Part shown: positions 1 to 64,000 of the stretch, one piece after another | Position numbering within the stretch: position 1 is the stretch's first letter | How the letters are laid out: each line of letters starts with the position of its first letter | DNA from: Pseudomonas hormoni | GTDB taxonomy: Bacteria > Pseudomonadota > Gammaproteobacteria > Pseudomonadales > Pseudomonadaceae | Length of the DNA: 64,000 bases | NCBI RefSeq assembly: GCF_018502625.1 | Contig: NZ_CP075566.1 | Coordinates: 1,617,001 to 1,681,000, forward strand | Reading direction: 5' to 3' | The notes under the pieces: model-generated | The model's database searches: none | Seen by the model: only the letters and a program-made list of their open reading frames with translations | Told to the model about the DNA's origin: nothing | Position numbers and translations under genes: made by a program

Positions 1-21
1 TTTAGCGCAAATCCGTGTGCT

Positions 22-37
22 TCCCCGCCTTTGGGGG
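22..37. promoter_or_regulatory. Candidate enhancer site (UAS) for a sigma-54 activator
   Basis: The dyad TCCCC-GC-CTTTGGGGG lies about 75 bp upstream of a -24/-12 promoter. It matches the site at 16318-16333 at 14 of 16 positions, with only the two bases after TCCCC differing. A looser version precedes the multicopper oxidase gene (17889-17904). Position and symmetry fit an activator-binding site. The activator is inferred to be the product of 23462-24892. Confidence 0.5.
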
Positions 38-110
38 CGAGGGGTGCCTGGACGAAAAGGCTTTTCCATGGATATCAATTACATGCAGCGGTAAATCAGC
101 CGGTGCTCAG

Positions 111-159
111 CCTGGCATGAAGTGTGCGTTAGCCTCAGTAAGGCGCGCACTTCACCAGG
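111..159 (+). repeat. Long hairpin overlapping the sigma-54 promoter
   Basis: Arms CCTGG-cat-GAAGTGTGCG and CGCGCACTTC-a-CCAGG pair almost perfectly around a 15-base loop. The left arm contains the -24/-12 promoter bases (112-127), and the right arm would lie in the leader RNA. It could be an operator for a second regulator or a leader structure. No T-tract follows, so it is not a normal terminator. Confidence 0.5.
112..127 (+). promoter_or_regulatory. Sigma-54 promoter of the secretion/csgEFG operon
   Basis: The bases CTGGCATGAAGTGTGC match the -24/-12 consensus YTGGCACGRNNNTTGC, with TGG at -24 and GC at -12 in the correct spacing. The predicted start is near 139, about 55 bases before the first gene. 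It agrees with similar promoters at 16214-16230 and 17999-18015. Confidence 0.6.
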
Positions 160-195
160 CTCGGAACTCGGACCTGCGGTTTCAAGGAGTCCACC

Positions 196-729
196 TTGTT
201 AAACAAAGTACTGGTTGTCGAAGACGAAGAGCTTCTTGCCGAAAACCTCAAGGATTACCTTCAGGCGCAAGAACTGGACGTCCGGATTGCACATGACGGT
301 GCGACGGGTATCGGTGAAGCCGAACAGTTTGCACCCGATGTGATGGTGTTCGATTACCGCTTGCCCGATATGGAAGGTTTTGAGGTGCTCGATGCCGTCC
401 GCCAGAACAGGAAGTGCCATTTTGTGCTGATTACCGGGCACCCAACCGCTGAAGTCTGTGAGCGGGCCCGGCAACTGGGAGTCAGCCATATCCTGTTCAA
501 ACCGTTTCCATTGGCGGAGCTGGCCCGTGCAGTCTGTGACCTTCTGGGAATGGAGCGCGAACTCAAGGCAGGCATGAGCCGATCCGAAGGTTTTGTCGAA
601 CGACGCCAGAGCAAGACCGAGAGTTTCCCGCTGCAGTTGTACGATGGCAGTTGGGTGCTGGCGGATCGTCGACGCAGTTCATCGACCTCCAGGGCACCGG
701 ACGACGAACAATTGCTCACCGGGGAGTAG
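196..729 (+). CDS. Receiver-domain response regulator, operon head
   Basis: This is a single CheY-like receiver domain (about residues 4-118) with acidic residues E9/D10, the phosphoacceptor D53 (in DYRLPD), T80 and K102. A low-complexity tail of about 50 residues follows and carries no recognisable output domain. The start is TTG, supported by an AAGGAG at 184-189; no ATG fits the domain border. The N-terminus (VEDEELLAEN) is strikingly like that of the sigma-54 activator at 23462 (VEDDELLAEN). It may therefore share the neighbouring sensor kinases, acting as a phosphate sink or as a protein-binding regulator of the machine it is transcribed with. The partner is an inference. Confidence 0.85.
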   Translation: MLNKVLVVEDEELLAENLKDYLQAQELDVRIAHDGATGIGEAEQFAPDVMVFDYRLPDMEGFEVLDAVRQNRKCHFVLITGHPTAEVCERARQLGVSHILFKPFPLAELARAVCDLLGMERELKAGMSRSEGFVERRQSKTESFPLQLYDGSWVLADRRRSSSTSRAPDDEQLLTGE

Positions 730-813
730 TGGCGCGACAAGCCGTTCCGGTGACCGCCGTAATTGCTCGCCGCGTCGACAGGGCTCAAAGCCCCCGGCGT
801 TGGAGAGCAAGCC

Positions 814-2520
814 ATGGATCGTCTATCCCTTGCCGTCGAACCGGCGCAGTCGGAATGTGTACCGTCTCGCTTTTCCAGTGAGCAACTGTCCCAGGCACGA
901 TCGCTGGCCGCCAGTTCCGGCGAACGTATGCTTGAAGCCCTTGGGGTCCTGAGCGAACTGGCCCCCATGCCCTTCATCCAGCGCCTCGGCGCAACCCTGC
1001 ATTACCCGGTGCTCGACACCGACAGCCTGTTCAAGGCCACCCCGGTGTTCGACCGGGTCACCCTGGCCCAATGCCTCAAGCGCGAATTCATCCTGCTGCG
1101 CCACGACGATGCGGTCATCGGTGTGTTTGCTGACCCCTTCGATACGTCGCGCCTGGCCTGGATCGATGACTGTCTGCACGGTGCGCCGCTGTACCTGGTG
1201 CATGCCGACGACCTGAAGGCGTATCTGGCGCGCCACGAAGAGAGCTTCCATGCCGTGGAATCGCTCAACGCCCAGGCGGACGCCAACATTGAAATCGATA
1301 CCCTGCAAAGCCTGTCCCTGACCAGCATCAGCGAAGACGCCAGCGTCGTCGTCAAACTGGTCAACTCGACCCTGTACGACGCCTTGAAAATGCACGCCAG
1401 CGATATCCATTTGGGCACCACTGGCAGCGGTCTGGTGATCAAGTACCGCATCGACGGCGTGCTCAACAACATCAGCAAGATCCAGGGCAGCGAGTTTGCC
1501 GAACAGGTGATTTCCCGGGTCAAGGTCATGGCCGAACTGGACATCGGCGAGAAACGCGTGCCTCAGGACGGTCGCTTCAAGATCGGCATCAGTGGTCGGC
1601 AGATCGACTTCCGGGTCTCGATCATGCCGAGCATTTTCGGCGAAGACGCGGTGCTGCGGGTGCTCGACAAGCAGGACCTGGCGGACAAGGTCTGCGGCGT
1701 GCAGTTGCAAGCGCTGGGCTTTGAAGACGAAACCCTGCGCCAACTGCGCAGGCTGGCCGCCGAACCCTACGGCATGGTGCTGGTGACCGGTCCCACCGGC
1801 AGCGGCAAAACCACCACGCTGTACGCGATGATCACCGAGATCAACCACGGCGTGGACAAGATCATCACCATTGAAGATCCGGTGGAATACCAGTTGCCGG
1901 GCGTCCTGCAAATTCCGGTCAACGAGAAGAAAGGCCTGACCTTCGCTCGGGGTCTGCGCTCGATCCTGCGCCATGACCCGGACAAGATCATGGTCGGTGA
2001 AATCCGCGACCCCGATACCGCGCAGATCGCCGTGCAATCGGCGCTCACCGGGCACCTGGTGTTCACCACCATCCACGCCAACAACGTGTTCGACGTGATC
2101 GGCCGTTTCACCCAGATGGAAATCGACCCCTACAGCCTCGTCTCCGCGCTCAATGCCGTGCTGGCCCAGCGCTTGATCCGCCTGGTCTGCACCACGTGCA
2201 GCGCGCCGAGTCACCCGACTGACGATGAATTGCGCGCCTCGGGCCTTGATCCGCATAACGTCGATCACTATCGCTTCGTTCACGGCAAGGGTTGCGGCCA
2301 TTGCCGGGGCACCGGTTATCGCGGGCGCACGGCGATTGCCGAACTGCTGCACCTGGACGACGAGCTGCGGCAGATGATCGTCGAGCGCCAACCGATTTCG
2401 AAAATCAAGGTCCATGCGTGCAAACGTGGCTTGCGCCTGCTGCGCGAGTCGGCGCTGGAACTGGTTGCAGAGGGGCGGACCACGCTCGAGGAGATCAATC
2501 GTGTCACTTTTGTCTCGTGA
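814..2520 (+). CDS. GspE/PilB-family secretion ATPase
   Basis: The product is 568 residues. The N-terminal part (about 15-150) resembles the MshE/GspE N domain, and the C-terminal half is the AAA-type motor. Visible motifs are the Walker A GPTGSGKTT, the Walker B region IMVGEIRDPDTA, the His box (TTIHAN) and a four-cysteine zinc knuckle (CTTC and CGHC). In type II secretion, MSHA and type IV pilus systems this cytoplasmic ATPase drives pseudopilus assembly. The start is the ATG at 814 behind a GGAGA; an upstream in-frame start at 763 has no ribosome site. The gene is followed by GspL/M/N/C/D/G-like genes, but the partner platform protein GspF is not encoded in the window. Confidence 0.93.
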   Translation: MDRLSLAVEPAQSECVPSRFSSEQLSQARSLAASSGERMLEALGVLSELAPMPFIQRLGATLHYPVLDTDSLFKATPVFDRVTLAQCLKREFILLRHDDAVIGVFADPFDTSRLAWIDDCLHGAPLYLVHADDLKAYLARHEESFHAVESLNAQADANIEIDTLQSLSLTSISEDASVVVKLVNSTLYDALKMHASDIHLGTTGSGLVIKYRIDGVLNNISKIQGSEFAEQVISRVKVMAELDIGEKRVPQDGRFKIGISGRQIDFRVSIMPSIFGEDAVLRVLDKQDLADKVCGVQLQALGFEDETLRQLRRLAAEPYGMVLVTGPTGSGKTTTLYAMITEINHGVDKIITIEDPVEYQLPGVLQIPVNEKKGLTFARGLRSILRHDPDKIMVGEIRDPDTAQIAVQSALTGHLVFTTIHANNVFDVIGRFTQMEIDPYSLVSALNAVLAQRLIRLVCTTCSAPSHPTDDELRASGLDPHNVDHYRFVHGKGCGHCRGTGYRGRTAIAELLHLDDELRQMIVERQPISKIKVHACKRGLRLLRESALELVAEGRTTLEEINRVTFVS

Positions 2521-3304
2521 TCGTTTTGTCGCCGTCATCGGCGCCAGTGGTATCGGCCTCGGTCAACGCCGTGGCAGCGAAACCCTGTGGCTGGGCAGCG
2601 TCGGATTTATCGACGAAGGCTTTCACGCCTGGGCAGTGGCGCTGGACACCCTCGACCATCTGCTGTCCGACCACACCCGTGCCGGTGCCGAGTTGAGAGT
2701 GGTGATTTCCGGGCACTTCAGCCGCTTCTGCCTGGTGCCCTGGAGCGAACAGATCAGCAGTCCCGACGAGTTGATCGGCTTTGCCCGGCTGTGCTTCGAA
2801 GACCTTTACGGTACGCCGGCTCAACCCTGGAGCCTGGTGCTCTCGGCAGAGCCGGCGGGCTACGACCGGATCGCCTGTGCGTTGCCGCAGGAATTGCTCG
2901 GGCGTCTGCGCACACTGGTCAGCGCCCGTGGCCTGCGCTTGCGTTCGGTGCAGCCGTACCTGATGGCGGCGTTCAACCACTTCGATAAAAGTCTCGATAC
3001 CGGCAACTTCCTGTTCGTGGTCGCTGAACCGGTGCGCAGCGTGTTGCTGCTGGCACGGGAAGGCCGCTGGACTTCGGTGCGTTCGGTGGGCAGCAGCGAC
3101 AGCGACGCCGCACTGACCGCACTGATCGGCCGCGAAAGCCAATTGCAGGCCTCCACCAGCGAGCGGCCATTGAACGTCTACCTGCATGCCCCTGCGCGCA
3201 TCGATGTGCAGCCCGACGTACCCGACGTGCATTTGCGCACCCTTGAAGAAGGCCGGACACCCGTACGCGATTGCCTGTACGTCATGTCCCGGGCGGTGGC
3301 CTGA
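2501..3304 (+). CDS. GspL/PilM-like assembly protein
   Basis: The product is 267 residues with no membrane segment and an actin-like-ATPase type of fold pattern (IGASGIGLGQ near the start and SGHFSRFCLVPW around 70-80). It is placed where PilM or the cytoplasmic part of GspL sits in secretion and pilus operons, directly before a PilN-like bitopic protein. Such proteins connect the motor ATPase to the inner membrane platform. The GTG start at 2501 overlaps the end of the ATPase gene by 20 bases and has GAGGAG just upstream. The family call rests mainly on order and size, since sequence similarity of this group is weak. Confidence 0.7.
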   Translation: MSLLSRDRFVAVIGASGIGLGQRRGSETLWLGSVGFIDEGFHAWAVALDTLDHLLSDHTRAGAELRVVISGHFSRFCLVPWSEQISSPDELIGFARLCFEDLYGTPAQPWSLVLSAEPAGYDRIACALPQELLGRLRTLVSARGLRLRSVQPYLMAAFNHFDKSLDTGNFLFVVAEPVRSVLLLAREGRWTSVRSVGSSDSDAALTALIGRESQLQASTSERPLNVYLHAPARIDVQPDVPDVHLRTLEEGRTPVRDCLYVMSRAVA

Positions 3305-3305
3305 G

Positions 3306-3851
3306 ATGCGCGCCCTGAACCTCGACTTTCAGCCGCGCCGCCGCTCAGGCCCGTTGGGCTGGAGCCTGCTGGCCGGGGGCGTGGTGCTGACTCTGAGTTG
3401 CGTCCTGTTTCAGCAGCACCTCAGTGATGAAACCGCGCAACAACAGGGTCATCTGCAAACCACCCAGCGCGTCCTCACCGGCGACACCGGTGGCAAAGTC
3501 AGCCTGACCCCGGCGCAAATCCGCGAGCAGGCGCAGAACCTCGCCGAGATGCGCAAGGTCTCCCAGCAACTGCGCCGGCCCTGGGAAAACCTGTTCGCGA
3601 TGCTTGAAGCCATGCCTCGCGAAAACATCGCCTTGCTGACCCTGACACCCGACGCCCGCAAAGGCCAGGTGCGGATCAGCGCCGAGGCCAAAGACCTGGA
3701 TGCCATGCTCGACTTCCACCGCAACCTCGAGGCCAGCGACGAGCTGTCCGATGTGTCGCTGCTCAGCCACGAAATCGTCGCCAACGTGCCGGAGCACCCG
3801 GTGCAATTCAACCTGTCGGCTACCTGGGAGATTGGCGATGCGAATCCCTAG
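3306..3851 (+). CDS. PilN-like inner membrane assembly protein
   Basis: The product is 181 residues: a short basic cytoplasmic N-terminus (NLDFQPRRR, like the NLLPWR start of PilN), one membrane helix (about 17-37), then a periplasmic coiled region and a small alpha/beta domain. PilN/GspL proteins bind the PilM-like partner through the N-terminal peptide and PilO/GspM through the periplasmic part. The ATG follows the upstream stop by one base and the 3' end overlaps the next gene, as expected for translational coupling. Confidence 0.72.
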   Translation: MRALNLDFQPRRRSGPLGWSLLAGGVVLTLSCVLFQQHLSDETAQQQGHLQTTQRVLTGDTGGKVSLTPAQIREQAQNLAEMRKVSQQLRRPWENLFAMLEAMPRENIALLTLTPDARKGQVRISAEAKDLDAMLDFHRNLEASDELSDVSLLSHEIVANVPEHPVQFNLSATWEIGDANP

Positions 3852-4386
3852 ATTGATCGTCCACGAATACCTGCAAGGCCTGGGCATTCCCGGTCTGGCG
3901 GGGCTGGCGATGCTGGCGCTGGCGTCGGTCTATGGCCTGGCGGGCCTGATGCCGGACTGGCAGTCGCTGCAACAGCTCAGCCAGCAGACCCGCGAAGCCG
4001 GCGACTACCTGGCCAGGGTTGAAGACGGCAGCGTCGCCCCCCCGGTGGTGCCGCAACGTCAGCTCGACGACTTCCGCAGCAAACTGCCTTCGCAACCTCA
4101 AGCCACCGTGGCCATCGACAGGATCTACGCACTGGCGGCCCAGGAACACATCACCCTGGCACGGGGTGAATATGCCCTGGGCATCGACCCCAAGACGCAT
4201 CTGGCCCGTTATCAGATTCTGCTGCCAGTGCGCGGCAGCTACCCGCAACTGCGGCGCTTCCTGCATGCCTTGCTCGGCCAGTTGCCGGCTGTGGTGGTGG
4301 AGGATGTGGAGTTCCAGCGCAAGAAAATCGCCGACACCGACCTGACCGGGCGGATCCGCATGACCCTTTACCTGTCGAGGTCATGA
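3838..4386 (+). CDS. PilO/GspM-like inner membrane assembly protein
   Basis: The product is 182 residues with a membrane helix at about 18-40, a coiled segment, and a C-terminal ferredoxin-like domain containing a PilO-type stretch (RYQILLPVRGSYPQLRRFL). Together with the preceding PilN-like protein it would form the periplasmic scaffold of a secretion or pilus platform. The start overlaps the previous gene by 14 bases. Confidence 0.7.
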   Translation: MRIPRLIVHEYLQGLGIPGLAGLAMLALASVYGLAGLMPDWQSLQQLSQQTREAGDYLARVEDGSVAPPVVPQRQLDDFRSKLPSQPQATVAIDRIYALAAQEHITLARGEYALGIDPKTHLARYQILLPVRGSYPQLRRFLHALLGQLPAVVVEDVEFQRKKIADTDLTGRIRMTLYLSRS

Positions 4387-4904
4387 TGAATACCAAGCGC
4401 GTAGCGGGGTGGGTGGGGTTCTTCGGCGTGGCGGCGGCGCTGGCCTGGTTGCCCGATTACTTCATGCCGGCCGACGAGGGCGATGCAAGCGTGGCCGTCG
4501 TCGCCACCCCGACCCAAAGCAAAACCCGTGGTGCCCTGCCTGCCGCACCAGCGTCTGGCAAACCGGCGGTGGTGAAAGACTTGAGCCCGGCGGGTGACCT
4601 GTTCGCCGCCCGCAGCTGGAAAGCGGCGCCGACCCTCGCCAGCGTCATCGAACAACCCGTCAATGAAACCCCGGTGGTGCAAGTCCCCAGTGCACCGCCG
4701 ATGCCTTTCCAGTTTGTCGGGAGGCTGGATGACCGTTCCGACCTGCAAGTGTTTTTGCAGAACGGCGAAAAAATATACGTCGTACGCAAAGGGGATGTGA
4801 TCGACGAAACCTGGCGGATCGAAGCCATTTCCGATGTGGAACTGAGCTTCGTCTACCTGCCTTTGCATGTGTCCCAGACCTTGTCTGTGGGGAGCGCGCC
4901 ATGA
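4383..4904 (+). CDS. GspC/PilP-like bridging protein
   Basis: The product is 173 residues: an N-terminal membrane anchor (about 7-25), a long Pro/Ala-rich periplasmic linker, and a C-terminal homology-region domain (MPFQFVGRLDDRSDLQVFLQ, then VRKGDVIDETWRIEAI) of the kind that contacts the secretin N0 domain. In type II secretion and MSHA systems this protein joins the inner membrane platform to the outer membrane secretin. I recall annotation pipelines calling similar genes a 'secretion system X' factor, which is only a name. It overlaps both neighbours by 4 bases. Confidence 0.72.
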   Translation: MMNTKRVAGWVGFFGVAAALAWLPDYFMPADEGDASVAVVATPTQSKTRGALPAAPASGKPAVVKDLSPAGDLFAARSWKAAPTLASVIEQPVNETPVVQVPSAPPMPFQFVGRLDDRSDLQVFLQNGEKIYVVRKGDVIDETWRIEAISDVELSFVYLPLHVSQTLSVGSAP

Positions 4905-6739
4905 ATAGAAGCCGTTTGCTGATGAGCCTTGCCTGCCTCTGCGCAGGGCTGGCCGCGTGCAGTTCCGCACGGGTCGCCAACAAGGAAGCGTCCGAGCTGA
5001 TCGAGCAGGGACAATACGAAGCTGGCCTGGCGCGCATCGAAGAAGGATTGCGGGAAAACCCTCGCGACACCGAACTGCATCTGGCCCTCAATACCGCACA
5101 CGCCAAAGCCATTACTGCATTGCTGACTGCGGGCGATACCGACCGCGCACACCGGGACTTCGCCTCGGCACGGGTGAACTACAGCCGGGTGCTGACCATC
5201 GAGCCGAACAACCGCCGCGCCCAGGATGCGATGCGCCAACTCGAGTACCTGCGCAGCATGAACGAAAAACTCGAGTTGGCCCGCGGCGACCTGCGTCGTG
5301 GTGACATCTACGCGGCTGATCGCCAGGTCAAACAGATCCTCGAACTGGACCCGCAAAATGATGGTGCCCTCGAACTGCAAGGCAGCATCCGCCTGGTCCA
5401 GAGCCGCAACGTGATCCCGTATCCACAGCTGCGCACGCGCCTGGACCGGCCGGTGACCCTGGAGTTTCGCGACGCCAACCTGAAAACCATTTTTGAAGTG
5501 CTGTCCCAGGTCGCCGGGTTGAATTTCATCTTCGACAAGGACCTGCGCCCGGACATGAAAGCCACGATCTTCGTGCGTGACGTGCGCATCGAAGACGCCG
5601 TGGAACTGCTGCTGCAACAGAACCAGCTGCACCAGAAAGTGGTGAACGAAAACACCTTGCTGATCTACCCGGACTCCCCGCAAAAGCTCAAGGATTACCA
5701 GGAGCTGGTGATGCGCACCTTCTACCTGACCAGCATCGATGCCAACACCGCGCTGAACATGATCAAGACCATGCTCAAGACCCGCGACGTGTTTGTCGAT
5801 GAACGCCTCAACACCTTGACCATGCGCGATACCGAAGACGCCGTCCGCATGGCGGAAAAACTCCTGCAATCGCAAGACCAGTCAAACCCGGAAGTGGTGC
5901 TGGAAGTGGAGGTGATGGAAGTCGCCACCCAGCGGATTCTTGACCTTGGCCTGCAATGGCCGAACACCTTCGGCGTGGTCAACAGCGACGGTTCGCCGGT
6001 GCAGCTGCTCAATCAACTGAAAGGTATCGACTCTAGCCGGATCACCATCTCGCCATCGCCCCAGCTCAAGATCAACGCCCAGGACAACGACATCAACACC
6101 CTCGCCAGCCCGGTGATTCGCGTCAGTAACCGCGAGCAGGCGCGCATCCACATTGGTCAGCGTGTGCCGATCATCAGTGCCACCTCGGTGCCGTCGACCC
6201 AAGGGCCGGTGATCACTGAAAGCGTCACGTACCTGGACGTCGGTCTGAAGCTGGAAGTGCAGCCGACCGTGCACCTGAACAACGAAGTAGCGATCAAGAT
6301 CGCCCTGGAAGTCAGTAACGCCACGCCGCTGGAACCGACCCGTCAGGGCACGATTCCGGTTCAGGTCGATACCCGCAACGCCCAGACCACCCTGCGCCTG
6401 CATGATGGTGAAACCCAGATCCTCGCCGGCCTGATGCGCAACGACCATGGCGCCACCGGCAACAAGATTCCGGGTCTTGGCGACATCCCTGGCCTGGGCC
6501 GGTTGTTCGGCAGCAACAAGGACAACGTCAGCAAATCGGAACTGGTGTTGTCGATCACGCCACGGATCGTGCGCAACCTGCCGTACCAGAGCCCCTCGGA
6601 CATGGAATTCCCGACGGGCACTGAAACCAGCATGCACATTCAGGCACCGGACCGGCAGATGGAATCGTCGATGTCGAACGAACGCCTCGACCGGCCGGTG
6701 GCGGCCACCACGACCCAAGTCGTGATCGGGAAGCCTTGA
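4901..6739 (+). CDS. Secretin (GspD/MshL-like) outer membrane lipoprotein with N-terminal TPR region
   Basis: The product is 612 residues. A lipoprotein signal with lipobox LAAC is followed by a helical TPR-like segment (about 30-150). Next come an N0/STN domain (LEFRDANLKTIFEVLSQVAG), N1-type domains, and the secretin core beginning near VVLEVEVMEVATQRILDLGL. The core ends with the signature PGLGDIPGLGRLFGS and ELVLSITPRIVR. Secretins form the outer membrane channel of type II secretion, pilus and MSHA systems. The TPR segment ahead of N0 is unusual compared with GspD and could replace a separate pilotin or assembly factor, which is an inference. It starts 4 bases inside the previous gene. 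Confidence 0.9.
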   Translation: MNRSRLLMSLACLCAGLAACSSARVANKEASELIEQGQYEAGLARIEEGLRENPRDTELHLALNTAHAKAITALLTAGDTDRAHRDFASARVNYSRVLTIEPNNRRAQDAMRQLEYLRSMNEKLELARGDLRRGDIYAADRQVKQILELDPQNDGALELQGSIRLVQSRNVIPYPQLRTRLDRPVTLEFRDANLKTIFEVLSQVAGLNFIFDKDLRPDMKATIFVRDVRIEDAVELLLQQNQLHQKVVNENTLLIYPDSPQKLKDYQELVMRTFYLTSIDANTALNMIKTMLKTRDVFVDERLNTLTMRDTEDAVRMAEKLLQSQDQSNPEVVLEVEVMEVATQRILDLGLQWPNTFGVVNSDGSPVQLLNQLKGIDSSRITISPSPQLKINAQDNDINTLASPVIRVSNREQARIHIGQRVPIISATSVPSTQGPVITESVTYLDVGLKLEVQPTVHLNNEVAIKIALEVSNATPLEPTRQGTIPVQVDTRNAQTTLRLHDGETQILAGLMRNDHGATGNKIPGLGDIPGLGRLFGSNKDNVSKSELVLSITPRIVRNLPYQSPSDMEFPTGTETSMHIQAPDRQMESSMSNERLDRPVAATTTQVVIGKP

Positions 6740-6741
6740 TC

Positions 6742-7215
6742 ATGAACGCCTCGCAACGCGGTTTTACCCTGATTGAAGTCGTGGTGACGCTGGCCCTGAT
6801 CGGCTTGCTGGCCGGCATGGCCGCGCCACTGACCGAGACCGTGGTGCGCCGGGGCAAGGAGCAGGATTTGCGCACGGCGCTGTACCAGATCCGCGATGCC
6901 ATCGACGCCTACAAACGCGCCTTCGACGCCGGTTACATCGAGAAGACGCTGAACAGCAGCGGCTATCCGCCGAACCTCAAAGTGCTGGTGGACGGTGTGC
7001 GCGATGTGCGCAGCGCCAAGGGTGCCAAGTTCTATTTTTTGCGCCGCGTGCCCCGTGACCCGCTGGCCCAGGTCAAGCGCGACGACGAAGGCGGCTGGGG
7101 GCTGCGCACCTATGACAGCACGGCTCAGAACCCGCGCGAAGGCGAAGACGTCTTTGACGTTTATTCGAAGGCGCGCGGCAAGGGTCTCAACGGTATCGCG
7201 TACCGGGAGTGGTGA
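6742..7215 (+). CDS. Type II-like pseudopilin, GspG family
   Basis: The product is 157 residues. A prepilin leader ending in G is followed by FTLIEVVVTLALIGLLAG, with Glu at mature position 5 and an about 20-residue hydrophobic helix. The body is GspG-like (YQIRDAIDAYK, then a loop and a C-terminal REW). I chose the ATG at 6742; an alternative TTG lies 6 bases upstream over the secretin stop codon. A prepilin peptidase would have to be supplied from elsewhere in the genome. Confidence 0.85.
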   Translation: MNASQRGFTLIEVVVTLALIGLLAGMAAPLTETVVRRGKEQDLRTALYQIRDAIDAYKRAFDAGYIEKTLNSSGYPPNLKVLVDGVRDVRSAKGAKFYFLRRVPRDPLAQVKRDDEGGWGLRTYDSTAQNPREGEDVFDVYSKARGKGLNGIAYREW

Positions 7216-7219
7216 GCTT

Positions 7220-7594
7220 ATGCGTCGGGAAAAGGGTTTTACCCTGCTGGAACTGATGGTGGTCATGGCAATTATCGCGACCCTGATGACCATCGCCATG
7301 CCGCGCTATTTCAACAGTCTCGAGGCCTCGAAAGAGACCACGCTGCGCCAGAGCCTGTCGGCGATGCGTGAAGCGCTGGATCACTATTACGGCGACACCG
7401 GGCGTTATCCCGATTCCATCGAGCAACTGGTGGAGCAGCGCTACCTGCGCAACCCGCCGATGGACCCGATTGCCGAGCGCAAGGATCTCTGGGTCATGGT
7501 CGCGCCGCCGGACGGCGTACCCGGCGGGGTCGCCGATATCAAGAGCGGAGCCACAGGGAGGGCGCGTGATGGCAGCCTTTATTCCGAGTGGTAA
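7220..7594 (+). CDS. Type II-like major pseudopilin, GspG family
   Basis: The product is 124 residues: leader MRREKG, then FTLLELMVVMAIIATLMTIA (Glu at +5), followed by a classic GspG segment (LRQSLSAMREALDHYYGDTGRYP, broken here as LRQSLSAMREALDHYY and GDTGRYP) and a proline-rich loop with DP residues. It is the most canonical of the three pseudopilins and probably the main subunit. It follows the preceding gene after 4 bases. A REPIN separates it from the next gene. Confidence 0.87.
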   Translation: MRREKGFTLLELMVVMAIIATLMTIAMPRYFNSLEASKETTLRQSLSAMREALDHYYGDTGRYPDSIEQLVEQRYLRNPPMDPIAERKDLWVMVAPPDGVPGGVADIKSGATGRARDGSLYSEW

Positions 7595-7600
7595 AAACCT

Positions 7601-7690
7601 GTGGCGAGGGAGCTTGCTCCCGCTGGGTCGCGCAGCGGCCCCAAAAGAGGGACTGCTACGCAGCCCAGCGGGAGCAAGCTCCCTCGCCAC
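7601..7690. repeat. REPIN (inverted pair of REP sequences) inside the operon
   Basis: GTGGCGAGGGAGCTTGCTCC and its inverse GGAGCAAGCTCCCTCGCCAC bracket a 50-base spacer, forming a 90-bp palindrome. The same REP type recurs at 60813-60942. It occupies most of the only large gap (121 bp) in the tightly packed forward operon, between pseudopilin genes two and three. In the transcript it would fold into a strong stem and may stabilise or attenuate the RNA. Confidence 0.85.
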
Positions 7691-7715
7691 AAGTCCGCTA
7701 TCAAGCTTGGGTGAG

Positions 7716-8234
7716 ATGCGCCGGACCCGTGAGGGCGGTTTCACTTACCTGGGCGTGCTGTTCCTGATCATGCTGATGGGTATGGGCCTGGCCAGTGCAG
7801 GCGAGTTGTGGTCGACCGCTTCGCGCCGGGATCGTGAACGCCAGTTGCTCTGGGTCGGTACGCAATACGCCCAGGCATTGCGCAGCTATTACCGCAGTTC
7901 GCCAGGGCTGGCGCAGTATCCGAAAACCCTCGAAGACCTGTTGCAGGATGAGCGTTTTCCCAACCCGAAACACCATCTCCGGCAGCTGTATCCGGACCCG
8001 ATTGGCGGCGGTGAATGGATCTTGATGCGCGGCTTCGACGGGCGCATCACCGGCCTCAACAGCGCGTCCACGGACAAGCCGCTGAAGCAGGCGGATTTCC
8101 CCACGCAGTGGTCGGACTTCACCGGCATGGCCAGTTACAAGGACTGGCAGTTCGTGGCCGAGAAAGCCTTCCTCGACGGCACATCCGGACCTGCCAAAGG
8201 CCAGTCGAAATTGCCCCAGGCGTTACAGCCATGA
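7716..8234 (+). CDS. Minor pseudopilin-like protein without Glu5
   Basis: The product is 172 residues with leader MRRTREGG followed by FTYLGVLFLIMLMGMGLASA, so the type IV prepilin cleavage site is present but the usual Glu at mature position 5 is replaced by Gly. Loss of Glu5 is characteristic of GspK-type tip pseudopilins. The C-terminal part contains YPKTLEDLLQDERFPNPKHH-type sequence shared with other pseudopilin relatives. The ATG at 7716 follows the REPIN; longer in-frame starts would translate through the palindrome and are rejected. The stop overlaps the csgE start by 4 bases, tying the pseudopilin and curli genes into one operon. Confidence 0.75.
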   Translation: MRRTREGGFTYLGVLFLIMLMGMGLASAGELWSTASRRDRERQLLWVGTQYAQALRSYYRSSPGLAQYPKTLEDLLQDERFPNPKHHLRQLYPDPIGGGEWILMRGFDGRITGLNSASTDKPLKQADFPTQWSDFTGMASYKDWQFVAEKAFLDGTSGPAKGQSKLPQALQP

Positions 8235-8620
8235 ACAGATTCTGTTGGGTCGTGATCCTGATGCTGACGTCCGCTGCCGCTCCGGCCGGCGAAGAGGACG
8301 AAATGATGGGGTTCATCGTCGATGACACGATCTCGCACATCGGCCACGACTTTTACTACTCGTTCAGTGAACGCCTGCGCGCCACCAGCCCGATGGATTT
8401 CAACCTGGTGGTGCGCGAACGACCTTCGGCGCGCTGGGGCGCCCTGGTCACCGTGGAATATCAGCAGCGTCTGGTTTACCGGCGTTTTCTGCCGCCGAAC
8501 ACCGTGGAACTCAAGGACGAGGCCTATGACGCCGCCGACTGGGTTCGCGGGCAGATCGTCCAGCGCAAGCTGGAAGCCATGTTGCAGGACACAACGGACC
8601 TTGAGAGGGACGAGTTATGA
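8231..8620 (+). CDS. csgE: Curli assembly/transport protein CsgE
   Basis: The product is 129 residues with a signal peptide (about 1-19). It carries the two family hallmarks, IGHDFYYSFSE and ERPSARWGALVTV, which correspond to SIGHDFYRAFS and ERPSARWGS of E. coli CsgE. In curli biogenesis CsgE is a periplasmic adaptor that caps the CsgG pore and brings CsgA to it. The length matches E. coli CsgE. It overlaps the pseudopilin gene before it and csgF after it by 4 bases each. No csgD or csgC was found nearby. Confidence 0.95.
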   Translation: MNRFCWVVILMLTSAAAPAGEEDEMMGFIVDDTISHIGHDFYYSFSERLRATSPMDFNLVVRERPSARWGALVTVEYQQRLVYRRFLPPNTVELKDEAYDAADWVRGQIVQRKLEAMLQDTTDLERDEL

Positions 8621-9048
8621 AAACAAAAACGTTCTCGCAGCGCCCCGGGCTTTCATGGGCAGGCCTGTGCCTGTTCGGGCTCGGCAGTTGTGTGGTCCAG
8701 GCCACGGAGCTGGTCTATACGCCCATCAATCCGTCGTTTGGCGGCAACCCGTTGAACGGGACCTGGCTGCTCAACAACGCCCAGGCCCAGAACGACTACG
8801 ACGATCCCGACTTGAAAAAACGCACCGCCGCGGCCGGTACTTCGGCGCTTGAGCGGTTCACCAGTCAGTTGCAGTCGCGGTTGCTCGGTCAGTTGCTGGA
8901 CAACATTTCCGCGGGTAACACGGGGAGCCTGACGACTGACGCTTTTATCGTCAACGTCGTCGACGATTCCGGGCAATTGACCATCGTAGTGACTGACCGA
9001 GCGACCGGTGAAATCTCGGAAATCCAGGTGAGTGGCCTGGCCCCTTGA
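8617..9048 (+). CDS. csgF: Curli assembly protein CsgF
   Basis: The product is 143 residues with a signal peptide ending near VVQA. The mature start carries the CsgF pattern INPSFGGNPLNGTWLLNNAQ, which in the family inserts into the CsgG channel; the C-terminus helps attach the nucleator CsgB to the cell surface. It lies in the expected csgE-csgF-csgG order. The start ATGAAAACA overlaps the csgE stop. Confidence 0.95.
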   Translation: MKTKTFSQRPGLSWAGLCLFGLGSCVVQATELVYTPINPSFGGNPLNGTWLLNNAQAQNDYDDPDLKKRTAAAGTSALERFTSQLQSRLLGQLLDNISAGNTGSLTTDAFIVNVVDDSGQLTIVVTDRATGEISEIQVSGLAP

Positions 9049-9079
9049 CGGGGATTGGGGTTGATGGGGAGGGAAGGAC

Positions 9080-9934
9080 ATGAAAAGAATAATGGTGCTG
9101 GGGCTGATGTTGGCGATGTTGCAAGGGTGCAGTCTGCGCGAGCCGATCGGGGCTGAGCAGGACACCGAAACGCCGACGCTGACCCCGAGGGCTTCGACCT
9201 ACTACGACTTGATCAACATGCCGCGACCCAAGGGCCGGTTGATGGCGGTGGTGTACGGTTTCAGGGATCAGACCGGTCAGTACAAACCGACGCCGGCCAG
9301 CTCGTTTTCCACCAGCGTGACCCAGGGTGCGGCGAGCATGCTGATGGATGCGTTACAGGCCAGTGGCTGGTTTGTGGTGCTGGAGCGGGAAGGGCTGCAG
9401 AACCTGCTGACCGAGCGCAAGATCATCCGCGCCTCGCAGAAAAAGCCGAACACGCCGGTGAATATCCAGGGTGAACTGCCGCCGCTGCAAGCGGCGAACA
9501 TGATGCTCGAGGGCGGGATCATCGCCTATGACACCAATGTGAAAAGCGGCGGGGAAGGCGCGCGTTACCTGGGCATCGACATTTCCCGGGAATATCGGGT
9601 GGATCAGGTCACGGTGAATCTTCGGGCGGTGGATGTGCGCAGCGGGCAGGTGTTGGCCAATGTGATGACCAGCAAGACCATCTACTCCGTGGGCCGTAGT
9701 GCCGGGGTGTTCAAATTTATCGAGTTCAAGAAGTTGCTCGAAGCGGAGGTCGGGTATACCACCAACGAGCCGGCGCAGTTGTGTGTGTTGTCGGCGATCG
9801 AGGCGGCGGTGGGGCATCTGTTGGCGCAGGGGATCGAGCGGCGTTTGTGGCAGGTGGCGGGGGATAATTCGCCTGAGAGCAGTGAGACGCTCGATCGTTA
9901 CCTGACTCAGAACAAGGTGCCTGAAGAAGAGTAA
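9080..9934 (+). CDS. csgG: Curli secretion channel lipoprotein CsgG
   Basis: The product is 284 residues: a lipoprotein signal with lipobox LQGC, then the highly conserved CsgG body (PKGRLMAVVYGFRDQTGQYK, FSTSVTQGAASML, YDTNVKSGGEGARYLGIDIS and GYTTNEPAQLCVLSAIEAAV). CsgG forms the nonameric outer membrane pore that exports curlin subunits. A good ribosome site (GGGAAGGA) precedes the ATG. It is the last gene of the forward operon. The curlin substrates are encoded on the opposite strand beyond a large palindromic element. Confidence 0.97.
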   Translation: MKRIMVLGLMLAMLQGCSLREPIGAEQDTETPTLTPRASTYYDLINMPRPKGRLMAVVYGFRDQTGQYKPTPASSFSTSVTQGAASMLMDALQASGWFVVLEREGLQNLLTERKIIRASQKKPNTPVNIQGELPPLQAANMMLEGGIIAYDTNVKSGGEGARYLGIDISREYRVDQVTVNLRAVDVRSGQVLANVMTSKTIYSVGRSAGVFKFIEFKKLLEAEVGYTTNEPAQLCVLSAIEAAVGHLLAQGIERRLWQVAGDNSPESSETLDRYLTQNKVPEEE

Positions 9935-9986
9935 GCCGAGGCGGCCTTCGGGCCGACCTGGTTCATCTGAATGCACCGGATGTCCT

Positions 9987-10450
9987 CCTGTAGGAGCGAG
10001 GCTTGCCCGCGAAGGCGGCCTAATAGCCGACCTATATTTTGTTGACCGAGTACATATCCATTCCTGCGGTAACGGCGGCTATTGGTTCCGCCCTTACGGC
10101 GGGTCACTTGGAAGAGCGCCAAGTAACCAAGCGCCCGCGCCCCTGACGTACGGTGCCTCGCCTAGGCTCGCCATTCCCTCGCTCCGGTCCTGCTCCGTGG
10201 GCCCGCCGCCCCCGGCCATGGATGGCCGATGGCGGCGGGCCCACGGAGCAGGACCGGAAGGAGGGCATGGCGAGCCTAGGCGAGGCACGGAACGAAAGGG
10301 GCAAGAGCCCTTGGTTACTTGGGGCTTTTCCAAGTGACTCGCCGTAAGGGCGAAACCCTAAGCGGCCGTTACCGCAAAAACGGATATGTACACCTGAAAA
10401 AAATGGTCGGCTATCAGGCCGCCTTCGCTGGCAAGCCAAGCTCCTACAGG
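9987..10450. repeat. 464-bp near-palindromic element bounded by REP sequences
   Basis: The gap between csgG and the curlin terminator is filled by one large imperfect inverted repeat centred near 10215. The ends are REP arms (CCTGTAGGAGC left, GCTCCTACAGG right). Inside are nested arms: ACATATCC/GGATATGT, GGTAACGGC/GCCGTTACC, CACTTGG/CCAAGTG, and GCCTCGCCTAGGCTCGCCAT with its inverse. I see no coding sequence in it. It resembles non-autonomous REP-derived or MITE-like elements known from P. fluorescens genomes. Sitting between converging operons, it could also block read-through. Confidence 0.8.
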
Positions 10451-10477
10451 AACCGGTGAGCCCTGCAAACATCAGGC

Positions 10478-10518
10478 AAAAAAAACCGCGCCCCCCCACC
10501 AGGGACCGCGGTTTTTTA
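10478..10518 (-). terminator. Rho-independent terminator of the curlin operon
   Basis: On the reverse strand an A-rich stretch and CCGCG stem pair with CGCGG followed by seven or more T residues (GCGCGGTTTTTTTT), ten bases beyond the stop codon of the large curlin. The forward strand also ends in T residues, so it may act in both directions. Confidence 0.85.
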
Positions 10519-10528
10519 TCCCCCGAAA

Positions 10529-11974
10529 TTACTGCTGCAACACCGTCGCCCGGTTATCCGTCCCCACCTGCTGAACAGTCGCCATCTGCGTCATGCCGCT
10601 CTGATCAACATTGGCAATGTTCCCGCTGCCACCCTGGGTCACATACGCCACGTTCATCGTGTCAGCCTGTTTCACAGTGATCTGGTTATCGTTGCCCCAC
10701 TGGGTGGTGTAAGCCTGGTTGTCGCTGCCGGACTGGTCGAACGCGGTGCTGTTGCCCATACCGTTGCTGCTGCCCTGAGCCAGGTTGGTGGTGCCGCGCT
10801 GGTCGGCGATGAGGACGTTGTCGCTGCCGTTTTGGTCGAAGTACAGCTCGTTGTAGTTCTCGGCCTGGCTGACGGTGGTTTTGTTGCCGGTGCCGGTCTG
10901 GTGGGTGGTCATGATGTGGCCGACGCCGTCTTGCGTAAAGTTGGCGATGTTGGCGTTGCCGGTCTGGGTGACGGTTGCGCTCTGGTTGCTGCCGAACTGG
11001 CCACCTTTTTGCGGACCTTTCCAGTTGCTGGCGTAGACCTTGTTGTCGCTACCCACCGAGGTGGCGGTGAGTGAATGGCCTTCGCCGGTCTGGTAGGTGA
11101 AGTGCGTGTTGCCAGTGCCTGTCTGGTACAGCGCGATGGTCGAGCCAGTGGACTGGAACTGGTCGGCATAGATCGCGTTGAGGTCGCCAACCTGGAACAC
11201 GTGGGCGGTGTTGTTTTCGCCGAAGCTCTGGTCGACCACGGTTTCGTTGCTTAAGCCGATCTGGTCGACGGTGGCTTCGCTGCCGACTTGTCCGTCTTGC
11301 CAGATTTCAGTGCCGTTGCCTTCGCCGAGCTGGTTGATGGTCAGGTTGCCGCCGTCGCCATTTCGCTGGTCGCCGTAGGCATAGTTGCTGGTGCCGGTCT
11401 GGTTGATGTCGATCTGGCCGCCCATGTGGTTGATCTGTTCGGCGGTGGCGTAGTTGGTGGTGCCGTACTGGATGATCACCGCGGTGTTGGCGATGCCGGG
11501 CTGGATCTGTTCGATGTAGGCTTCATTGCTGTCACCGAACTGGAAGGTTTGACCGGTCGTGCCGTCCTGGCTGTCCTGATAGACGAACGAGAAGTTGCCG
11601 CTGCCTTGCTGTTGTTGCAGCACTTCACCGCTACCTGCGCCCATCGACTGGCTGGCGTGGCTGGTGTTGAAGCTGCCGGTCTGTTGCTGGGTGATTTTGC
11701 TGTTGTCTTCGAACAATTGCTCGGCGTAACCCGCGTTGTATTCGCCAACCTGGTTCTGCTCGATGGTGCTGGTGGCCGTGTCCTGCTTGGCGGCCGCGTC
11801 GTTGCCCTGGCCGAGTTGCTGCTGGGTGGCGGTGCTGAAGGGGGCCAGGGTCTGCTTCACGTCGGCGACGTTGGCGGTGCCGACCTGATCCTGGGTGGAA
11901 ACGCTGTCGTCGGCCATCGCCTGGGCACTGACAATGACCAGGACGGCGGCGGTGAGGGGCGTCAGTTTGAACAT
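10529..11974 (-). CDS. Large curlin-repeat amyloid subunit (CsgA-like)
   Basis: The product is 481 residues: a signal peptide (about 1-21, ending AQAMA) followed by about 20 curlin repeats of 20-25 residues with the spacing Q-x-G-x-x-N-x-A-x-x-x-Q. Examples are QVGEYNAGYAEQ, QTGTSNYAYGDQ, QVGDLNAIYADQ and QGGSGNIANVDQ. Such repeats stack as beta-solenoid rungs in curli amyloid. E. coli CsgA has five, so this is a roughly fourfold longer fibre subunit. Cysteine is absent and Q/N/G/T dominate. The export genes csgEFG converge from the other side. The opposite strand shows a long open frame, which is a by-product of the repeat composition. Confidence 0.92.
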   Translation of the reverse strand: MFKLTPLTAAVLVIVSAQAMADDSVSTQDQVGTANVADVKQTLAPFSTATQQQLGQGNDAAAKQDTATSTIEQNQVGEYNAGYAEQLFEDNSKITQQQTGSFNTSHASQSMGAGSGEVLQQQQGSGNFSFVYQDSQDGTTGQTFQFGDSNEAYIEQIQPGIANTAVIIQYGTTNYATAEQINHMGGQIDINQTGTSNYAYGDQRNGDGGNLTINQLGEGNGTEIWQDGQVGSEATVDQIGLSNETVVDQSFGENNTAHVFQVGDLNAIYADQFQSTGSTIALYQTGTGNTHFTYQTGEGHSLTATSVGSDNKVYASNWKGPQKGGQFGSNQSATVTQTGNANIANFTQDGVGHIMTTHQTGTGNKTTVSQAENYNELYFDQNGSDNVLIADQRGTTNLAQGSSNGMGNSTAFDQSGSDNQAYTTQWGNDNQITVKQADTMNVAYVTQGGSGNIANVDQSGMTQMATVQQVGTDNRATVLQQ

Positions 11975-12001
11975 GGTGAAACCTCCATGTGTTGCAGTGC
12001 T

Positions 12002-12463
12002 TTAGCGGTATTGTTTGACCGAAACGCTCATGCCGTTTCCCGACTGGCTCACGGCGCTGGTAAGCCCCGTGCCGGCCTGGTCGATGCTGGCGTCGTTGTT
12101 GTTGCCGTTCTGGGAAATCTGCGCGCGGTTCTGGCTGCCGGTCTGCGTGATCGAGGCGGAGTTGCCGGAACCTTGCTGAGTGATCATCGCCATCAGGTCG
12201 CTGCCTTGTTGCAGGATATAAGCCTCCTGATTGCTTCCCGACTGGACGATGGTGCCGAGCAACGACTGGCCGTTCTGTTGCAGCAGTGCCACGTTGGCCT
12301 GTCCGTTCTGGTCGATCAGCGCGTGCTGGCCAATCGGCGGTGGCAACTCGCCGAGGTCGGCGCCGGGGGCCAGGTCGTCGTTCTCCATCAGATCGTCGGC
12401 GCGCACGCCTGCGCTGCTGCAGAGCAGAAACAGGCAGAGCAGGGTGGCGATCGACGTTTTCAT
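12002..12463 (-). CDS. csgB: Minor curlin, CsgB-like nucleator
   Basis: The product is 153 residues: a signal peptide (about 1-22), an acidic/proline-rich spacer, then about five curlin repeats (QNGQANVALLQQ, QSGSNQEAYILQ, QQGSGNSASITQ, QTGSQNRAQISQ and QNGNNNDASIDQ). It ends in SVKQYR. The length matches E. coli CsgB (151 residues), which nucleates CsgA on the cell surface. It sits 27 bases upstream of the large subunit gene in the same operon, the usual csgB-csgA order. CsgB is preferred over CsgA because of size and neighbours. Confidence 0.85.
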   Translation of the reverse strand: MKTSIATLLCLFLLCSSAGVRADDLMENDDLAPGADLGELPPPIGQHALIDQNGQANVALLQQNGQSLLGTIVQSGSNQEAYILQQGSDLMAMITQQGSGNSASITQTGSQNRAQISQNGNNNDASIDQAGTGLTSAVSQSGNGMSVSVKQYR

Positions 12464-12522
12464 GGTGTTGTCCTTTGGGCAGAGGCCTGCCCCATCAACC
12501 GTGCGGTCGATGGGGCGAGGGC

Positions 12523-14769
12523 TCAGTTCGAGATCACCGACACCGTGCGCACGGTGCCTTGGGACGAGGTGATGGTGGCGGTCGGGTTCGCCGACGGAAT
12601 CACCGCGGTGGTGTTGTTAACCGTCAACCGCCAGCGACCGGTCACCGGTACCGTGGCGGTGCCCAGGGTCGCCAATCCGGTCGGGGTGCTGACCCGGATG
12701 GTGATGGTGTTGCCGGTGGTCACCGATGAAGTGCCCGCAAAGTCCCAGGTGAAGCGGTTATTGGAACGCGCCGACACCGTAGCCGTGGTCACCGTGAAGG
12801 TTTCTGCCGGTGGCCGGGGCGAGACTTGCACGGTGACCGTCGCCGGTGCCGTCGACACGGCGCCCAGGCTGTCTCGGGCGATGTAGGTGAAGGTCGTGGT
12901 GAACGCCGTCGTGACGGTGGCCGGTGGGGTGTAGGTGATCACCGTGCCGTTGCTGCTGACCGTGCCGCGACCGGCTGCCGGTTGGGTGAAACTGGCGACG
13001 GCCAGCGGCACGTTGCCTTCCGGATCGGTGTCGTTGAGCAGCACATTGATCGGCACCGCCACGCCCAGCGTTGCGATGCTGTCCGCGACAGCCACCGGTG
13101 GCCGGTTAGGCGCCACGGTGATGGTCACGGTCGCCGGGGTTGCCGAGGCCAGGCCTTTGACGTCTTGAGCCTTGTAGGTGAAGGTCGTGGTCAGCGGCAC
13201 AGTAACCACGGCTGGCGGCGTGTAGACCACGGCGGCCGAACCGCTCAACGCCACGGTGCCTTGCCCGGTGGCCGGTTGGGTCAGCGCGGTGATGCTCAAC
13301 GGTACGTTGCCGTCCGGATCGCTGTCGTTGGCCAGCAGGTTGAGGGTCAGCGGCACCCCGAAGCTGGTGCTGCCGGTGTCGGCAACGGCCAGCGGCGGCT
13401 GGTTCTCACCGCTGTTCGGTGCCGTTCCGGCCACCACAACCGGTTCGGTGTCACTGCCGCCCGCGGCGGACTTGACCGTGACGCTGGCCGGTGGCTGTGG
13501 CAGATCGGTGACGGTCAGGCGTTGCAGGGTGCCGGACTTCGACAGACGTCCGTAACCTTGAGCGACCATGTCCGGCACGGCCACTTCATCTGTGGAAGTG
13601 GCCTCAATCAGCAGGCTGTGATTGCTGAAGTTGTAGCGAGCGGTCTGGATTTTCACCAGGTCAGTGAGCTTGCTCGACACCGCCGTGGGCCGAGTGGTGC
13701 CCGTCGGGTTGGTGGCGGTGAGTACCACAACCGAAGGCACCGTGCCGGTGATCAGATGCTGACCGAAGAACAGCCCGTTGTTGTCGCCCACCAGGTTGGT
13801 CTGGCACGGCGAAAGCGGTGGTCCGGGAACCAGCGCGACGGTTTCACGGAAGCACAGCGTCGAGCTGTTGTCCGCTTTGCCAAAGACTTCGACCCGGGTG
13901 CTGCTGCCGGTGCCGGAGGGGATGCGCCGGTAGGTGGCACGGCCCATTTCCACATGGGTTTGCGCACGGTTGTCGAGGACCTTCCCGGCGAGGGTGAAGA
14001 GGTTGGTCTGAATGGTCCCCGCCGGCCCGGTGATGCGCACGAAGTTGGTGTTGTTCGGGCTGCCGGTGACGGCTTCGGTGAGGTTAGGGTCGCCGACGAA
14101 GGTTTCGACGGTGCCGGTGTCCGGGTTCACCTCGGTGTAGGGGCCGTTGACGCTGCGCAGGAATGGCCCGATGGCCCCGTTCACGGCACCGCTGAAATTA
14201 CCCGGCGCGCCGATGCCGACATCTTTGGTGATGTTGATCGCACGCCGGCCCGGCGTGGTGACGTTCACCGTTTCCACACCGTAAGGGTGCGTGACGGTGT
14301 AAGTCCCGGCGGTGGGCACGTTCACCCGGATGCGAATCCGCGCGAAGCTTTGCTGATCGCCATCGATGGGGTTTTCCGAGGCGAAGGCCGCTTCGATCCC
14401 GGCCACGTAGGCATCCATGCCATAGCCGGCGGCGTTGTTGGCGATGGAGGTTTCGGCGAGGAACCAGAAGGCTTCCGGCGGCCAGTTATCCGGGAACACC
14501 ATCGGTTGGCTGTCGTCATAGACGCCGGGTTCCGGCAGCAGGGTGCACATGTAGGACGGCGGCACCGTGGCTGGTACCCGCGAGCTCGCGGCCCGGGACT
14601 GACACAGCTCCATCGACAGCAGATTTTTGTCCTGATACCACATGGGGAATTTCCCCGTGGCGAAGGTGTAAGGGCCGGGGTCGACGGCGGCGAGTTGCGC
14701 GTACGCGCTGCCGGACAGCGATAGAGTCAGCCCCAGGGCGTTGAGCGCCAGGCGTGGCCAATTGTTCAT
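12523..14769 (-). CDS. Secreted protein: unknown N-terminal module plus Ig/cadherin-like repeats
   Basis: The product is 748 residues with a signal peptide (cleavage near SAYA-Q). The first about 430 residues are homologous to the whole of the neighbouring protein (14805-16154). Shared blocks are VDPGPYT, WYQD, SSRVP, YMCTLLPEPGVYDD, EAFWF, RVNVPTAGTYTVTHPYGV, GRRAINI, FLRSVNGPYTE and GDPNLTEAVTGSP. After this come two cadherin/Big-type repeats (about 452-550 and 553-650) with the phrase NRPPVAVADS...NDTDPEGNVPL and a further C-terminal beta domain. I do not recognise the N-terminal family. The start is the ATG at 14769 behind AGGAGG. Cotranscription with curlins suggests a matrix or surface protein. 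Confidence 0.8.
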   Translation of the reverse strand: MNNWPRLALNALGLTLSLSGSAYAQLAAVDPGPYTFATGKFPMWYQDKNLLSMELCQSRAASSRVPATVPPSYMCTLLPEPGVYDDSQPMVFPDNWPPEAFWFLAETSIANNAAGYGMDAYVAGIEAAFASENPIDGDQQSFARIRIRVNVPTAGTYTVTHPYGVETVNVTTPGRRAINITKDVGIGAPGNFSGAVNGAIGPFLRSVNGPYTEVNPDTGTVETFVGDPNLTEAVTGSPNNTNFVRITGPAGTIQTNLFTLAGKVLDNRAQTHVEMGRATYRRIPSGTGSSTRVEVFGKADNSSTLCFRETVALVPGPPLSPCQTNLVGDNNGLFFGQHLITGTVPSVVVLTATNPTGTTRPTAVSSKLTDLVKIQTARYNFSNHSLLIEATSTDEVAVPDMVAQGYGRLSKSGTLQRLTVTDLPQPPASVTVKSAAGGSDTEPVVVAGTAPNSGENQPPLAVADTGSTSFGVPLTLNLLANDSDPDGNVPLSITALTQPATGQGTVALSGSAAVVYTPPAVVTVPLTTTFTYKAQDVKGLASATPATVTITVAPNRPPVAVADSIATLGVAVPINVLLNDTDPEGNVPLAVASFTQPAAGRGTVSSNGTVITYTPPATVTTAFTTTFTYIARDSLGAVSTAPATVTVQVSPRPPAETFTVTTATVSARSNNRFTWDFAGTSSVTTGNTITIRVSTPTGLATLGTATVPVTGRWRLTVNNTTAVIPSANPTATITSSQGTVRTVSVISN

Positions 14770-14804
14770 GATGCCTCCTGATGAGGATCTGGGCATGTGA
14801 GCGT

Positions 14805-16154
14805 TCATTGCACGATGACCACTTCTTCGGTATCGCTGCCGCCATTGGATGACGTCACCCGAACCTTGGCCGGTGGAATCGGTGAGATCCCGGTGGCCAG
14901 GCTTTTGACCGCGCCGTCGCCACTGAGGGCGCCGATGGCAACGCCGGTGCCCGAGGTGGCGTTCAGCACTGGCGGCGAAGTTTCGTCACTGGTGGAGGCC
15001 ACCACCGTTATTTGCCCGGTACTCAGGCTGTACTCGGCGCGCTGGATCACCACCAGGTCGGTCAGCGGCATGGGCAAGGTAGTTGGGGTGCTGCTTGGGA
15101 TGGCCAGGTGGTTGTCGGCGGTCACTTGCAAGGTGCTTGGCAAGCTTGGGTTGGTCGACGACTGTGCGTACCAGTTGCCGGTGGTGTTGGCTTCGCGCAG
15201 GTTCAGCACTGGGTTGTTGCTGTCCAGGGTGACGGTGGCGGGTGGCGGCGGAGCCATGACGAACACGTCCTGCTGCGCCACCGGTGCGCTGGCGCCGGCA
15301 TGTCGCGAGTAGGTGCTGCGCTGGGGGATCATCGGTGTCGGCCGGATCACGCTCGACAATTTGCCGGAGACGGCGAATACCGTGGTCCGCAGGTCCAGGC
15401 CTCCTGGCCCTTCGATGCGGATGAAGTTGGTGTTGAACGGGCTCCCGGTGACGGCTTCTTCGAGGTTCGGATCGCCGATGAAGGTTTCCGCCTGACCGGT
15501 GACCGGGTTGGTTTCGGTGTAAGGGCCGTTGACGCTGCGCAGGAAGGGGCCGACATCACCTTTGAGGGCGCCGTCGTAGGTCTTCGGCGTACCGATGCCG
15601 ATGTCCCGGGTCATGTTGATCGCGCGCCGACCGGGGGTGTCGATGTTGAACACATCGACGCCGTAGGGGTGGGTGATGACGTAGGTGCCGGCGGTGGGCA
15701 CGTCGACGCGAATGCGCACCCGGGCGAAGCTGACCTGGTCGCCGTCAATCGGCTCTTCGGCGGCGAAGGCGGCTTCGATGGCCGAGCCGTAGGCCAGGTC
15801 GATGCCCCTGGCCGCATCGACAATCGTACCGTCGACGGTGAACCAGAACGCTTCATCGGGAAAGTTGGTCGGGAAGACGATCGGTTGCGCGTCGTCGAAC
15901 ACCCCCGGCGTCGGCAGCAGGTTGCACATGTACGTCGGTGCGCCCGGCACACCGGGCACCCGTGAACTGACAGCCTTGGACAGGCAAAGATCAAGAGTTC
16001 GACCGTGGGTGTCCTGATACCAGGCAGCAAAGGCACCGTTCTTGGTGGTGACGTAAGGACCGGGGTCGACAGCGAACAACGCTGCCTGGGCGACGCCTTG
16101 GGCCAGAGTGGACACGACCAGGGCGATCGCGGTTTTGGACAGTAAAGGGTGCAT
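14805..16154 (-). CDS. Secreted protein of unknown family, first gene of the curlin operon
   Basis: The product is 449 residues: signal peptide (GVAQA-A, about residue 24), then the same module as the next gene (VDPGPYVTT, WYQDTHGRTLDLC, SSRVPG, YMCNLLPTPGVFDD, EAFWF, VDVPTAGTYVITHPYGVD, FLRSVNGPYTE, IGDPNLEEAVTGSP). It ends at SSNGGSDTEEVVIVQ, just where the longer paralogue continues into its Ig-like repeats. It contains few cysteines, one in LDLCLSKAVSS and one in YMC, both conserved in the paralogue and possibly forming a disulfide. The start is the ATG at 16154; a longer open frame upstream crosses the sigma-54 promoter. The function is unknown. Confidence 0.78.
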   Translation of the reverse strand: MHPLLSKTAIALVVSTLAQGVAQAALFAVDPGPYVTTKNGAFAAWYQDTHGRTLDLCLSKAVSSRVPGVPGAPTYMCNLLPTPGVFDDAQPIVFPTNFPDEAFWFTVDGTIVDAARGIDLAYGSAIEAAFAAEEPIDGDQVSFARVRIRVDVPTAGTYVITHPYGVDVFNIDTPGRRAINMTRDIGIGTPKTYDGALKGDVGPFLRSVNGPYTETNPVTGQAETFIGDPNLEEAVTGSPFNTNFIRIEGPGGLDLRTTVFAVSGKLSSVIRPTPMIPQRSTYSRHAGASAPVAQQDVFVMAPPPPATVTLDSNNPVLNLREANTTGNWYAQSSTNPSLPSTLQVTADNHLAIPSSTPTTLPMPLTDLVVIQRAEYSLSTGQITVVASTSDETSPPVLNATSGTGVAIGALSGDGAVKSLATGISPIPPAKVRVTSSNGGSDTEEVVIVQ

Positions 16155-16213
16155 GAGTATTCCCTCTATCAGAGACCTGCCCCGTGGTGATGGGTCAGTT
16201 GAGGGGGAGTGGC

Positions 16214-16230
16214 GGCAACTTCCATACCAA
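16214..16230 (-). promoter_or_regulatory. Sigma-54 promoter of the curlin/matrix operon
   Basis: Read on the reverse strand, TTGGTATGGAAGTTGCC fits YTGGCACGRNNNTTGCW, with both GG (-24) and TTGC (-12) intact. The predicted start is near 16203, about 50 bases before the ATG at 16154. A TCCCC-N6-GGGGG dyad lies about 90 bp upstream. Confidence 0.65.
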
Positions 16231-16317
16231 TCGCGGGAAACGGCCTTCAGAGGCCCGGAATCAGGGCGTCTCAGGCTCAAGCGGCGTTGGAATGCCGGCC
16301 GGTCATTAGGGCCACTG

Positions 16318-16333
16318 TCCCCAGCTTTGGGGG
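16318..16333. promoter_or_regulatory. Candidate enhancer site shared by curlin operon and kinase gene
   Basis: The dyad TCCCC-AG-CTTTGGGGG is nearly identical to that at 22-37. It sits in the 272-bp region between the reverse curlin operon and the forward sensor kinase gene, about 90 bp upstream of the curlin -24/-12 promoter. A further TTGGGGAAG is at 16345-16353. A TATAAC at 16391-16396 could be a -10 element for the kinase gene. Nothing else was seen in this gap. Confidence 0.5.
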
Positions 16334-16426
16334 TAGATGGAAAATTGGGGAAGTGCGGACCCAGGGTCGGGCAAACAGCCATGAGTGGGCTATAACCAAT
16401 GGGGGGAACCGCCGAGAAGTACGCCC

Positions 16427-17872
16427 ATGAACTTGCCTACGCAAACGCTCCCGTCCGAGGAGGGCACTCGCCTGAGCTCGCGCAAGCAGCCGTTCAACCT
16501 GCTGCGCTGGTTTTCGCTCATCAGCATGGCGGTGATCGGCACGGTGGCGGTGGCGCTGGGCGCAGTGTCCACGCGGTTTGTGATTACCGAGAGCGTACAG
16601 CGCGATGCGATGTTGACCTCGCAGTTCATTCAGACGATCGCATACGCCGAGATGCGTCATGTGTCGATCCCGAATGTGCGGACCATGGGCGAGCTGCTGG
16701 ACCCGCGCAAAGACAGGGATTTCCCGGACGTCGACCCGATGGACCGCGCCAATGTCCGGGGCGAATTTCTCGACCATATCGAGCACCTGCCGGACGTGAT
16801 CCTGGCCAACATCTATGCGCCCGATCGCATGGTGGTCTGGTCGACAAACCCGGCATTGATGGGAACCACGATCCTCGCCGACGAAGACCTGGAGCAGGCG
16901 TTTGCCTCCAGGAAGCCGGTGTCGACCAGCTACCACAATGTCGACAAGGCACGCATGGAGCAGAAGTTCGTATCGCCACCGGATTTCATCTTCATCGAAA
17001 ACTACATTCCGCTGTTCGATGCCGATGGGAAGAACGTCACCGCGATGGTGGAGATCTACAAGGAACCGAAGGACCTGATCGACCGCATGGAGCGCGGCCT
17101 GGTGTTGATCTGGCTGGCCACCGCGCTGGGCGGCGGGCTGATTTATCTGGGGCTGTACTGGATCGTGCGCCGGGCGGCGATTCTGCTGGCGGTGCAACAA
17201 AAACAATTGATTACCAACGAGACGTTCGTTGCCCTGGGTGAGATGTCGTCGGCGGTGGCCCACAGTTTGCGTAACCCGTTGGCGACCATTCGCTCAAGCG
17301 CCGAGCTGGCGCTGGAGTTCGACAGCGGCCCGGCGCACAAAAACATCACCGACATCATCGGCCAGGCGGATCGCATGTCGAAATGGGTAAGGGAACTGCT
17401 GCAATCCTTGCGCCCGCTCCATGACGAGCCCGAAGCGGTGAACCTGGTGGCGGCGTTGCATGACAGCCTCATGGCCTTCGAACAGCAGATCGCCAACGCC
17501 GGGGTTCACGTGGTGTTCGAGCCGAAGGACACGCCGATGGTCCTGAGCCAGCCAATACAGTTGTCGCAAATCCTCAGCAGTTTGTTGGCCAATGCGCTGG
17601 AAGCCATGGACAAGGGCGGCACGCTGACCATCACCCTGGAAGCCACTGATGCCCGAGGCGTCAGTATGGTGGTGAGAGACACGGGCAAAGGCATGAACGA
17701 GGAACAACGCAACCTGGCCTTCCGGCCGTTTTTCACCACCAAGCAAGGCGGGCTGGGTGTCGGGCTGGTGCTGGTCAAACGAATCATGGAACGCTACGGC
17801 GGTGCCGTGAGCCTGGAAAGTTGCGAGGGCGAGGGCACGTGTGCACGCCTGTCATTCAAGCGGATTCCCTGA
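16427..17872 (+). CDS. Membrane sensor histidine kinase, MnxS1-like
   Basis: The product is 481 residues: an N-terminal membrane helix (about 27-48), a periplasmic sensor segment of about 150 residues, and a second helix (about 212-235). These are followed by a phosphoacceptor helix with HSLRNPLATIRSSAELALE and a HATPase domain with N box NALEAMDKGG, DTGKGM and GGLGVGLVLVKRIMER. It is a close paralogue of the kinase at 21973-23493. The arrangement of two such kinases flanking an oxidase and SCO gene, followed by a sigma-54 regulator, resembles mnxS1/mnxS2/mnxR of P. putida GB-1, required there for Mn(II) oxidation. The ortholog assignment is by memory of that system and context. Confidence 0.82.
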   Translation: MNLPTQTLPSEEGTRLSSRKQPFNLLRWFSLISMAVIGTVAVALGAVSTRFVITESVQRDAMLTSQFIQTIAYAEMRHVSIPNVRTMGELLDPRKDRDFPDVDPMDRANVRGEFLDHIEHLPDVILANIYAPDRMVVWSTNPALMGTTILADEDLEQAFASRKPVSTSYHNVDKARMEQKFVSPPDFIFIENYIPLFDADGKNVTAMVEIYKEPKDLIDRMERGLVLIWLATALGGGLIYLGLYWIVRRAAILLAVQQKQLITNETFVALGEMSSAVAHSLRNPLATIRSSAELALEFDSGPAHKNITDIIGQADRMSKWVRELLQSLRPLHDEPEAVNLVAALHDSLMAFEQQIANAGVHVVFEPKDTPMVLSQPIQLSQILSSLLANALEAMDKGGTLTITLEATDARGVSMVVRDTGKGMNEEQRNLAFRPFFTTKQGGLGVGLVLVKRIMERYGGAVSLESCEGEGTCARLSFKRIP

Positions 17873-17888
17873 AATGGGGGATGAACTT

Positions 17889-17904
17889 TCCCCGGTAGCG
17901 GGTG
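17889..17904. promoter_or_regulatory. Weaker candidate enhancer site upstream of the oxidase gene
   Basis: TCCCC-GGTAGC-GGGTG keeps the outer arms of the dyad found at 22-37 and 16318-16333 in the same 16-base span, about 95 bp upstream of the -24 element. It overlaps a larger inverted pair, TGGGGGATGA (17875-17884) and TCATTCCCCA (17905-17914), which may be an additional or alternative binding site. Confidence 0.35.
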
Positions 17905-17998
17905 TCATTCCCCAGTCGTTTTTTCGGGCGTGGCAAATTGATGTTGATAAGCCATTGTTTCGATAGGTATTAATCTTTCGAATAAACTTGTTACAAGT

Positions 17999-18015
17999 CT
18001 GGCTAGCTCCTTGCA
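17999..18015 (+). promoter_or_regulatory. Sigma-54 promoter of the multicopper oxidase operon
   Basis: CTGGCTAGCTCCTTGCA has TGGC at -24 and TTGCA at -12 in exact consensus spacing. The predicted transcription start is about 30 bases before the ATG at 18057. Confidence 0.7.
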
Positions 18016-18056
18016 AAACCCCCATTACCCCCTTCACAACTTCGAGGCGGCTGGTG

Positions 18057-20860
<2,804 letters not shown>

Positions 20861-20864
<4 letters not shown>

Positions 20865-21895
20865 TCCGCAGGGGAGCCGGCATGACATCACGTACGCCGC
20901 GCTCCCGCGCCCTGGGCATGTACCTGATTTTGCTGCTGGTCAGCTGTGTGCTGGCCGCTTGGGTACTGCTCGCTCATGAAGGTGATGAACCGTCGCCGAC
21001 GGAATCGGCGACACCCTGGGGCGGTGATTACTTCCCCAACACCTTGCTGACCGATCAGGACGGTCGGCAGGTGCGTTTTTTCGATGACCTGATCAAGGGC
21101 AAAGTGGTGGTGATCAACTTCATCTTCACCACGTGCAGCGACTCCTGTCCGCTGGAAACCGCGCGCCTGCGCCAGGTGCAACAGTTGTTGGGGCCCCGGG
21201 TTGGCCAGGACATTTTTTTCTACTCGATCAGCATCGACCCGTTGAGCGATACACCCGAAGTGCTCAAGGCCTACGCACAGCGCTTCAAGGTCGGGCCAGG
21301 CTGGCAGTTTCTCACCGGCGAATTCGATGCCGTTACCGATCTGCGCAAAAAGCTCGGGCTGTTCATCGAAGGCGTCGACAACGGCCGCAGCAAGGACCAC
21401 AACCTGAGCCTGATCGTGGGCAACCAGAGTACCGGTCGCTGGATGAAAGCCTCACCGTTCGAGAATCCATGGATCCTCGCCGATCAGTTGGCCAATACCT
21501 TGCAGAACTGGAAGCAACCCAGCGTTGAAGAAAGTTATGTCGATGCGCCCGAGATCCGTCCGCCGAGCAACGGCGAAGAGTTGTTTCGCACCCGTTGTGC
21601 GTCGTGTCACAGCCTCGGGCCGCAAGACGGGCAGGGCATCGGCATGCGCAGCATCGGTCCGGACCTGATCGGCGTGACGCGTCTACGGGATCCCGCCTGG
21701 CTCAATCGCTGGATCCGCGAACCGGATCGCATGCTTGCCGAAAAGGACCCGATTGCGCTGGAACTGTTTCAACGCTTTGACCAAGTGCCGATGCCAAACC
21801 TGCGTCTGGATGTGAACGCGGCGCAGTCCATCGTCGATTTTCTGGAGGAAGAAACCGAACGTCAGCAACTGTTGCAGGCCGCACAGGCGCCATAG
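20861..21895 (+). CDS. SCO1/SenC copper chaperone fused to cytochrome c
   Basis: The product is 344 residues: an N-terminal membrane anchor (about 16-36), an SCO/thioredoxin-like domain with the copper motif CSDSC (in FTTCSDSCPLETARL) and the downstream His region KDHNLSL, and then a C-terminal class I cytochrome c domain with haem motif CASCH and a likely Met ligand in QVPMPNL. SCO proteins deliver copper to oxidases. Here the fusion is coupled by ATGA overlap to the multicopper oxidase, so it probably metallates that enzyme and passes or receives electrons in the periplasm. An ATG at 20882 is an alternative start. Confidence 0.88.
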
Positions 21896-21972
21896 CGGCT
21901 AATTACTATCGTCGAGCACCGGGCTCGAACAATGCCACCTACACTGATCCGAAACGCCACTGAAAAGGCTTC

Positions 21973-23493
21973 ATGTCAGTATCCAGGATTCGCCCCATGC
22001 AGATACTCGAACAACAAAAAGTACCTGCGCCGCCGAATACGCCGGCAGCAGAAAGCACGGGATGGCGTGGACAGTTCAATCTGCTGCGCTGGTTCTCCTT
22101 CGGCAGCTTTTTCATTATTGCCGCCGTGGCGTTGGGGCTTGGCTACATTTCCACGCGTTTCGTGGTCGAGGAGAGCATCGCGCGCGATTCCATGCTGACC
22201 GCGCAATTCGTTCAGGCCATCGGTGATGCCGAAATTCGCCACGCGTCGATCACCCCGAACAGAACCATGGGCGAAATGCTCGACCCGCGTCAGGATAACG
22301 CCTACCCCGATGTCAATCCGGGTGCCCGTGCCGCCTCGCGCAACGAGTTTCTCGATCATGTGGGGCATCTGCCGGACATGCTGCTGGCCACGGTGTACGC
22401 GCTGGATCGCACCGTGGTCTGGTCGACCAACCCGGAGTTGATCGGCGTGCGAATTGAAGATGATGAGGAGCTGGACGAGTCCTTCGCGATGAAGGAAGCC
22501 GTGTCCACCAGCTACCACGAGATCGATGAAGAACGTCCCGAGCAGAGACTGCTGCGCGAGCCGGAGTATCTGTTCATCGAAAACTACATTCCGATGTTCA
22601 ATGCCGACAAGACCAAGGTCATCGCCATGGTCGAGGTCTACAAGGAGCCGGTTGATCTGGTTGCGCGCATCCAGCGCGGTTTCAAGTCGATATGGGTGGC
22701 GACCGTGCTTGGCGGTGCCGTCATCTACCTCGGGCTGTTCTGGATTGTGCAGCGTGCGGCCAAGCTGCTCGAGAGCCAGCAGAAACAGCTGATCGCCAAC
22801 GAAACCTTCGTGGCCCTGGGGGAAATGTCCTCGGCCGTGGCCCACAGCTTGCGCAATCCGCTGGCGAACATTCGCTCCAGCGCCGAACTGGCCCAGGAGA
22901 TCGCCAGCCAGAGCTCACAGAAAAACATCGGCGACATCATCAGTCAGGTCGATCGCATGTCGCGCTGGGTTCGCGAGCTGCTGGTGTCGTTGCGGCCGAT
23001 GACTGACGAGTATGAAACAGTGGATCTGGTGCTCGCCATCGACGACACCCTGAGTGCCTTCGACGCGCTGATCAACCGCTCCAATGTCGACGTTCGTTTC
23101 ACACCCAATGCCTGCCCGCCGGTCGTCAGCCAACAGGTGTTGCTGACGCAAATTCTCAACAGCCTGTTTGCCAACGCCCTGGAAGCCATGCCCAAGGGCG
23201 GTCTGCTGAGCATCGAGATTGAATCGCCGCAGGCCGGGCACGTGCGCATGACCCTGAGCGATACCGGCAAGGGCATGACCAAACAGCAGCAGCAAATGGT
23301 CTTCAAGCCGTTTTTCACCACCAAACAAGGCGGGTTGGGCGTCGGCCTGGCCCTGGTCAAACGAATAATGGAACGCTTCGAGGGCTCGGTCGAACTGACC
23401 AGTCAGGAGCAGCAAGGGACCCGCGTCAGTCTTAATTTTAAAGTGGCAACGGGAGGGGAATATGGGGCAGAGCATTCTGCTGGTCGAGGATGA
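21973..23493 (+). CDS. Membrane sensor histidine kinase, MnxS2-like
   Basis: The product is 506 residues with the same layout as the kinase at 16427: helix about 39-60, periplasmic domain, helix about 236-258, phosphoacceptor HSLRNPLANIRSSAELAQE, N box NALEAMPKGG, DTGKGM and GGLGVGLALVKRIMERF. Long stretches are identical between the two (VAHSLRNPLA, FFTTKQGGLGVG, YHEIDEE versus YHNVDKA), so they arose by duplication. Its 3' end overlaps the response regulator gene by 32 bases, indicating a cognate pair. Two paralogous kinases feeding one regulator would allow two signals to be integrated. Confidence 0.85.
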   Translation: MSVSRIRPMQILEQQKVPAPPNTPAAESTGWRGQFNLLRWFSFGSFFIIAAVALGLGYISTRFVVEESIARDSMLTAQFVQAIGDAEIRHASITPNRTMGEMLDPRQDNAYPDVNPGARAASRNEFLDHVGHLPDMLLATVYALDRTVVWSTNPELIGVRIEDDEELDESFAMKEAVSTSYHEIDEERPEQRLLREPEYLFIENYIPMFNADKTKVIAMVEVYKEPVDLVARIQRGFKSIWVATVLGGAVIYLGLFWIVQRAAKLLESQQKQLIANETFVALGEMSSAVAHSLRNPLANIRSSAELAQEIASQSSQKNIGDIISQVDRMSRWVRELLVSLRPMTDEYETVDLVLAIDDTLSAFDALINRSNVDVRFTPNACPPVVSQQVLLTQILNSLFANALEAMPKGGLLSIEIESPQAGHVRMTLSDTGKGMTKQQQQMVFKPFFTTKQGGLGVGLALVKRIMERFEGSVELTSQEQQGTRVSLNFKVATGGEYGAEHSAGRG

Positions 23494-24892
23494 CGAACTC
23501 CTCGCCGAGAACATTCAGACCTATCTTGAGCTCAAGGAATTCGAGGTAACGGTCTGCCACTCGGCTGAAGAGGCGCTGGAGCAAATGCGCACGTTCGCTC
23601 CGGACGTGGTGCTGACCGACAACTCGCTGCCGGGCATGAGCGGTCACGACCTGATCCAGAAGCTGCGCATCAGCGCGCCGGACCTGAAAGTGATCATGAT
23701 GACCGGCTACGGCAATGTCGAAGACGCCGTGGTGGCGATGAAAGAGGGCGCGTTCCATTACGTCACCAAGCCGGTAGCGCTGCCGGAACTCAAGCTGTTG
23801 CTGGACAAGGCCCTGGCTACCGACCGGATGGAACGAACGCTGTCGTTCTATCAGGAGCGCGAAGCGCAGAAATCGGGGGTGCAGGCGTTGATCGGCGAAT
23901 CGGGGCCCATGCTCTATCTCAAAGGCACCATTACGCAGTTGCTCGACGCCGAGCGCCGGATGGCCAACACCGATCTGCCGCCCGTGCTGGTGGAAGGCGA
24001 GACCGGCACCGGCAAGGAACTGGTGGCCCGCGCGCTGCATTTTGACGGTCCGCGTGCCAAGGGGCCGTTCATTGAATTCAACTGCGCATCGATCCCTTCC
24101 AACCTGGTGGAGTCGGAACTGTTCGGCCACGAGAAGGGCGCGTTCACCGACGCCAAGGACCGTCGCGTTGGCCTGGTAGAAGCGGCCGATGGCGGGACGT
24201 TGTTTCTTGATGAAGTGGGTGAAATGGACCTGCTGCTGCAGGCCAAACTGCTGAAGCTGATCGAAGACCGGACCATTCGCCGGGTCGGTTCGGTGAAAGA
24301 GCGCAAGGTCAATTTGCGGGTGATCAGCGCCACCAACTGCAACCTCGAGCAAATGGTCCAGCAGGGCAAGTTTCGCCGCGACCTGTTCTTCCGCCTGCGC
24401 ATCATTTCGATCAAGGTGCCGCGCCTGTACGCCCGTGGTGAAGACATCCTGCTACTGGCCCGGCATTTCCTGGCGATCCACGGCAAACGCTATGGCAAAC
24501 CGAACCTGTATTTCAGCGATCAGGCCGAAGATTTGCTGCTCAGCTACAACTGGCCGGGCAACGTGCGCGAATTGCGCAACATGCTCGAACAAACCGTGCT
24601 GCTGGCCCAGAGCGACAGCATCGCCGCCCACCAGTTGAACGTCTGCCTGAGCCTGGTGGATGAACCGCTGGCGATGCCGGAGGCACAACAACACAGCGAG
24701 CCACGTCCGGTCTACAACGGCAACGAGTCGATGAACCTGCCGGAGGTGGAACGCGACATGGTGCGCAAGATGCTCGACAGGACCGACTGGAACGTCACCA
24801 AATCCGCACGCCTGCTGGGCCTGAGCCGCGACATGCTGCGCTACCGGATCGAAAAACTCGGCCTCGCGCGCCCGGACAAACGTCAATGGTAA
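23462..24892 (+). CDS. mnxR: Sigma-54-dependent response regulator, MnxR-like
   Basis: The product is 476 residues: receiver domain (D53 in TDNSLPG, K103), AAA+ sigma-54 interaction domain with Walker A GETGTGKE, and a Fis-type helix-turn-helix at the C-terminus (NVTKSARLLGLSRDMLRYRI). The sigma-54 contact loop reads GAFTDA instead of the common GAFTGA. It is the only sigma-54 activator in the window and the natural candidate to bind the TCCCC-N6-GGG dyads before the three -24/-12 promoters. The symbol is given because the gene order matches the P. putida Mnx regulators; the name is less certain than the family. Confidence 0.85.
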   Translation: MGQSILLVEDDELLAENIQTYLELKEFEVTVCHSAEEALEQMRTFAPDVVLTDNSLPGMSGHDLIQKLRISAPDLKVIMMTGYGNVEDAVVAMKEGAFHYVTKPVALPELKLLLDKALATDRMERTLSFYQEREAQKSGVQALIGESGPMLYLKGTITQLLDAERRMANTDLPPVLVEGETGTGKELVARALHFDGPRAKGPFIEFNCASIPSNLVESELFGHEKGAFTDAKDRRVGLVEAADGGTLFLDEVGEMDLLLQAKLLKLIEDRTIRRVGSVKERKVNLRVISATNCNLEQMVQQGKFRRDLFFRLRIISIKVPRLYARGEDILLLARHFLAIHGKRYGKPNLYFSDQAEDLLLSYNWPGNVRELRNMLEQTVLLAQSDSIAAHQLNVCLSLVDEPLAMPEAQQHSEPRPVYNGNESMNLPEVERDMVRKMLDRTDWNVTKSARLLGLSRDMLRYRIEKLGLARPDKRQW

Positions 24893-25278
24893 ACGGGCGT
24901 CGCCTGGCCCTGGCGACTGAGGCAGGCCAGCAGGCACGTGGGGTCGACGACTTCTTCGTTCACGTAGACGCCGCGTTCCGGATCGTAGGAGCGGATGAAC
25001 ACCCGGACGGTGGCATCCGCGACCGTCGGCAACCGTGAGTCGGAAAACTCATGCTGGCTGGCGATCGGGATGAAATCCAGAGGGGGTGTCGGGATGTACG
25101 AGCGCGGCGGTACCGTGCTCAGGGTCGGCGGAACGGGGTGGGCGAACGGCTGGTTTTCCCCGTAATAGTTGAACTCGCTGCTGTACTCGGACGTGGGTAC
25201 CAGGCTGTCTTGCGCGTGAACGCCGGTGGCGGCGGTCAGGCAGAGGGCGAACAACAGCGGCAGATGGGTGTGTTTCAT
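24883..25278 (-). CDS. Small secreted protein of unknown function
   Basis: The product is 131 residues with a clear signal peptide (MKHTHLPLLFALCLTAATG, cleavage near VHA-Q), a proline-rich middle (PVPPTLSTVPPRSYIPTPP) and a C-terminal half containing two close cysteines (CLLAC). No family was recognised. It converges on and overlaps the sigma-54 regulator gene by 10 bases, so the two transcripts are antisense at their ends. The start ATG at 25278 is preferred because the upstream in-frame ATG would precede the signal peptide. Confidence 0.65.
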   Translation of the reverse strand: MKHTHLPLLFALCLTAATGVHAQDSLVPTSEYSSEFNYYGENQPFAHPVPPTLSTVPPRSYIPTPPLDFIPIASQHEFSDSRLPTVADATVRVFIRSYDPERGVYVNEEVVDPTCLLACLSRQGQATPVYH

Positions 25279-25449
25279 GGCAGTACCTGCGAAATCGGTT
25301 TTCCCGCATTTCCCCAAGGTCATTAACTATAGCTGCCGAATGTGGGCGATGCCTGGCTTACAACATTCCAACAAACGCCACATGGGTTTTTCAAAAGCGC
25401 TGATCTAGACTCGGGCCGGTCTGATAAAACCCGAGTTCTGGAGTGTGCA

Positions 25450-26256
25450 ATGGAAATGCCGTCAAAAGAAAAGGCCATCGCCAGCAACCGCGATGCCTGG
25501 AATGACTCCGCCCGACACCACAAAGACAATCCCGAATGGCTCTCAATTCTGAAGGCGGTCACTCAAGGCGATTTTTGCTGCATCGATAACACCTTGCGCG
25601 GTGTGCTGGAGCAGGTCGGTGTCGACGGCAAGGACGTTGTGCAACTGGGCTGTAACAACGGTCGCGAAAGTCTTTCACTGTTTGCGTTGGGTGCCCGCAG
25701 CGTTGTGGGTGTTGACCAGTCCGGGGCCTTTCTCGATCAGGCGCGTGAGCTGGCATCGCGCTCGCCGCATGCGCCTGAATTCATCGAGGCTGACATTCAT
25801 CATCTGCCGAATGAGTTGCACAACCGGTTCGATGTGGCGCTGATCACCATCGGCGTCTTGAACTGGATGCCGGACATCGGTGAATTCCTGCGCCACGTCG
25901 CACACACCCTCAAGCCCGGTGGCGCACTGGTGGTGTACGAAACCCACCCGTTTCTGGAGATGTTCGACCCCGAAGCAGCTGACCCTGATCGCTTGGCCAG
26001 TTCGTACTTTCGCAGCGAGCCGTTCGTGCAGGACCAGCCGATCGTTTACGAAGGTAAGGTCGAACAGCAGGCCGCGACGTCCTACTGGTTCGTCCACACG
26101 TTGGGCGCGATCTTCACCGGCGCCATCGAGGCGGGATTGCAGATCAGCCACTTCAAGGAGTATCCGCATTCCAATCGCGAGGAGCTTTATGACCGCTATC
26201 AGCAGCGAGAGGCGCAGTTACCGTTGTGTTTTACGTGGGTAGGGGTGAAGTACTGA
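25450..26256 (+). CDS. SAM-dependent methyltransferase, class I
   Basis: The product is 268 residues. The Rossmann motif I reads VVQLGCNNGRESLSLFALGA, followed by the acidic VDQSG, the motif IV region FDVALITIGVLNWMPD and HTLKPGGALVVYETHP. The substrate cannot be deduced. The ATG at 25450 has GGAG six bases upstream. The gene stands alone between a small secreted protein gene on the other strand and the ABC transporter operon, separated from the latter by a REP fragment. Confidence 0.85.
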   Translation: MEMPSKEKAIASNRDAWNDSARHHKDNPEWLSILKAVTQGDFCCIDNTLRGVLEQVGVDGKDVVQLGCNNGRESLSLFALGARSVVGVDQSGAFLDQARELASRSPHAPEFIEADIHHLPNELHNRFDVALITIGVLNWMPDIGEFLRHVAHTLKPGGALVVYETHPFLEMFDPEAADPDRLASSYFRSEPFVQDQPIVYEGKVEQQAATSYWFVHTLGAIFTGAIEAGLQISHFKEYPHSNREELYDRYQQREAQLPLCFTWVGVKY

Positions 26257-26280
26257 GACCGAATCAAGAACACCGCTGTA

Positions 26281-26310
26281 CCTGTAGGAGCGTGCCCGCG
26301 AAGAGGCCGG
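26281..26310. repeat. Degenerate single REP sequence
   Basis: CCTGTAGGAGC followed by GTGCCCGCGAAGAGGCC is a REP arm with an internal deletion compared with the copies at 9987 and 59230. No inverse partner is nearby. Confidence 0.6.
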
Positions 26311-26356
26311 CCCATTCACCGCACACGCAAAGGTTTCCTCCTCCGGGCTGAATCAA

Positions 26357-26380
26357 CCCGATCACCCCCCAAGATCGGGT
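26357..26380. repeat. Small perfect hairpin upstream of the ABC operon
   Basis: ACCCGATC and GATCGGGT pair perfectly around an eight-base loop. There is no T-tract. It could be an operator for the downstream ABC genes or a weak terminator of the methyltransferase transcript. Confidence 0.35.
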
Positions 26381-26469
26381 CGTCGGCCGAGAAGGACTGA
26401 AAACCCCAACGGACAAAACCCATCCCGGCCCGCTATCCTTTGCCCCACGCCCCTCAATCAGGTTCACCC

Positions 26470-27138
26470 ATGCTTCAGGTCCAAGGCGTCTACAAAAGCT
26501 ACGCCACACCGCAAGGTCCGTTGCCGGTGTTGCAAGGTGTCGACCTGACGCTGAAACCCGGCAGCAGCCTGGCGCTGATGGGCGAGTCGGGCAGTGGCAA
26601 AAGCACCTTGCTGCACCTGATCGCGGGGTTGGACAAGGTCGATCGCGGCAGCATCCGCAGTGGCGAGCATCAGCTTGAACGGATGAACGAAGGACAACTG
26701 GCGAACTGGCGGCGGACTGAAATCGGTCTGGTGTTCCAGCAGTTCAACCTGATCGGCAGTTTGCGCGTGGAAGACAATCTGGCGTTTCAGGCGCGGCTGG
26801 CCGGGCGGCACGATCCGCGATGGCAGGCGCATCTGGTGCAGCGTCTGGGGCTGGGTGATTTGCTGCGGCGTTATCCGGAGCAGTTGTCCGGTGGTCAACA
26901 GCAGCGGGTCGCACTGGGGCGGGCGCTGGCGTCGCAACCCAAACTGCTGCTGGCCGACGAACCCACCGGCAGCCTCGATGAAGCCACCAGTGATGAAGTG
27001 CTGAAGTTGTTGCTGGAGCTGCTCGACGACAGTCCCACGACGTTGTTGATGGTCACTCACAGCCCAAGAGTGGCGGCGCGACTGGCGGAGAAAGTGGTGT
27101 TGCACCGTGGTCGTCTGGCTGGCGCGGACGAGCGCTGA
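26470..27138 (+). CDS. ABC transporter ATPase, LolD/MacB-type
   Basis: The product is 222 residues with Walker A GESGSGKST, signature LSGGQQQRVALGRAL, Walker B LLLADEPTG and H-loop VTHSP. It belongs to the small ATPases that partner with FtsX/MacB-type permeases; such a permease follows with the reading frames abutting. The start is the ATG at 26470. Together with the permease and the AttH-like lipoprotein it forms a three-gene operon resembling the attE-attH type clusters of other proteobacteria. Confidence 0.9.
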   Translation: MLQVQGVYKSYATPQGPLPVLQGVDLTLKPGSSLALMGESGSGKSTLLHLIAGLDKVDRGSIRSGEHQLERMNEGQLANWRRTEIGLVFQQFNLIGSLRVEDNLAFQARLAGRHDPRWQAHLVQRLGLGDLLRRYPEQLSGGQQQRVALGRALASQPKLLLADEPTGSLDEATSDEVLKLLLELLDDSPTTLLMVTHSPRVAARLAEKVVLHRGRLAGADER

Positions 27139-27139
27139 G

Positions 27140-29611
27140 GTGCGGGTTTTTCGCGAAACGATGTGGGCGCTGCTCAGTCATTGGCGGCAGCACCCGGTGC
27201 AGTTTTTCAGTGTGCTGACCGGGCTCTGGCTCGCCACCAGCCTGCTGACCGGCGTGCAGGCGCTGAACAGCCAGGCGCGGGAAAGTTACGCGCGGGCCAG
27301 TCAGTTGATCGGCGGCGAACCCCAGGCCAGCCTCAGTGCGCCCGGTGGCGGGACGTTTTCCCAGGCCTTGTTTGTCGAGCTGCGCCGCGTGGGTTGGCCG
27401 GTGTCGCCGGTGCTGCAGGGGCGAGTCACGCTCAAGGGCCATGAAGATCAGCGATTGCAGCTGATGGGCATTGAGCCGGTGTCGCTACCATCCGGTTCCG
27501 CCGTAGCGGGGCGGGCGTTGGCGATCGAGCAGGTCGTCGAGTTTTTCAGCCCGCCGGGCAGTACCTGGATATCCCCGCAGACGTTGCAGGCGTTGGGGCT
27601 GCGTGAAGGTGAGCGTCCTTCCAGTTTGAGCGGTGTGACGTTGCCGCCACTGCAAGTGCAAACCGACATGGCCCCCGGGATGTTGCTGGTGGACATCGGT
27701 TTCGCTCAGCAGATTCTGGGTCTGCCGGATCAACTGTCGCGGCTGCTGTTGCCCAAGGATTTCACCAGAACGTTGCCTGATCAGTTCAAAGGCCAGCTTC
27801 AACTAAAAACCAGCGGTGAAGAGAACAATCTTTCGCGCCTCACCGAAAGCTTTCACCTGAACCTCGATGCCTTGGGTTTTCTGTCCTTCGTGGTCGGCCT
27901 GTTCATTGTCCATGCCGCCATCGGACTGGCGTTGGAGCAACGTCGAGGGCTGCTGCGAACCTTGCGCGCCTGTGGGGTCAGCGCTCGAATGTTGATTGCT
28001 TGCCTCGCCGTTGAGCTGGGTGGTCTGGCGATGATCGGCGGCCTAGCAGGCGTCGCCAGCGGCTACCTGTTGGCCAGTGTGCTGCTGCCAGACGTCGCCG
28101 CCAGTCTGCGCGGCTTGTACGGCGCCGAAGTGGCGGGGCAGTTGAGCCTCAGTCCGGGTTGGTGGCTCAGCGGTATTGGCTTGAGCCTGCTGGGGGCGTT
28201 GCTGGCCGGTGCCAATAGCCTGTTGCGGGCGGCGCGTTTGCCATTGCTGGCCCTGGCCGATCCGCAAGCTTGGCATCAGGCCCACGCACGCTGGTTGCGG
28301 CGACAGGGTTGGGTGGCGGCGATTGCGGGTGTGGTCGCACTGTTGGCGTTGATCTTTGGCGACAGCCTGGCCAGTGGATTCCTGCTGATGGCCGCGCTGC
28401 TGATCGGCGCGGCGCTGGCGCTGCCGGTGGTGCTCGATACGGTGCTGAACCTGGTGCTGCATCGCAGCCGTTCGGTGCTCGGTCAATGGTTTGTCGCCGA
28501 TTGCCGTCAGCAATTGCCGGCCCTGAGCCTGGCGTTGATGGCGCTGTTGTTGGCACTGGCGGCGAACATTGGCGCTGGCAGCATGACCGCCGGTTTTCGC
28601 CAGACCTTCAGCGACTGGCTCGAACAACGTCTGACCGCCGAACTGTACGTGAACCCGCAAAACCCGGCCCAGGCCAGAGAACTGCAGAGCTGGCTCAAAC
28701 AACAACCATCACTGAGCGCCGTGCTGCCCAACTGGCAAGTGTCGATCCAGTTGCAGGGCTGGCCGGCGGACGTTTTTGGCGTGATCGACCACCCGACCTA
28801 TCGCCAGCACTGGCCGTTGCTGGAAGCCTTGGGCGACAACCCATGGGACCGATTGGCCAAGGACGATGCATTGATGCTCAGCGAACAACTGGCCCGGCGC
28901 CTGAAGGTGCGCCTCGGCGACCATCTCACGCTGCCCACGCCGACCGGCCCGTGGTCGCCGCGTATCGTCGGGATCTACGCCGACTACGGCAACCCCAAGG
29001 GCCACCTCCTGGTCAATGTCGACCACCTGCTGCGCGGCTGGCCGCAACTGACACCGAATCGCTTCAACCTGCGCATCGAGCCGCCGTTGATCCCGGCGTT
29101 CCTGAAAACGCTGCAAACACGCTTCGCCCTGGACGACAACCGCATCGTCGATCAGGCCCGGCTCAAAGGTTGGTCCTCCCAAGTGTTCGAACGCACCTTC
29201 GCCGCCACCGCCGCGCTGAACAGCCTGACCCTTGGCGTCGCGGGTGTGGCGCTGTTCATCAGCCTGCTGACACAGAGTCAGAGCCGTCTCGGGCAACTCG
29301 CGCCGTTGTGGGCGTTGGGCGTGACGCGCCGACAATTGATGCTGCTAAACCTCGGACAAACCTGGTTGCTGGCAGTGCTGACGCTGGTGCTGGCGTTGCC
29401 GCTGGGCATCGCACTGGCGTGGTGCCTGGACACGGTGATCAACGTTCAGGCGTTCGGCTGGCGCCTGCCGTTGCGGTTGTTCCCGTTGCAGCTTGCGCAG
29501 TTGATGGGGCTGGCGTTGCTGGCGACCTTGCTGGCATCGGCGTGGCCGCTGTACTCGCTGTATCGCTCGCAACCGGCGGATCTGCTGAGGACGTTTGCTC
29601 ATGAGGATTAA
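27140..29611 (+). CDS. FtsX/MacB-type ABC permease
   Basis: The product is 823 residues with an N-terminal membrane helix followed by a large periplasmic domain. A three-helix FtsX core follows (LGFLSFVVGLFIVHAAIGLA onward), then a middle membrane segment, a second periplasmic domain, and a C-terminal FtsX core (LTLGVAGVALFISLLTQSQS, ending SLYRSQPADLLRTF). This duplicated FtsX layout is typical of one-subunit permeases that move lipids or lipoproteins or act on periplasmic targets. The GTG at 27140, one base after the ATPase stop, is chosen; a GTG at 27107 and an ATG at 27161 are alternatives. Confidence 0.85.
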   Translation: MRVFRETMWALLSHWRQHPVQFFSVLTGLWLATSLLTGVQALNSQARESYARASQLIGGEPQASLSAPGGGTFSQALFVELRRVGWPVSPVLQGRVTLKGHEDQRLQLMGIEPVSLPSGSAVAGRALAIEQVVEFFSPPGSTWISPQTLQALGLREGERPSSLSGVTLPPLQVQTDMAPGMLLVDIGFAQQILGLPDQLSRLLLPKDFTRTLPDQFKGQLQLKTSGEENNLSRLTESFHLNLDALGFLSFVVGLFIVHAAIGLALEQRRGLLRTLRACGVSARMLIACLAVELGGLAMIGGLAGVASGYLLASVLLPDVAASLRGLYGAEVAGQLSLSPGWWLSGIGLSLLGALLAGANSLLRAARLPLLALADPQAWHQAHARWLRRQGWVAAIAGVVALLALIFGDSLASGFLLMAALLIGAALALPVVLDTVLNLVLHRSRSVLGQWFVADCRQQLPALSLALMALLLALAANIGAGSMTAGFRQTFSDWLEQRLTAELYVNPQNPAQARELQSWLKQQPSLSAVLPNWQVSIQLQGWPADVFGVIDHPTYRQHWPLLEALGDNPWDRLAKDDALMLSEQLARRLKVRLGDHLTLPTPTGPWSPRIVGIYADYGNPKGHLLVNVDHLLRGWPQLTPNRFNLRIEPPLIPAFLKTLQTRFALDDNRIVDQARLKGWSSQVFERTFAATAALNSLTLGVAGVALFISLLTQSQSRLGQLAPLWALGVTRRQLMLLNLGQTWLLAVLTLVLALPLGIALAWCLDTVINVQAFGWRLPLRLFPLQLAQLMGLALLATLLASAWPLYSLYRSQPADLLRTFAHED

Positions 29612-30668
29612 GCTCGGCGCATTGTTGCTGATGCTGCTTTTGAGTGGCTGCGATGACTCTGCATCGGTTGAAAAAGGCTTTGCCGGTCTTGGCGGTGAGG
29701 CCGCTACCTTTACGCCGGTGGTGCCTGGTCGAGTGTTCAGCTTTCCGGCGGATCACGGACCTCACGATGGTTTTCGCATCGAGTGGTGGTACGTCACCGC
29801 CAATCTCAAGGACGATCAGGGCCGCGAGTTCGGTGTGCAATGGACGTTGTTTCGCAGCGCGTTGAAAGCGGCGCCCGAGGTGGCGGGTTGGGCTAACCAG
29901 ACAATCTGGCTGGGCCATGCGGCCGTGACCTCGGCGACGGTGCATCACGCGGCGGAACGCTATGCCCGTGGCGGCGTCGAGCAGGCCGGGGTGAGCGTGC
30001 AGCCCTTCAATGGCTGGATCGACGATTGGCGGTTCAGCGGTCAGGGGGGCGATGGGTTGGCGGATCTTCAACTCAGCGCCCGAGACAAGCTTTTCAGCTA
30101 CCAATTGCGGCTCACGTCTACGCGTCCGCCGGTGCTGCAAGGCGACAAGGGCTTCAGCCAGAAATCCGAACAGGGCCAGGCGTCGTACTACTACAGTCAG
30201 CCGTTTTTTCAGGCCAGCGGTACGCTGGAGATCGACGGCATGACTTATCAGGTCAGCGGCCCGGCGTGGCTTGATCGCGAGTGGAGCAGCCAGCCGTTGA
30301 CCGCCAACCAGAGCGGTTGGGACTGGTTTTCCCTGCACCTGGACAGCGGCGAACAGGTCATGCTGTACCGCATGCGGCAGAAGAACGGCGAGCCGTATCT
30401 CACCGGCACCTGGATCGACGCCCAGGGCCAGACACAATTACTGCACGCCGCCGACATCCGCCTCACACCGCTAGACACCGCGACCGTCGCCGGACGCTCA
30501 ATGCCCGTGCGTTGGTCGATCAACATTCCCACCAAACACCTCGACATCACCATCAACGCGCTCAACCCCAATGCCTGGATGGATTTGCGCATTCCGTACT
30601 GGGAAGGCCCCGTACGCCTCAGTGGCAGTCACGGAGGGCAGGGATATCTGGAAATGACCGGCTATTAA
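29601..30668 (+). CDS. AttH-like lipocalin-type lipoprotein
   Basis: The product is 355 residues with a lipoprotein signal (lipobox LSGC). The mature part has the AttH/CrtC-like pattern: HDGFRIEWWYVTANL, EFGVQWTLFRS, and later WLDREWSSQPL and GWDWFSLHLDSGEQVMLYRM. AttH-type proteins are two-domain lipocalin-like barrels predicted to bind hydrophobic ligands. The gene overlaps the permease by 11 bases, so the three products probably act together on a lipophilic substrate at the envelope. The substrate is unknown. Confidence 0.85.
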   Translation: MRIKLGALLLMLLLSGCDDSASVEKGFAGLGGEAATFTPVVPGRVFSFPADHGPHDGFRIEWWYVTANLKDDQGREFGVQWTLFRSALKAAPEVAGWANQTIWLGHAAVTSATVHHAAERYARGGVEQAGVSVQPFNGWIDDWRFSGQGGDGLADLQLSARDKLFSYQLRLTSTRPPVLQGDKGFSQKSEQGQASYYYSQPFFQASGTLEIDGMTYQVSGPAWLDREWSSQPLTANQSGWDWFSLHLDSGEQVMLYRMRQKNGEPYLTGTWIDAQGQTQLLHAADIRLTPLDTATVAGRSMPVRWSINIPTKHLDITINALNPNAWMDLRIPYWEGPVRLSGSHGGQGYLEMTGY

Positions 30669-30734
30669 GTCGGAACTCTCGGCAGTGCGGCGTCCTCCTA
30701 ATTCAAGAATGCCCGCGTTCACAGGAGCCCGCCC

Positions 30735-30977
30735 ATGAGCGACGACCTCAAACCACCCGACCTTGCTGCGTGGCAACGCCTGTTTGAAGACAAGGCCTAC
30801 TGGCAGCAATCCCCCGACGCCCATTACGCCGAGCTGTTGCGCGTGGCCGACGATCTGCTGGGGCAGGGCGCCATCGACCTCGACCAGTGGCAAGCCCTGA
30901 AGGCCAAGGCCGATCAATCCCACAAAGACTCGCCTGCCGTGAACGTCGCCCACGAGGTCGACGACCCCGACGCCTGA
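30735..30977 (+). CDS. Small conserved-type hypothetical protein
   Basis: The product is 80 residues, acidic and helical, without signal peptide or membrane segment (KPPDLAAWQRLFEDKAYW, then YAELLRVADDLLGQGAID). A good ribosome site (CAGGAG) precedes the ATG. It is followed after 11 bases by another tiny gene, suggesting a two-gene unit. No function was recognised. Confidence 0.7.
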   Translation: MSDDLKPPDLAAWQRLFEDKAYWQQSPDAHYAELLRVADDLLGQGAIDLDQWQALKAKADQSHKDSPAVNVAHEVDDPDA

Positions 30978-30988
30978 GGAGAACCATC

Positions 30989-31162
30989 GTGAACCGCAAA
31001 TCGCCTGACACCTCGAAACACCCCGACGAACCGCGTCCACCCGGAGAAGTCGAGCGCGACAACGACGCCCTGCGCCCCACTGATCCGACTCGCCGCAAGG
31101 ACAGCGGCAAAGGCACCGAAAGCGGCGAATCCACCGCGCAAGAAACGGCGGAAAATCGCTGA
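30989..31162 (+). CDS. Very small, disordered hypothetical protein
   Basis: The product is 57 residues, highly charged and rich in Pro, Glu, Lys, Thr and Ser (HPDEPRPPGEVERDNDALRP), probably unstructured. The GTG start at 30989 has GAGGAG at 30976-30981. The strong ribosome site and close spacing to the gene before it support reality. Confidence 0.6.
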   Translation: MNRKSPDTSKHPDEPRPPGEVERDNDALRPTDPTRRKDSGKGTESGESTAQETAENR

Positions 31163-31248
31163 ACAGCGTCTATGCTCAGTGGCACGGACGGCGCTCAACC
31201 TTGATTCAGAGCCGCCCGCTGCCATCCATCACAGGGAACGTACTGCAT

Positions 31249-31833
31249 ATGAAACTTCATGCACTGACCAAAGCCATCGCCCTCGCTACCGTGCTGTCCG
31301 CCGCCAGCTTCAGCGCCGTGGCAGCGGATATCCCGCTGTCCGCCGTCGTAGAGGCCGACCAGGTCACGACCAAAGTCCTGGCCGTTGACGCCGCCAAACA
31401 TCAAGTGGTCCTTGAAGGTGCCGAAGGGCGTGAGGTACATGTCCAGCTCAGCGACAAGGCCAAGAATCTGGGCAACCTGAAAGTTGGTGATCAGGTCACG
31501 GTCAAAGTGATCCGCTCGGTGGCCGCCTACCTCGATACCGATGTCGACAAAGGACTGCCTGGCTCCATCGAGCGCACCGGCGAAATCCGCGCGACAAAAG
31601 ACAATCCCAACCCGGGCGGTGAAGCGTTCCGTCAGGTCCAGGTCCAGCTGAAAATCACCGCCATCGACCTGAAGAAAAACCAGGTGACTTTCGAGAATCC
31701 GGCGGGCCAGTCGAAAACCGTCAACGTCGAGAGACCTGAAGTTCAGAAAAAACTGAAGGACTTGAAAGTAGGACAAAGCGTTGTCGTGACTTATACCGAT
31801 GTATTGAAAGTGACCACCCAACACGAAAGTTGA
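31249..31833 (+). CDS. Periplasmic hypothetical protein
   Basis: The product is 194 residues with a signal peptide (about 1-25, ending SAVAA). The mature part is mostly beta strand with two related halves: KVLAVDAAKHQVVLEGAEG and ITAIDLKKNQVTFENPAG each lead into a repeated (L)KVGD/GQ-V-V pattern (LKVGDQVTVKVI, LKVGQSVVVTYT). This suggests a duplicated OB-like or SH3-like barrel. The function is unknown. A hairpin after the stop may end transcription. Confidence 0.75.
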   Translation: MKLHALTKAIALATVLSAASFSAVAADIPLSAVVEADQVTTKVLAVDAAKHQVVLEGAEGREVHVQLSDKAKNLGNLKVGDQVTVKVIRSVAAYLDTDVDKGLPGSIERTGEIRATKDNPNPGGEAFRQVQVQLKITAIDLKKNQVTFENPAGQSKTVNVERPEVQKKLKDLKVGQSVVVTYTDVLKVTTQHES

Positions 31834-31851
31834 GTATTGACTCTATAGTGT

Positions 31852-31889
31852 CGATTGTTCTTGTATAACTTTTTGTACAAGAATAATCG
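31852..31889. terminator. Hairpin after the periplasmic protein gene
   Basis: CGATTGTTCTTGTA and TACAAGAATAATCG pair with one mismatch around a ten-base loop that contains TTTTT. There is no T-tract after the stem, so intrinsic termination would be weak; it may act as an RNA-stabilising 3' end. Confidence 0.4.
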
Positions 31890-32019
31890 GCTTTATGGTC
31901 TAACCAGTGAGTTTTTTGGGTGTATGTAAGTCATATTTGGAATGACATTCAATCGTTGTTCGATAAATTTCATGTTATATGCGCGGACATATTCAAAGAG
32001 TTCTACTAAAATACTTCCC

Positions 32020-32083
32020 GTTCGCCCAGTGGCAGGGCTCTTTACCGGTGCATGGATTGCCAAGGCCATTACACTGGGCGAAC
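32020..32083. repeat. Perfect 12-bp inverted repeat in an AT-rich gap
   Basis: GTTCGCCCAGTG and CACTGGGCGAAC flank a 40-base interior containing a smaller stem (TTGCCAAGGCC region). The surrounding gap (31834-32166) is clearly more AT-rich than its neighbours and holds no gene I can support. It could be a remnant of a mobile element end or a structured leader of the VanW-family gene downstream. Confidence 0.5.
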
Positions 32084-32166
32084 ACCTTCTTCGGGTACGC
32101 TGATCCGTTAAGATACGCAGCATTTTCAGATCAAGGACGAAAACGGCTGCTGCCGTTCTGACACGG

Positions 32167-32988
32167 ATGAAACCACTCTCCCTTTATCACCCGGCCCTCT
32201 ACTGGCTGCGCGTGTGGCAAAAAAGACTGTTCCGCCAACTGGCCTGGCGCTTCTCCCGCAAGCATTACGCCCGCCCGGAAAACGCGTGTGAGCGTTTGCC
32301 ATTCCGCTACCTCAAACATACCTCCAAACTGATCCGCAAACTCGGCAACTCAGACCTTGCCCTGCAACACAACAAAGTCGTGAATCTGAAATTGGCCGTG
32401 GCTGCGATTGACGGCGTTGTCATCGGGCCTGGCGAATACTTTTCCTTCTGCCGCCTGGTCGGCCGACCGACTCGAAAGCGTGGCTATGTCGAAGGCATGG
32501 AACTGTCATTTGGTGAAGCGCGCAGCGGCGTCGGTGGCGGGATTTGTCAGCTGAGCAACCTGATTCACTGGATGGCGATTCATTCGCCGTTGGTGGTGGT
32601 TGAGCGATCGAATCACAGCTTCGATCCTTTTCCTGATGAGGGGCGGGTACTGCCTTTCGGTTCCGGGGCGGCCATCTTTTACAACTACATCGACCTAGTG
32701 TTGCATAACCCGACGGATCGGCACTTTCAGTTGAAATTAAAGGTAGGCGAGCAGCAGTTGGAGGGGGAGTTGTTGTGCGATCAGGTGCGGGAGTTTCGGT
32801 ATCACGTTTATCAGCGTGGGCATCGGTTTGTGCGCGAAGGCGGGCGGGTGTTTCGGGAGAATGAGATCTGGCGGGAGGTCAGGAGTAAGGGGCAGGAGAG
32901 TCGGGTGTTGGAGAGTGCGCGGCTTTATAAGAATCGGGTAGTGGTTAAGTATGAGGTTGAGGAGGGGTTGTTGGAGATGGGTGTATAA
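32167..32988 (+). CDS. VanW-family protein
   Basis: The product is 273 residues. The family core is clear: GVVIGPGEYFSFCRLVGRPT, GYVEGMELSFG, GVGGGICQLSNLIHWMAIHS and VERSNHSFDPFPDEGRVLPF. The biochemical role of VanW is unknown; it was named from vancomycin-resistance clusters but is widespread in bacteria without them. There is no signal peptide. It stands alone and ends at a bidirectional terminator. Confidence 0.88.
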   Translation: MKPLSLYHPALYWLRVWQKRLFRQLAWRFSRKHYARPENACERLPFRYLKHTSKLIRKLGNSDLALQHNKVVNLKLAVAAIDGVVIGPGEYFSFCRLVGRPTRKRGYVEGMELSFGEARSGVGGGICQLSNLIHWMAIHSPLVVVERSNHSFDPFPDEGRVLPFGSGAAIFYNYIDLVLHNPTDRHFQLKLKVGEQQLEGELLCDQVREFRYHVYQRGHRFVREGGRVFRENEIWREVRSKGQESRVLESARLYKNRVVVKYEVEEGLLEMGV

Positions 32989-33023
32989 AAAAAACGGGTG
33001 ATCAATTAGATCGCCCGTTTTTA
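32989..33023. terminator. Bidirectional terminator between VanW gene and immunity array
   Basis: AAAAACGGGTGATC and GATCGCCCGTTTTT form a strong stem with A and T tracts on either side, just beyond the VanW-family stop and about 30 bases from the last gene of the reverse type VI operon. Confidence 0.85.
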
Positions 33024-33051
33024 TGTTGCCTGAACCTGGACGGTGACTATT

Positions 33052-33999
33052 TCAGGGTTTAGCTTCTTTCTCTAGGTCGATTAATCTGGTTGCCGGCCCA
33101 TCACCCCGTAAACGTTCAAGCACGATTTTTGGCCAACGAATCCGCGAACGACGTTTAGCGATTTTGTAGGTGAAATCCTGAATCAGGCTTGATGGGTGAA
33201 AAAATAGGTTGCCCAAAAGCATCGCGACATCAATTCCACTTAAGTAGTTTTTACCGTTAGCAGCGGCTTTTTTCTCTGCTATTACTTTGCGAGTATGGCC
33301 AAGAAATCCCGACTGTCTAAGATTCGATGCGAGCTGAGTCTTAACAAATCTGTCGGAGTCGCTCGGATTTCCATTTTCATCAAACCAGGGGCCGTTGTTC
33401 ATGTATGAGCGGATGTATTCCCAAAAGCCCTTTTGCATGTCTAGCGTTTTCCCCATCGGGGTACCAAGACTGATCATCAGCGCACTCTCAGTATTACCGA
33501 ATTGGTGAACCAGTATTTCCAGAGAGGCATTAGTCATGCCCGCTGTATAAGGTCCGATAATCTGGAATTCACATGTCAGCGCTTTTAACCCATCCCAAGG
33601 TGCGTGATACAACGTCCCATTGTTGTCATAGTAGATTTCACGAGTGCGTCTATTGAAAATTATGGGCAGCGGCAATCGGCGAAATGTTTCCCAGAGGAAG
33701 GGGGTCACTATCAATGGCACAGCCACAATCAACCCATTGCAGGCACCTTCATAATTTCCGATCGCCAATTGCCACAGGGCTATTAGTAAGCATGGAATCG
33801 ATCCGAGCGCCATTAGTCCAGTGAGGAGTCCACGATCTGTATCTCCGCTAGTTTTTAATGACAAAAAATGTTCGGAGTGTTCGTCGGTAATGAACAGTTC
33901 AATAGGGAGTTGACCTGTGGACTCATCAAAACTGAGAGTTGTGGTTGGCGAAGCCCCATATTTTGCCTTCGCCTGTCTTACTATATCATCCAGCGTCAT
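33052..33999 (-). CDS. Putative type VI immunity protein, copy 6 (short type)
   Basis: The product is 315 residues with a pair of membrane helices (about 60-105: GLLTGLMALGSIPCLLIALW and LIVAVPLIVTPFLW). It carries core signatures shared with the other five members of the array: an (P)xxFNRR-TREIYY segment followed by an aromatic PWDGL, and GFWEYIRSYMNNGPWFD. It resembles copy 5 (34134-35066) over its full length. It is the last gene of the operon and is separated from copy 5 by a 134-base gap. An immunity function against the pore-type effector is inferred from position, topology and amplification. Confidence 0.7.
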   Translation of the reverse strand: MTLDDIVRQAKAKYGASPTTTLSFDESTGQLPIELFITDEHSEHFLSLKTSGDTDRGLLTGLMALGSIPCLLIALWQLAIGNYEGACNGLIVAVPLIVTPFLWETFRRLPLPIIFNRRTREIYYDNNGTLYHAPWDGLKALTCEFQIIGPYTAGMTNASLEILVHQFGNTESALMISLGTPMGKTLDMQKGFWEYIRSYMNNGPWFDENGNPSDSDRFVKTQLASNLRQSGFLGHTRKVIAEKKAAANGKNYLSGIDVAMLLGNLFFHPSSLIQDFTYKIAKRRSRIRWPKIVLERLRGDGPATRLIDLEKEAKP

Positions 34000-34133
34000 T
34001 TTGAATTCTCGTTAACAGCAGGGAGGGCATGCAATGCTATCTCGATAGCATAAGCAGCCAGCCTGCCATTCTGTACACTTGGCCATCCAAAACCCATGAA
34101 AAGACAGGGGCGGCGAAAGTTCTTGGTTTTCTT

Positions 34134-35066
34134 CTACTTCTCAATATCAATCAATCTAGTAGCGGGGCCATCTGACTGCAAACGCTCCAGCACGACCGTG
34201 GGCCACCGATTACGAGACTTACGTTTTGCAATGTTATGGGTGAAACCCTGAATCCAATGGGTAGGATAGAACATTATGTGTCCTAGAAGCATGAGCGCGT
34301 CCATACCACTGAGATAGTTTTTCCCATTTGTTGCAGTTTTTTTGTCCGCGATGGTTTTTCGCCAATGAGCAAGAAAGCTTGATGGTTTCGTGTTTAGGTT
34401 TAGTTGGCTTTTCACAAAATTATCTGATTCGCTGTAATTGCCTCGCTCGTCAAACCATGGTCCATTGTTCATATAGGCGCGTATGTATTCCCAAAATCCT
34501 TTTTGCATGTCCAAGGTTTTACCTATAGGTGATCCGAGGCTAATCATTAATGAATTGCCAGGGTCGCGAAAACGATTAAGCATTATTTCTAAAGACGTGT
34601 TTCCAATGCCGCCAGTATAGGGTCCGACAATTTGAAACTCGCATGCCATCGCTTGAATTCCATCCCATGGAGAATGAAACAGTTCGCCTTCTTTTTCAAA
34701 GTAGACTTCACGAGTGCGGCGATTGAACAGAACGGGTAGAGGAAGAGGTCGACAAATTTCAAATAAGAAAGGAATTACAAACATAGGAGTCGCAATGGCG
34801 AGAGACAAAGCTGCCAGCGCCCATTCACCTTCCATCGTCATCCATATTGACAGAAGCAGGCCAAGCGGAGATGCGATGCCTGCGAGCATGCCTGTCATTG
34901 CACCCCGTTCAGCATCGCCGCTCATTTTCAATGTGAGATAATTTTCGGTGTGCTCATCGGTGATGAATAGCTCTAAAGGAGCCTTGCCTGTTGGCTGATC
35001 TACACTAAGAACTGTCCGGACAGTTGCATGGTCGAGTCCACCGGACTGTTTGATATCTACGTTCAT
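34134..35066 (-). CDS. Putative type VI immunity protein, copy 5 (short type)
   Basis: The product is 310 residues, a close paralogue of copy 6: LELFITDEHTENYLTLKMSGD, two membrane helices, LFNRRTREVYFEKEGELFHS, SLGSPIGKTLDMQKGFWEYI and NGKNYLSGMDALMLLGH. Its ATG overlaps the stop of copy 4 (ATGA), so it is translationally coupled to the array. It lacks the C-terminal WAKPSQALKEQS segment of the long copies. Confidence 0.72.
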   Translation of the reverse strand: MNVDIKQSGGLDHATVRTVLSVDQPTGKAPLELFITDEHTENYLTLKMSGDAERGAMTGMLAGIASPLGLLLSIWMTMEGEWALAALSLAIATPMFVIPFLFEICRPLPLPVLFNRRTREVYFEKEGELFHSPWDGIQAMACEFQIVGPYTGGIGNTSLEIMLNRFRDPGNSLMISLGSPIGKTLDMQKGFWEYIRAYMNNGPWFDERGNYSESDNFVKSQLNLNTKPSSFLAHWRKTIADKKTATNGKNYLSGMDALMLLGHIMFYPTHWIQGFTHNIAKRKSRNRWPTVVLERLQSDGPATRLIDIEK

Positions 35067-36169
35067 AATACCGAACTATCTGTTGATTCTTTTGCCTCGG
35101 TTTTACTGAGATCGGCCTTGAAATACGTCATGAAATCCTGTCCTTGAGCAAAGGCTTTTTCGATCTTGGCGCTTTGCTCTTTCAAAGCTTGGCTTGGCTT
35201 GGCCCACTGGTTAGTCGGTAAAGATTTTGACCACTCTGCAATGGATTCAGGTAGAGATTTCATGCTGAAACGATGGTCCCACTCCGCAACCCAGTACGGA
35301 AAGCGCCATAAAGTAATTATATGAGTGAAATACCACCAGCCAACACCCAACGCGGAGCGCTCGTTGTGTTGGTACTCTTCAAGCATATCTGTGTGCTCTT
35401 TATCAAATGTATGGCGGCCTTCGTACGGTGCCTTCCCTGGGCAGTATTGCGGCCCTTTTTCCATGTAAACACGTATCGCCTCCCATTTGCCCAAACCATG
35501 AACAGGGGTCATTACTCCCTGGTTCACAAAATGAACGGTATCAGCTTTAGGGTCGTCGAACGCCATGCCGAAGGTGTAAGTGCTCATTGTGCCTACGCCG
35601 GTTGAGCCGGTGCTGCCGGAGAGCCAGGAGACCAGTTCTTCCCATGGCTGGATGATGGGTTCGTCGGAGTTGTTGGGGAAGAAGCAGACTTCGCGGCGTT
35701 GGCGGTTGAAGCGGATGGGGCGGGTGCGGGATTTGGTGAGTGTTGAGCTGATGACTACATAACAGCCGATAATGGCAAATCCCGCGCCGCCCCAACTGGA
35801 AATCCACATGCCAGATTCAAAAAACTCACTGAAATACCATGAGAAGTTACGTCCAAAAGGGTTGTTGAATGTTGAAAATCCCATAATTGTAGGTAGGACC
35901 AGTAGGCAAGAAACCATGAAGCCCATGCACAAACCAATCATGGCTCTGGCTTGAAATGCTTTTCCAAAATTGCTGCTGCCAACGTCCAGATATGTGTCAT
36001 TAACCTCAACAATGCTCCCGCCCAAATCCAGAGGTATTTGCCCGGTGGGCATCGGCATAGGCGATAAAAACCATGCTTCTCCAGTGGCAAAGCGTCGGGA
36101 CTCACCAGCGACAGGGCGCTGACTGCTGAAGTCCCGCCAATCACCGGGCTGTTTGACTTCTGCGCTCAT
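35063..36169 (-). CDS. Putative type VI immunity protein, copy 4 (long type, DUF6708-like)
   Basis: The product is 368 residues with two helix pairs (about 75-100 and 118-145), RPIRFNRQRREVCFFP, PWEELVSW, KWEAIRVYMEKGP, CPGKAPYEGRHTFD and the C-terminal LKEQSAKIEKAFAQGQDFMT. I associate this pattern with DUF6708, a family found next to type VI effectors. Part of the gene (about 35580-35730) is visibly more GC-rich than the rest and than the same part of copy 1, suggesting recombination. It is ATGA-coupled on both sides. Confidence 0.75.
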   Translation of the reverse strand: MSAEVKQPGDWRDFSSQRPVAGESRRFATGEAWFLSPMPMPTGQIPLDLGGSIVEVNDTYLDVGSSNFGKAFQARAMIGLCMGFMVSCLLVLPTIMGFSTFNNPFGRNFSWYFSEFFESGMWISSWGGAGFAIIGCYVVISSTLTKSRTRPIRFNRQRREVCFFPNNSDEPIIQPWEELVSWLSGSTGSTGVGTMSTYTFGMAFDDPKADTVHFVNQGVMTPVHGLGKWEAIRVYMEKGPQYCPGKAPYEGRHTFDKEHTDMLEEYQHNERSALGVGWWYFTHIITLWRFPYWVAEWDHRFSMKSLPESIAEWSKSLPTNQWAKPSQALKEQSAKIEKAFAQGQDFMTYFKADLSKTEAKESTDSSVL

Positions 36170-37269
36170 AATGCCGAGCTACCTGCTGACTCTTTTGCCT
36201 GGTTTTCACTTAGGTTTGCGTGGAAGTACGTCATGAAATCCTGTCCTTGAGCAAAGGCTTTTTCGATCTTCACACTTTGCTCTTTTAAAGCTTGGCTTGG
36301 CTTCGCCCACTGCTCAGGCGGAAGAGGTTTAGACCACTCAGCAATGGATTCAGGTAGAGATTTCATGCTGAAACGATGGTCCCATTCCGCTACCCAGTAG
36401 GGAAAACGCCACCAAGTGATCAGGTGTGTCAGATACCACCAACCCACTCCTAAAGCGGAACGTTCGTTGTGCTGGTATTCCTCGTGCATGTCTTGTCGTT
36501 CTTTATCAAAGGTGTGGCGACCCTCGTAGGGTGCTTTGCCAGGGCAGAACTCTGGACCTTTTTCCATGTAGACACGTATGGCTTCCCATTGCCCTAGCCC
36601 ATGGAATGGAGACGGGACAGTGTTGTTGATGTAGTAAGCTACTCCATTGTCCTTATCTTCTATGGCTATCCCAAGGGTGTAGGTTTTAACGACTCCAATC
36701 CCAGTTGTGCCTGTTCCCACCGATAGCCAGGCTATCGTTTCTTCCCAAGGGCGAATTATCGGTGCGTCCGATTTCTCTGGAAAGTAGCAAACTTCACGTC
36801 GTTGACGATTAAACCGAACTGGCCTTGTTTTGGATTTTTTAAGGGTGGTGCCCGCTATTACGTAAATGGCAATTAAAGCGGTGGCTCCTGTTAATCCAAG
36901 TGCCAGATAACAAACATAATCAAATACGACTTCTGCTCTAGACCAGAAGGTCACTCCGTAGGGGTTTCCCCACGCTGTTGTACCCGCTAAAAACGGCGAA
37001 AATACAAAAAAGAAAAATGCAACGAACATGGTGTTGGCTATCATGATTCGCGCTTGAAACGCTTTTCCGGAATTACTGGTTCCGATATCAAGATAGGTGT
37101 CATTGACCTCGACATATTTTCCACCTAGATCCACCAGCAATTGACCTGTGGGGACTGGCATTGGTGAAAGAAACAGTGCCTCGCCCGTGACAAAGCCCCG
37201 AGTCTTACCAGCGACAGGTCGCTGCTGTTGAATATCGAACCCGTTGTACTGCGAAGAGGTAGGCGTCAT
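36166..37269 (-). CDS. Putative type VI immunity protein, copy 3 (long type)
   Basis: The product is 367 residues, very similar to copies 1 and 4 (RPVRFNRQRREVCYFPEKSD, EAIRVYMEKGPEFCPGKAPY, LGVGWWYLTHLITWWRFPYW), with its own divergent membrane region (AFFFFVFSPFLAGTTAWG). Conservation is highest at the C-terminal third and lowest in the membrane and periplasm-facing region. This is what one expects if that region recognises different toxin variants. It overlaps copy 4 by 4 bases. Confidence 0.75.
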   Translation of the reverse strand: MTPTSSQYNGFDIQQQRPVAGKTRGFVTGEALFLSPMPVPTGQLLVDLGGKYVEVNDTYLDIGTSNSGKAFQARIMIANTMFVAFFFFVFSPFLAGTTAWGNPYGVTFWSRAEVVFDYVCYLALGLTGATALIAIYVIAGTTLKKSKTRPVRFNRQRREVCYFPEKSDAPIIRPWEETIAWLSVGTGTTGIGVVKTYTLGIAIEDKDNGVAYYINNTVPSPFHGLGQWEAIRVYMEKGPEFCPGKAPYEGRHTFDKERQDMHEEYQHNERSALGVGWWYLTHLITWWRFPYWVAEWDHRFSMKSLPESIAEWSKPLPPEQWAKPSQALKEQSVKIEKAFAQGQDFMTYFHANLSENQAKESAGSSAL

Positions 37270-37298
37270 GCAGGATAACCAGAAAAGTGCAATTCGGC

Positions 37299-38351
37299 TT
37301 AGGTCGCTGACATTGCAGGTTTTTTTGCCGGGTCAGCAAATTTAACGTTGAAGTAATCCAGCAGGTTCTGCCCTTTGGCAAAGGCCTTTCGGATTTCAGT
37401 GCTCTCCTCGAGCAACGCTTCGCTCGGCATAGCGTGCTGCTCGAGGGGGAGAGGTTTTGACCATTTCAGGACTTCTTTAGGGAAGGCGGCTTTGGGGCGG
37501 TTGTTGACCCAACCAGAGATGTAGCATGGCAAAGTCCAGCCGCTGAAAAACTGAATGACCAGAAAGCCCCCGACGTAGCGTAGAAGTGAGTGATCCGCGC
37601 GGTAGCTACGCCGACACAGGTGGAAAAAGGTAACGCTGCCTTCTTCAAACTCTTCCGTCTGATCAGGTGCCAGCGCGGAGCTTCCCACCTCCATGTACAC
37701 GCGGATCGCCTCCCATTCGGACACGGCCAGACTCAAACTGCCGCTTGGCACTACGGACCACAAGACATCGCCACTGGCAACGTCACGCAAACCGATCATC
37801 AGCTTGTATTCGGGCATGACCGCATATTGAGTAATGAGTCGGCCCGCGGATACACAAGCGATTGCCTCCTCCCAAGGAACATAGCATGGAGCGGCACCTT
37901 TTTTAGGTACGAAAACAACCTCACGGCGTTGTCGGTTAAAGCGGATAGGGGGGTGAACAGTGATTTGGCGGACCGCATAACAAAATATACAAACGTAAAC
38001 GGCGGAAAGACACCAAATGAATCCCTGGACGTAGGCGTTTGTAAAAAAATCTATCCAACTAGTCCAGAAAGGCTGCACGTCTCTTCTCAGCCACGAGCCA
38101 AACCCTGATACAAAAAGGAAGAAGAGGGTGATGAACATTACCGAGCCGATGCCTGCTCGAGCCATAAACTCGAAATTTGCACGGCCGACTGCAAAATCCA
38201 GAAAGACATCGTTGGCGTCCCGATGCAGTTGGCGAGCACTGAAAGGCGGGAGACCTGTAGGGATGGGCCTAGGTGACAGGTAGATAATCTCTGTGTCGGA
38301 TAGACTTTCAAAGTCTCCGGCATGAGGTAGTCGGTTGTATTTAAGATTCAA
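37299..38351 (-). CDS. Putative type VI immunity protein, copy 2 (divergent long type)
   Basis: The product is 350 residues and the most divergent long copy. It keeps PPIRFNRQRREVVFVPKKGA, PWEEAIACVS, EWEAIRVYMEVG and a C-terminal PSEALLEESTEIRKAFAKGQ, but the segments between differ strongly. There are two helix pairs at about 70-90 and 108-135. The frame begins with a TTG at 38351, which is uncertain; no better in-frame ATG exists before the conserved start YLSPRPIPTG. Gaps of about 30 bases separate it from copies 1 and 3. Confidence 0.68.
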   Translation of the reverse strand: MNLKYNRLPHAGDFESLSDTEIIYLSPRPIPTGLPPFSARQLHRDANDVFLDFAVGRANFEFMARAGIGSVMFITLFFLFVSGFGSWLRRDVQPFWTSWIDFFTNAYVQGFIWCLSAVYVCIFCYAVRQITVHPPIRFNRQRREVVFVPKKGAAPCYVPWEEAIACVSAGRLITQYAVMPEYKLMIGLRDVASGDVLWSVVPSGSLSLAVSEWEAIRVYMEVGSSALAPDQTEEFEEGSVTFFHLCRRSYRADHSLLRYVGGFLVIQFFSGWTLPCYISGWVNNRPKAAFPKEVLKWSKPLPLEQHAMPSEALLEESTEIRKAFAKGQNLLDYFNVKFADPAKKPAMSAT

Positions 38352-38381
38352 GTACGCAACTCATCACTTCCATTCAGTTAT

Positions 38382-39470
38382 TTATCGATTATCTGTCTTG
38401 TTTTCGTTTAGATTCGCCTTGAAGTACGTCATGAAATCTTGTCCCTGAGCAAAAGCCTTTTCGATCTTGGCGCTTTGCTCTTTTAGAGCTTGACTCGGCT
38501 TGGCCCACTGCTCAGGCGGTAGAGATTTTGACCATTCAGCAATGGATTTAGGTAGGGACTTCATGCTGTAGCGGTGGTCCCATTCCGCTACCCAGTACGG
38601 AAAGCGCCACAGGGTGATTAGATGGGAAAAGTACCACCAGCCAACTCCAAGCGCGGAGCGGTCGCCTTCGCGGTATTCCTGACTAATGGTTTCACGTTGT
38701 TGATCGAATGTGTGTCGACCTTCATATGGCGCCTTTCCAGGGCAAAATTTCGGCCCTTTTTCCATGTAGATACGTATTGCTTCCCACTTGCTTAATGCAT
38801 GGGTCGGCGTCATAACTTGTTGGTTCACAAAGTGCACTTTATTACGTTTTTGGTCGTCGAATGCCATTCCAAAAGTGTAATTACTCATGACGCCTACCCC
38901 TGTAACACCCGTGCTGACGGAAAGCCACGAGACCATTTCTTCCCATGGCTGGATGACCTGCTCGTCGGACCCGTTGGGAAAGAAGCAAACCTCACGTCGT
39001 TGTCGATGGAAACGGATTGGACGGCTTCGAGTTTTATTAAAAGTACTGCTGAGAATTACGTAAATCCCCATAGCTGAAAAACCCAATGCCCCCCACATAG
39101 CAAATTCCAATCCTGGAAAGAAAAACTCTAAAAAATTATCTGAAAAGCTTCGACCGTAAGGATCCCCAAAAGCTGTTAGGCCAATGATAAGGGGGCCGAT
39201 TACAACGCATGTGATTATAAAAGCCATGACGAGTCCAATCATGGCTTGTGTTTGAAATGCCTTGTTGAAATTACTGCTTCCAATGTCGAGATAAGATTCA
39301 TTGATTTCTATGAAGCTCCCATCTAAGTCCATAGGGGTGTCGCCAGTAGGGACGGGGAGTGGAGCCAGAAATACGGCCTCGCCCGTCGCAAACTTACGCA
39401 CTTCTCCGGCTGTCGGTCTTTGAAGTTTTATATTGATTTCGTCGATTGTGTCATTGTCAGGTGCTGGCAT
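38382..39470 (-). CDS. Putative type VI immunity protein, copy 1 (long type)
   Basis: The product is 362 residues and is the gene directly after the effector (4-base gap), so it is the best candidate for the cognate immunity protein. Features are FATGEAVFLAPLPVPTG, two membrane helix pairs (about 76-100 and 120-142), RPIRFHRQRREVCFFP, KWEAIRIYMEKGPKFCPGKA, and the C-terminal WAKPSQALKEQSAKIEKAF shared with copies 3 and 4. The membrane topology fits protection against an inner membrane-acting toxin. Confidence 0.76.
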   Translation of the reverse strand: MPAPDNDTIDEINIKLQRPTAGEVRKFATGEAVFLAPLPVPTGDTPMDLDGSFIEINESYLDIGSSNFNKAFQTQAMIGLVMAFIITCVVIGPLIIGLTAFGDPYGRSFSDNFLEFFFPGLEFAMWGALGFSAMGIYVILSSTFNKTRSRPIRFHRQRREVCFFPNGSDEQVIQPWEEMVSWLSVSTGVTGVGVMSNYTFGMAFDDQKRNKVHFVNQQVMTPTHALSKWEAIRIYMEKGPKFCPGKAPYEGRHTFDQQRETISQEYREGDRSALGVGWWYFSHLITLWRFPYWVAEWDHRYSMKSLPKSIAEWSKSLPPEQWAKPSQALKEQSAKIEKAFAQGQDFMTYFKANLNENKTDNR

Positions 39471-39474
39471 CAGA

Positions 39475-42400
39475 TTAACCGGATATTTGAGATTGGGTGG
39501 ATGTATTTAAATAGTCATGAGTTATGAGCGCCCAAGGGGAATTTTCGTTACGAGTCCGCAAAATCGATGTTGGGGGTATTTCCTTATCATTGCCGGCGTT
39601 CAATGTCAGTGTCTCGAATTTTTTCTCTCGTATAACATCCGAGCTTGGAAGTGGTCGATAGCGAAGCTTAATAGCAAGACCGCTCTGGGCATTTGCTTCA
39701 TGCTGAAATATTTCCAAACCTAACTCTAGTGGTGCATCTTGGTCGCTGATGAGGTTTAGCTGATATAGCATTGGCTCAGTCCAGGCTTCCCAGTCGTTTC
39801 GCTGGAGATTATTCATCCAGTAGGCAGAAATTCCAAGACCTGCTGCATCTAACTCTCGAGCCGTCATGCTTGGAATGCTAAGCACAGCCATCGATTGATT
39901 ATTGATTTTTCGTAATGTGACTTTGGGGGCGCCAGTAATGTCCGCTAAGAGCAGGCGCTCCTCATCTAAGCTGTTATTGTTGCTTTTTTTTCCCCAAGCA
40001 CCTTTTTGTAGCCAGTTATCTAATTCAGTTTTGTTGTTGCGGTTATAGATCCACTCTCCGCCCAACTGCAAACCTGTCAGCACTAAACCGATTAAGTTTG
40101 CCCTTGCTGCGATACTCAATACTCTTGCTCCTGCAGTTGCCCAAGCCACTGCTCTAGCTTCATTAAGTACAGTAGTTGCTTTAAATAGACTTTTTCCTGT
40201 CTGAATCGTTGCCCAGCCGTTTACCACGACTTGTCCAGAATCACCAGCCAAAGTCATGCTTGCGCCTGCCAGCTTAGCACTATCGCCAGTTCTCAATGCT
40301 TCAGTCCACCTTGCAATCGACCCTTTTTCTCCTGATAGGCTAAATACAGCTGCCGCAGCGCTAAATCCATAGCCTCCAAGCCCAAGGGAACCAGTCAGCT
40401 TGCCAAGGCGCGCGGCGTACTTAATTTTTCCTGCAACGCTAGTGTAATTGTTTACCGCGACCGAAAGGCTGGTGCTTGCTATACCCTGAAGCGCTGCAAA
40501 TCCTCCCCCAACGGTGGAAAATAGAGCATTAAAGAATGATATGACGTCTGATCTATCCCTGGTTTCTTTTCTTCTTACTTCTCCGAGAACTACAATAAAA
40601 TTGATCGCCTGCATAACAAAGGCCGCAGAAGCGAACAAGTCACCGCCAGCGGATTTGTAGACATCTGCGCTCAGGCCTTTGTATTGCTTTCTCAGTCGGC
40701 TATCTTCAGCCATTCGGTGAAACTCAGTTACTTGTGAACTATTTAGACCGGCTATTTTTATTCCGGTCTTTCCTGGTGTTTCTCCAATCGGACTCATAGC
40801 TTGCGCTACTTTTGACTCCAATGGTGCTACTGACTGTTGTATCGCTTTTCGTTGAGAAACTAGCGAGCGATGACTGCCTTTGGGAGCTCTCCCTTTTCGT
40901 TCGCTTGCTAAAGTTTGTTTGATTTTGTTTTTTAGAGTTGACATCTCTTGGCGAAGCTCCGAGAGCTTTTCCATGTCGGCTTCGAAGCGTCGAATTTGAT
41001 CGGCGGAAGCAAAGGACAGTGTGATTCCGCCTTGATTAAATGCTCGGAATATATCAATCCAAGCAGCGCCAGGAATCCGTCGAAGGAATTTAGCGGGGTC
41101 AATGGTGCGTCCGTTACCAAGGCCCTGCATGGCCTCTTCCATTGCATCTGCAAGTTTCAATTGCTTCGCTGGGTCATAGGCGGTGTTACGGAGTTGATCA
41201 AAGGTAATGCCGTCAGAACCCAGATTCATAGTTGCAGCGAGTTTGCTGCTTACTAATTTTTTGTATTCTTCTATGGTTTTTTGTGCTGCTTTAAAGTCTT
41301 TGTTTGCTTTCCAGCCATCGCGTGCATATTTGAAAAGTGATGCTAGTTTGGCTTGGAAGTCTTTTCGATCAGATAGGCTAAGTGTGAAGAAAGTAGGAAC
41401 AGTAAAGCCAGGCTCTTTTTCTATTAGGTCTGCAATTGCTTTGGTTGCTTTGTCGGTTCGACAAATATCTTTCATGCATGCATATTCAGCAATCAAGGAG
41501 TTTTCCAATTGGTTGCTGAAGTTTGGATCAAAATACCAGGCAGAACGATAGAATCGACCTTCGCAAACTAGCTTGATTCGATCGTCGGTGATCAGGTCGA
41601 GACGATTATTCCAACGATTGAGTTGAACCCTTTGCTGTTTAAGGAATGCTTCCATTGCAGGGCGGTCAATCAGGTCATTGATGCCTTGTTGTCCCATCTT
41701 GGCGCCATTAAGTGCATCATCAGCATTATCTTCGATTGATTCAATAAGATCCTCGTAACGAGGATACAGGGGGCCAAGATTTGTGCGCATCCGCATTTTT
41801 GCAGTGGCGATAGCACTTTTATGAGTACCTACACCAGACCATTGAGTTTGGTTTTTTACATTCACGTAGTCGACGATGTTTTGTCGCTGCTCAGGGCTTG
41901 TCTCGTCATTAAGCTTTGCGAAGCGAGGATCTGCTTTTGCGGCATTGGAGAGATTTGCGCCCGTAACGGTGTACAACGATTCAATGTAGCAACCAAACAC
42001 ATACTTCTTTTGATTGGCTTCAGCGTCACTCCAGTCACTAATCCAGCCAGTGACCAAATCCTGATGCTCAGCGAGATCGCGCAGCACGCCCAAGTCATCC
42101 TGTATGACCAAGTACAGATGGTCACGCTCATTTTCTGCCTTGACTTGCTTTTTGAGCGCGCCCAGCTGAGTTTTCTTGAAGTGCGACGCTTGCTCCCAGA
42201 GATAGTCTTTGCTCTCCTCAGGCTTGGCACCCGTAACCGCCGGTTCCTTACTCGGCTGCTCCGCAACCTCCGCAATCCACTTTTCCGCCTGACTCGGCGT
42301 CAACAGATTAGCCGCGCCTTTCTCCGGATCAGCCTTGGTCAGGTCCACTGCCTGCATGAAGTATTCACGCTCGGACTTGTGCTTGATGACCTGCGCGCAT

Positions 42401-42825
42401 TTGGCGGCAGTCCATTGCACTTCGGAGTAGTTGACGTAGAGCTTGCTCAGACGGGGGAAGACCAATACGGCTTCGCCCACGTTGCTTTCGCGTTTGTTGG
42501 CGGTGATTTCGCCTTTTTCCCACAGCAGTTGGGTCACGATGCCGTTCTGGATGCGGTATTCGTGCATGACGGCTTGAGGTTTCTTGTCGACGATGATGTA
42601 GAGCCATCCGTCGCGGATCAAGCGAATGCCCAGTGGACGTGAAGTGGTTTTGTACGGCATGGCCAGCGCGCTGGACGGGTCGAGTCGTTCGACCAGTCCG
42701 TAGCGCAGAGGGATGAGCTGGATCTTGGCCTTCATCAGGGAGCAGCCGCCCATGGCGCACTTGCCGTCGTCCTGGCTTTTTGCAACGTTGTTCGGGCTTT
42801 TGCCGGCCGATGTTGGCGTGGTCAT
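39475..42825 (-). CDS. MIX/VasX-like type VI effector, probably pore-forming
   Basis: The product is 1116 residues. The N-terminal about 110 residues have the MIX/VasX-type marker pattern (IQLIPLRYGLVERLD, RPLGIRLIRDGWLYIIVD) that tags type VI cargo. A long helical middle follows (about 170-720, including coiled segments near 640-690). A hydrophobic, Gly/Ala-rich region with several candidate membrane helices comes next (about 740-930: FVMQAINFIVVLGEV, FFNALFSTVGGGFAALQGI, ARVLSIAARANLIGLVLTGL), and then a beta-rich tail. The architecture fits a membrane-inserting toxin such as VasX. It overlaps the adaptor gene by 4 bases. Base composition is more AT-rich than flanking core genes, with the N-terminal coding part closer to average. 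Confidence 0.82.
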   Translation of the reverse strand: MTTPTSAGKSPNNVAKSQDDGKCAMGGCSLMKAKIQLIPLRYGLVERLDPSSALAMPYKTTSRPLGIRLIRDGWLYIIVDKKPQAVMHEYRIQNGIVTQLLWEKGEITANKRESNVGEAVLVFPRLSKLYVNYSEVQWTAAKCAQVIKHKSEREYFMQAVDLTKADPEKGAANLLTPSQAEKWIAEVAEQPSKEPAVTGAKPEESKDYLWEQASHFKKTQLGALKKQVKAENERDHLYLVIQDDLGVLRDLAEHQDLVTGWISDWSDAEANQKKYVFGCYIESLYTVTGANLSNAAKADPRFAKLNDETSPEQRQNIVDYVNVKNQTQWSGVGTHKSAIATAKMRMRTNLGPLYPRYEDLIESIEDNADDALNGAKMGQQGINDLIDRPAMEAFLKQQRVQLNRWNNRLDLITDDRIKLVCEGRFYRSAWYFDPNFSNQLENSLIAEYACMKDICRTDKATKAIADLIEKEPGFTVPTFFTLSLSDRKDFQAKLASLFKYARDGWKANKDFKAAQKTIEEYKKLVSSKLAATMNLGSDGITFDQLRNTAYDPAKQLKLADAMEEAMQGLGNGRTIDPAKFLRRIPGAAWIDIFRAFNQGGITLSFASADQIRRFEADMEKLSELRQEMSTLKNKIKQTLASERKGRAPKGSHRSLVSQRKAIQQSVAPLESKVAQAMSPIGETPGKTGIKIAGLNSSQVTEFHRMAEDSRLRKQYKGLSADVYKSAGGDLFASAAFVMQAINFIVVLGEVRRKETRDRSDVISFFNALFSTVGGGFAALQGIASTSLSVAVNNYTSVAGKIKYAARLGKLTGSLGLGGYGFSAAAAVFSLSGEKGSIARWTEALRTGDSAKLAGASMTLAGDSGQVVVNGWATIQTGKSLFKATTVLNEARAVAWATAGARVLSIAARANLIGLVLTGLQLGGEWIYNRNNKTELDNWLQKGAWGKKSNNNSLDEERLLLADITGAPKVTLRKINNQSMAVLSIPSMTARELDAAGLGISAYWMNNLQRNDWEAWTEPMLYQLNLISDQDAPLELGLEIFQHEANAQSGLAIKLRYRPLPSSDVIREKKFETLTLNAGNDKEIPPTSILRTRNENSPWALITHDYLNTSTQSQISG

Positions 42826-43721
42826 CCTTGGCTCCTGTGCAGGGTTTCAGCCCGTTCCTGGGCAATATCAGCGACCCGTTCGAGTCGCTGAGCGGGCGTT
42901 TGTTCCGACGGGGTCTTGAGTATTGCATCCAGGTCCGGATGCTCCGCCAGCGCTCGCTCGCCGAGGAACCCGTGAATGTTGGCGTAAAGAGTGATGTCGA
43001 GTTCGGTGTTGAAGCCGCGATCGTACGAGGTCGATGCCAATGCGTGCAGGTGTTCCCAGCGCTGCAACGGCATCGATTGTGCCTGATAGGACGGAAAGTA
43101 TTCGTGCATGTGTTGGTCGAGGCGCAGGACGATGCTGCGGAAATTCACTTCGTCCAGTTGGCTGAGTTGCTCGTCGCTCAAGCGGTAGCGTTTGCTGTGG
43201 TTGGGCTCGGGGGCCTTGCCCGGTCGCTGGTTGATGTGCCAGCAGCCCAGCGCCGCGTCGGCGGCGACGATCTGCGAGCAAGGTCCGAACAGGGTAGGGT
43301 CCTTGATACTCTCGGCGTGGCTGAGCAATGCGTGGGCCACGGCAGGGTCGGCGATGCGCAGCAGGACTTCTTCACCCTGTGGGTGCATGACGCTGGTCAG
43401 CCAGCGGAAGTGCTCGACCATTTGCGCCCAGGGTTGATCGCTGAACACCAGGTAGCCCCACTCCTGGCGGGGTTCAGCCAGGAACTTCGCGAGGATGGGA
43501 TTGTTCTGGGTTTTTATCTGGACAAGGCACGGCGAAACGTCACCCAACTCGGCCCACTGCGTGCCGAGGTAGAGTGGCTCGAACACCGGATCGTCCGACC
43601 ATTGATAAAGGTGCTGGGGCAGTTTTTCGACGCTGACACCATCCAGCAGCAAGCCGACGGTGCCATTCCACGGCAGGCCTTGAGGTAATCCGTTCTCCAG
43701 CGGCCAGTCGGACTTAAGCAT
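42822..43721 (-). CDS. DUF4123 type VI effector adaptor (Tap/Tec-like)
   Basis: The product is 299 residues and is placed between vgrG and the effector gene with overlaps of 8 and 4 bases. Adaptors of the DUF4123 family bind a specific effector and load it on the tip of VgrG. Typical features are an N-terminal alpha/beta domain with LYLGTQWAELGDVSPCLVQI, WGYLVFSDQPWAQMVEHFRW and VLLRIADPAV, followed by a helical C-terminus. No membrane or signal sequence is present, as expected for a cytoplasmic chaperone. Confidence 0.85.
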   Translation of the reverse strand: MLKSDWPLENGLPQGLPWNGTVGLLLDGVSVEKLPQHLYQWSDDPVFEPLYLGTQWAELGDVSPCLVQIKTQNNPILAKFLAEPRQEWGYLVFSDQPWAQMVEHFRWLTSVMHPQGEEVLLRIADPAVAHALLSHAESIKDPTLFGPCSQIVAADAALGCWHINQRPGKAPEPNHSKRYRLSDEQLSQLDEVNFRSIVLRLDQHMHEYFPSYQAQSMPLQRWEHLHALASTSYDRGFNTELDITLYANIHGFLGERALAEHPDLDAILKTPSEQTPAQRLERVADIAQERAETLHRSQG

Positions 43722-45756
43722 TTTGCGCCTCCAGTTTGGCCTTCTCGCAGATCGCGCAGATCGGCTTTTTCTGCATCAACGCTTGTCGCTGTGCCGGCAC
43801 CAACAATTGTCCTGCCTTGTCCGCATCCGCCTGCTTCAACGGCCCCGGCAACAACGGCGCCGCCCCCGTTCCGCTGCCCGGCCCTCCACCGGAGTTCATG
43901 TTGATCACCGGCCCGCTCAGGGTCACGCCACCCGCATCGATCTTGATGAAGCTGCCGCCACCAATGAGTGTCAATTCGCTCCCGGCCTCAAGCACCACTT
44001 TCATGCCGCTGCTCAAGTGGATTTCCTGGCCCGCATCGATGAATTGCCCAGTGCCGATCTTGATGTGCTGGTTCACGCCCACGGTCAGGTGGTCGTTGGC
44101 GCGGGCCTCGACTTTGCGGTCTTCATAAACGGTGTGGTGTTCTTCAGCCTTGAATTCGCTGTAGCTGTTTTTCTCGACGGTGTCGTGGCGTTCGTTGCCG
44201 ACGCGGATCTTCTGGTCGTGTTCGACGTTTTCGTCCCAGTCGCGCTGGGCGTGCAGAAAGATCTGCTCCTGGCCTTTCTTGTCTTCGATGCGCAGTTCGT
44301 TGAAGCCTGCGCCACCCGGCGAGCTGAGGGTTTTGAAGGTGGTGCGGGTCTTGTTCGCCGGCAGGGCGTACGGGACGACGTTTTCCTTGTGGTACAGGCA
44401 GCCGCTGATCAGCGGCTGGTCGGGGTCGCCTTCGAGGAAGGTGACGAGCACTTCCATGCCGATTCGCGGGATGGCGATGCCGCCGTAGTGCGCGCCGGCC
44501 CAGGCGGAGGAGACGCGCAGCCAGCAGCTGGTCTTGTCGTCGGCCTGACCTTCGCGGTCCCAGTGGAATTGCACTTTGACGCGGCCGTACTGGTCGCAGT
44601 GGATTTCTTCACCTTTGGGGCCGGTGACCACGGCGCTCTGGCTGCCGAGGATGCGCGGTTTTTTCTGCGTCAGCGGCGGGCGATTCGGCACGTCCCACGG
44701 CGTGGCCTGGAAGCGGTTGCGATAACCCTGGTGGAAATCGTCTTTCAGGTTAGTGGTGCTGCTGGTGACCGACTCTTCCAGGACTTGCGGCTGTTTGCCT
44801 TCGTGCAGGACTTCGGTCAGCAGCCACAGGTCGTTCCATTTGGCTTTCGGGTGTTGGGTCAGGGCCAGGAAGTGGCCGCTGACCAGCAACGGCTGATCGC
44901 TTTTGCCTTCGGCCAGCTGGAAGTCGCTGCGATGACGTTCGAGGGCGCGTTTGGCCAGGTGCTTGCCGCGTTCGCGGTCGATCAAGCGGCCGGGATAGTC
45001 ATAGTCTTCGAGGTCGGGCAGGGCGCCGCCGCGGTTTTCACTTTCGAGGGTGATGCGCGGTTTTTCGAAGTCGTAGTCGCGACGGGTGATGCGGCTGGTG
45101 CGGGTTTCCAGGCGCAGGTCGAAGCGCTTGATCACCGGGTCGCTGGCGACCATGCCGGAGTCTTGCTGATAGGCCACGGGCGCGAGTTTCGGGAACACCG
45201 TCTGGTCATCGCCGAACACCAGTTTGTGGGCCGTGGCGCTGTGCTGGAAGTGGTAGTGGATACCTTCTTCCTCGCACAGGCGCTGGACGAATTGCAGGTC
45301 CGATTCATCGTACTGGACGCAGTAGATGCGCTCGGGATAAATCGCCCCGACCTTGAATTCGTAGGCATTGCTCTGGATGCCGTGTTCTTCGAGGACCAGG
45401 CCGATGATTTTCGGCACCGTGAGGTTCTGGAAGATGCGCTGGTTGATGCGATGCGCCAGGTAGGACAGTTGCGGGCGCAGGGTCACCGCGTAGCGGGTCA
45501 GGCGTTTGCCGGAATCACCCTGGGCGGCGCGATAGATCTGGCCATGAATGCCGCTGCCGTCGGGCGAGAGCTGCAAAAAGGCGGGTTTGTGCAGCAGGCT
45601 TTCGAGGTCCAGGGACGGTTTTTCGCTGACCAGTTCCACCTCAAACACAAACGGCTGGCTGATGGCTTCCCGACCTTGCAGGGAAAGCACCTGGAAGTCG
45701 TTGGAAAGACCTTCGATGGTCAGGGCAAAGTGAGTCTGATTGGCCGGCGCGAACAT
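43714..45756 (-). CDS. vgrG: VgrG spike protein of type VI secretion
   Basis: The product is 680 residues. The N-terminal gp27-like domain begins FAPANQTHFALTIEGLSNDF, and IYPERIYCVQYDESDLQFVQ and EEEGIHYHFQH mark the conserved core. The gp5-like OB domain (VTGPKGEEIHCDQYGRVKVQ, CWLRVSSAWAG) and a DUF2345-type beta-helix follow. The C-terminus is short (a PICAICEKAK tail with a Cys pair) and has no enzymatic extension, so toxicity must come from the adaptor-loaded effector. I start at the ATG at 45756, which has GAGGA upstream; an in-frame ATG at 45846 adds 30 unusual residues. Confidence 0.95.
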   Translation of the reverse strand: MFAPANQTHFALTIEGLSNDFQVLSLQGREAISQPFVFEVELVSEKPSLDLESLLHKPAFLQLSPDGSGIHGQIYRAAQGDSGKRLTRYAVTLRPQLSYLAHRINQRIFQNLTVPKIIGLVLEEHGIQSNAYEFKVGAIYPERIYCVQYDESDLQFVQRLCEEEGIHYHFQHSATAHKLVFGDDQTVFPKLAPVAYQQDSGMVASDPVIKRFDLRLETRTSRITRRDYDFEKPRITLESENRGGALPDLEDYDYPGRLIDRERGKHLAKRALERHRSDFQLAEGKSDQPLLVSGHFLALTQHPKAKWNDLWLLTEVLHEGKQPQVLEESVTSSTTNLKDDFHQGYRNRFQATPWDVPNRPPLTQKKPRILGSQSAVVTGPKGEEIHCDQYGRVKVQFHWDREGQADDKTSCWLRVSSAWAGAHYGGIAIPRIGMEVLVTFLEGDPDQPLISGCLYHKENVVPYALPANKTRTTFKTLSSPGGAGFNELRIEDKKGQEQIFLHAQRDWDENVEHDQKIRVGNERHDTVEKNSYSEFKAEEHHTVYEDRKVEARANDHLTVGVNQHIKIGTGQFIDAGQEIHLSSGMKVVLEAGSELTLIGGGSFIKIDAGGVTLSGPVINMNSGGGPGSGTGAAPLLPGPLKQADADKAGQLLVPAQRQALMQKKPICAICEKAKLEAQNA

Positions 45757-45888
45757 CCCTTGTTCCTCGTGCAGTGCTGCGGCGTTCTCCGGCACCCGTG
45801 CAGGGAGCTTGCGGACGCGAAAATTCTGGAAGGGCGTAAACAACATCGACCAGCAGAGCTGGCCGATGCTTTAGACGGTCGACCTGGA

Positions 45889-46404
45889 TCAGGCCACCGG
45901 CAGACGCCAGTCATCGGAACCCGAAGTACCGGATACTTCGTGGGTCCAGGTGATTTTGCGGTAGGTGAATTGCACTTCTTCCAGGTGCGTGAAGTGCGAG
46001 TTCGACGGATCCTGGCAGTTGTGCATTTTGTTGTTGATGGCGACGATGATCGCGTCTTCCAGTTTGGTGGTGTAATAGTGCTCTTGGGTACCTTGAGCCG
46101 AGGTGCGGTACCACTGGATAACGATTTCGCTCATGCGCTCGCCGGAGGTCAAAGCGGCCTGCAGCAGTGGCGAAGACTTGTCGTATACCTTGGTGATCAC
46201 GACTGGCTTGTGTACGCGCTGACCGGTCGGTTGGCCGGATTGCGGGTCACGCGGGATGATCACGTCGTGGCTGAAAGCCTGAACCATGACCTGGTCTTCG
46301 TGACCTTCCTGGTAGGTGTTGCCAACCGAGTCGGCGGTGAATGCGCCGGCAGTGATCAGACCTTGTTTTTCGCCAGTGACGGACATGTACGCTGGTGTTG
46401 CCAT
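45889..46404 (-). CDS. hcp: Hcp tube protein of type VI secretion
   Basis: The product is 171 residues: MATPAYMSVTGEKQGLI, ADSVGNTYQEGHEDQVMVQA, KPVVITKVYDKSSPLLQAAL, HYYTTKLEDAIIV and FTYRKITWTHEVSG all fit Hcp. Hexameric Hcp rings form the secreted inner tube. No sheath, baseplate or ClpV genes are present, so this is an orphan hcp-vgrG-effector unit that depends on a main cluster elsewhere. The ATG at 46404 has AAGGAGAG upstream. It is probably transcribed from the sigma-54-like promoter at 46474-46490. Confidence 0.95.
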   Translation of the reverse strand: MATPAYMSVTGEKQGLITAGAFTADSVGNTYQEGHEDQVMVQAFSHDVIIPRDPQSGQPTGQRVHKPVVITKVYDKSSPLLQAALTSGERMSEIVIQWYRTSAQGTQEHYYTTKLEDAIIVAINNKMHNCQDPSNSHFTHLEEVQFTYRKITWTHEVSGTSGSDDWRLPVA

Positions 46405-46473
46405 GGATGCTCTCCTTGCTGAATAAGTGAGGGTGCCCGGGAGGCGATATCGCCCGGTGGGTGCATGACTGTT

Positions 46474-46490
46474 ATCAAGGTCCGTGCCAG
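46474..46490 (-). promoter_or_regulatory. Sigma-54-like promoter of hcp
   Basis: On the reverse strand CTGGCACGGACCTTGAT has a perfect -24 box (CTGGCACG) and TTG at -12, but A instead of the conserved C after it. It lies 70 bases upstream of the hcp ATG. Sigma-54 control of hcp/vgrG units is known from other Pseudomonas type VI systems. Confidence 0.5.
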
Positions 46491-46574
46491 AAACGCTGAA
46501 AGCCCTATAAATCAGGGCTTCGCAGTGAATTTTTGGTCGCTGGAAAGCTGGCCGGCAACGTTCACCGCAGAATG

Positions 46575-46696
46575 TGCGCAAGAACTTGCGCAGCACTGCG
46601 CAACTTCTTGCGCACTGGGCTGGAAGGCCTGACAAGCCGGGCGTTCAGCGCTGAAGCAGCGTGTTTTGCCGTATCGATTGCGCAACTTCTTGCGCA
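46575..46696. promoter_or_regulatory. Three 18-bp dyads upstream of hcp
   Basis: TGCGCAACTTCTTGCGCA occurs twice without change (46597-46614 and 46679-46696), and a variant TGCGCAAGAACTTGCGCA is at 46575-46592. All are TGCGCAA-N4-TTGCGCA palindromes 85-205 bases upstream of the hcp -24/-12 promoter, where sigma-54 activators usually bind. The rest of the 410-bp gap to the forward gene at 46815 shows no gene. Confidence 0.6.
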
Positions 46697-46814
46697 TCAA
46701 GGCGGTTGGCCATCACGCAGAGCGCCGGTGTGAAAAGTGCAACGAACAGCGCTGCCTGGTGGTCAAACCCAGCGCCGAGGTGATTGAACATTCCCCGAAT
46801 TCAAGGAGCGCGAC

Positions 46815-47492
46815 ATGAAAATCCTGATGGTTTTGACGTCCCACGATCAATTGGGTGATACGGGTAAGAAAACCGGCTTCTGGCTGGAAGAATTCGCCGC
46901 ACCGTATTTCGCTTTCAAAGACGCCGGCGCTCAGCTGACGCTGGTGTCGCCCAAGGGCGGGCAACCCCCATTGGACCCGAAGAGCGACGAGCCGGACGCG
47001 CAAACCGCGGCCACTGATCGCTTCCGCAAAGACTCTGCGGCCCAGTCGGCATTGGCGTCGACCGCGCTGCTGAGCAGTGTCAGGGCTGACGATTACGATG
47101 CTGTTTTCTATCCGGGTGGCCATGGTCCGTTGTGGGATCTGGCCGAAGACAAGAACTCGATCGCGTTGATCGAGGCGTTGTACAAGGCAGGCAAACCGGT
47201 GGCGGCGGTCTGTCATGCTCCGGGCGTGTTGCGCCACGTCAAGGGGGCGGACGGTCAGCCGCTGGTCAAGGGCAAGCGGGTGACGGGTTTCACCAACTCC
47301 GAGGAGGAAGCGGTGCAACTGACGAACGTGGTGCCGTTTCTGGTGGAGGACATGCTCAAGGAGAAGGGCGGGATTTATTCCAAGGGTGAGGACTGGGCGA
47401 GTTATGTGGTGACTGACGGGCTGCTGCTGACCGGTCAGAATCCGGCGTCGTCCGAGGCCACGGCTGAAGCGCTGTTGGCGCAGTTGAAATAA
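46815..47492 (+). CDS. DJ-1/PfpI-family protein, Hsp31-like
   Basis: The product is 225 residues. The nucleophile elbow is AAVCHAPGVL, with the Cys followed by His; the Glu/Asp partner region is FWLEEFAAPYFAF and the glycine loop YPGGHGPLWDLAED. This subgroup includes glyoxalase III-type and stress-chaperone proteins such as Hsp31. Reactive carbonyl detoxification is therefore likely but not proven. AAGGAG stands nine bases before the ATG. The gene stands alone, followed by a REP palindrome. Confidence 0.87.
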   Translation: MKILMVLTSHDQLGDTGKKTGFWLEEFAAPYFAFKDAGAQLTLVSPKGGQPPLDPKSDEPDAQTAATDRFRKDSAAQSALASTALLSSVRADDYDAVFYPGGHGPLWDLAEDKNSIALIEALYKAGKPVAAVCHAPGVLRHVKGADGQPLVKGKRVTGFTNSEEEAVQLTNVVPFLVEDMLKEKGGIYSKGEDWASYVVTDGLLLTGQNPASSEATAEALLAQLK

Positions 47493-47500
47493 CTAAAAAC

Positions 47501-47570
47501 CTGTAGGAGCCAGGCTTGCCGGCGAAGGCGCGTTTGAAATCGCCTTCGCCGGCAAGCCGTGCTCCTACAG
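47501..47570. repeat. REPIN palindrome
   Basis: CTGTAGGAGCCAGGCTTGCC and its inverse end GCTCCTACAG enclose GGCGAAGGCG/CGCCTTCGCC arms with a short centre. It lies between converging genes and touches the 3' end of the next gene. Confidence 0.85.
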
Positions 47571-47571
47571 T

Positions 47572-48954
47572 TCAACGTACGGTCAAGGTTGCAAAACATT
47601 CCTCAATCGAACGCCGCTGCGTCTCGGCATACAACCCCAACTCATCAATGGTCGAGCGCCCGAGGGCCTTCTCGAACGCCTGTTGATTCGAATGCTCGCC
47701 ATAGTGGGTTTGCGCCGCATCCCCCAGGTTCGACTGAAAAATCCCCGCCGCACTGACCGGCAGGAAATCTTCGTAAACCAGTGGCTCAACCCGCAAATAA
47801 CCGCCGCTGAGCAGGTCTTCCAGCGACGAAGACTTAAGCGCTTCCGCCCCTTGACCTTTTTCCGTAACGAAATAGCGAAAGTACGCCAGTTCCTGCTGAC
47901 GCATTCCCTCAACGGTGTCAGGAAATTCGCTGAAGTGCTGCGTCATCAGCGCGTTATAGCGTGCGGCGTTGGCTTCGTTGGGGAAGTCTTTGAGTTCGTC
48001 ACGGGCAGCATTGAGCAATCGGTCGTACAGCGCCCGACCTTTGGGGGTGAGCGCGGCGCCGCGCTGCTCGATCTCGCCGAACCGGGCGCTGTGGCTACCG
48101 TGACTTTCGGCTTGATCGGTGAAAGCAACAGGTTCGTCCAGCGCCTTGAAACTGGTCTGGCGCAGCAGGATCGGGCACTGACGGCGGGGCGGACCTTCGA
48201 TCACTGCTTTGGGGGTGATGCCGTGGGCCGGCATTTGCGCCTGCACAATGTCGATGTCCAGCGTGCGCGGCGTCAGGTGGTTGATGTGCGGGCCCTTGAA
48301 CGCCACGACATCGGCGATCAGACGATGCTGGGCGCTGAGTTTCTGGTACTGCTCGGCAGTGACCGTGGCGCTGTGGTGCCAGCGGAAGGTTTCCAGCGCT
48401 TGCTCGACGAAGTCCTTGGCCTCGGACTCGGTGAGGCCACCTTCGGTTTCAGCACGTTCAATGAGGTCCAATGCTTTTGGCGTGAAGATCGAACGCTTAT
48501 CCAATACTGACTGGGCAAAGGCACGCAGCTCAGGGTCTTCGATCAGTTCCAGACGCAGCAGCGAGGTGAACACCCGAAACGGGCTGACCTGCAACGCGGC
48601 CTCATGCACCGCGCGGAACGCCGTCGAATGCACCGGGACGCCGGCCGGGGTCAAATCGTAATAGCCAACGGGTTGCATGCCCATCACCGCGAACAGCCGG
48701 GCGAGGGTGGCGAGTTCATCGGCAGTGCCGACGCGGATAGCGCCGTGACGTTCCAGGTCCAGACGCTGGATTTCGCCTGTGCTGTTCAACTGCCGGGCGA
48801 TCTGCGGTTCGCTGTCCAGTACATGGCGGTTGGTCTGTTCCACGAGTTCCATCAGCGCGCCGTACAGCGGCACTTCTTCGCGGTACATGTCGGACATCGC
48901 TTTGGAGAAGCGTTGGCGGATCAGGTCAGGGCTGACAAAGCTTGGGTGGCTCAT
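47572..48954 (-). CDS. hglS: 2-oxoadipate dioxygenase/decarboxylase HglS (DUF1338)
   Basis: The product is 460 residues. H70 (in LERHGAIR), H226 (in GPHINHL) and E294 (in RFGEIEQ) fall at exactly the numbers reported, from memory, for the iron ligands of P. putida HglS. R74 after H70 fits the substrate-binding arginine. HglS converts 2-oxoadipate to D-2-hydroxyglutarate in D-lysine and pipecolate catabolism and was formerly annotated as YdcJ/DUF1338. The length matches. The gene stands alone, without other lysine catabolic genes in the window. Confidence 0.92.
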   Translation of the reverse strand: MSHPSFVSPDLIRQRFSKAMSDMYREEVPLYGALMELVEQTNRHVLDSEPQIARQLNSTGEIQRLDLERHGAIRVGTADELATLARLFAVMGMQPVGYYDLTPAGVPVHSTAFRAVHEAALQVSPFRVFTSLLRLELIEDPELRAFAQSVLDKRSIFTPKALDLIERAETEGGLTESEAKDFVEQALETFRWHHSATVTAEQYQKLSAQHRLIADVVAFKGPHINHLTPRTLDIDIVQAQMPAHGITPKAVIEGPPRRQCPILLRQTSFKALDEPVAFTDQAESHGSHSARFGEIEQRGAALTPKGRALYDRLLNAARDELKDFPNEANAARYNALMTQHFSEFPDTVEGMRQQELAYFRYFVTEKGQGAEALKSSSLEDLLSGGYLRVEPLVYEDFLPVSAAGIFQSNLGDAAQTHYGEHSNQQAFEKALGRSTIDELGLYAETQRRSIEECFATLTVR

Positions 48955-49078
48955 GAAAAAATTCCAGGCGCGGTGACGAGAGGGATGGGAGAAAAGATCG
49001 CAGCCTTCCGCGGCGCCGACAAACGAAGAATCTTACGGACTTCATTCTGCAAAGGACTGCTGAAGCGGCAGCCCTCCG

Positions 49079-50020
49079 CTATACATGGAGTTGAGTGCGC
49101 TGGGATGCCAAAAACTCGCGATACAACCGCGCCGTGCCTGCCGGTGCCTCGACCATCGGCATATGGCCGACACCTTCCCAGATCTCCACCCGCAGGTCTT
49201 CGATGCCTTTGCTCCAGATCGCCACGCTGCTGACGTCGATCAAGCGGTCCTTGCGCCCCCACAGCAACAGCGCCGGGCACTTGATGTCGGGCAGCTTCGG
49301 CTCCATTGGCGGGCTGGCACGGAAGTCCCTGAAGATTTCTTCCAGCTCATCCCGGGACTGTTCATAACGCTGGGCGATGGCGTCCAGCACCACGCCGGGC
49401 ACCCATGGCGGCTCGGCCATGGTCATGGCGTAGAAGCGCCGGAATTCTTCCCGGGAGTTGATCAGGAACGGGTTGTGGCCCTTGGCCAAGTGGCGTTCCA
49501 GGTCACTGATTTCGGGCGCGGTGACACCGGCCGGGTCGATCAGGGCAACCGAGGCGATGCGGTCCGGGTAAGTCGCCGCGAGCCACGCCGCCATGTAGCC
49601 GCCCATCGAGTTGCCGATCACATGCACCTTCTCGACGCCGCAGACATCGAGCAACTGGATCATCCGCTTCGCCTGCAAAGGAATGTCGTACCCGCCACCG
49701 GCCTTGAAGCCGGTTTCGCCATGCCCGGCGATGTCGGGGATGATCACCCGGTAAGTGCCGACAAAATGCCGGGCGAAGCGCAGCCAGAGGTTCTTGTCGG
49801 CACTGTAGCCGTGAAGCATCAGCACGCTGCTTGACGCTTCGTACGGCCCGCCTTGCCAGGTCGAAACGGTCATTTCGGCAATCGGTACGACGATCTTGTG
49901 CAGCCGATACAGCTTGGCTTCGGCCGCCATGTTCAGGTCATAGAGCCAGTGACCGATGGCCGGGTAGCTCAACCAGCTCCAGGCCACGAAAACCGCGATT
50001 GCGACAACCAACAAAAGCAT
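49079..50020 (-). CDS. Membrane-anchored alpha/beta hydrolase
   Basis: The product is 313 residues with an N-terminal membrane anchor (about 1-18), the oxyanion region LMLHGYSADKNLW, and nucleophile elbow GNSMGG. The acid is probably in LLLWGRKDRLID and the catalytic His in GVGHMPMVEAP. It lies 22 bases after a flavin monooxygenase gene in the same direction. A Baeyer-Villiger-type oxidation producing an ester, followed by this hydrolase, would form a ketone-degrading pair. The substrate is unknown. Confidence 0.87.
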   Translation of the reverse strand: MLLLVVAIAVFVAWSWLSYPAIGHWLYDLNMAAEAKLYRLHKIVVPIAEMTVSTWQGGPYEASSSVLMLHGYSADKNLWLRFARHFVGTYRVIIPDIAGHGETGFKAGGGYDIPLQAKRMIQLLDVCGVEKVHVIGNSMGGYMAAWLAATYPDRIASVALIDPAGVTAPEISDLERHLAKGHNPFLINSREEFRRFYAMTMAEPPWVPGVVLDAIAQRYEQSRDELEEIFRDFRASPPMEPKLPDIKCPALLLWGRKDRLIDVSSVAIWSKGIEDLRVEIWEGVGHMPMVEAPAGTARLYREFLASQRTQLHV

Positions 50021-50042
50021 CAGGCGTCTCCCTTCTCTCTGA

Positions 50043-51497
50043 TCAGGACAAGATGTGATCGGCGGGTTTCAGCGTCCGGGTCAATCGGTGGTAGCTGAAA
50101 CTGAACCCGGGAAACATGGCAATCACATGACCACTCTTGCTTTGATACCAACTGTGGCAGCCTCCGGATTTCCACACCGTGCGTTCCATTTCCCGGTGGA
50201 TCATTTCAGTGTAGGTACGTTCTGCCTCGGGGCGAACTTCGATGCTGCGCAAACCTTGTTCTTTCAGCGTGCGAATGCAATCGAGAATGTAATTCATCTG
50301 GGATTCGATGATAAACAGCGCCGAAGTGTGGCCGATGCCGGTATTGGGCCCGGTGACGATAAACAGGTTGGGGAAGTCCGGCAGGCTGGTACCGAGATAG
50401 GCGCGAGGGTAGGTGGCCCAGAAATCCCTGAGTTGCTTGCCGTTTTTTCCTGTTACCGGGTAGGAAATCACCCCGTCGGTGGCGTCGTAACCGGTGGACC
50501 AGACGATCAGGTCCAGGTCGATGTGTTGCCCGTCCTGGGTGACGATGCCGGTTTCGTCTATGGACGCAATGCCCTGTTCGCGGCTGTGCAACGTAACGTT
50601 GGGCCGACCGAGTGCCGGGTACAGGGTGCTCGAGATGATGACGCGTTTGCAGCCGATGGTGTAGTCCGGTGTCAGTTTGCGCCTGAGTTCAGGGTCGGGG
50701 ACCTGGCGTTTGAGGAAACGCAGGGCGTGTTGCTGGACCATGCGGATCGCCGGTTTCGAGTATTTGAAGGCAATCACCCGCGTTTCGAATTGCCAATAGA
50801 TCATCCAGCGCAGCAGTTTGTAGGCCGGTTTGAGGCCGAGCAACCAGCGCTGGAAGGGGCCGAAGGCGCGATCGGCCCGTGGCAGCACCCAGTGCGGCGT
50901 GCGCTGGAACACATGCAAATGCTCGACGTCCGGCGCAATGGCCGGAATCACCTGGGCCGCGCTGGCGCCACTGCCGACGATGGCGACGCGTTTTTGCCGA
51001 TAGTCGTAGGCATGATCCCAATTGTTGGTGTGAAAAGTCTTGCCCCGAAAGCGCTCCCGGCCCTCGAAATGCGGGATGACGGGTTGGCTCAGCGGTCCCG
51101 TGGCATTGATCAGGAACCGGGCGTAGAACGTGCCTTTGTTCGCGGTGTGCACTGCCCAGCATTTCGTGTCGTCGTCCCATTCGATGCCTTCGACGTTGGC
51201 TTCCAGTTCCACACGGTCGCGCAGGCCGAATTGATCCACCACGTGCTGCGTGTAGCGGTGCAGTTCGGCCTGTTCGGCGAACATTTGTGTCCAGCGGTAA
51301 GGGGCGAAGGACAGCGAATAAAGCGGCGAGGGCACATCGACGGCTGCACCGGGGTACGTGTTCTGGCACCAGGTGCCGCCGAAAAAGTCCCGCCGTTCCA
51401 GCAGTCGAAAATCATCGATGCCGGCCTTGAGCAAATTGATCGCCGCGCACTGCCCGCCAAAACCGCTGCCGATGATCAACACTTGAAAAGTCTGCAT
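50043..51497 (-). CDS. Flavin monooxygenase, Baeyer-Villiger type
   Basis: The product is 484 residues. The FAD-binding GSGFGGQCAAINL is at the N-terminus. The Baeyer-Villiger fingerprint FRGKTFHTNNWDHAYD is near 150-165, the NADPH-binding VAIVGSGASAAQ follows, and FGGTWCQNTYPGAAVDVPS is the usual first part of the active site. Such enzymes insert oxygen next to a ketone to give an ester or lactone. It precedes and is probably cotranscribed with the hydrolase. Confidence 0.9.
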   Translation of the reverse strand: MQTFQVLIIGSGFGGQCAAINLLKAGIDDFRLLERRDFFGGTWCQNTYPGAAVDVPSPLYSLSFAPYRWTQMFAEQAELHRYTQHVVDQFGLRDRVELEANVEGIEWDDDTKCWAVHTANKGTFYARFLINATGPLSQPVIPHFEGRERFRGKTFHTNNWDHAYDYRQKRVAIVGSGASAAQVIPAIAPDVEHLHVFQRTPHWVLPRADRAFGPFQRWLLGLKPAYKLLRWMIYWQFETRVIAFKYSKPAIRMVQQHALRFLKRQVPDPELRRKLTPDYTIGCKRVIISSTLYPALGRPNVTLHSREQGIASIDETGIVTQDGQHIDLDLIVWSTGYDATDGVISYPVTGKNGKQLRDFWATYPRAYLGTSLPDFPNLFIVTGPNTGIGHTSALFIIESQMNYILDCIRTLKEQGLRSIEVRPEAERTYTEMIHREMERTVWKSGGCHSWYQSKSGHVIAMFPGFSFSYHRLTRTLKPADHILS

Positions 51498-51690
51498 GGG
51501 TCTCCTTTTTTATCGTTGTGTATTGAACCCTCTCTTCATGTATAGCCAAACATTCTACGCCCGCCTCACGGCAATACCGGGGTATTCAGGTTGCGAACCG
51601 GTGATGGCTATTTGACGTTACCCTGTTAGACTTCCACCACACCTGAAACCCCGGTGTCAGCAGGTTCCGTGCAGTGGTGCAGAGGCTCCA

Positions 51691-52764
51691 ATGGAAAAAA
51701 CGGGCGGAAAAGGACTTTCACTGGCCAGGAGGCTCTATGCAACGCGAACCCTGGGTTTAGCCTCGGGACTGGTGTGTGTTGCCGCCGCGATGTACCCACT
51801 TGACCCGGCGCCGTGGGTCTGGGCACTGATGCTCTTCAACGGTATCTTCTGGCCGCACGTCGCTTACCAATGGGCGCGTCGGGCGAAGGTTCCCTACCAC
51901 GCCGAACATCGTAATCTGCTGGTCGATGCCTTTCTCGGTGGCGTCTGGGTCGCCGCCATGCAATTCAATCCGCTGCCCAGCGCAACCACCATCGCCATGA
52001 TGGCAATGAACAACGTGGCCATTGGCGGCCTGCGCTTCCTGCTGGTGGGTGCGGTTGCGCAGGTGTTGGGAATCGGTGTCGGATTTCTGGTGTTTGCGCC
52101 GGCCTTCGTACCGCAAACCAGCCCGTTGCAGATGTATGCCTGCCTGCCGCTGTTGACCCTGTATCCGCTGGCGCTGGGCTGGATCTGCTTCCGACAGGCC
52201 ACCACGCTGGGCCGGCACAAGCGTGAATTGTTGGCCCTGAGCCGCACCGACAGCCTCACCGGCCTGCTCAATCACGGCGCCTGGAAAGATCAGCTGGAAG
52301 TCGAATTCCAGCGCTGCAAACGCCAGCCTCAGGGCGGGGCGATTGCGCTGATCGACATCGACCATTTCAAAACCATCAACGACACCTACGGCCATGTCGC
52401 CGGGGACATCGTGTTGCGTCAACTGAGCAAGATGCTCAAACAGAACCTGCGGGCGGCCGATGTGGCGGGTCGCTACGGTGGCGACGAGTTCTGCGTCATC
52501 CTCCCGGACCTTGCGCTCGATCATGCTGCGGCTGCCATGGATGCGCTTCGTGATCGCTTCGCCACCCTCGGTTACGAGCAGAGCCCTGCGCTGAAAGTCA
52601 GCCTGAGCATTGGTCTCGCCGCCTTCAACCCGGCCCACAATGACGCGATGCTGTGGCTCAACGACGCCGATCAGGCGCTCTATGAGGCCAAGACCACTGG
52701 CCGAAATCGCGTGATTTGTTGCGGGGACGGCAAGCCCCGTCATGAACTGCTCGACTCGGTCTGA
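51691..52764 (+). CDS. MASE2-domain diguanylate cyclase
   Basis: The product is 357 residues. The first about 165 residues form a multi-helix membrane sensor that resembles MASE2, as in AdrA/DgcC. The C-terminal GGDEF domain has RYGGDEFCV intact together with IDIDHFKTINDTYGH, so it should make cyclic di-GMP. No RxxD inhibitory site is visible upstream of GGDEF. GAGG lies eight bases before the ATG. Cyclic di-GMP usually promotes biofilm matrix production, but there is no direct link to the curli genes. Confidence 0.92.
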   Translation: MEKTGGKGLSLARRLYATRTLGLASGLVCVAAAMYPLDPAPWVWALMLFNGIFWPHVAYQWARRAKVPYHAEHRNLLVDAFLGGVWVAAMQFNPLPSATTIAMMAMNNVAIGGLRFLLVGAVAQVLGIGVGFLVFAPAFVPQTSPLQMYACLPLLTLYPLALGWICFRQATTLGRHKRELLALSRTDSLTGLLNHGAWKDQLEVEFQRCKRQPQGGAIALIDIDHFKTINDTYGHVAGDIVLRQLSKMLKQNLRAADVAGRYGGDEFCVILPDLALDHAAAAMDALRDRFATLGYEQSPALKVSLSIGLAAFNPAHNDAMLWLNDADQALYEAKTTGRNRVICCGDGKPRHELLDSV

Positions 52765-52891
52765 AGGCCTGCACAAATCCCACAAGGGATCTTCGGTGAA
52801 TCGGGGTTGTAGGTGTCGCATCCGGTCTAGAGCCTTGCGCGATAGTCAGGTAGGGTGTTTTTGACTCCCGACACGAAACAAGGACCGATTC

Positions 52892-54133
52892 ATGACGCTC
52901 AATCTCCCTCGCTCCCTGCTGGCCACCAGCCTCGGCCTCACGCTCGCCCTCGGCACCTTCGCCCCCACGGCATTCGCCGAACCCCACAAGCAAGTCCTCG
53001 CCGATTCCGAACAGTACAAGGGTGAAGCCCTGAAACTGCTGGAGCGGCTGGTGAACATCGATTCCGGCTCCGGTTATGAACCGGGCCTGACCCAGGTCAG
53101 CGACATCGCCATCGATGAACTGAAAAAACTCGGCGCCACCATCGAACTCGTGCCGAACACGCCGGACAACAGCAACCACGTGATCGCGACGCTGAAGGGT
53201 ACTGGCAAGGCGAAAATCCTGTTGATGGCGCACATGGACACTGTGTTCAAGGAAGGTTCTGCCGCCGAACGCCCGTTTCATATCAAGGACGGTCGCGCCT
53301 ACGGGCCGGGTGTGATGGATGACAAGGGCGGCATCGTCGCCGGTATCTACGCGCTGAAAGTCCTGAAGAACCTCGACTTCAAGGACTATGCGCAAATCAC
53401 CTTTCTGCTCGACGCCAGCGAGGAAACCGGCTCGGACATCGCCACCGACCTGATCAAGAAAACCGCCAAGGCCCATGACGTCACCCTTAACCTCGAACCG
53501 GGTCGCCCGGCGGATGGCCTAGTGGTATGGCGCAAGGGCAGCGCGACCGCCGTCGTCGAAGTCAAAGGCAAGGCGGCCCATGCGGGTGTCGCTCCTGAGC
53601 TGGGTCGTAACGCCGCCATGGAAGCCGCGCACCAGATTTTGCAGCTCGGCAAACTGGGCGATGAAGCAAAGAAAACCACCATCAACTTCACTGTGCTCAA
53701 GGCCGGCGACCGCACCAACGTGATTCCCGATCAAGCCACGGCCAAGGCTGACGTGCGGGCGGCGGTGCCGGAAGAGTTCGACCGGATCGAGAAGGATCTG
53801 GCGCGGGTTTCCAAAGACAAGCTGATACCCGACACCGAAGTCACCACCACACTGCAGCGCGGCTTGCCGCCGATGCCACAAACGGCCGAATCGGATCGGC
53901 TGATGGCGATGGCGCAGGGAATCTATGGCGAAATCGGGCGCAAGTTGACGGAAGAGGGCAGTGGCGGCGCGGCGGATGCGAGCCTGTCAGCAGGCGTGGG
54001 TACGCCGACGCTGGATGGGTTCGGGATTGTGGGCGGCAATATTCATACGCCGGAGGAATACGCGGAGGTTGAGAGTGTGGCACCGCGGATTTATCTGTTG
54101 TCGCGGATGATCATGGAGTTGGCCAAGAAATAA
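52892..54133 (+). CDS. M20-family metallopeptidase, carboxypeptidase G2-like
   Basis: The product is 413 residues with a signal peptide (about 1-29, ending TAFA). Zinc-ligand motifs are LMAHMDTVF, GPGVMDDKGG (bridging Asp), DASEETGS (catalytic Glu and metal Glu), NLEPGRPADG and a C-terminal His in GNIHTPEEYAEV. Size and motifs agree with secreted glutamate carboxypeptidase (CPG2) of Pseudomonas, which removes C-terminal glutamate from folates and peptides. The exact substrate is an inference. Confidence 0.9.
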   Translation: MTLNLPRSLLATSLGLTLALGTFAPTAFAEPHKQVLADSEQYKGEALKLLERLVNIDSGSGYEPGLTQVSDIAIDELKKLGATIELVPNTPDNSNHVIATLKGTGKAKILLMAHMDTVFKEGSAAERPFHIKDGRAYGPGVMDDKGGIVAGIYALKVLKNLDFKDYAQITFLLDASEETGSDIATDLIKKTAKAHDVTLNLEPGRPADGLVVWRKGSATAVVEVKGKAAHAGVAPELGRNAAMEAAHQILQLGKLGDEAKKTTINFTVLKAGDRTNVIPDQATAKADVRAAVPEEFDRIEKDLARVSKDKLIPDTEVTTTLQRGLPPMPQTAESDRLMAMAQGIYGEIGRKLTEEGSGGAADASLSAGVGTPTLDGFGIVGGNIHTPEEYAEVESVAPRIYLLSRMIMELAKK

Positions 54134-54140
54134 GTCGTCA

Positions 54141-54178
54141 GTTCTGGCGCCATCGCCGGCAGACGCTGGCGCCAGAAC
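54141..54178. terminator. Perfect inverted repeat between converging genes
   Basis: GTTCTGGCGCCA and TGGCGCCAGAAC form a 12-bp stem with a 14-base loop, directly after the peptidase stop and before the end of the reverse gene. It lacks a T-tract but is well placed as a bidirectional terminator. Confidence 0.6.
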
Positions 54179-54190
54179 AGACGCACGCTT

Positions 54191-55060
54191 TTACTCTTTA
54201 ACGCTCATGAATTCTTCCGCCCAACGAATGTATTCCTCAGGCTGCGTGTAGGTATGCGTCAGTTCCGTCGCGCTCAGATCCGACGCCTGAGTGAAGATCT
54301 GCCGCTGTTCCCGCAGGCTGTCGTAAGTCGCTTTGATCGCCGCAAAGTAAGCGCCATGCCCGTCGATGGTGACCCGCACGCCCAGTTCGGCCAGGCGATT
54401 GTCGTCGCGCAGCAGCGGGTTGCCATAGGTGACCAGCATCAGCGGCACGGTCAGGTGTTCGGCAATCTGTTCGAGGTGGTCGAAGTCACGCACACCCACC
54501 ATGCAAATCCCGTCCGCACCGGCTTTCTGGTACTGCTGGGTACGGCTGATGACTTCCTGCACTGGCAGGATCCCGGCATTGGTGCGAGCAACGATTGCCA
54601 TTTCCGTATCAACCCGTGCTTCCAGCGCGGCGCGGATCTTGCCGACACCTTCGGCGACGCAGATCAGGTCGGTGGACTTGCGGCCGAATTGCGCGGGCAA
54701 CAGCGTGTCTTCGATGGTCAGGGCAGCCACGCCGGCGCGTTCGAGCTCGACGATGGTGCGCATGACGTTCAATGCGTTGCCGTAGCCGTGATCGGCGTCG
54801 GCGATGACCGGCAATTGCGCAACGCGACCGATTCGGGTGGCCTGCTCGGCGAACTCGCTGAGCGAGATCAGGGCGAAGTCGGGGGCGCCCAGTACCTGCA
54901 ACGAGGCAACCGAACCACCCAAAATCCCCACTTCAAAACCCAGGTCCGCCGCGATGCGTGCAGACATCGGGTCGAAGACCGATGCCGTGTGATAGCACGT
55001 GTTGGAAGCGAACAGTTCACGGAAGTTACGGCGCAAATCCTGATGAGAAAGCCTGGACAT
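54191..55060 (-). CDS. Oxaloacetate decarboxylase of the PEP mutase/isocitrate lyase family
   Basis: The product is 289 residues: [38 protein letters not shown] (metal-binding D-x-D-x-G), [19 protein letters not shown] and [10 protein letters not shown] fit the family. The sequence resembles P. aeruginosa PA4872, shown to decarboxylate oxaloacetate rather than act as PEP mutase. The start is taken as the ATG at 55060 (MSRLSH); an upstream in-frame ATG adds 25 atypical residues. It is a single-gene unit. Confidence 0.85.
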
Positions 55061-55214
55061 ATGAGTTCCACCAATACAAAGGAATGGAAGGGCTTGAGCA
55101 AGAGTGTCAACGCCGAAGATACAAAAGGCTATCACGCAACAGGGGGGAGAATGATGACGAATTTGCTGGACGGCCGTGATCGAAGCCCATCCTGTAGGGT
55201 GGGAGGCAGGTTTT

Positions 55215-56249
55215 TCAGGCTGCCACAGCCTGTTGCTGTTGATTGAGCAGCGGCACTGCGCGTACGGAGTTGCCGGGTTGCAGTTGCAGGCGTTTGGCGG
55301 TGAGCCGGTCGACGATCAGGCTGTTGCCCACTCGCCTGGCCGGGGCGGCGGTGATGCGGCAGCTTTCCAGTCGGCGGTTGTGGATCAGCCAGACCGGAGC
55401 CTGCTCGTCCGGGGTGCCGATGGTCAGCACCAGCGCCTGGCTGTCGCGTACGGTGCGGATTTTCGACAGCGGTGCCTCGATGACCGGGCCGGCGTCGAAG
55501 ATGTCGATGTAGCCTTTGTGGGTGAAACCTTCGGCCGTGAGGATTTTCATCGCCGGCTCGGTGTTGGGGTGAGCCTTGCCGATCACGGCCTGGGCCTGTT
55601 CGGTGAGCAGGCAGGTGTATAGCGGTTGACGTGGCATCAGTTCGGCGATGAACGCTTTGCTGCCCAGCCCCGACAAGTGATCAGCATGGCTGAAGTCCAT
55701 CTTGAAAAAGTGCCGGCCCAGGCTGTCCCAGAACGGTGAGCAGCCTTGCTCATCGGCGCTGCCACGCAGTTCGGCGATGAGCTTCTCGCCGAACAGGTGG
55801 GAAAATTCGGCCGCAAACAACAAGCGTCCCAACGACAGCAGTCGGCCATTGCTGCCCTGGCGTTGATCGGGTCGCAGGAACAATGAGCAGATCTCCGATT
55901 GCCCGGTCATTTCATTGTTCAGAAACAACGTTGGAATCTGCCGCTGGATACCCAGGTCCGGTGACGAACTGACCGTCAGGCCGACCCGATAGTTGTACCA
56001 GGGCTCGCGCAGCCCGACGGCCCCCGTCAGGGCACTGACCCCCACCACTTGCTGGTCGTCGTCTTCGAGCACGAACAGGTAGTCGGCGTCGGCCCGCTCG
56101 ACCTGTTCGGCGAAGGTCCGTTGTGCCCAGCGCAACCGGTGGGCCAGGCGATCCTCGTTGGCGGGCAGGGTGGTAAACCCCGGACCGGCCTGCCGCACCA
56201 GTGCCAGCAGGGCGGGCAGGTCGGTGACGTGAACCGGACGGACAATCAT
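55215..56249 (-). CDS. aruG: Arginine N-succinyltransferase, beta-type subunit AruG
   Basis: The product is 344 residues: [32 protein letters not shown] core (here [17 protein letters not shown]), [25 protein letters not shown] and [20 protein letters not shown] are AST-family signatures. With AruF it makes the first step of the succinyltransferase pathway of arginine and ornithine breakdown (arginine plus succinyl-CoA). It follows aruF after 55 bases. The usual aruC, aruD, aruB and aruE neighbours are absent, so this may be a second, isolated copy. Confidence 0.88.
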
Positions 56250-56304
56250 GATGCAGCTCCTTCTACGGGGCGACGCAGTCGTTGGGCTCGGGCCCGGATG
56301 ATGC

Positions 56305-57321
56305 TCACAGGGCGATCAACCGGATCGGGCTGCCTTCGCTTACGTTCAAGGCCGTGCACATCTCGGTGCTCAAGGGCACGGGATGTCCGGCGGTGTAGTC
56401 CAGGTCGGCGACGATGGCGCGATAGTCCTTCAGCGAATCGTTGCTCACCAGGTAGCGACCGCGAGCATCGATGACGTCGCCCAGTGTTGCCGTGCCGGTC
56501 TGGCTTTGCGCAATGGAACGGATACTGGCGAGGCGCGCGTACAAGGTCGGGCCGCCGTCGAACAGGTCTACGTAACTGTTGGTCTCGAATCCCTCGCGTT
56601 CAAGGATATCGAAGGCTTCCTGGCCATCGGGGTGGATTCGGCCGATGCAGTCCTGCGCTGCCTGGGGCAGCATCGGCACGTAAATCGGGTAGTGCGGCAT
56701 CAGTTCGGCCAGGAACGTCCGGCTCTCCAGCCCGCAAAGGCGCTCGGCCTCGGCGTAGGGCAAGTCGAAGAAGTGTTTGCCCAGCGCGTCCCAGAATGGC
56801 GACCCTCCTTCATCGTCGCTGTAGCCGACGATCTCGGTGATGACCGCTTCGGCAAAGCGCTGCGCATGAGCGGCAATAAACATCAGTCGCGCCCGTGACA
56901 GCAGTTCGGAGGACGGTGTGCGCACCAGCGCCGCATCGATGTGAAAACCACGCAGCAAGGTATGGCCGCTGAGGTCATGACACAACGACAGCGCCGGCAC
57001 GCCATGCTCGATGTTCAGTTCTCGCGAGGCGCTGGTGAAATGGCGGTTGCGCAGGCTGTAGAACGGTTCGTCGAAACCGGCCGTGGCGAGGATCTCCGAG
57101 CAGCCTGCCAGGCGTTGGTTCGTCAGGTCCTCCAGCACGAAGAAGTAGTTTTCCGGGCCATGACCCTCGACGTCTTTGGCGAATGAGGCGCAGGAGTCGA
57201 GAATCCGCTCGCGCAAGCGTTCGGTATCGTCCGGCAAGGACGTGACGCCGACCAGGCTTTCGCGCGCCAGTCGCTGCAACTGGGGCAGGTCGGTTAACTC
57301 CACTGGGCGTAAGACCAGCAT
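56305..57321 (-). CDS. aruF: Arginine N-succinyltransferase, alpha-type subunit AruF
   Basis: The product is 338 residues and homologous to the following gene: MLVLRPVELTDLPQLQRLAR, GVTSLPDD, LSCHDLSG-like LCHDLSGHTLLRGFHID, ITEIVGYSDDEGGSPFWDAL and MPHYPIYVPMLPQAAQDCIG. AruF pairs with AruG as the two-subunit succinyltransferase. The typical AST phrase with E-I-C-S is replaced by TLLRGFHIDAAL, as expected for the alpha subunit. Confidence 0.87.
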   Translation of the reverse strand: MLVLRPVELTDLPQLQRLARESLVGVTSLPDDTERLRERILDSCASFAKDVEGHGPENYFFVLEDLTNQRLAGCSEILATAGFDEPFYSLRNRHFTSASRELNIEHGVPALSLCHDLSGHTLLRGFHIDAALVRTPSSELLSRARLMFIAAHAQRFAEAVITEIVGYSDDEGGSPFWDALGKHFFDLPYAEAERLCGLESRTFLAELMPHYPIYVPMLPQAAQDCIGRIHPDGQEAFDILEREGFETNSYVDLFDGGPTLYARLASIRSIAQSQTGTATLGDVIDARGRYLVSNDSLKDYRAIVADLDYTAGHPVPLSTEMCTALNVSEGSPIRLIAL

Positions 57322-57859
57322 GGATGCACTCCTGTATCAAAGGGTTCGGCGATTGGCACGAACCTGACTATCACTGTCGGTTTCCACGCGTTTAATCGGC
57401 GGTCGCTTGATGGTTTGCCAGCGCCGCTCTTTTTCTAGTCAGCCGTTATTCGGGACAGCACTGTTTCGGTGTCCCATGTAGTGAGAGACCGGTCGGGGTT
57501 TTGGCAACGGAGGCGGTGGTTCATGGTGCTGGGAGAGGGCATCCGGGCTCCTGCTGGATGGGGGGTATTGTTTACATTTAATAATCCGTTACAGCAGTAT
57601 TTATTTAACCCGCGCCCCATGTCTAGTGAATTTTTGCGCGTTCCTGTCCAGCCCCAAAATGGGGCGAAATGCCCGTAGGTTGGGGGCTACACGGATGTCG
57701 ATCAGCGCTGTAGGCCCTCGCTGACAGTGATGTCAGAGATAGCTGCTTTTTAAGAAGGATCGGCGTAATGAAACGCCCTCGATCGCATTTCTTACGGCAC
57801 AATTGCGCCTGAATGGTGGCTTGATGCCGTTTTCTTTTCCTTCAGCCGAGTGATCTTTC
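57322..57859. other. 538-bp intergenic region without a supported gene
   Basis: It separates the divergent aruF and phosphatase genes. Visible structures are an IR GGGACA/TGTCCC (57454-57475) and a perfect small stem GCCCCA-aaa-TGGGGC near 57651-57665. There is also a TGGCACG box on the forward strand at 57354-57360 lacking a proper -12 partner, and an AT-rich patch near 57568-57608 that may be a promoter. A 69-codon open frame here has no ribosome site or protein-like composition. Confidence 0.5.
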
Positions 57860-58432
57860 GTGCAGGCAACCCGTTTGACCCTGATGTGCCACGCTCGAAC
57901 CGTCGCACAGAAATTGGCGCGCTTTCCTACGGATGAGCCTGTTGAGATGGATTGGCAATCGGCACAGGGCTCCCTTCGTTCCCGGTTCAAGGGGAAGCCT
58001 CGCCTGTTCAGTGGTCCGGAACGTCGGGCACGGCAAACCGCCGGGTTGTTCGGCAGTGATGTGGAGATTGTCGAGGCGCTGAGGGATTGCGATTTTGGAC
58101 GCTGGAACGGCGCGCAGATCGATGATCTGCAGAAATCCGAACCGCAGACGCTGCAGGCCTGGCTCGATGACCCGCACTCGGCGCCTCACGGTGGCGAGTC
58201 TGTGGCACAACTCGGTGAGCGGGTGGCTGCATGGCTCAAGACACTGGAAGCAACGCCGGGGCACATCGTTGCCATCACCCATCCATTTGTCATTCGTGCG
58301 GCGTTGACCCAGGTGTTGCAAAGCCCGTCGTTCAATTTAATCGACGTCGAACCGCTGTCAGCCATCGAGTTGCGGTTCAACGGTTGCTGGCGCTTGCGTT
58401 TGTCGGGCACTGGCGTTGAAGGAGCCTGTTAA
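57860..58432 (+). CDS. Histidine phosphatase-family protein, cobalamin-associated
   Basis: The product is 190 residues. The fold is that of the phosphoglycerate mutase/alpha-ribazole phosphatase family: RLTLMCHART at the N-terminus, FSGPERRARQTA, LRDCDFGRWNG, HGGESVAQLGERV and VAITHPFVIRAAL with the second His. The usual L-x-R-H-G starts as L-M-C-H-A, so the Arg before the catalytic His is replaced by Cys. Activity may be altered. It overlaps cobF by one base, which supports a role in cobalamin synthesis or salvage. The GTG start is uncertain. Confidence 0.82.
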   Translation: MQATRLTLMCHARTVAQKLARFPTDEPVEMDWQSAQGSLRSRFKGKPRLFSGPERRARQTAGLFGSDVEIVEALRDCDFGRWNGAQIDDLQKSEPQTLQAWLDDPHSAPHGGESVAQLGERVAAWLKTLEATPGHIVAITHPFVIRAALTQVLQSPSFNLIDVEPLSAIELRFNGCWRLRLSGTGVEGAC

Positions 58433-59187
58433 TGAAAAAACTGATGGTCATCGGCATCGGTGCCGGCAACCCCGACTACATCACGATGCAGGCCGTAAAG
58501 GCGCTGAACCTGGTTGATGTGTTTTTCCTGATGGACAAAGGCCAGAGCAAGGACAAGCTGATCGACCTGCGTCGCGAGATTTGCGAACGCTACATCAGCG
58601 ACCCCGATTACCGCTTCGTTGAAGCGCACAGCCCGGAGCGTGAGCGCGGTGATGTGGACTACAAGGCCAGTGTGGATGATCTGAACCTTGCCAAGCAGCT
58701 GACCTTCGAGCGGCTGATCAATGAGGAAATGTCCGACGGTCAGTGCGGCGGTTTCCTCGTGTGGGGCGATCCGGCGTTGTATGACAGCACCATTCGAATC
58801 CTGCAGGCGATTCTGGCGTCAGGCCGATGTGTCTTCGAGTTTGACGTGATACCCGGCATCACCAGCGTTCAGGCGTTGGCGGCGCAGCACAAGGTGCCGC
58901 TGAACCGGATCGGTCGATCCATCGAAATCACTACCGGCAGGCGGTTGGCGGCCGGGCAGGTGAGTGAAGCCGACAGCCTGGTGGTGATGCTCGACGCGGA
59001 AGATTCCTACCATCAGGTGACGGATCAGGAGACAGAGATTTACTGGGGTGCCTACTTGGGGACGCCGGATGAGATCCTCATCAGCGGCAAGCTCAAGGAC
59101 GTGGCGGATGAGATCGAGCGGGTGCGCAAGGCGGCGCGGTTGGCCAATGGGTGGATTATGGATACGTATCTTTTGCGTAAGCCTTGA
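58432..59187 (+). CDS. cobF: Precorrin-6A synthase (deacetylating) CobF
   Basis: The product is 251 residues of the tetrapyrrole methylase family: KLMVIGIGAGNPDYITMQAV, GGFLVWGDPALYDSTIRIL, FDVIPGITSVQALAAQHKVP and SLVVMLDAEDSY. CobF carries out the C-1 methylation with loss of acetate in the aerobic cobalamin pathway, converting precorrin-5 to precorrin-6A. Length and motifs fit CobF rather than other methylases. AAGGAG lies seven bases before the ATG. Other cob genes are not in the window. Confidence 0.93.
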   Translation: MKKLMVIGIGAGNPDYITMQAVKALNLVDVFFLMDKGQSKDKLIDLRREICERYISDPDYRFVEAHSPERERGDVDYKASVDDLNLAKQLTFERLINEEMSDGQCGGFLVWGDPALYDSTIRILQAILASGRCVFEFDVIPGITSVQALAAQHKVPLNRIGRSIEITTGRRLAAGQVSEADSLVVMLDAEDSYHQVTDQETEIYWGAYLGTPDEILISGKLKDVADEIERVRKAARLANGWIMDTYLLRKP

Positions 59188-59189
59188 AG

Positions 59190-59265
59190 CCGCCTTCGCG
59201 GGCAAGCCTCGCTCCTATAAGTCACCACCATACCTGTGGGAGCGAGGCTTGCCCGCGAAGAGGCC
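59190..59265. repeat. REP pair
   Basis: GCCTTCGCGGGCAAGCCTCGCTCCTA faces GGAGCGAGGCTTGCCCGCGA around a short spacer, giving an inverted REP pair between the converging cobF and ftrA genes. Confidence 0.85.
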
Positions 59266-59277
59266 CTCAACCACACC

Positions 59278-60252
59278 TCAAATCCCCGCTTTGACCCCCC
59301 GCCCAAACCGCTCCCGATACACCGACGGCGGCACGCCGACCACGTTGCGAAACGCCACCCGGAAACTTTCCACCGAGCGATAACCGCAGTGTTCAGCAAT
59401 CCTGTCGGTGTTCTGCCCGGTGCTTTCCAGCAACTCCCGAGCCCGCGCCAGGCGTTCATGTTGCAACCACGCTTTGGGCGGCATGCCTGTGGCTTCCGTA
59501 AACCGACGCAGAAAAGTCCGTTCACTCATGGCCGCTTCGCTGGCCAGGTCGCGAACTTCCAGTGGTTCATGCAAGCGCTCCCGAGCCCACTGCATCACGC
59601 GTGAAAGATCGCTGCGCGGCGTAGGACTGACCGGTGTCGGAATGAACTGCGCCTGGCCGCCGGTGCGTTGCGGTGACATCACCAGCCGCCGCGCCACGGA
59701 ATTGGCCACTTGCGTGCCGAAATCCCGCGCCACCAGGTGCAGGCAGGCATCGATACCGGCCGCGCTGCCCGCCGAGGTAATCAATTGGCCCGAGTCGACA
59801 TAAAGCACGTCCGGGTCCACCAGAATGTTCGGGAATCGCTCGGCCAGTTCCGCGGTGTAGCGCCAATGCGTGGTAGCCCCGTGACCGTCGAGCAAACCGG
59901 TCGCCGCCAGCACAAACACGCCCGAGCAGATCGACAGCAACCGCGCGCCTCGTGCGTGGGCCTGGCGCAGGGCCGCGATCAACGCTTCGGGCACCGGGGC
60001 GCTGCGATCACGCCAGCCGGGAATGATGATGGTCCGGGCGTCTCGGAGCAGTTCCATGCCGCCATCGGCCAGCACCTGAATCCCGCCCATGGCGCGCATC
60101 GGGCCCTGATCGACGGCGGCGATCCGGTGCTCGTACCAGGGGAAATCGAACTCCGGCCGTGCCAGGCCGAAGATCTCCACGGCGATGCCGAACTCGAATG
60201 TGCAGAGGCCGTCGTAGGCCAGAATCGCGACCAATCCAGGGGTGGGCTGCAT
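59278..60252 (-). CDS. ftrA: FtrA-type AraC-family transcriptional regulator
   Basis: The product is 324 residues: an N-terminal DJ-1/PfpI-like domain (IICSGVFVLAATG-type region, here LLSICSGVFVLAATGLLDG) and a C-terminal AraC helix-turn-helix pair (LASEAAMSERTFLRRFTEATG and IAEHCGYRSVESFRVAFRNVVG). Proteins of this GlxA/FtrA group regulate adjacent genes. Here a rhodanese gene is divergently transcribed 101 bases away, which is the usual FtrA partner. The start is the ATG at 60252; a longer frame extends into the intergenic region. Confidence 0.9.
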   Translation of the reverse strand: MQPTPGLVAILAYDGLCTFEFGIAVEIFGLARPEFDFPWYEHRIAAVDQGPMRAMGGIQVLADGGMELLRDARTIIIPGWRDRSAPVPEALIAALRQAHARGARLLSICSGVFVLAATGLLDGHGATTHWRYTAELAERFPNILVDPDVLYVDSGQLITSAGSAAGIDACLHLVARDFGTQVANSVARRLVMSPQRTGGQAQFIPTPVSPTPRSDLSRVMQWARERLHEPLEVRDLASEAAMSERTFLRRFTEATGMPPKAWLQHERLARARELLESTGQNTDRIAEHCGYRSVESFRVAFRNVVGVPPSVYRERFGRGVKAGI

Positions 60253-60353
60253 TTGGCGGAAAGTTCCCGGTGAGTGTCTTGTGCGCCACTTTAGCCGCTG
60301 GCGACTGGGGAATAAAGTCTTCTCACACCCACCGAGACTCTGGAGTACGCCCC

Positions 60354-60788
60354 ATGACCAGCCTGGTCCGCCATGTTCCCGCCGCACCATCGGCCATTGC
60401 CCTGATGCATTTCAGCAACCGTCTGACTTTTGAAACCGACTGTTCCGACGTCTACAACAGCCAACAGGCGGGGGACGTGGATTTTGTCCTGGTGGACGTG
60501 CGCGGTCCGCAGGCGTTCGAGCGCGGACATGTGCCGGGCGCAATCAATTTGCCGGGGCGACTGCTGACCGCCGAAGGGTTGGCGGGTTATGGGAAATCCA
60601 CGCTGTTCGTGGTGTATTGCGCCGGGCCACACTGCAATGGTGCCAACAAGGCCGCGGTGAAACTGGCGGCGCTGGGTTACCCGGTCAAGGAAATGATTGG
60701 CGGGGTGACCGGGTGGCTGGATGAAGGGCTTGAATTGAGCACGCAGGTGCAACAGCCTGCCGCGACCATCATCGGTTGTGAATGCTGA
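60354..60788 (+). CDS. Rhodanese-like sulfurtransferase
   Basis: The product is 144 residues: FVLVDVRGPQAFERGHVPGA is the CH2-type rhodanese start, and the active-site loop is VVYCAGPHCNGANKAA with the catalytic Cys followed by AGPHCNG. It has an additional C-terminal GCEC motif. It is divergent from ftrA and likely controlled by it. GGAG lies nine bases upstream of the ATG. Confidence 0.88.
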   Translation: MTSLVRHVPAAPSAIALMHFSNRLTFETDCSDVYNSQQAGDVDFVLVDVRGPQAFERGHVPGAINLPGRLLTAEGLAGYGKSTLFVVYCAGPHCNGANKAAVKLAALGYPVKEMIGGVTGWLDEGLELSTQVQQPAATIIGCEC

Positions 60789-60812
60789 GCTTCAGACCGC
60801 GTTGATCAAATA

Positions 60813-60942
60813 TGGCGAGGGAGCTTGCTCCCGCTGGGTCGCGAAGCGGCCCCAAAACCTGCTACTGCATTGTGTCAGGAAGAGCACATTCTCACTTTTT
60901 CGACTGCTTCGCAGCCGAGCGGGAGCAAGCTCCCTCGCCACA
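60813..60942. repeat. REPIN with wide spacer
   Basis: TGGCGAGGGAGCTTGCTCCC and its inverse GGGAGCAAGCTCCCTCGCCA flank GCGAAGCGGCCCC and a spacer. It is the same REP type as at 7601-7690. Directly after it, short direct repeats of GTGCCTGCCACAAA-like sequence occur to about 60990. Confidence 0.85.
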
Positions 60943-60990
60943 AAGGCACCTGCCATAAAGGTGCCTGCCACAAAAGCACCTTCCACAGAG

Positions 60991-61644
60991 TCAGCGGCCG
61001 CTTGATACCGCCCACCACTGATCCAGCGTCGCCTGCAACCATTCAAAAACGGCTGCATGGGCGGCGCTGTCCGGTTCACCCCGTGGCAGCGGCGACTCAT
61101 CGGCAAAGTGCGCATTGAGCGTCGCCACCGATGCTGCGTTCCACTCCGGATGAAACTGCAAACCCACCCGCGCAGGGCCTATGCAATACATCTGCTGCTC
61201 GCATTGATCGCTGCTGGCCAGCAACTGCGCGCCGGGTGGCAGCTCTATCGCGTCTTCGTGCCACTCCAGCACGTTCAGCTTCTGGCCATCGGCAAACGTC
61301 ACTGAGGTCCAGCCCGTTTCGGTCCGATCCATCCGCCGCACATTTCCGCCCAGCCCCAGCGCCAATAACTGTGCTCCCAGACAAATCGCAAACACCGGCG
61401 CGCCTCGATCCAGGCAGCCCGCCAGCCACAGCCGTTCTGCCTCCAGCCACGCCGGTCCGGCGTTGGACTCATAAGGCCCGCCCAACAAAATAACCGGTTG
61501 CGCGCTCACGGGTGGTAACTGGCCAAGGTCGGCGCGAAAGACGTTCAACGGCAATCCACGCGACTCGGCCCACTCGGCAATCGCGCCCGGACCTTCGGCA
61601 GGGTGGTGCTGGATCAGGTTCAACCCGCGCATTTCATTGTTCAT
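60991..61644 (-). CDS. Class I glutamine amidotransferase-like protein
   Basis: The product is 217 residues with nucleophile elbow FAICLGAQLLA, GGPYESNAGPAWL and the His-Glu pair in LQFHPEWN, all intact. It resembles stand-alone GMP synthase-like GATases such as those linked to polyamine or arginine breakdown (gamma-glutamyl hydrolase type). The substrate is unknown. It is divergent from an arginine-type binding protein gene. Confidence 0.85.
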   Translation of the reverse strand: MNNEMRGLNLIQHHPAEGPGAIAEWAESRGLPLNVFRADLGQLPPVSAQPVILLGGPYESNAGPAWLEAERLWLAGCLDRGAPVFAICLGAQLLALGLGGNVRRMDRTETGWTSVTFADGQKLNVLEWHEDAIELPPGAQLLASSDQCEQQMYCIGPARVGLQFHPEWNAASVATLNAHFADESPLPRGEPDSAAHAAVFEWLQATLDQWWAVSSGR

Positions 61645-61669
61645 TCAGCTCGCCTTTTTTATAAGTATT

Positions 61670-61685
61670 TGTCGCATATGCACAA
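61670..61685 (+). promoter_or_regulatory. ArgR-type half-site
   Basis: TGTCGC-ATATGCAC-AA exactly fits the Pseudomonas ArgR half-site TGTCGC-N8-AA. It lies in the gap between the GATase and the aotJ-like gene, 122 bases before the latter. No clear second half-site was found. Confidence 0.45.
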
Positions 61686-61806
61686 TTTGCACGCCTGCAG
61701 CCGCTCTAGACTGCCCGCCACTTCGGTCTTCTCCAATAAAAAAGCTCTGACCGAAAGCTACCAATCGAACGCTGCCAATAAAAGCCTCCGCACACAGGAG
61801 TTATAA

Positions 61807-62586
61807 ATGAAGAAGCTAGTGATGTTCGGTGCCCTGGCACTGTCGATGTTGTCCCTGACCGCTGTGGCCGATGACGCCAAGCCGATCCGCATTGGTATCG
61901 AAGCCGGTTACCCGCCATTCTCGATGAAGACGCCTGACGGCAAGCTCACCGGTTTCGACGTCGATATCGGCGACGCGCTGTGCGAGCAGATGAAAGCGAA
62001 GTGTGTCTGGGTCGAGCAAGAGTTCGACGGCCTGATCCCGGCCCTGAAGGTCAAGAAAATCGACGCGATCCTGTCGTCCATGACCATCACCGACGACCGC
62101 AAGAAAAACGTCGATTTCACCATCAAGTATTACCACACCCCGGCGCGCTTCGTGATGAAGGAAGGCTCCGACGTGAAAGACCCGCTGACCGAACTCAAGG
62201 GCAAGAAAGTCGGTGTACTGCGCGCCAGTACCCACGACCGCTTCGCCACTGAAGTGCTGCAACCGGCGGGCATTATCCTGGTGCGTTACGGCTCGCAGCA
62301 GGAAGCCAACCTGGACATGGTCTCCGGCCGCCTCGACGCGATGCTGGCGGACTCGGTCAACCTCGACGACGGTTTCCTGAAAACCGACGCTGGTAAAGGC
62401 TTCGCGTTTGTCGGCCCTACCTACGAAGACGCCAAGTACTTCGGCGGCGGCGCCGGTATTGCGGTGCGCAAGGGTGATAAAGAGCTGGCGGACAAATTCA
62501 ACACCGCCATCACTGAAATCCGCGCCAACGGCAAGTACAAGCAAGTGCAGGACAAGTACTTCGCTTTTGACGTTTACGGCGAGTAA
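61807..62586 (+). CDS. aotJ: Periplasmic basic amino acid-binding protein, AotJ-like
   Basis: The product is 259 residues with a signal peptide (about 1-21, ending AVADD). The family 3 binding-protein signature is [21 protein letters not shown], with [28 protein letters not shown] and the late [18 protein letters not shown]. Similarity to lysine/arginine/ornithine-binding proteins suggests arginine or ornithine uptake. It is followed by a terminator and an M14-family gene. In P. aeruginosa the aot operon contains permease genes next, but those are not within this window. CAGGAG precedes the ATG. Confidence 0.85.
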
Positions 62587-62597
62587 TCGAGCCGTAT

Positions 62598-62636
62598 AAA
62601 AAAGTGGCAACCAGTGATGCGGTTGCCACTTTTTTT
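62598..62636 (+). terminator. Rho-independent terminator after aotJ-like gene
   Basis: AAAAAAGTGGCAACC and GGTTGCCACTTTTTTT form a perfect stem followed by T residues. The high abundance expected for a binding protein could be set here by partial termination before downstream genes. Confidence 0.9.
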
Positions 62637-62660
62637 ATGCTTTCTTTCTATTGAAACGAG

Positions 62661-62759
62661 AACCCTGTGGGAGCGAGCTTGCTCGCGATAGCGTCGTGTC
62701 AGACGACATCAATGCTGAGGTCGGTCCGCTATCGCGAGCAAGCTCGCTCCCACAGGGTT
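62661..62759. repeat. REPIN palindrome
   Basis: AACCCTGTGGGAGCGAGCTT and its inverse end form 99 bp with CGCGATAGC/GCTATCGCG inner arms. It is located between the terminator and the deacylase gene. Confidence 0.88.
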
Positions 62760-62788
62760 TCTCAGTGTTCTGAAATTCAGGAGTTCCC

Positions 62789-63901
62789 ATGCAACGCATC
62801 GACCATCCACTGCCCTGGAGCCACCTGGGCACCGAACGCACCCTCAGCGTGTTTCGCTATGGCGCGGGCACACGCAAGGTTTACATCCAGGCCAGCCTGC
62901 ACGCGGATGAACTGCCCGGGATGCGCACGGCCTGGGAACTGAAGAAACGCCTGACGGAACTCGAAACCCAGGGCCAGTTGCAAGGCGTGATCGAACTGGT
63001 GCCGGTGGCCAATCCCATCGGTCTGGACCAGCACCTGCAAGGCAGCCACATGGGCCGTTTCGAACTCGGCAGTGGCAAGAATTTCAACCGCTCGTTCGTC
63101 GAACTGAGCGCGCCAGTGGGCGAGTTGATCGGCGATCAGTTGGGTACCGACGCACACGCCAACATCGCGCTGATCCGTCAGACCATGGGCCAGGTGCTCG
63201 ACGATTTACCTGTGCCAAAGTCGCAACTGGAAGCCATGCACCGCTTGCTGCTGCGCCACGCCTGCGACGCCGACATTACCCTCGACCTGCATTGCGATTT
63301 CGAGGCGGCCATTCATATTTACGCCTTGCCGCAACACTGGCCGCAGTGGCAGCCACTGGCGGCGCGCTTGAAGGCGGGTGTCGCGTTGCTGTGTGAAGAT
63401 TCCGGCGGCAGTTCATTCGATGAGTCCTGTTCTTCGCCATGGTTGCGACTCGCCAGGGCGTTCCCCGAGGCGGCGATTCCACCGGCCAACCTGGCGACAA
63501 CCCTGGAATTGGGCAGCATGGGCGATACCCGCGTCGATCAGGCCCAGGCCAATTGCGAGGCCATTCTCGGGTTCCTCGCCGAGCAGGGTTTCATCAAAGG
63601 CACCTGGCCAGCGGCACCGAGCGAATGTTGTGAGGGCATGCCGTTTGAAGGCACGGAATATCTGTTTGCGCCGCATCATGGTGTGGTCAGTTTTCTGCGC
63701 GAGGCCGGTGAGTGGGTGGAGCAGGGTGATGCGTTGTTTGAAGTGGTTGATCCGTTGAACGATCGGGTCACCACCGTGCGCGCCGGGACCAGCGGGGTGT
63801 TGTTTGCGATTGATCGTGGGCGCTATACGCAACCCGGTACATGGCAGGCGAAAGTGGCGGGGCGCGCGCCGATTCGGGTCGGGAAGCTGATTAACGACTG
63901 A
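62789..63901 (+). CDS. Succinylglutamate desuccinylase/aspartoacylase-family protein (M14)
   Basis: The product is 370 residues. Zinc-ligand motif ASLHADELPG (H and E) is near the N-terminus and TLDLHCDFE (His) near 175, with GSGKNFNRSF giving the substrate Arg/Asn part. The C-terminal beta domain (GVVSFLREAGEWVEQGDALF) is typical. It is longer than AstE. Homologous genes sit in aot arginine transport loci of pseudomonads, so an acylated amino acid substrate is plausible. AGGAG lies upstream of the ATG. Confidence 0.85.
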   Translation: MQRIDHPLPWSHLGTERTLSVFRYGAGTRKVYIQASLHADELPGMRTAWELKKRLTELETQGQLQGVIELVPVANPIGLDQHLQGSHMGRFELGSGKNFNRSFVELSAPVGELIGDQLGTDAHANIALIRQTMGQVLDDLPVPKSQLEAMHRLLLRHACDADITLDLHCDFEAAIHIYALPQHWPQWQPLAARLKAGVALLCEDSGGSSFDESCSSPWLRLARAFPEAAIPPANLATTLELGSMGDTRVDQAQANCEAILGFLAEQGFIKGTWPAAPSECCEGMPFEGTEYLFAPHHGVVSFLREAGEWVEQGDALFEVVDPLNDRVTTVRAGTSGVLFAIDRGRYTQPGTWQAKVAGRAPIRVGKLIND

Positions 63902-63913
63902 CCGGGGAGTCTT

Positions 63914-64000
63914 CGGTGCCTTGTCGGGCCTCTTCGCCAGCAAGCTGTGCTCCTACGGAATTGGCGGTGCCTTGTCGGGCCTCATCGCCAGCAAGCTGTG
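63914..64000. repeat. Tandem direct REP units, cut by window end
   Basis: CGGTGCCTTGTCGGGCCTC-T/A-TCGCCAGCAAGCTGTG occurs at 63914-63949 and again at 63965-64000, 51 bases apart, in the same orientation. Direct rather than inverted arrangement differs from the REPINs elsewhere in the window. Confidence 0.75.

Follow-up and report, generated by a model that had tools for sequence, protein, structure and literature searches.

The Mn(II)-oxidation island of Pseudomonas hormoni probably works through a single MnxR/sigma-54 switch that would govern four units together, namely mcoA and the mnxG, Gsp-csgEFG and SecX-Big9-csgBA operons. A promoter signal common to the Mn oxidase, curli and secretion units of many Pseudomonas species suggests that one sensor circuit might serve them all. 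The sequence-only reading of the window, i.e. the whole stretch of 64,000 nucleotides that was analysed, had proposed one sigma-54 circuit joining a secretion machine, curli export, curlin genes and a multicopper oxidase. This circuit, with the 23462 product as its activator, is well supported by conservation that extends to loci distant from mnxR. The oxidase branch was known already. The regulation of the oxidase is that of the published MnxS1/MnxS2/MnxR-McoA/MnxG system (available text of PMC11409713 and PMC11930936).

The island and its genes

The oxidase of the locus is McoA, the activator encoded at 23462 is MnxR, and the kinases are MnxS1 and MnxS2 (see table). The two sensor kinases and the order mnxS1-mcoA-SCO-mnxS2-mnxR match the published arrangement, and P. 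psychrophila (L257) carries the identical order. A Pfam scan of the 23462 product confirmed the MnxR architecture of receiver, sigma-54 AAA+ and HTH domains. The genome has 27 PF00158 matches, 23 of them strong, and the only one inside the window falls in this gene, as expected from the earlier claim that it encodes the sole sigma-54 activator there. The mnxG operon was recognised by operon order just outside the window, upstream of the Gsp operon. MnxG itself had no match in the Pfam scan, and its name thus rests on the published gene order.

Identified type II secretion parts include GspE, the GspD secretin, pseudopilins and GspF. The genes for GspF and GspG are located upstream of mnxG, and we infer that they serve the Gsp-csgEFG machine. 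GspC had no match in Pfam scans, and the open reading frame at 4383-4904 is unclassified. A secretin search over 293 genomes of the order returned a match only in the genome of P. hormoni itself. In the Pfam scan, the stand-alone receiver encoded at 196 gave no hit to a DNA-binding family. Family searches assigned SecX to no family at curated cut-offs, and AlphaFold modelled it with low confidence (mean pLDDT 56).

Features of the island in the window (dyads have no strand)
Feature	Position	Strand	Sequence or basis
Proximal MnxR-like dyad, Gsp-csgEFG promoter	22..37	n/a	TCCCCGCCTTTGGGGG; exact CCCCN6GGGG in 63/63 promoters examined
Possible IHF site, between dyad and -24	73..85	+	TATCAATTACATG
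-24/-12 box, Gsp-csgEFG promoter	113..128	+	TGGCATGAAGTGTGCG; GG-N10-GC
Single-receiver response regulator, first Gsp-csgEFG gene	196..729	+	Pfam Response_reg
GspE-type ATPase	763..2520	+	Pfam T2SSE
Inner-membrane Gsp/pilus-like components (PilN, GspM/PilO-like, two unclassified)	2510..4904	+	Pfam PilN, T2SSM_b
GspD-like secretin	4901..6739	+	Pfam Secretin
Pseudopilin-like genes (two with N-methylation motif, third unclassified)	6736..8234	+	Pfam N_methyl
csgE	8222..8620	+	Pfam CsgE 8.5e-35
csgF	8617..9048	+	Pfam CsgF 5.1e-32
csgG	9080..9934	+	Pfam CsgG 2.2e-81; solved CsgG chains E 5e-82
csgA-like curlin, 481 aa, 21 QxGxxN motifs	10529..11974	-	Pfam Curlin_rpt; PDB 8c50
csgB-like curlin	12002..12463	-	Pfam Curlin_rpt
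Big9, large secreted protein, Ig-like domains	12523..14808	-	N-terminal part paralogous to SecX
SecX (label coined here), secreted, first csgBA-operon gene	14805..16154	-	no named family
-24/-12 box, SecX-Big9-csgBA promoter	16214..16229	-	TGGTATGGAAGTTGCC; GG-N10-GC
MnxR-like dyad, SecX-Big9-csgBA promoter	16318..16333	n/a	TCCCCAGCTTTGGGGG; between SecX and divergent mnxS1
mnxS1, sensor histidine kinase	16427..17872	+	Pfam HisKA, HATPase_c; published gene order
Weak dyad, mcoA promoter	17889..17904	n/a	TCCCC-GGTAGC-GGGTG (TCCCC-N6-GGGTG)
-24/-12 box, mcoA promoter	18000..18015	+	TGGCTAGCTCCTTGCA; GG-N10-GC
mcoA, multicopper (Mn) oxidase	18057..20864	+	Pfam Cu-oxidase_2; order as in PMC11409713
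SCO1/SenC-cytochrome c protein	20861..21895	+	Pfam SCO1-SenC, Cytochrom_C
mnxS2, sensor histidine kinase	21973..23493	+	Pfam; gene order
mnxR, sigma-54 response regulator	23462..24892	+	Pfam Response_reg, Sigma54_activat, HTH_8

The promoter signal and its conservation

The shared signal combines a -24/-12 box with the dyad TTCCCC-N6-GGGGAA, whose centre in most cases precedes the box by 80-105 bp. The dyads and boxes first described from the sequence alone are present with coordinates correct within one base, and the Gsp and SecX dyads are identical at 14 of 16 bases. Counted singly, both elements are at chance level in the window, with two exact CCCCN6GGGG against 1.99 expected and two TGGYAYRN5TGC against 1.35 expected. 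Counts of dyads or boxes alone were therefore dropped as evidence, and the case is built on the pair and its conservation. The composite pattern CCCCN6GGGG-N66..96-TGGYAYN6TGC matches the 6.48 Mb genome at two places only, the Gsp and SecX promoters, and nowhere when reversed. The same two promoters are the only exact genome-wide matches of TCCCCNNCTTTGGGGG.

Across 298 genomes of the genus, compared by Fisher tests uncorrected for shared ancestry, the composite pattern is found in 102/102 genomes with MnxR vs 21/196 without. The corresponding counts are 94/102 vs 0/196 for a close CsgG and 101/102 vs 0/196 for SecX. As controls over the 298 genomes, the reversed pattern gave 11 matches and a spacer one base too long occurred in 6/298 genomes. 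Of the 21 pattern-bearing genomes without MnxR, the one examined (L216) showed no island gene. Among 37 further matches fetched from MnxR-positive genomes, 34 lie upstream of the mnxG operon, SecX-csgBA or mcoA, one lies upstream of an RR homologue and two upstream of neither. Compared across species, the dyads of Gsp-csgEFG and SecX-csgBA do not vary freely between relatives. In nine distant csg loci, scanned over 15 kb apiece, the exact dyad is absent.

The Gsp promoter carries a distal dyad 41 bp upstream of the proximal one, beyond the window edge (genome C1:1616981-1616996) and immediately behind the SurA stop codon. A second exact dyad at 40-45 bp is found in 61/63 Gsp promoters examined. 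The box columns TGGCA, GAAG and TGC are 97-100% conserved among the 63 promoters. Distances from dyad to box cluster at 73, 82-85, 93-94 and 104-105, roughly one helical turn apart, with one distance common to most of the 63 promoters by descent. Outlying distances of 77 (G225), 124 (G060) and 128 (G235) have a poor or loose helical fit. The IHF consensus is WATCAANNNNTTR, and the possible site at the Gsp promoter matches it at 8/9 positions. Matches of 8 or 9 of 9 occur in 31/63 Gsp promoters vs 2% of shuffles, and an IHF site was found in 0/61 SecX promoters.

SecX promoters carry the exact dyad in 60 of the 62 examined, a set that excludes G024, where the locus is cut inside SecX and the match fell on its paralogue Big9 (46% identity). 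Their -12 element reads GC in 52/62, GT in 9 and GA in 1. In both the Gsp and SecX sets, the arms of the dyad are conserved and the inner spacer bases are variable. The mcoA dyad is indeed weak, as noted earlier, with the exact form in only 6/36 mcoA promoters, and many relatives share the TTCCCCN6GGGTG form. The single perfect TTCCCCN6GGGGAA of the genome lies upstream of mnxG, together with a box outside the window that is similar to those of the other units. The gap between this dyad and its box is wider than the composite pattern permits, hence the composite search missed mnxG. An exact dyad within range is missing from 5/27 promoters of the mnxG operon. The csg and gsp operons carry the same dyad and the same -24/-12 type as mnxG.

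The dyads might alternatively be intrinsic terminators or intergenic palindromes of the REP type, in either case without a part in regulation, as could be read from the place of the distal Gsp dyad right behind a gene and from long inverted repeats elsewhere in the locus. However, no T run follows the dyads, conserved arms enclose a variable spacer at a fixed spacing to the box, and both the second Gsp dyad and the same dyads at the unlinked SecX and mnxG loci speak against it. We disfavor this explanation as highly improbable. Equally improbable is that mere proximity accounts for the curli and Gsp genes in the island and that their shared motifs are non-functional products of promoter duplication, even though the units lie side by side in this genome and SecX and Big9 are paralogous. 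GB-1-like layouts retain the motifs with the units at separate loci, and 12/15 SecX matches lie at least 95 kb from csgG or on a different contig. Furthermore, conservation upstream of SecX is mostly limited to the arms, flanking C runs and the box.

A putative MnxR regulon

Joint control by MnxR could proceed as follows. The switch of the island would consist of two kinases, MnxS1 and MnxS2, together with MnxR as sigma-54 activator. Active MnxR would bind dyads with the half-site TTCCCC/GGGGAA, usually two of them about 42-44 bp apart at the Gsp operon. Bound MnxR would then contact the sigma-54 polymerase at the -24/-12 box, which mostly follows the centre of the nearer dyad by 80-105 bp, and IHF may assist this contact at some promoters. 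The targets would be the mnxG, Gsp-csgEFG and SecX-Big9-csgBA operons, as well as mcoA through weaker sites. The csg and gsp transcripts would depend on MnxR, and the cell would co-produce the Mn oxidase, the type II-like machine, the curli export system and the curlin subunits. Such co-production would place the oxidases in or beside the amyloid matrix, with curli presumably acting as their matrix.

The dyads could instead be bound by another regulator, a sigma-54 activator or a repressor co-inherited with MnxR, leaving MnxR on the oxidase genes only. Strong sigma-54 activator domains number 23 in this genome, the binding of MnxR at the dyads is deduced from sequence, and mcoA, published as Mn-responsive, has the weakest dyad. 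We nevertheless consider another regulator unlikely, given that dyad and box track MnxR in all 102 genomes, that mnxG carries the perfect dyad copy and that the receiver at 196 lacks a DNA-binding match in Pfam. With MnxR as the preferred regulator, we tentatively suggest that a Mn-sensing sigma-54 enhancer code might build a dedicated Mn-biomineralising amyloid matrix. Mn oxide might then form on a co-expressed curli scaffold, with MnxR switching on the oxidases, their exporter, curli and two novel matrix proteins, SecX and Big9. Under joint control, the oxidase, the secretion machine and the amyloid would belong to a single programme, a proposed reason why certain Mn oxidisers might form mineral-laden aggregates. 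The analysis also flags SecX and Big9 as regulon-linked proteins of no named family.

Relation to known systems

Control of Mn oxidation by sigma-54 and MnxS/MnxR has already been published for relatives, where oxidation requires MnxS/MnxR and rpoN and a 266-bp PmnxG fragment is Mn-responsive (available text of PMC11409713 and PMC11930936). The same sources predict sigma-54 and IHF sites at PmnxG and PmcoA, and the predictions here are alike. The locus also resembles the MnxS1/MnxS2/MnxR system of P. putida GB-1 and Pseudomonas MS-1/DSV-1 in its mnxS1-mcoA-SCO-mnxS2-mnxR order, published for MS-1/DSV-1 (available text of PMC11409713), and in an mnxG operon with SCO, SCO, ABC-cytochrome and SurA genes. 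In contrast, the regulon proposed here is widened to the Gsp-like machine with csgEFG and to SecX-Big9-csgBA, with a common enhancer dyad. The main text of PMC11930936 does not mention curli, csg or type II secretion, and the main text of PMC11409713 does not mention curli, csg or secretion. Of the papers searched, only PMC3056050 treats both mnxG and curli, in separate sections of its available text. The literature searched yielded no membership of curli or Gsp genes in an MnxR regulon, although this link, or an MnxR site, may be described by Geszvain and Tebo (2010, 2013, 2016) or de Vrind (2003).

Co-transcription of the Gsp genes with csgEFG and their MnxR-type promoter are proposals of the present analysis. 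For P. putida GB-1, de Vrind (2003, cited in PMC3056050) reportedly described a Gsp-related pathway that serves the Mn-oxidising factor. A type II-like machine is linked to Mn oxidation in both cases, and the GB-1 Gsp operon, known as Xcm, is probably the same operon as here.

The curli parts present here, i.e. the CsgG pore, CsgE, CsgF and curlin-repeat subunits, are shared with the CsgD-controlled csgDEFG/csgBAC system of enterobacteria. The CsgD and CsgC families had no match among the 24 open reading frames scanned with Pfam. Unlike in enterobacteria, csgEFG closes a Gsp operon, csgBA follows two secreted proteins, and sigma-54 control is predicted. A 2012 survey found a csgD close to csg in no Pseudomonas except P. 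stutzeri and suspected that a different, unnamed regulator is at work (available text of PMC3521004). MnxR provides a named candidate for this role with a defined predicted binding site. Membership of curli and their partner secretion machine in a MnxR/sigma-54 regulon would offer a candidate answer to what takes the place of CsgD in these Pseudomonas.

Gene content and a candidate manganese circuit

The genome comprises 6.48 Mb, with the window at C1:1617001-1681000, and its closest named relative found was P. migulae (MnxR 97%). Reading 20 kb upstream of the window, together with family scans, extends the island to about 36 kb. Gene order identifies the window's multicopper oxidase as McoA, a manganese oxidase, and its sigma-54 activator as MnxR, because the five-gene order from mnxS1 to mnxR is published for Pseudomonas MS-1 and DSV-1 (excerpts of PMC11409713) and recurs in P. 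psychrophila (L257). MnxG had no Pfam match in the family scan and is named for its operon order. The gspF and gspG genes on the mnxG side may provide parts absent from the Gsp operon (type II-like secretion machine) of the window.

Features of the island, including L009, a stretch of the same genome upstream of the window
Feature	Position	Strand	Remarks
gspF, gspG	L009:5560-7257	minus	upstream of window, mnxG side; family scan
Lytic transglycosylase gene			upstream of window, between gspF/gspG and mnxG operon
-24/-12-like box CGGCACAGTGCTTGCG	L009:7318-7404; C1:1604318-1604404		before lytic transglycosylase gene, upstream of mnxG
mnxG operon			upstream of window; mnxG, beta-propeller, SCO, SCO, periplasmic-binding/cytochrome, SurA
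Gsp-csgEFG unit			in window; response regulator, GspE, inner-membrane Gsp/Pil-like proteins, secretin, pseudopilins, csgE-csgF-csgG
Inverted repeat, 342 bp	arms 10050-10219, 10222-10391		between csgG and csgA (window 9935-10528); arms 86% complementary
SecX, Big9, csgB, csgA			in window; convergent to Gsp-csgEFG unit
mnxS1, mcoA, SCO-cytochrome, mnxS2, mnxR			in window; divergent from SecX

We suggest that Mn(II), or some consequence of Mn(II), signals via MnxS1 and MnxS2 to MnxR. Binding of MnxR to the dyads, followed by formation of a DNA loop, would then open sigma-54 polymerase at four units. Judged from sequence, this scheme is the likeliest mechanism. The genes mcoA, SCO, mnxS2 and mnxR lie close together on one strand, and the Mnx circuit may therefore feed back on itself. 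Further repeats surround the inverted repeat between csgG and csgA.

The paired promoter signal and its conservation

The sequence-only reading had placed dyads and -24/-12 boxes before the Gsp-csgEFG operon, the oxidase, and the operon of csgBA and SecX (our label for the secreted protein encoded first). Reading the sequence bore out these positions. Counted singly in the 64 kb window, neither dyads nor boxes exceed chance, whereas the pair of dyad and box does. The composite pattern CCCCN6GGGG-N66..96-TGGYAYN6TGC has two matches genome-wide, which are the Gsp-csgEFG and SecX-csgBA promoters. The Gsp promoter has a second dyad 41 bp farther upstream, and the mcoA site is a weaker form of the signal. 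The sole genome copy of the perfect TTCCCCN6GGGGAA is found about 200 bp upstream of mnxG, preceding a near-consensus TGGCATGCGGATTGCT box at a distance exceeding the composite range; an imperfect second dyad is nearer the box. At the lytic transglycosylase gene, the GG and GC of the CGGCACAGTGCTTGCG box are kept in 11/11 aligned genomes, and a GGGG-N6-CCCC-N7-GGGG lies between box and gene start. No exact CCCCN6GGGG dyad accompanies this box in the P. hormoni genome.

Across genomes, an exact dyad lies 50-170 bp upstream of the box in 63/63 Gsp-csgEFG promoters, with a second exact dyad 40-45 bp away in 61. Exact dyads occur in 60/62 SecX promoters (G225 and G042 have one mismatch each), 22/27 mnxG-operon promoters and 6/36 mcoA promoters. 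Among 80 named loci, the start of SecX and the region upstream of it were both present in 70, of which 68 had dyad and box with GC or GT allowed at -12. From -300 to -50 at SecX, the columns that reach 95% conservation or more belong to the -24/-12 box, the arms of the dyad, flanking C runs and a single spacer base. Gsp promoters keep the arms and the edges of the spacer and vary at its inner bases. The SecX box carries GC at -12 in 52/62 promoters, GT in nine and GA in one, and the ten without GC look like one group. Gsp dyad-to-box distances (73, 82-85, 93-94, 104-105, 124; exceptions 77 and 128) are near whole helical turns, most of the 63 promoters having one common value by descent. Between dyad and box, an IHF-like site was detected at the Gsp promoter in 49% of cases, at the mcoA promoter in 75% and at the mnxG-operon promoter in 41% (the last computed before ten further mnxG promoters joined the set), against 2-11% in shuffles; SecX promoters had it in 0/61.

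Co-occurrence with MnxR across Pseudomonas

MnxR orthologues (E <= 1e-120) were found in 102/298 Pseudomonas genomes. In tests that ignore shared ancestry, at least one composite match occurred in 102/102 genomes with MnxR (mean 2.0) and 21/196 without (mean 0.11); a CsgG homologue sharing 72% identity or more was present in 94 genomes, all with MnxR; and SecX occurred in 101 of the 298, namely all with MnxR except one 73%-complete assembly, and only those. As controls, the reversed pattern gave 11 matches in the 298 genomes, and a spacer one base longer matched in 6/298. SecX (window 14805-16154) is paralogous, at 47% identity, to the N-terminal region of Big9 (window 12523-14808), a large secreted protein, and neither falls into a named family.

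A second, distant curli type occurs in nine loci (L299-L307), with csgG about 50% identical and csgE-csgF-csgA adjoining csgG and csgB. Seven further genomes, all lacking MnxR, have only this csgG. As a negative control, no exact dyad was found in 15 kb of each of the nine loci, which comprise these seven and two second copies in genomes with MnxR. One genome, G276, retains the Gsp operon, SecX and Big9 with dyad signals (L217, L218), with no csgE-csgF-csgG or csgB-csgA match in the two fetched regions and no csgG found genome-wide. Given this gene content, curli export and subunit genes appear to go as a set, and curli may be dispensable for the working of the Gsp machine and SecX/Big9.

A close csgG is present in 93 other genomes, and loci centred on csgG and mnxR were taken from 60 of them; 38 composite hits elsewhere and the two G276 regions were also fetched. 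Where mnxS1-mnxS2-mnxR lie together without mcoA, the units occupy separate places. Several mnxR-centred loci contain no McoA match within the fetched sequence. Among the 37 fetched composite hits in genomes with MnxR, 34 precede the mnxG operon (16), SecX-Big9-csgBA (15) or mcoA (3). Twelve of the 15 SecX hits are at least 95 kb from csgG or on another contig. At three hits (L181, L182, L197), the mnxG operon's beta-propeller gene, not mnxG itself, comes first downstream. The remaining three hits comprise one before a 53% response regulator homologue (G265) and two (L198, L215) before neither such a homologue nor these units. In G265 (L308), two dyads and a box precede the homologue, and no csg, SecX or Gsp match lies within the 13 kb fetched.

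Comparison with published systems

Neither "curli" nor "csg" occurs as a word in the main text of PMC11930936, PMC11409713 or PMC8218464, and part of the proposal may still be in print. Available sections of PMC3056050 report csgEFG and csgAB in P. putida and name both MnxS/R and curli, separately and unlinked. Excerpts of PMC3521004 describe no csgD near csg in Pseudomonas species except P. stutzeri. According to excerpts of PMC11409713 and PMC11930936, manganese oxidation requires MnxS1, MnxS2 and MnxR in P. putida GB-1 and is abolished by rpoN insertion in MS-1. The same excerpts give predicted IHF and sigma-54 sites for two GB-1 promoters, those of mnxG (a 266-bp PmnxG) and mcoA, whose activity is confined to stationary phase with Mn present. 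GB-1 groups mnxS1-mnxS2-mnxR without mcoA, as published, and part of the compared genomes share this layout.
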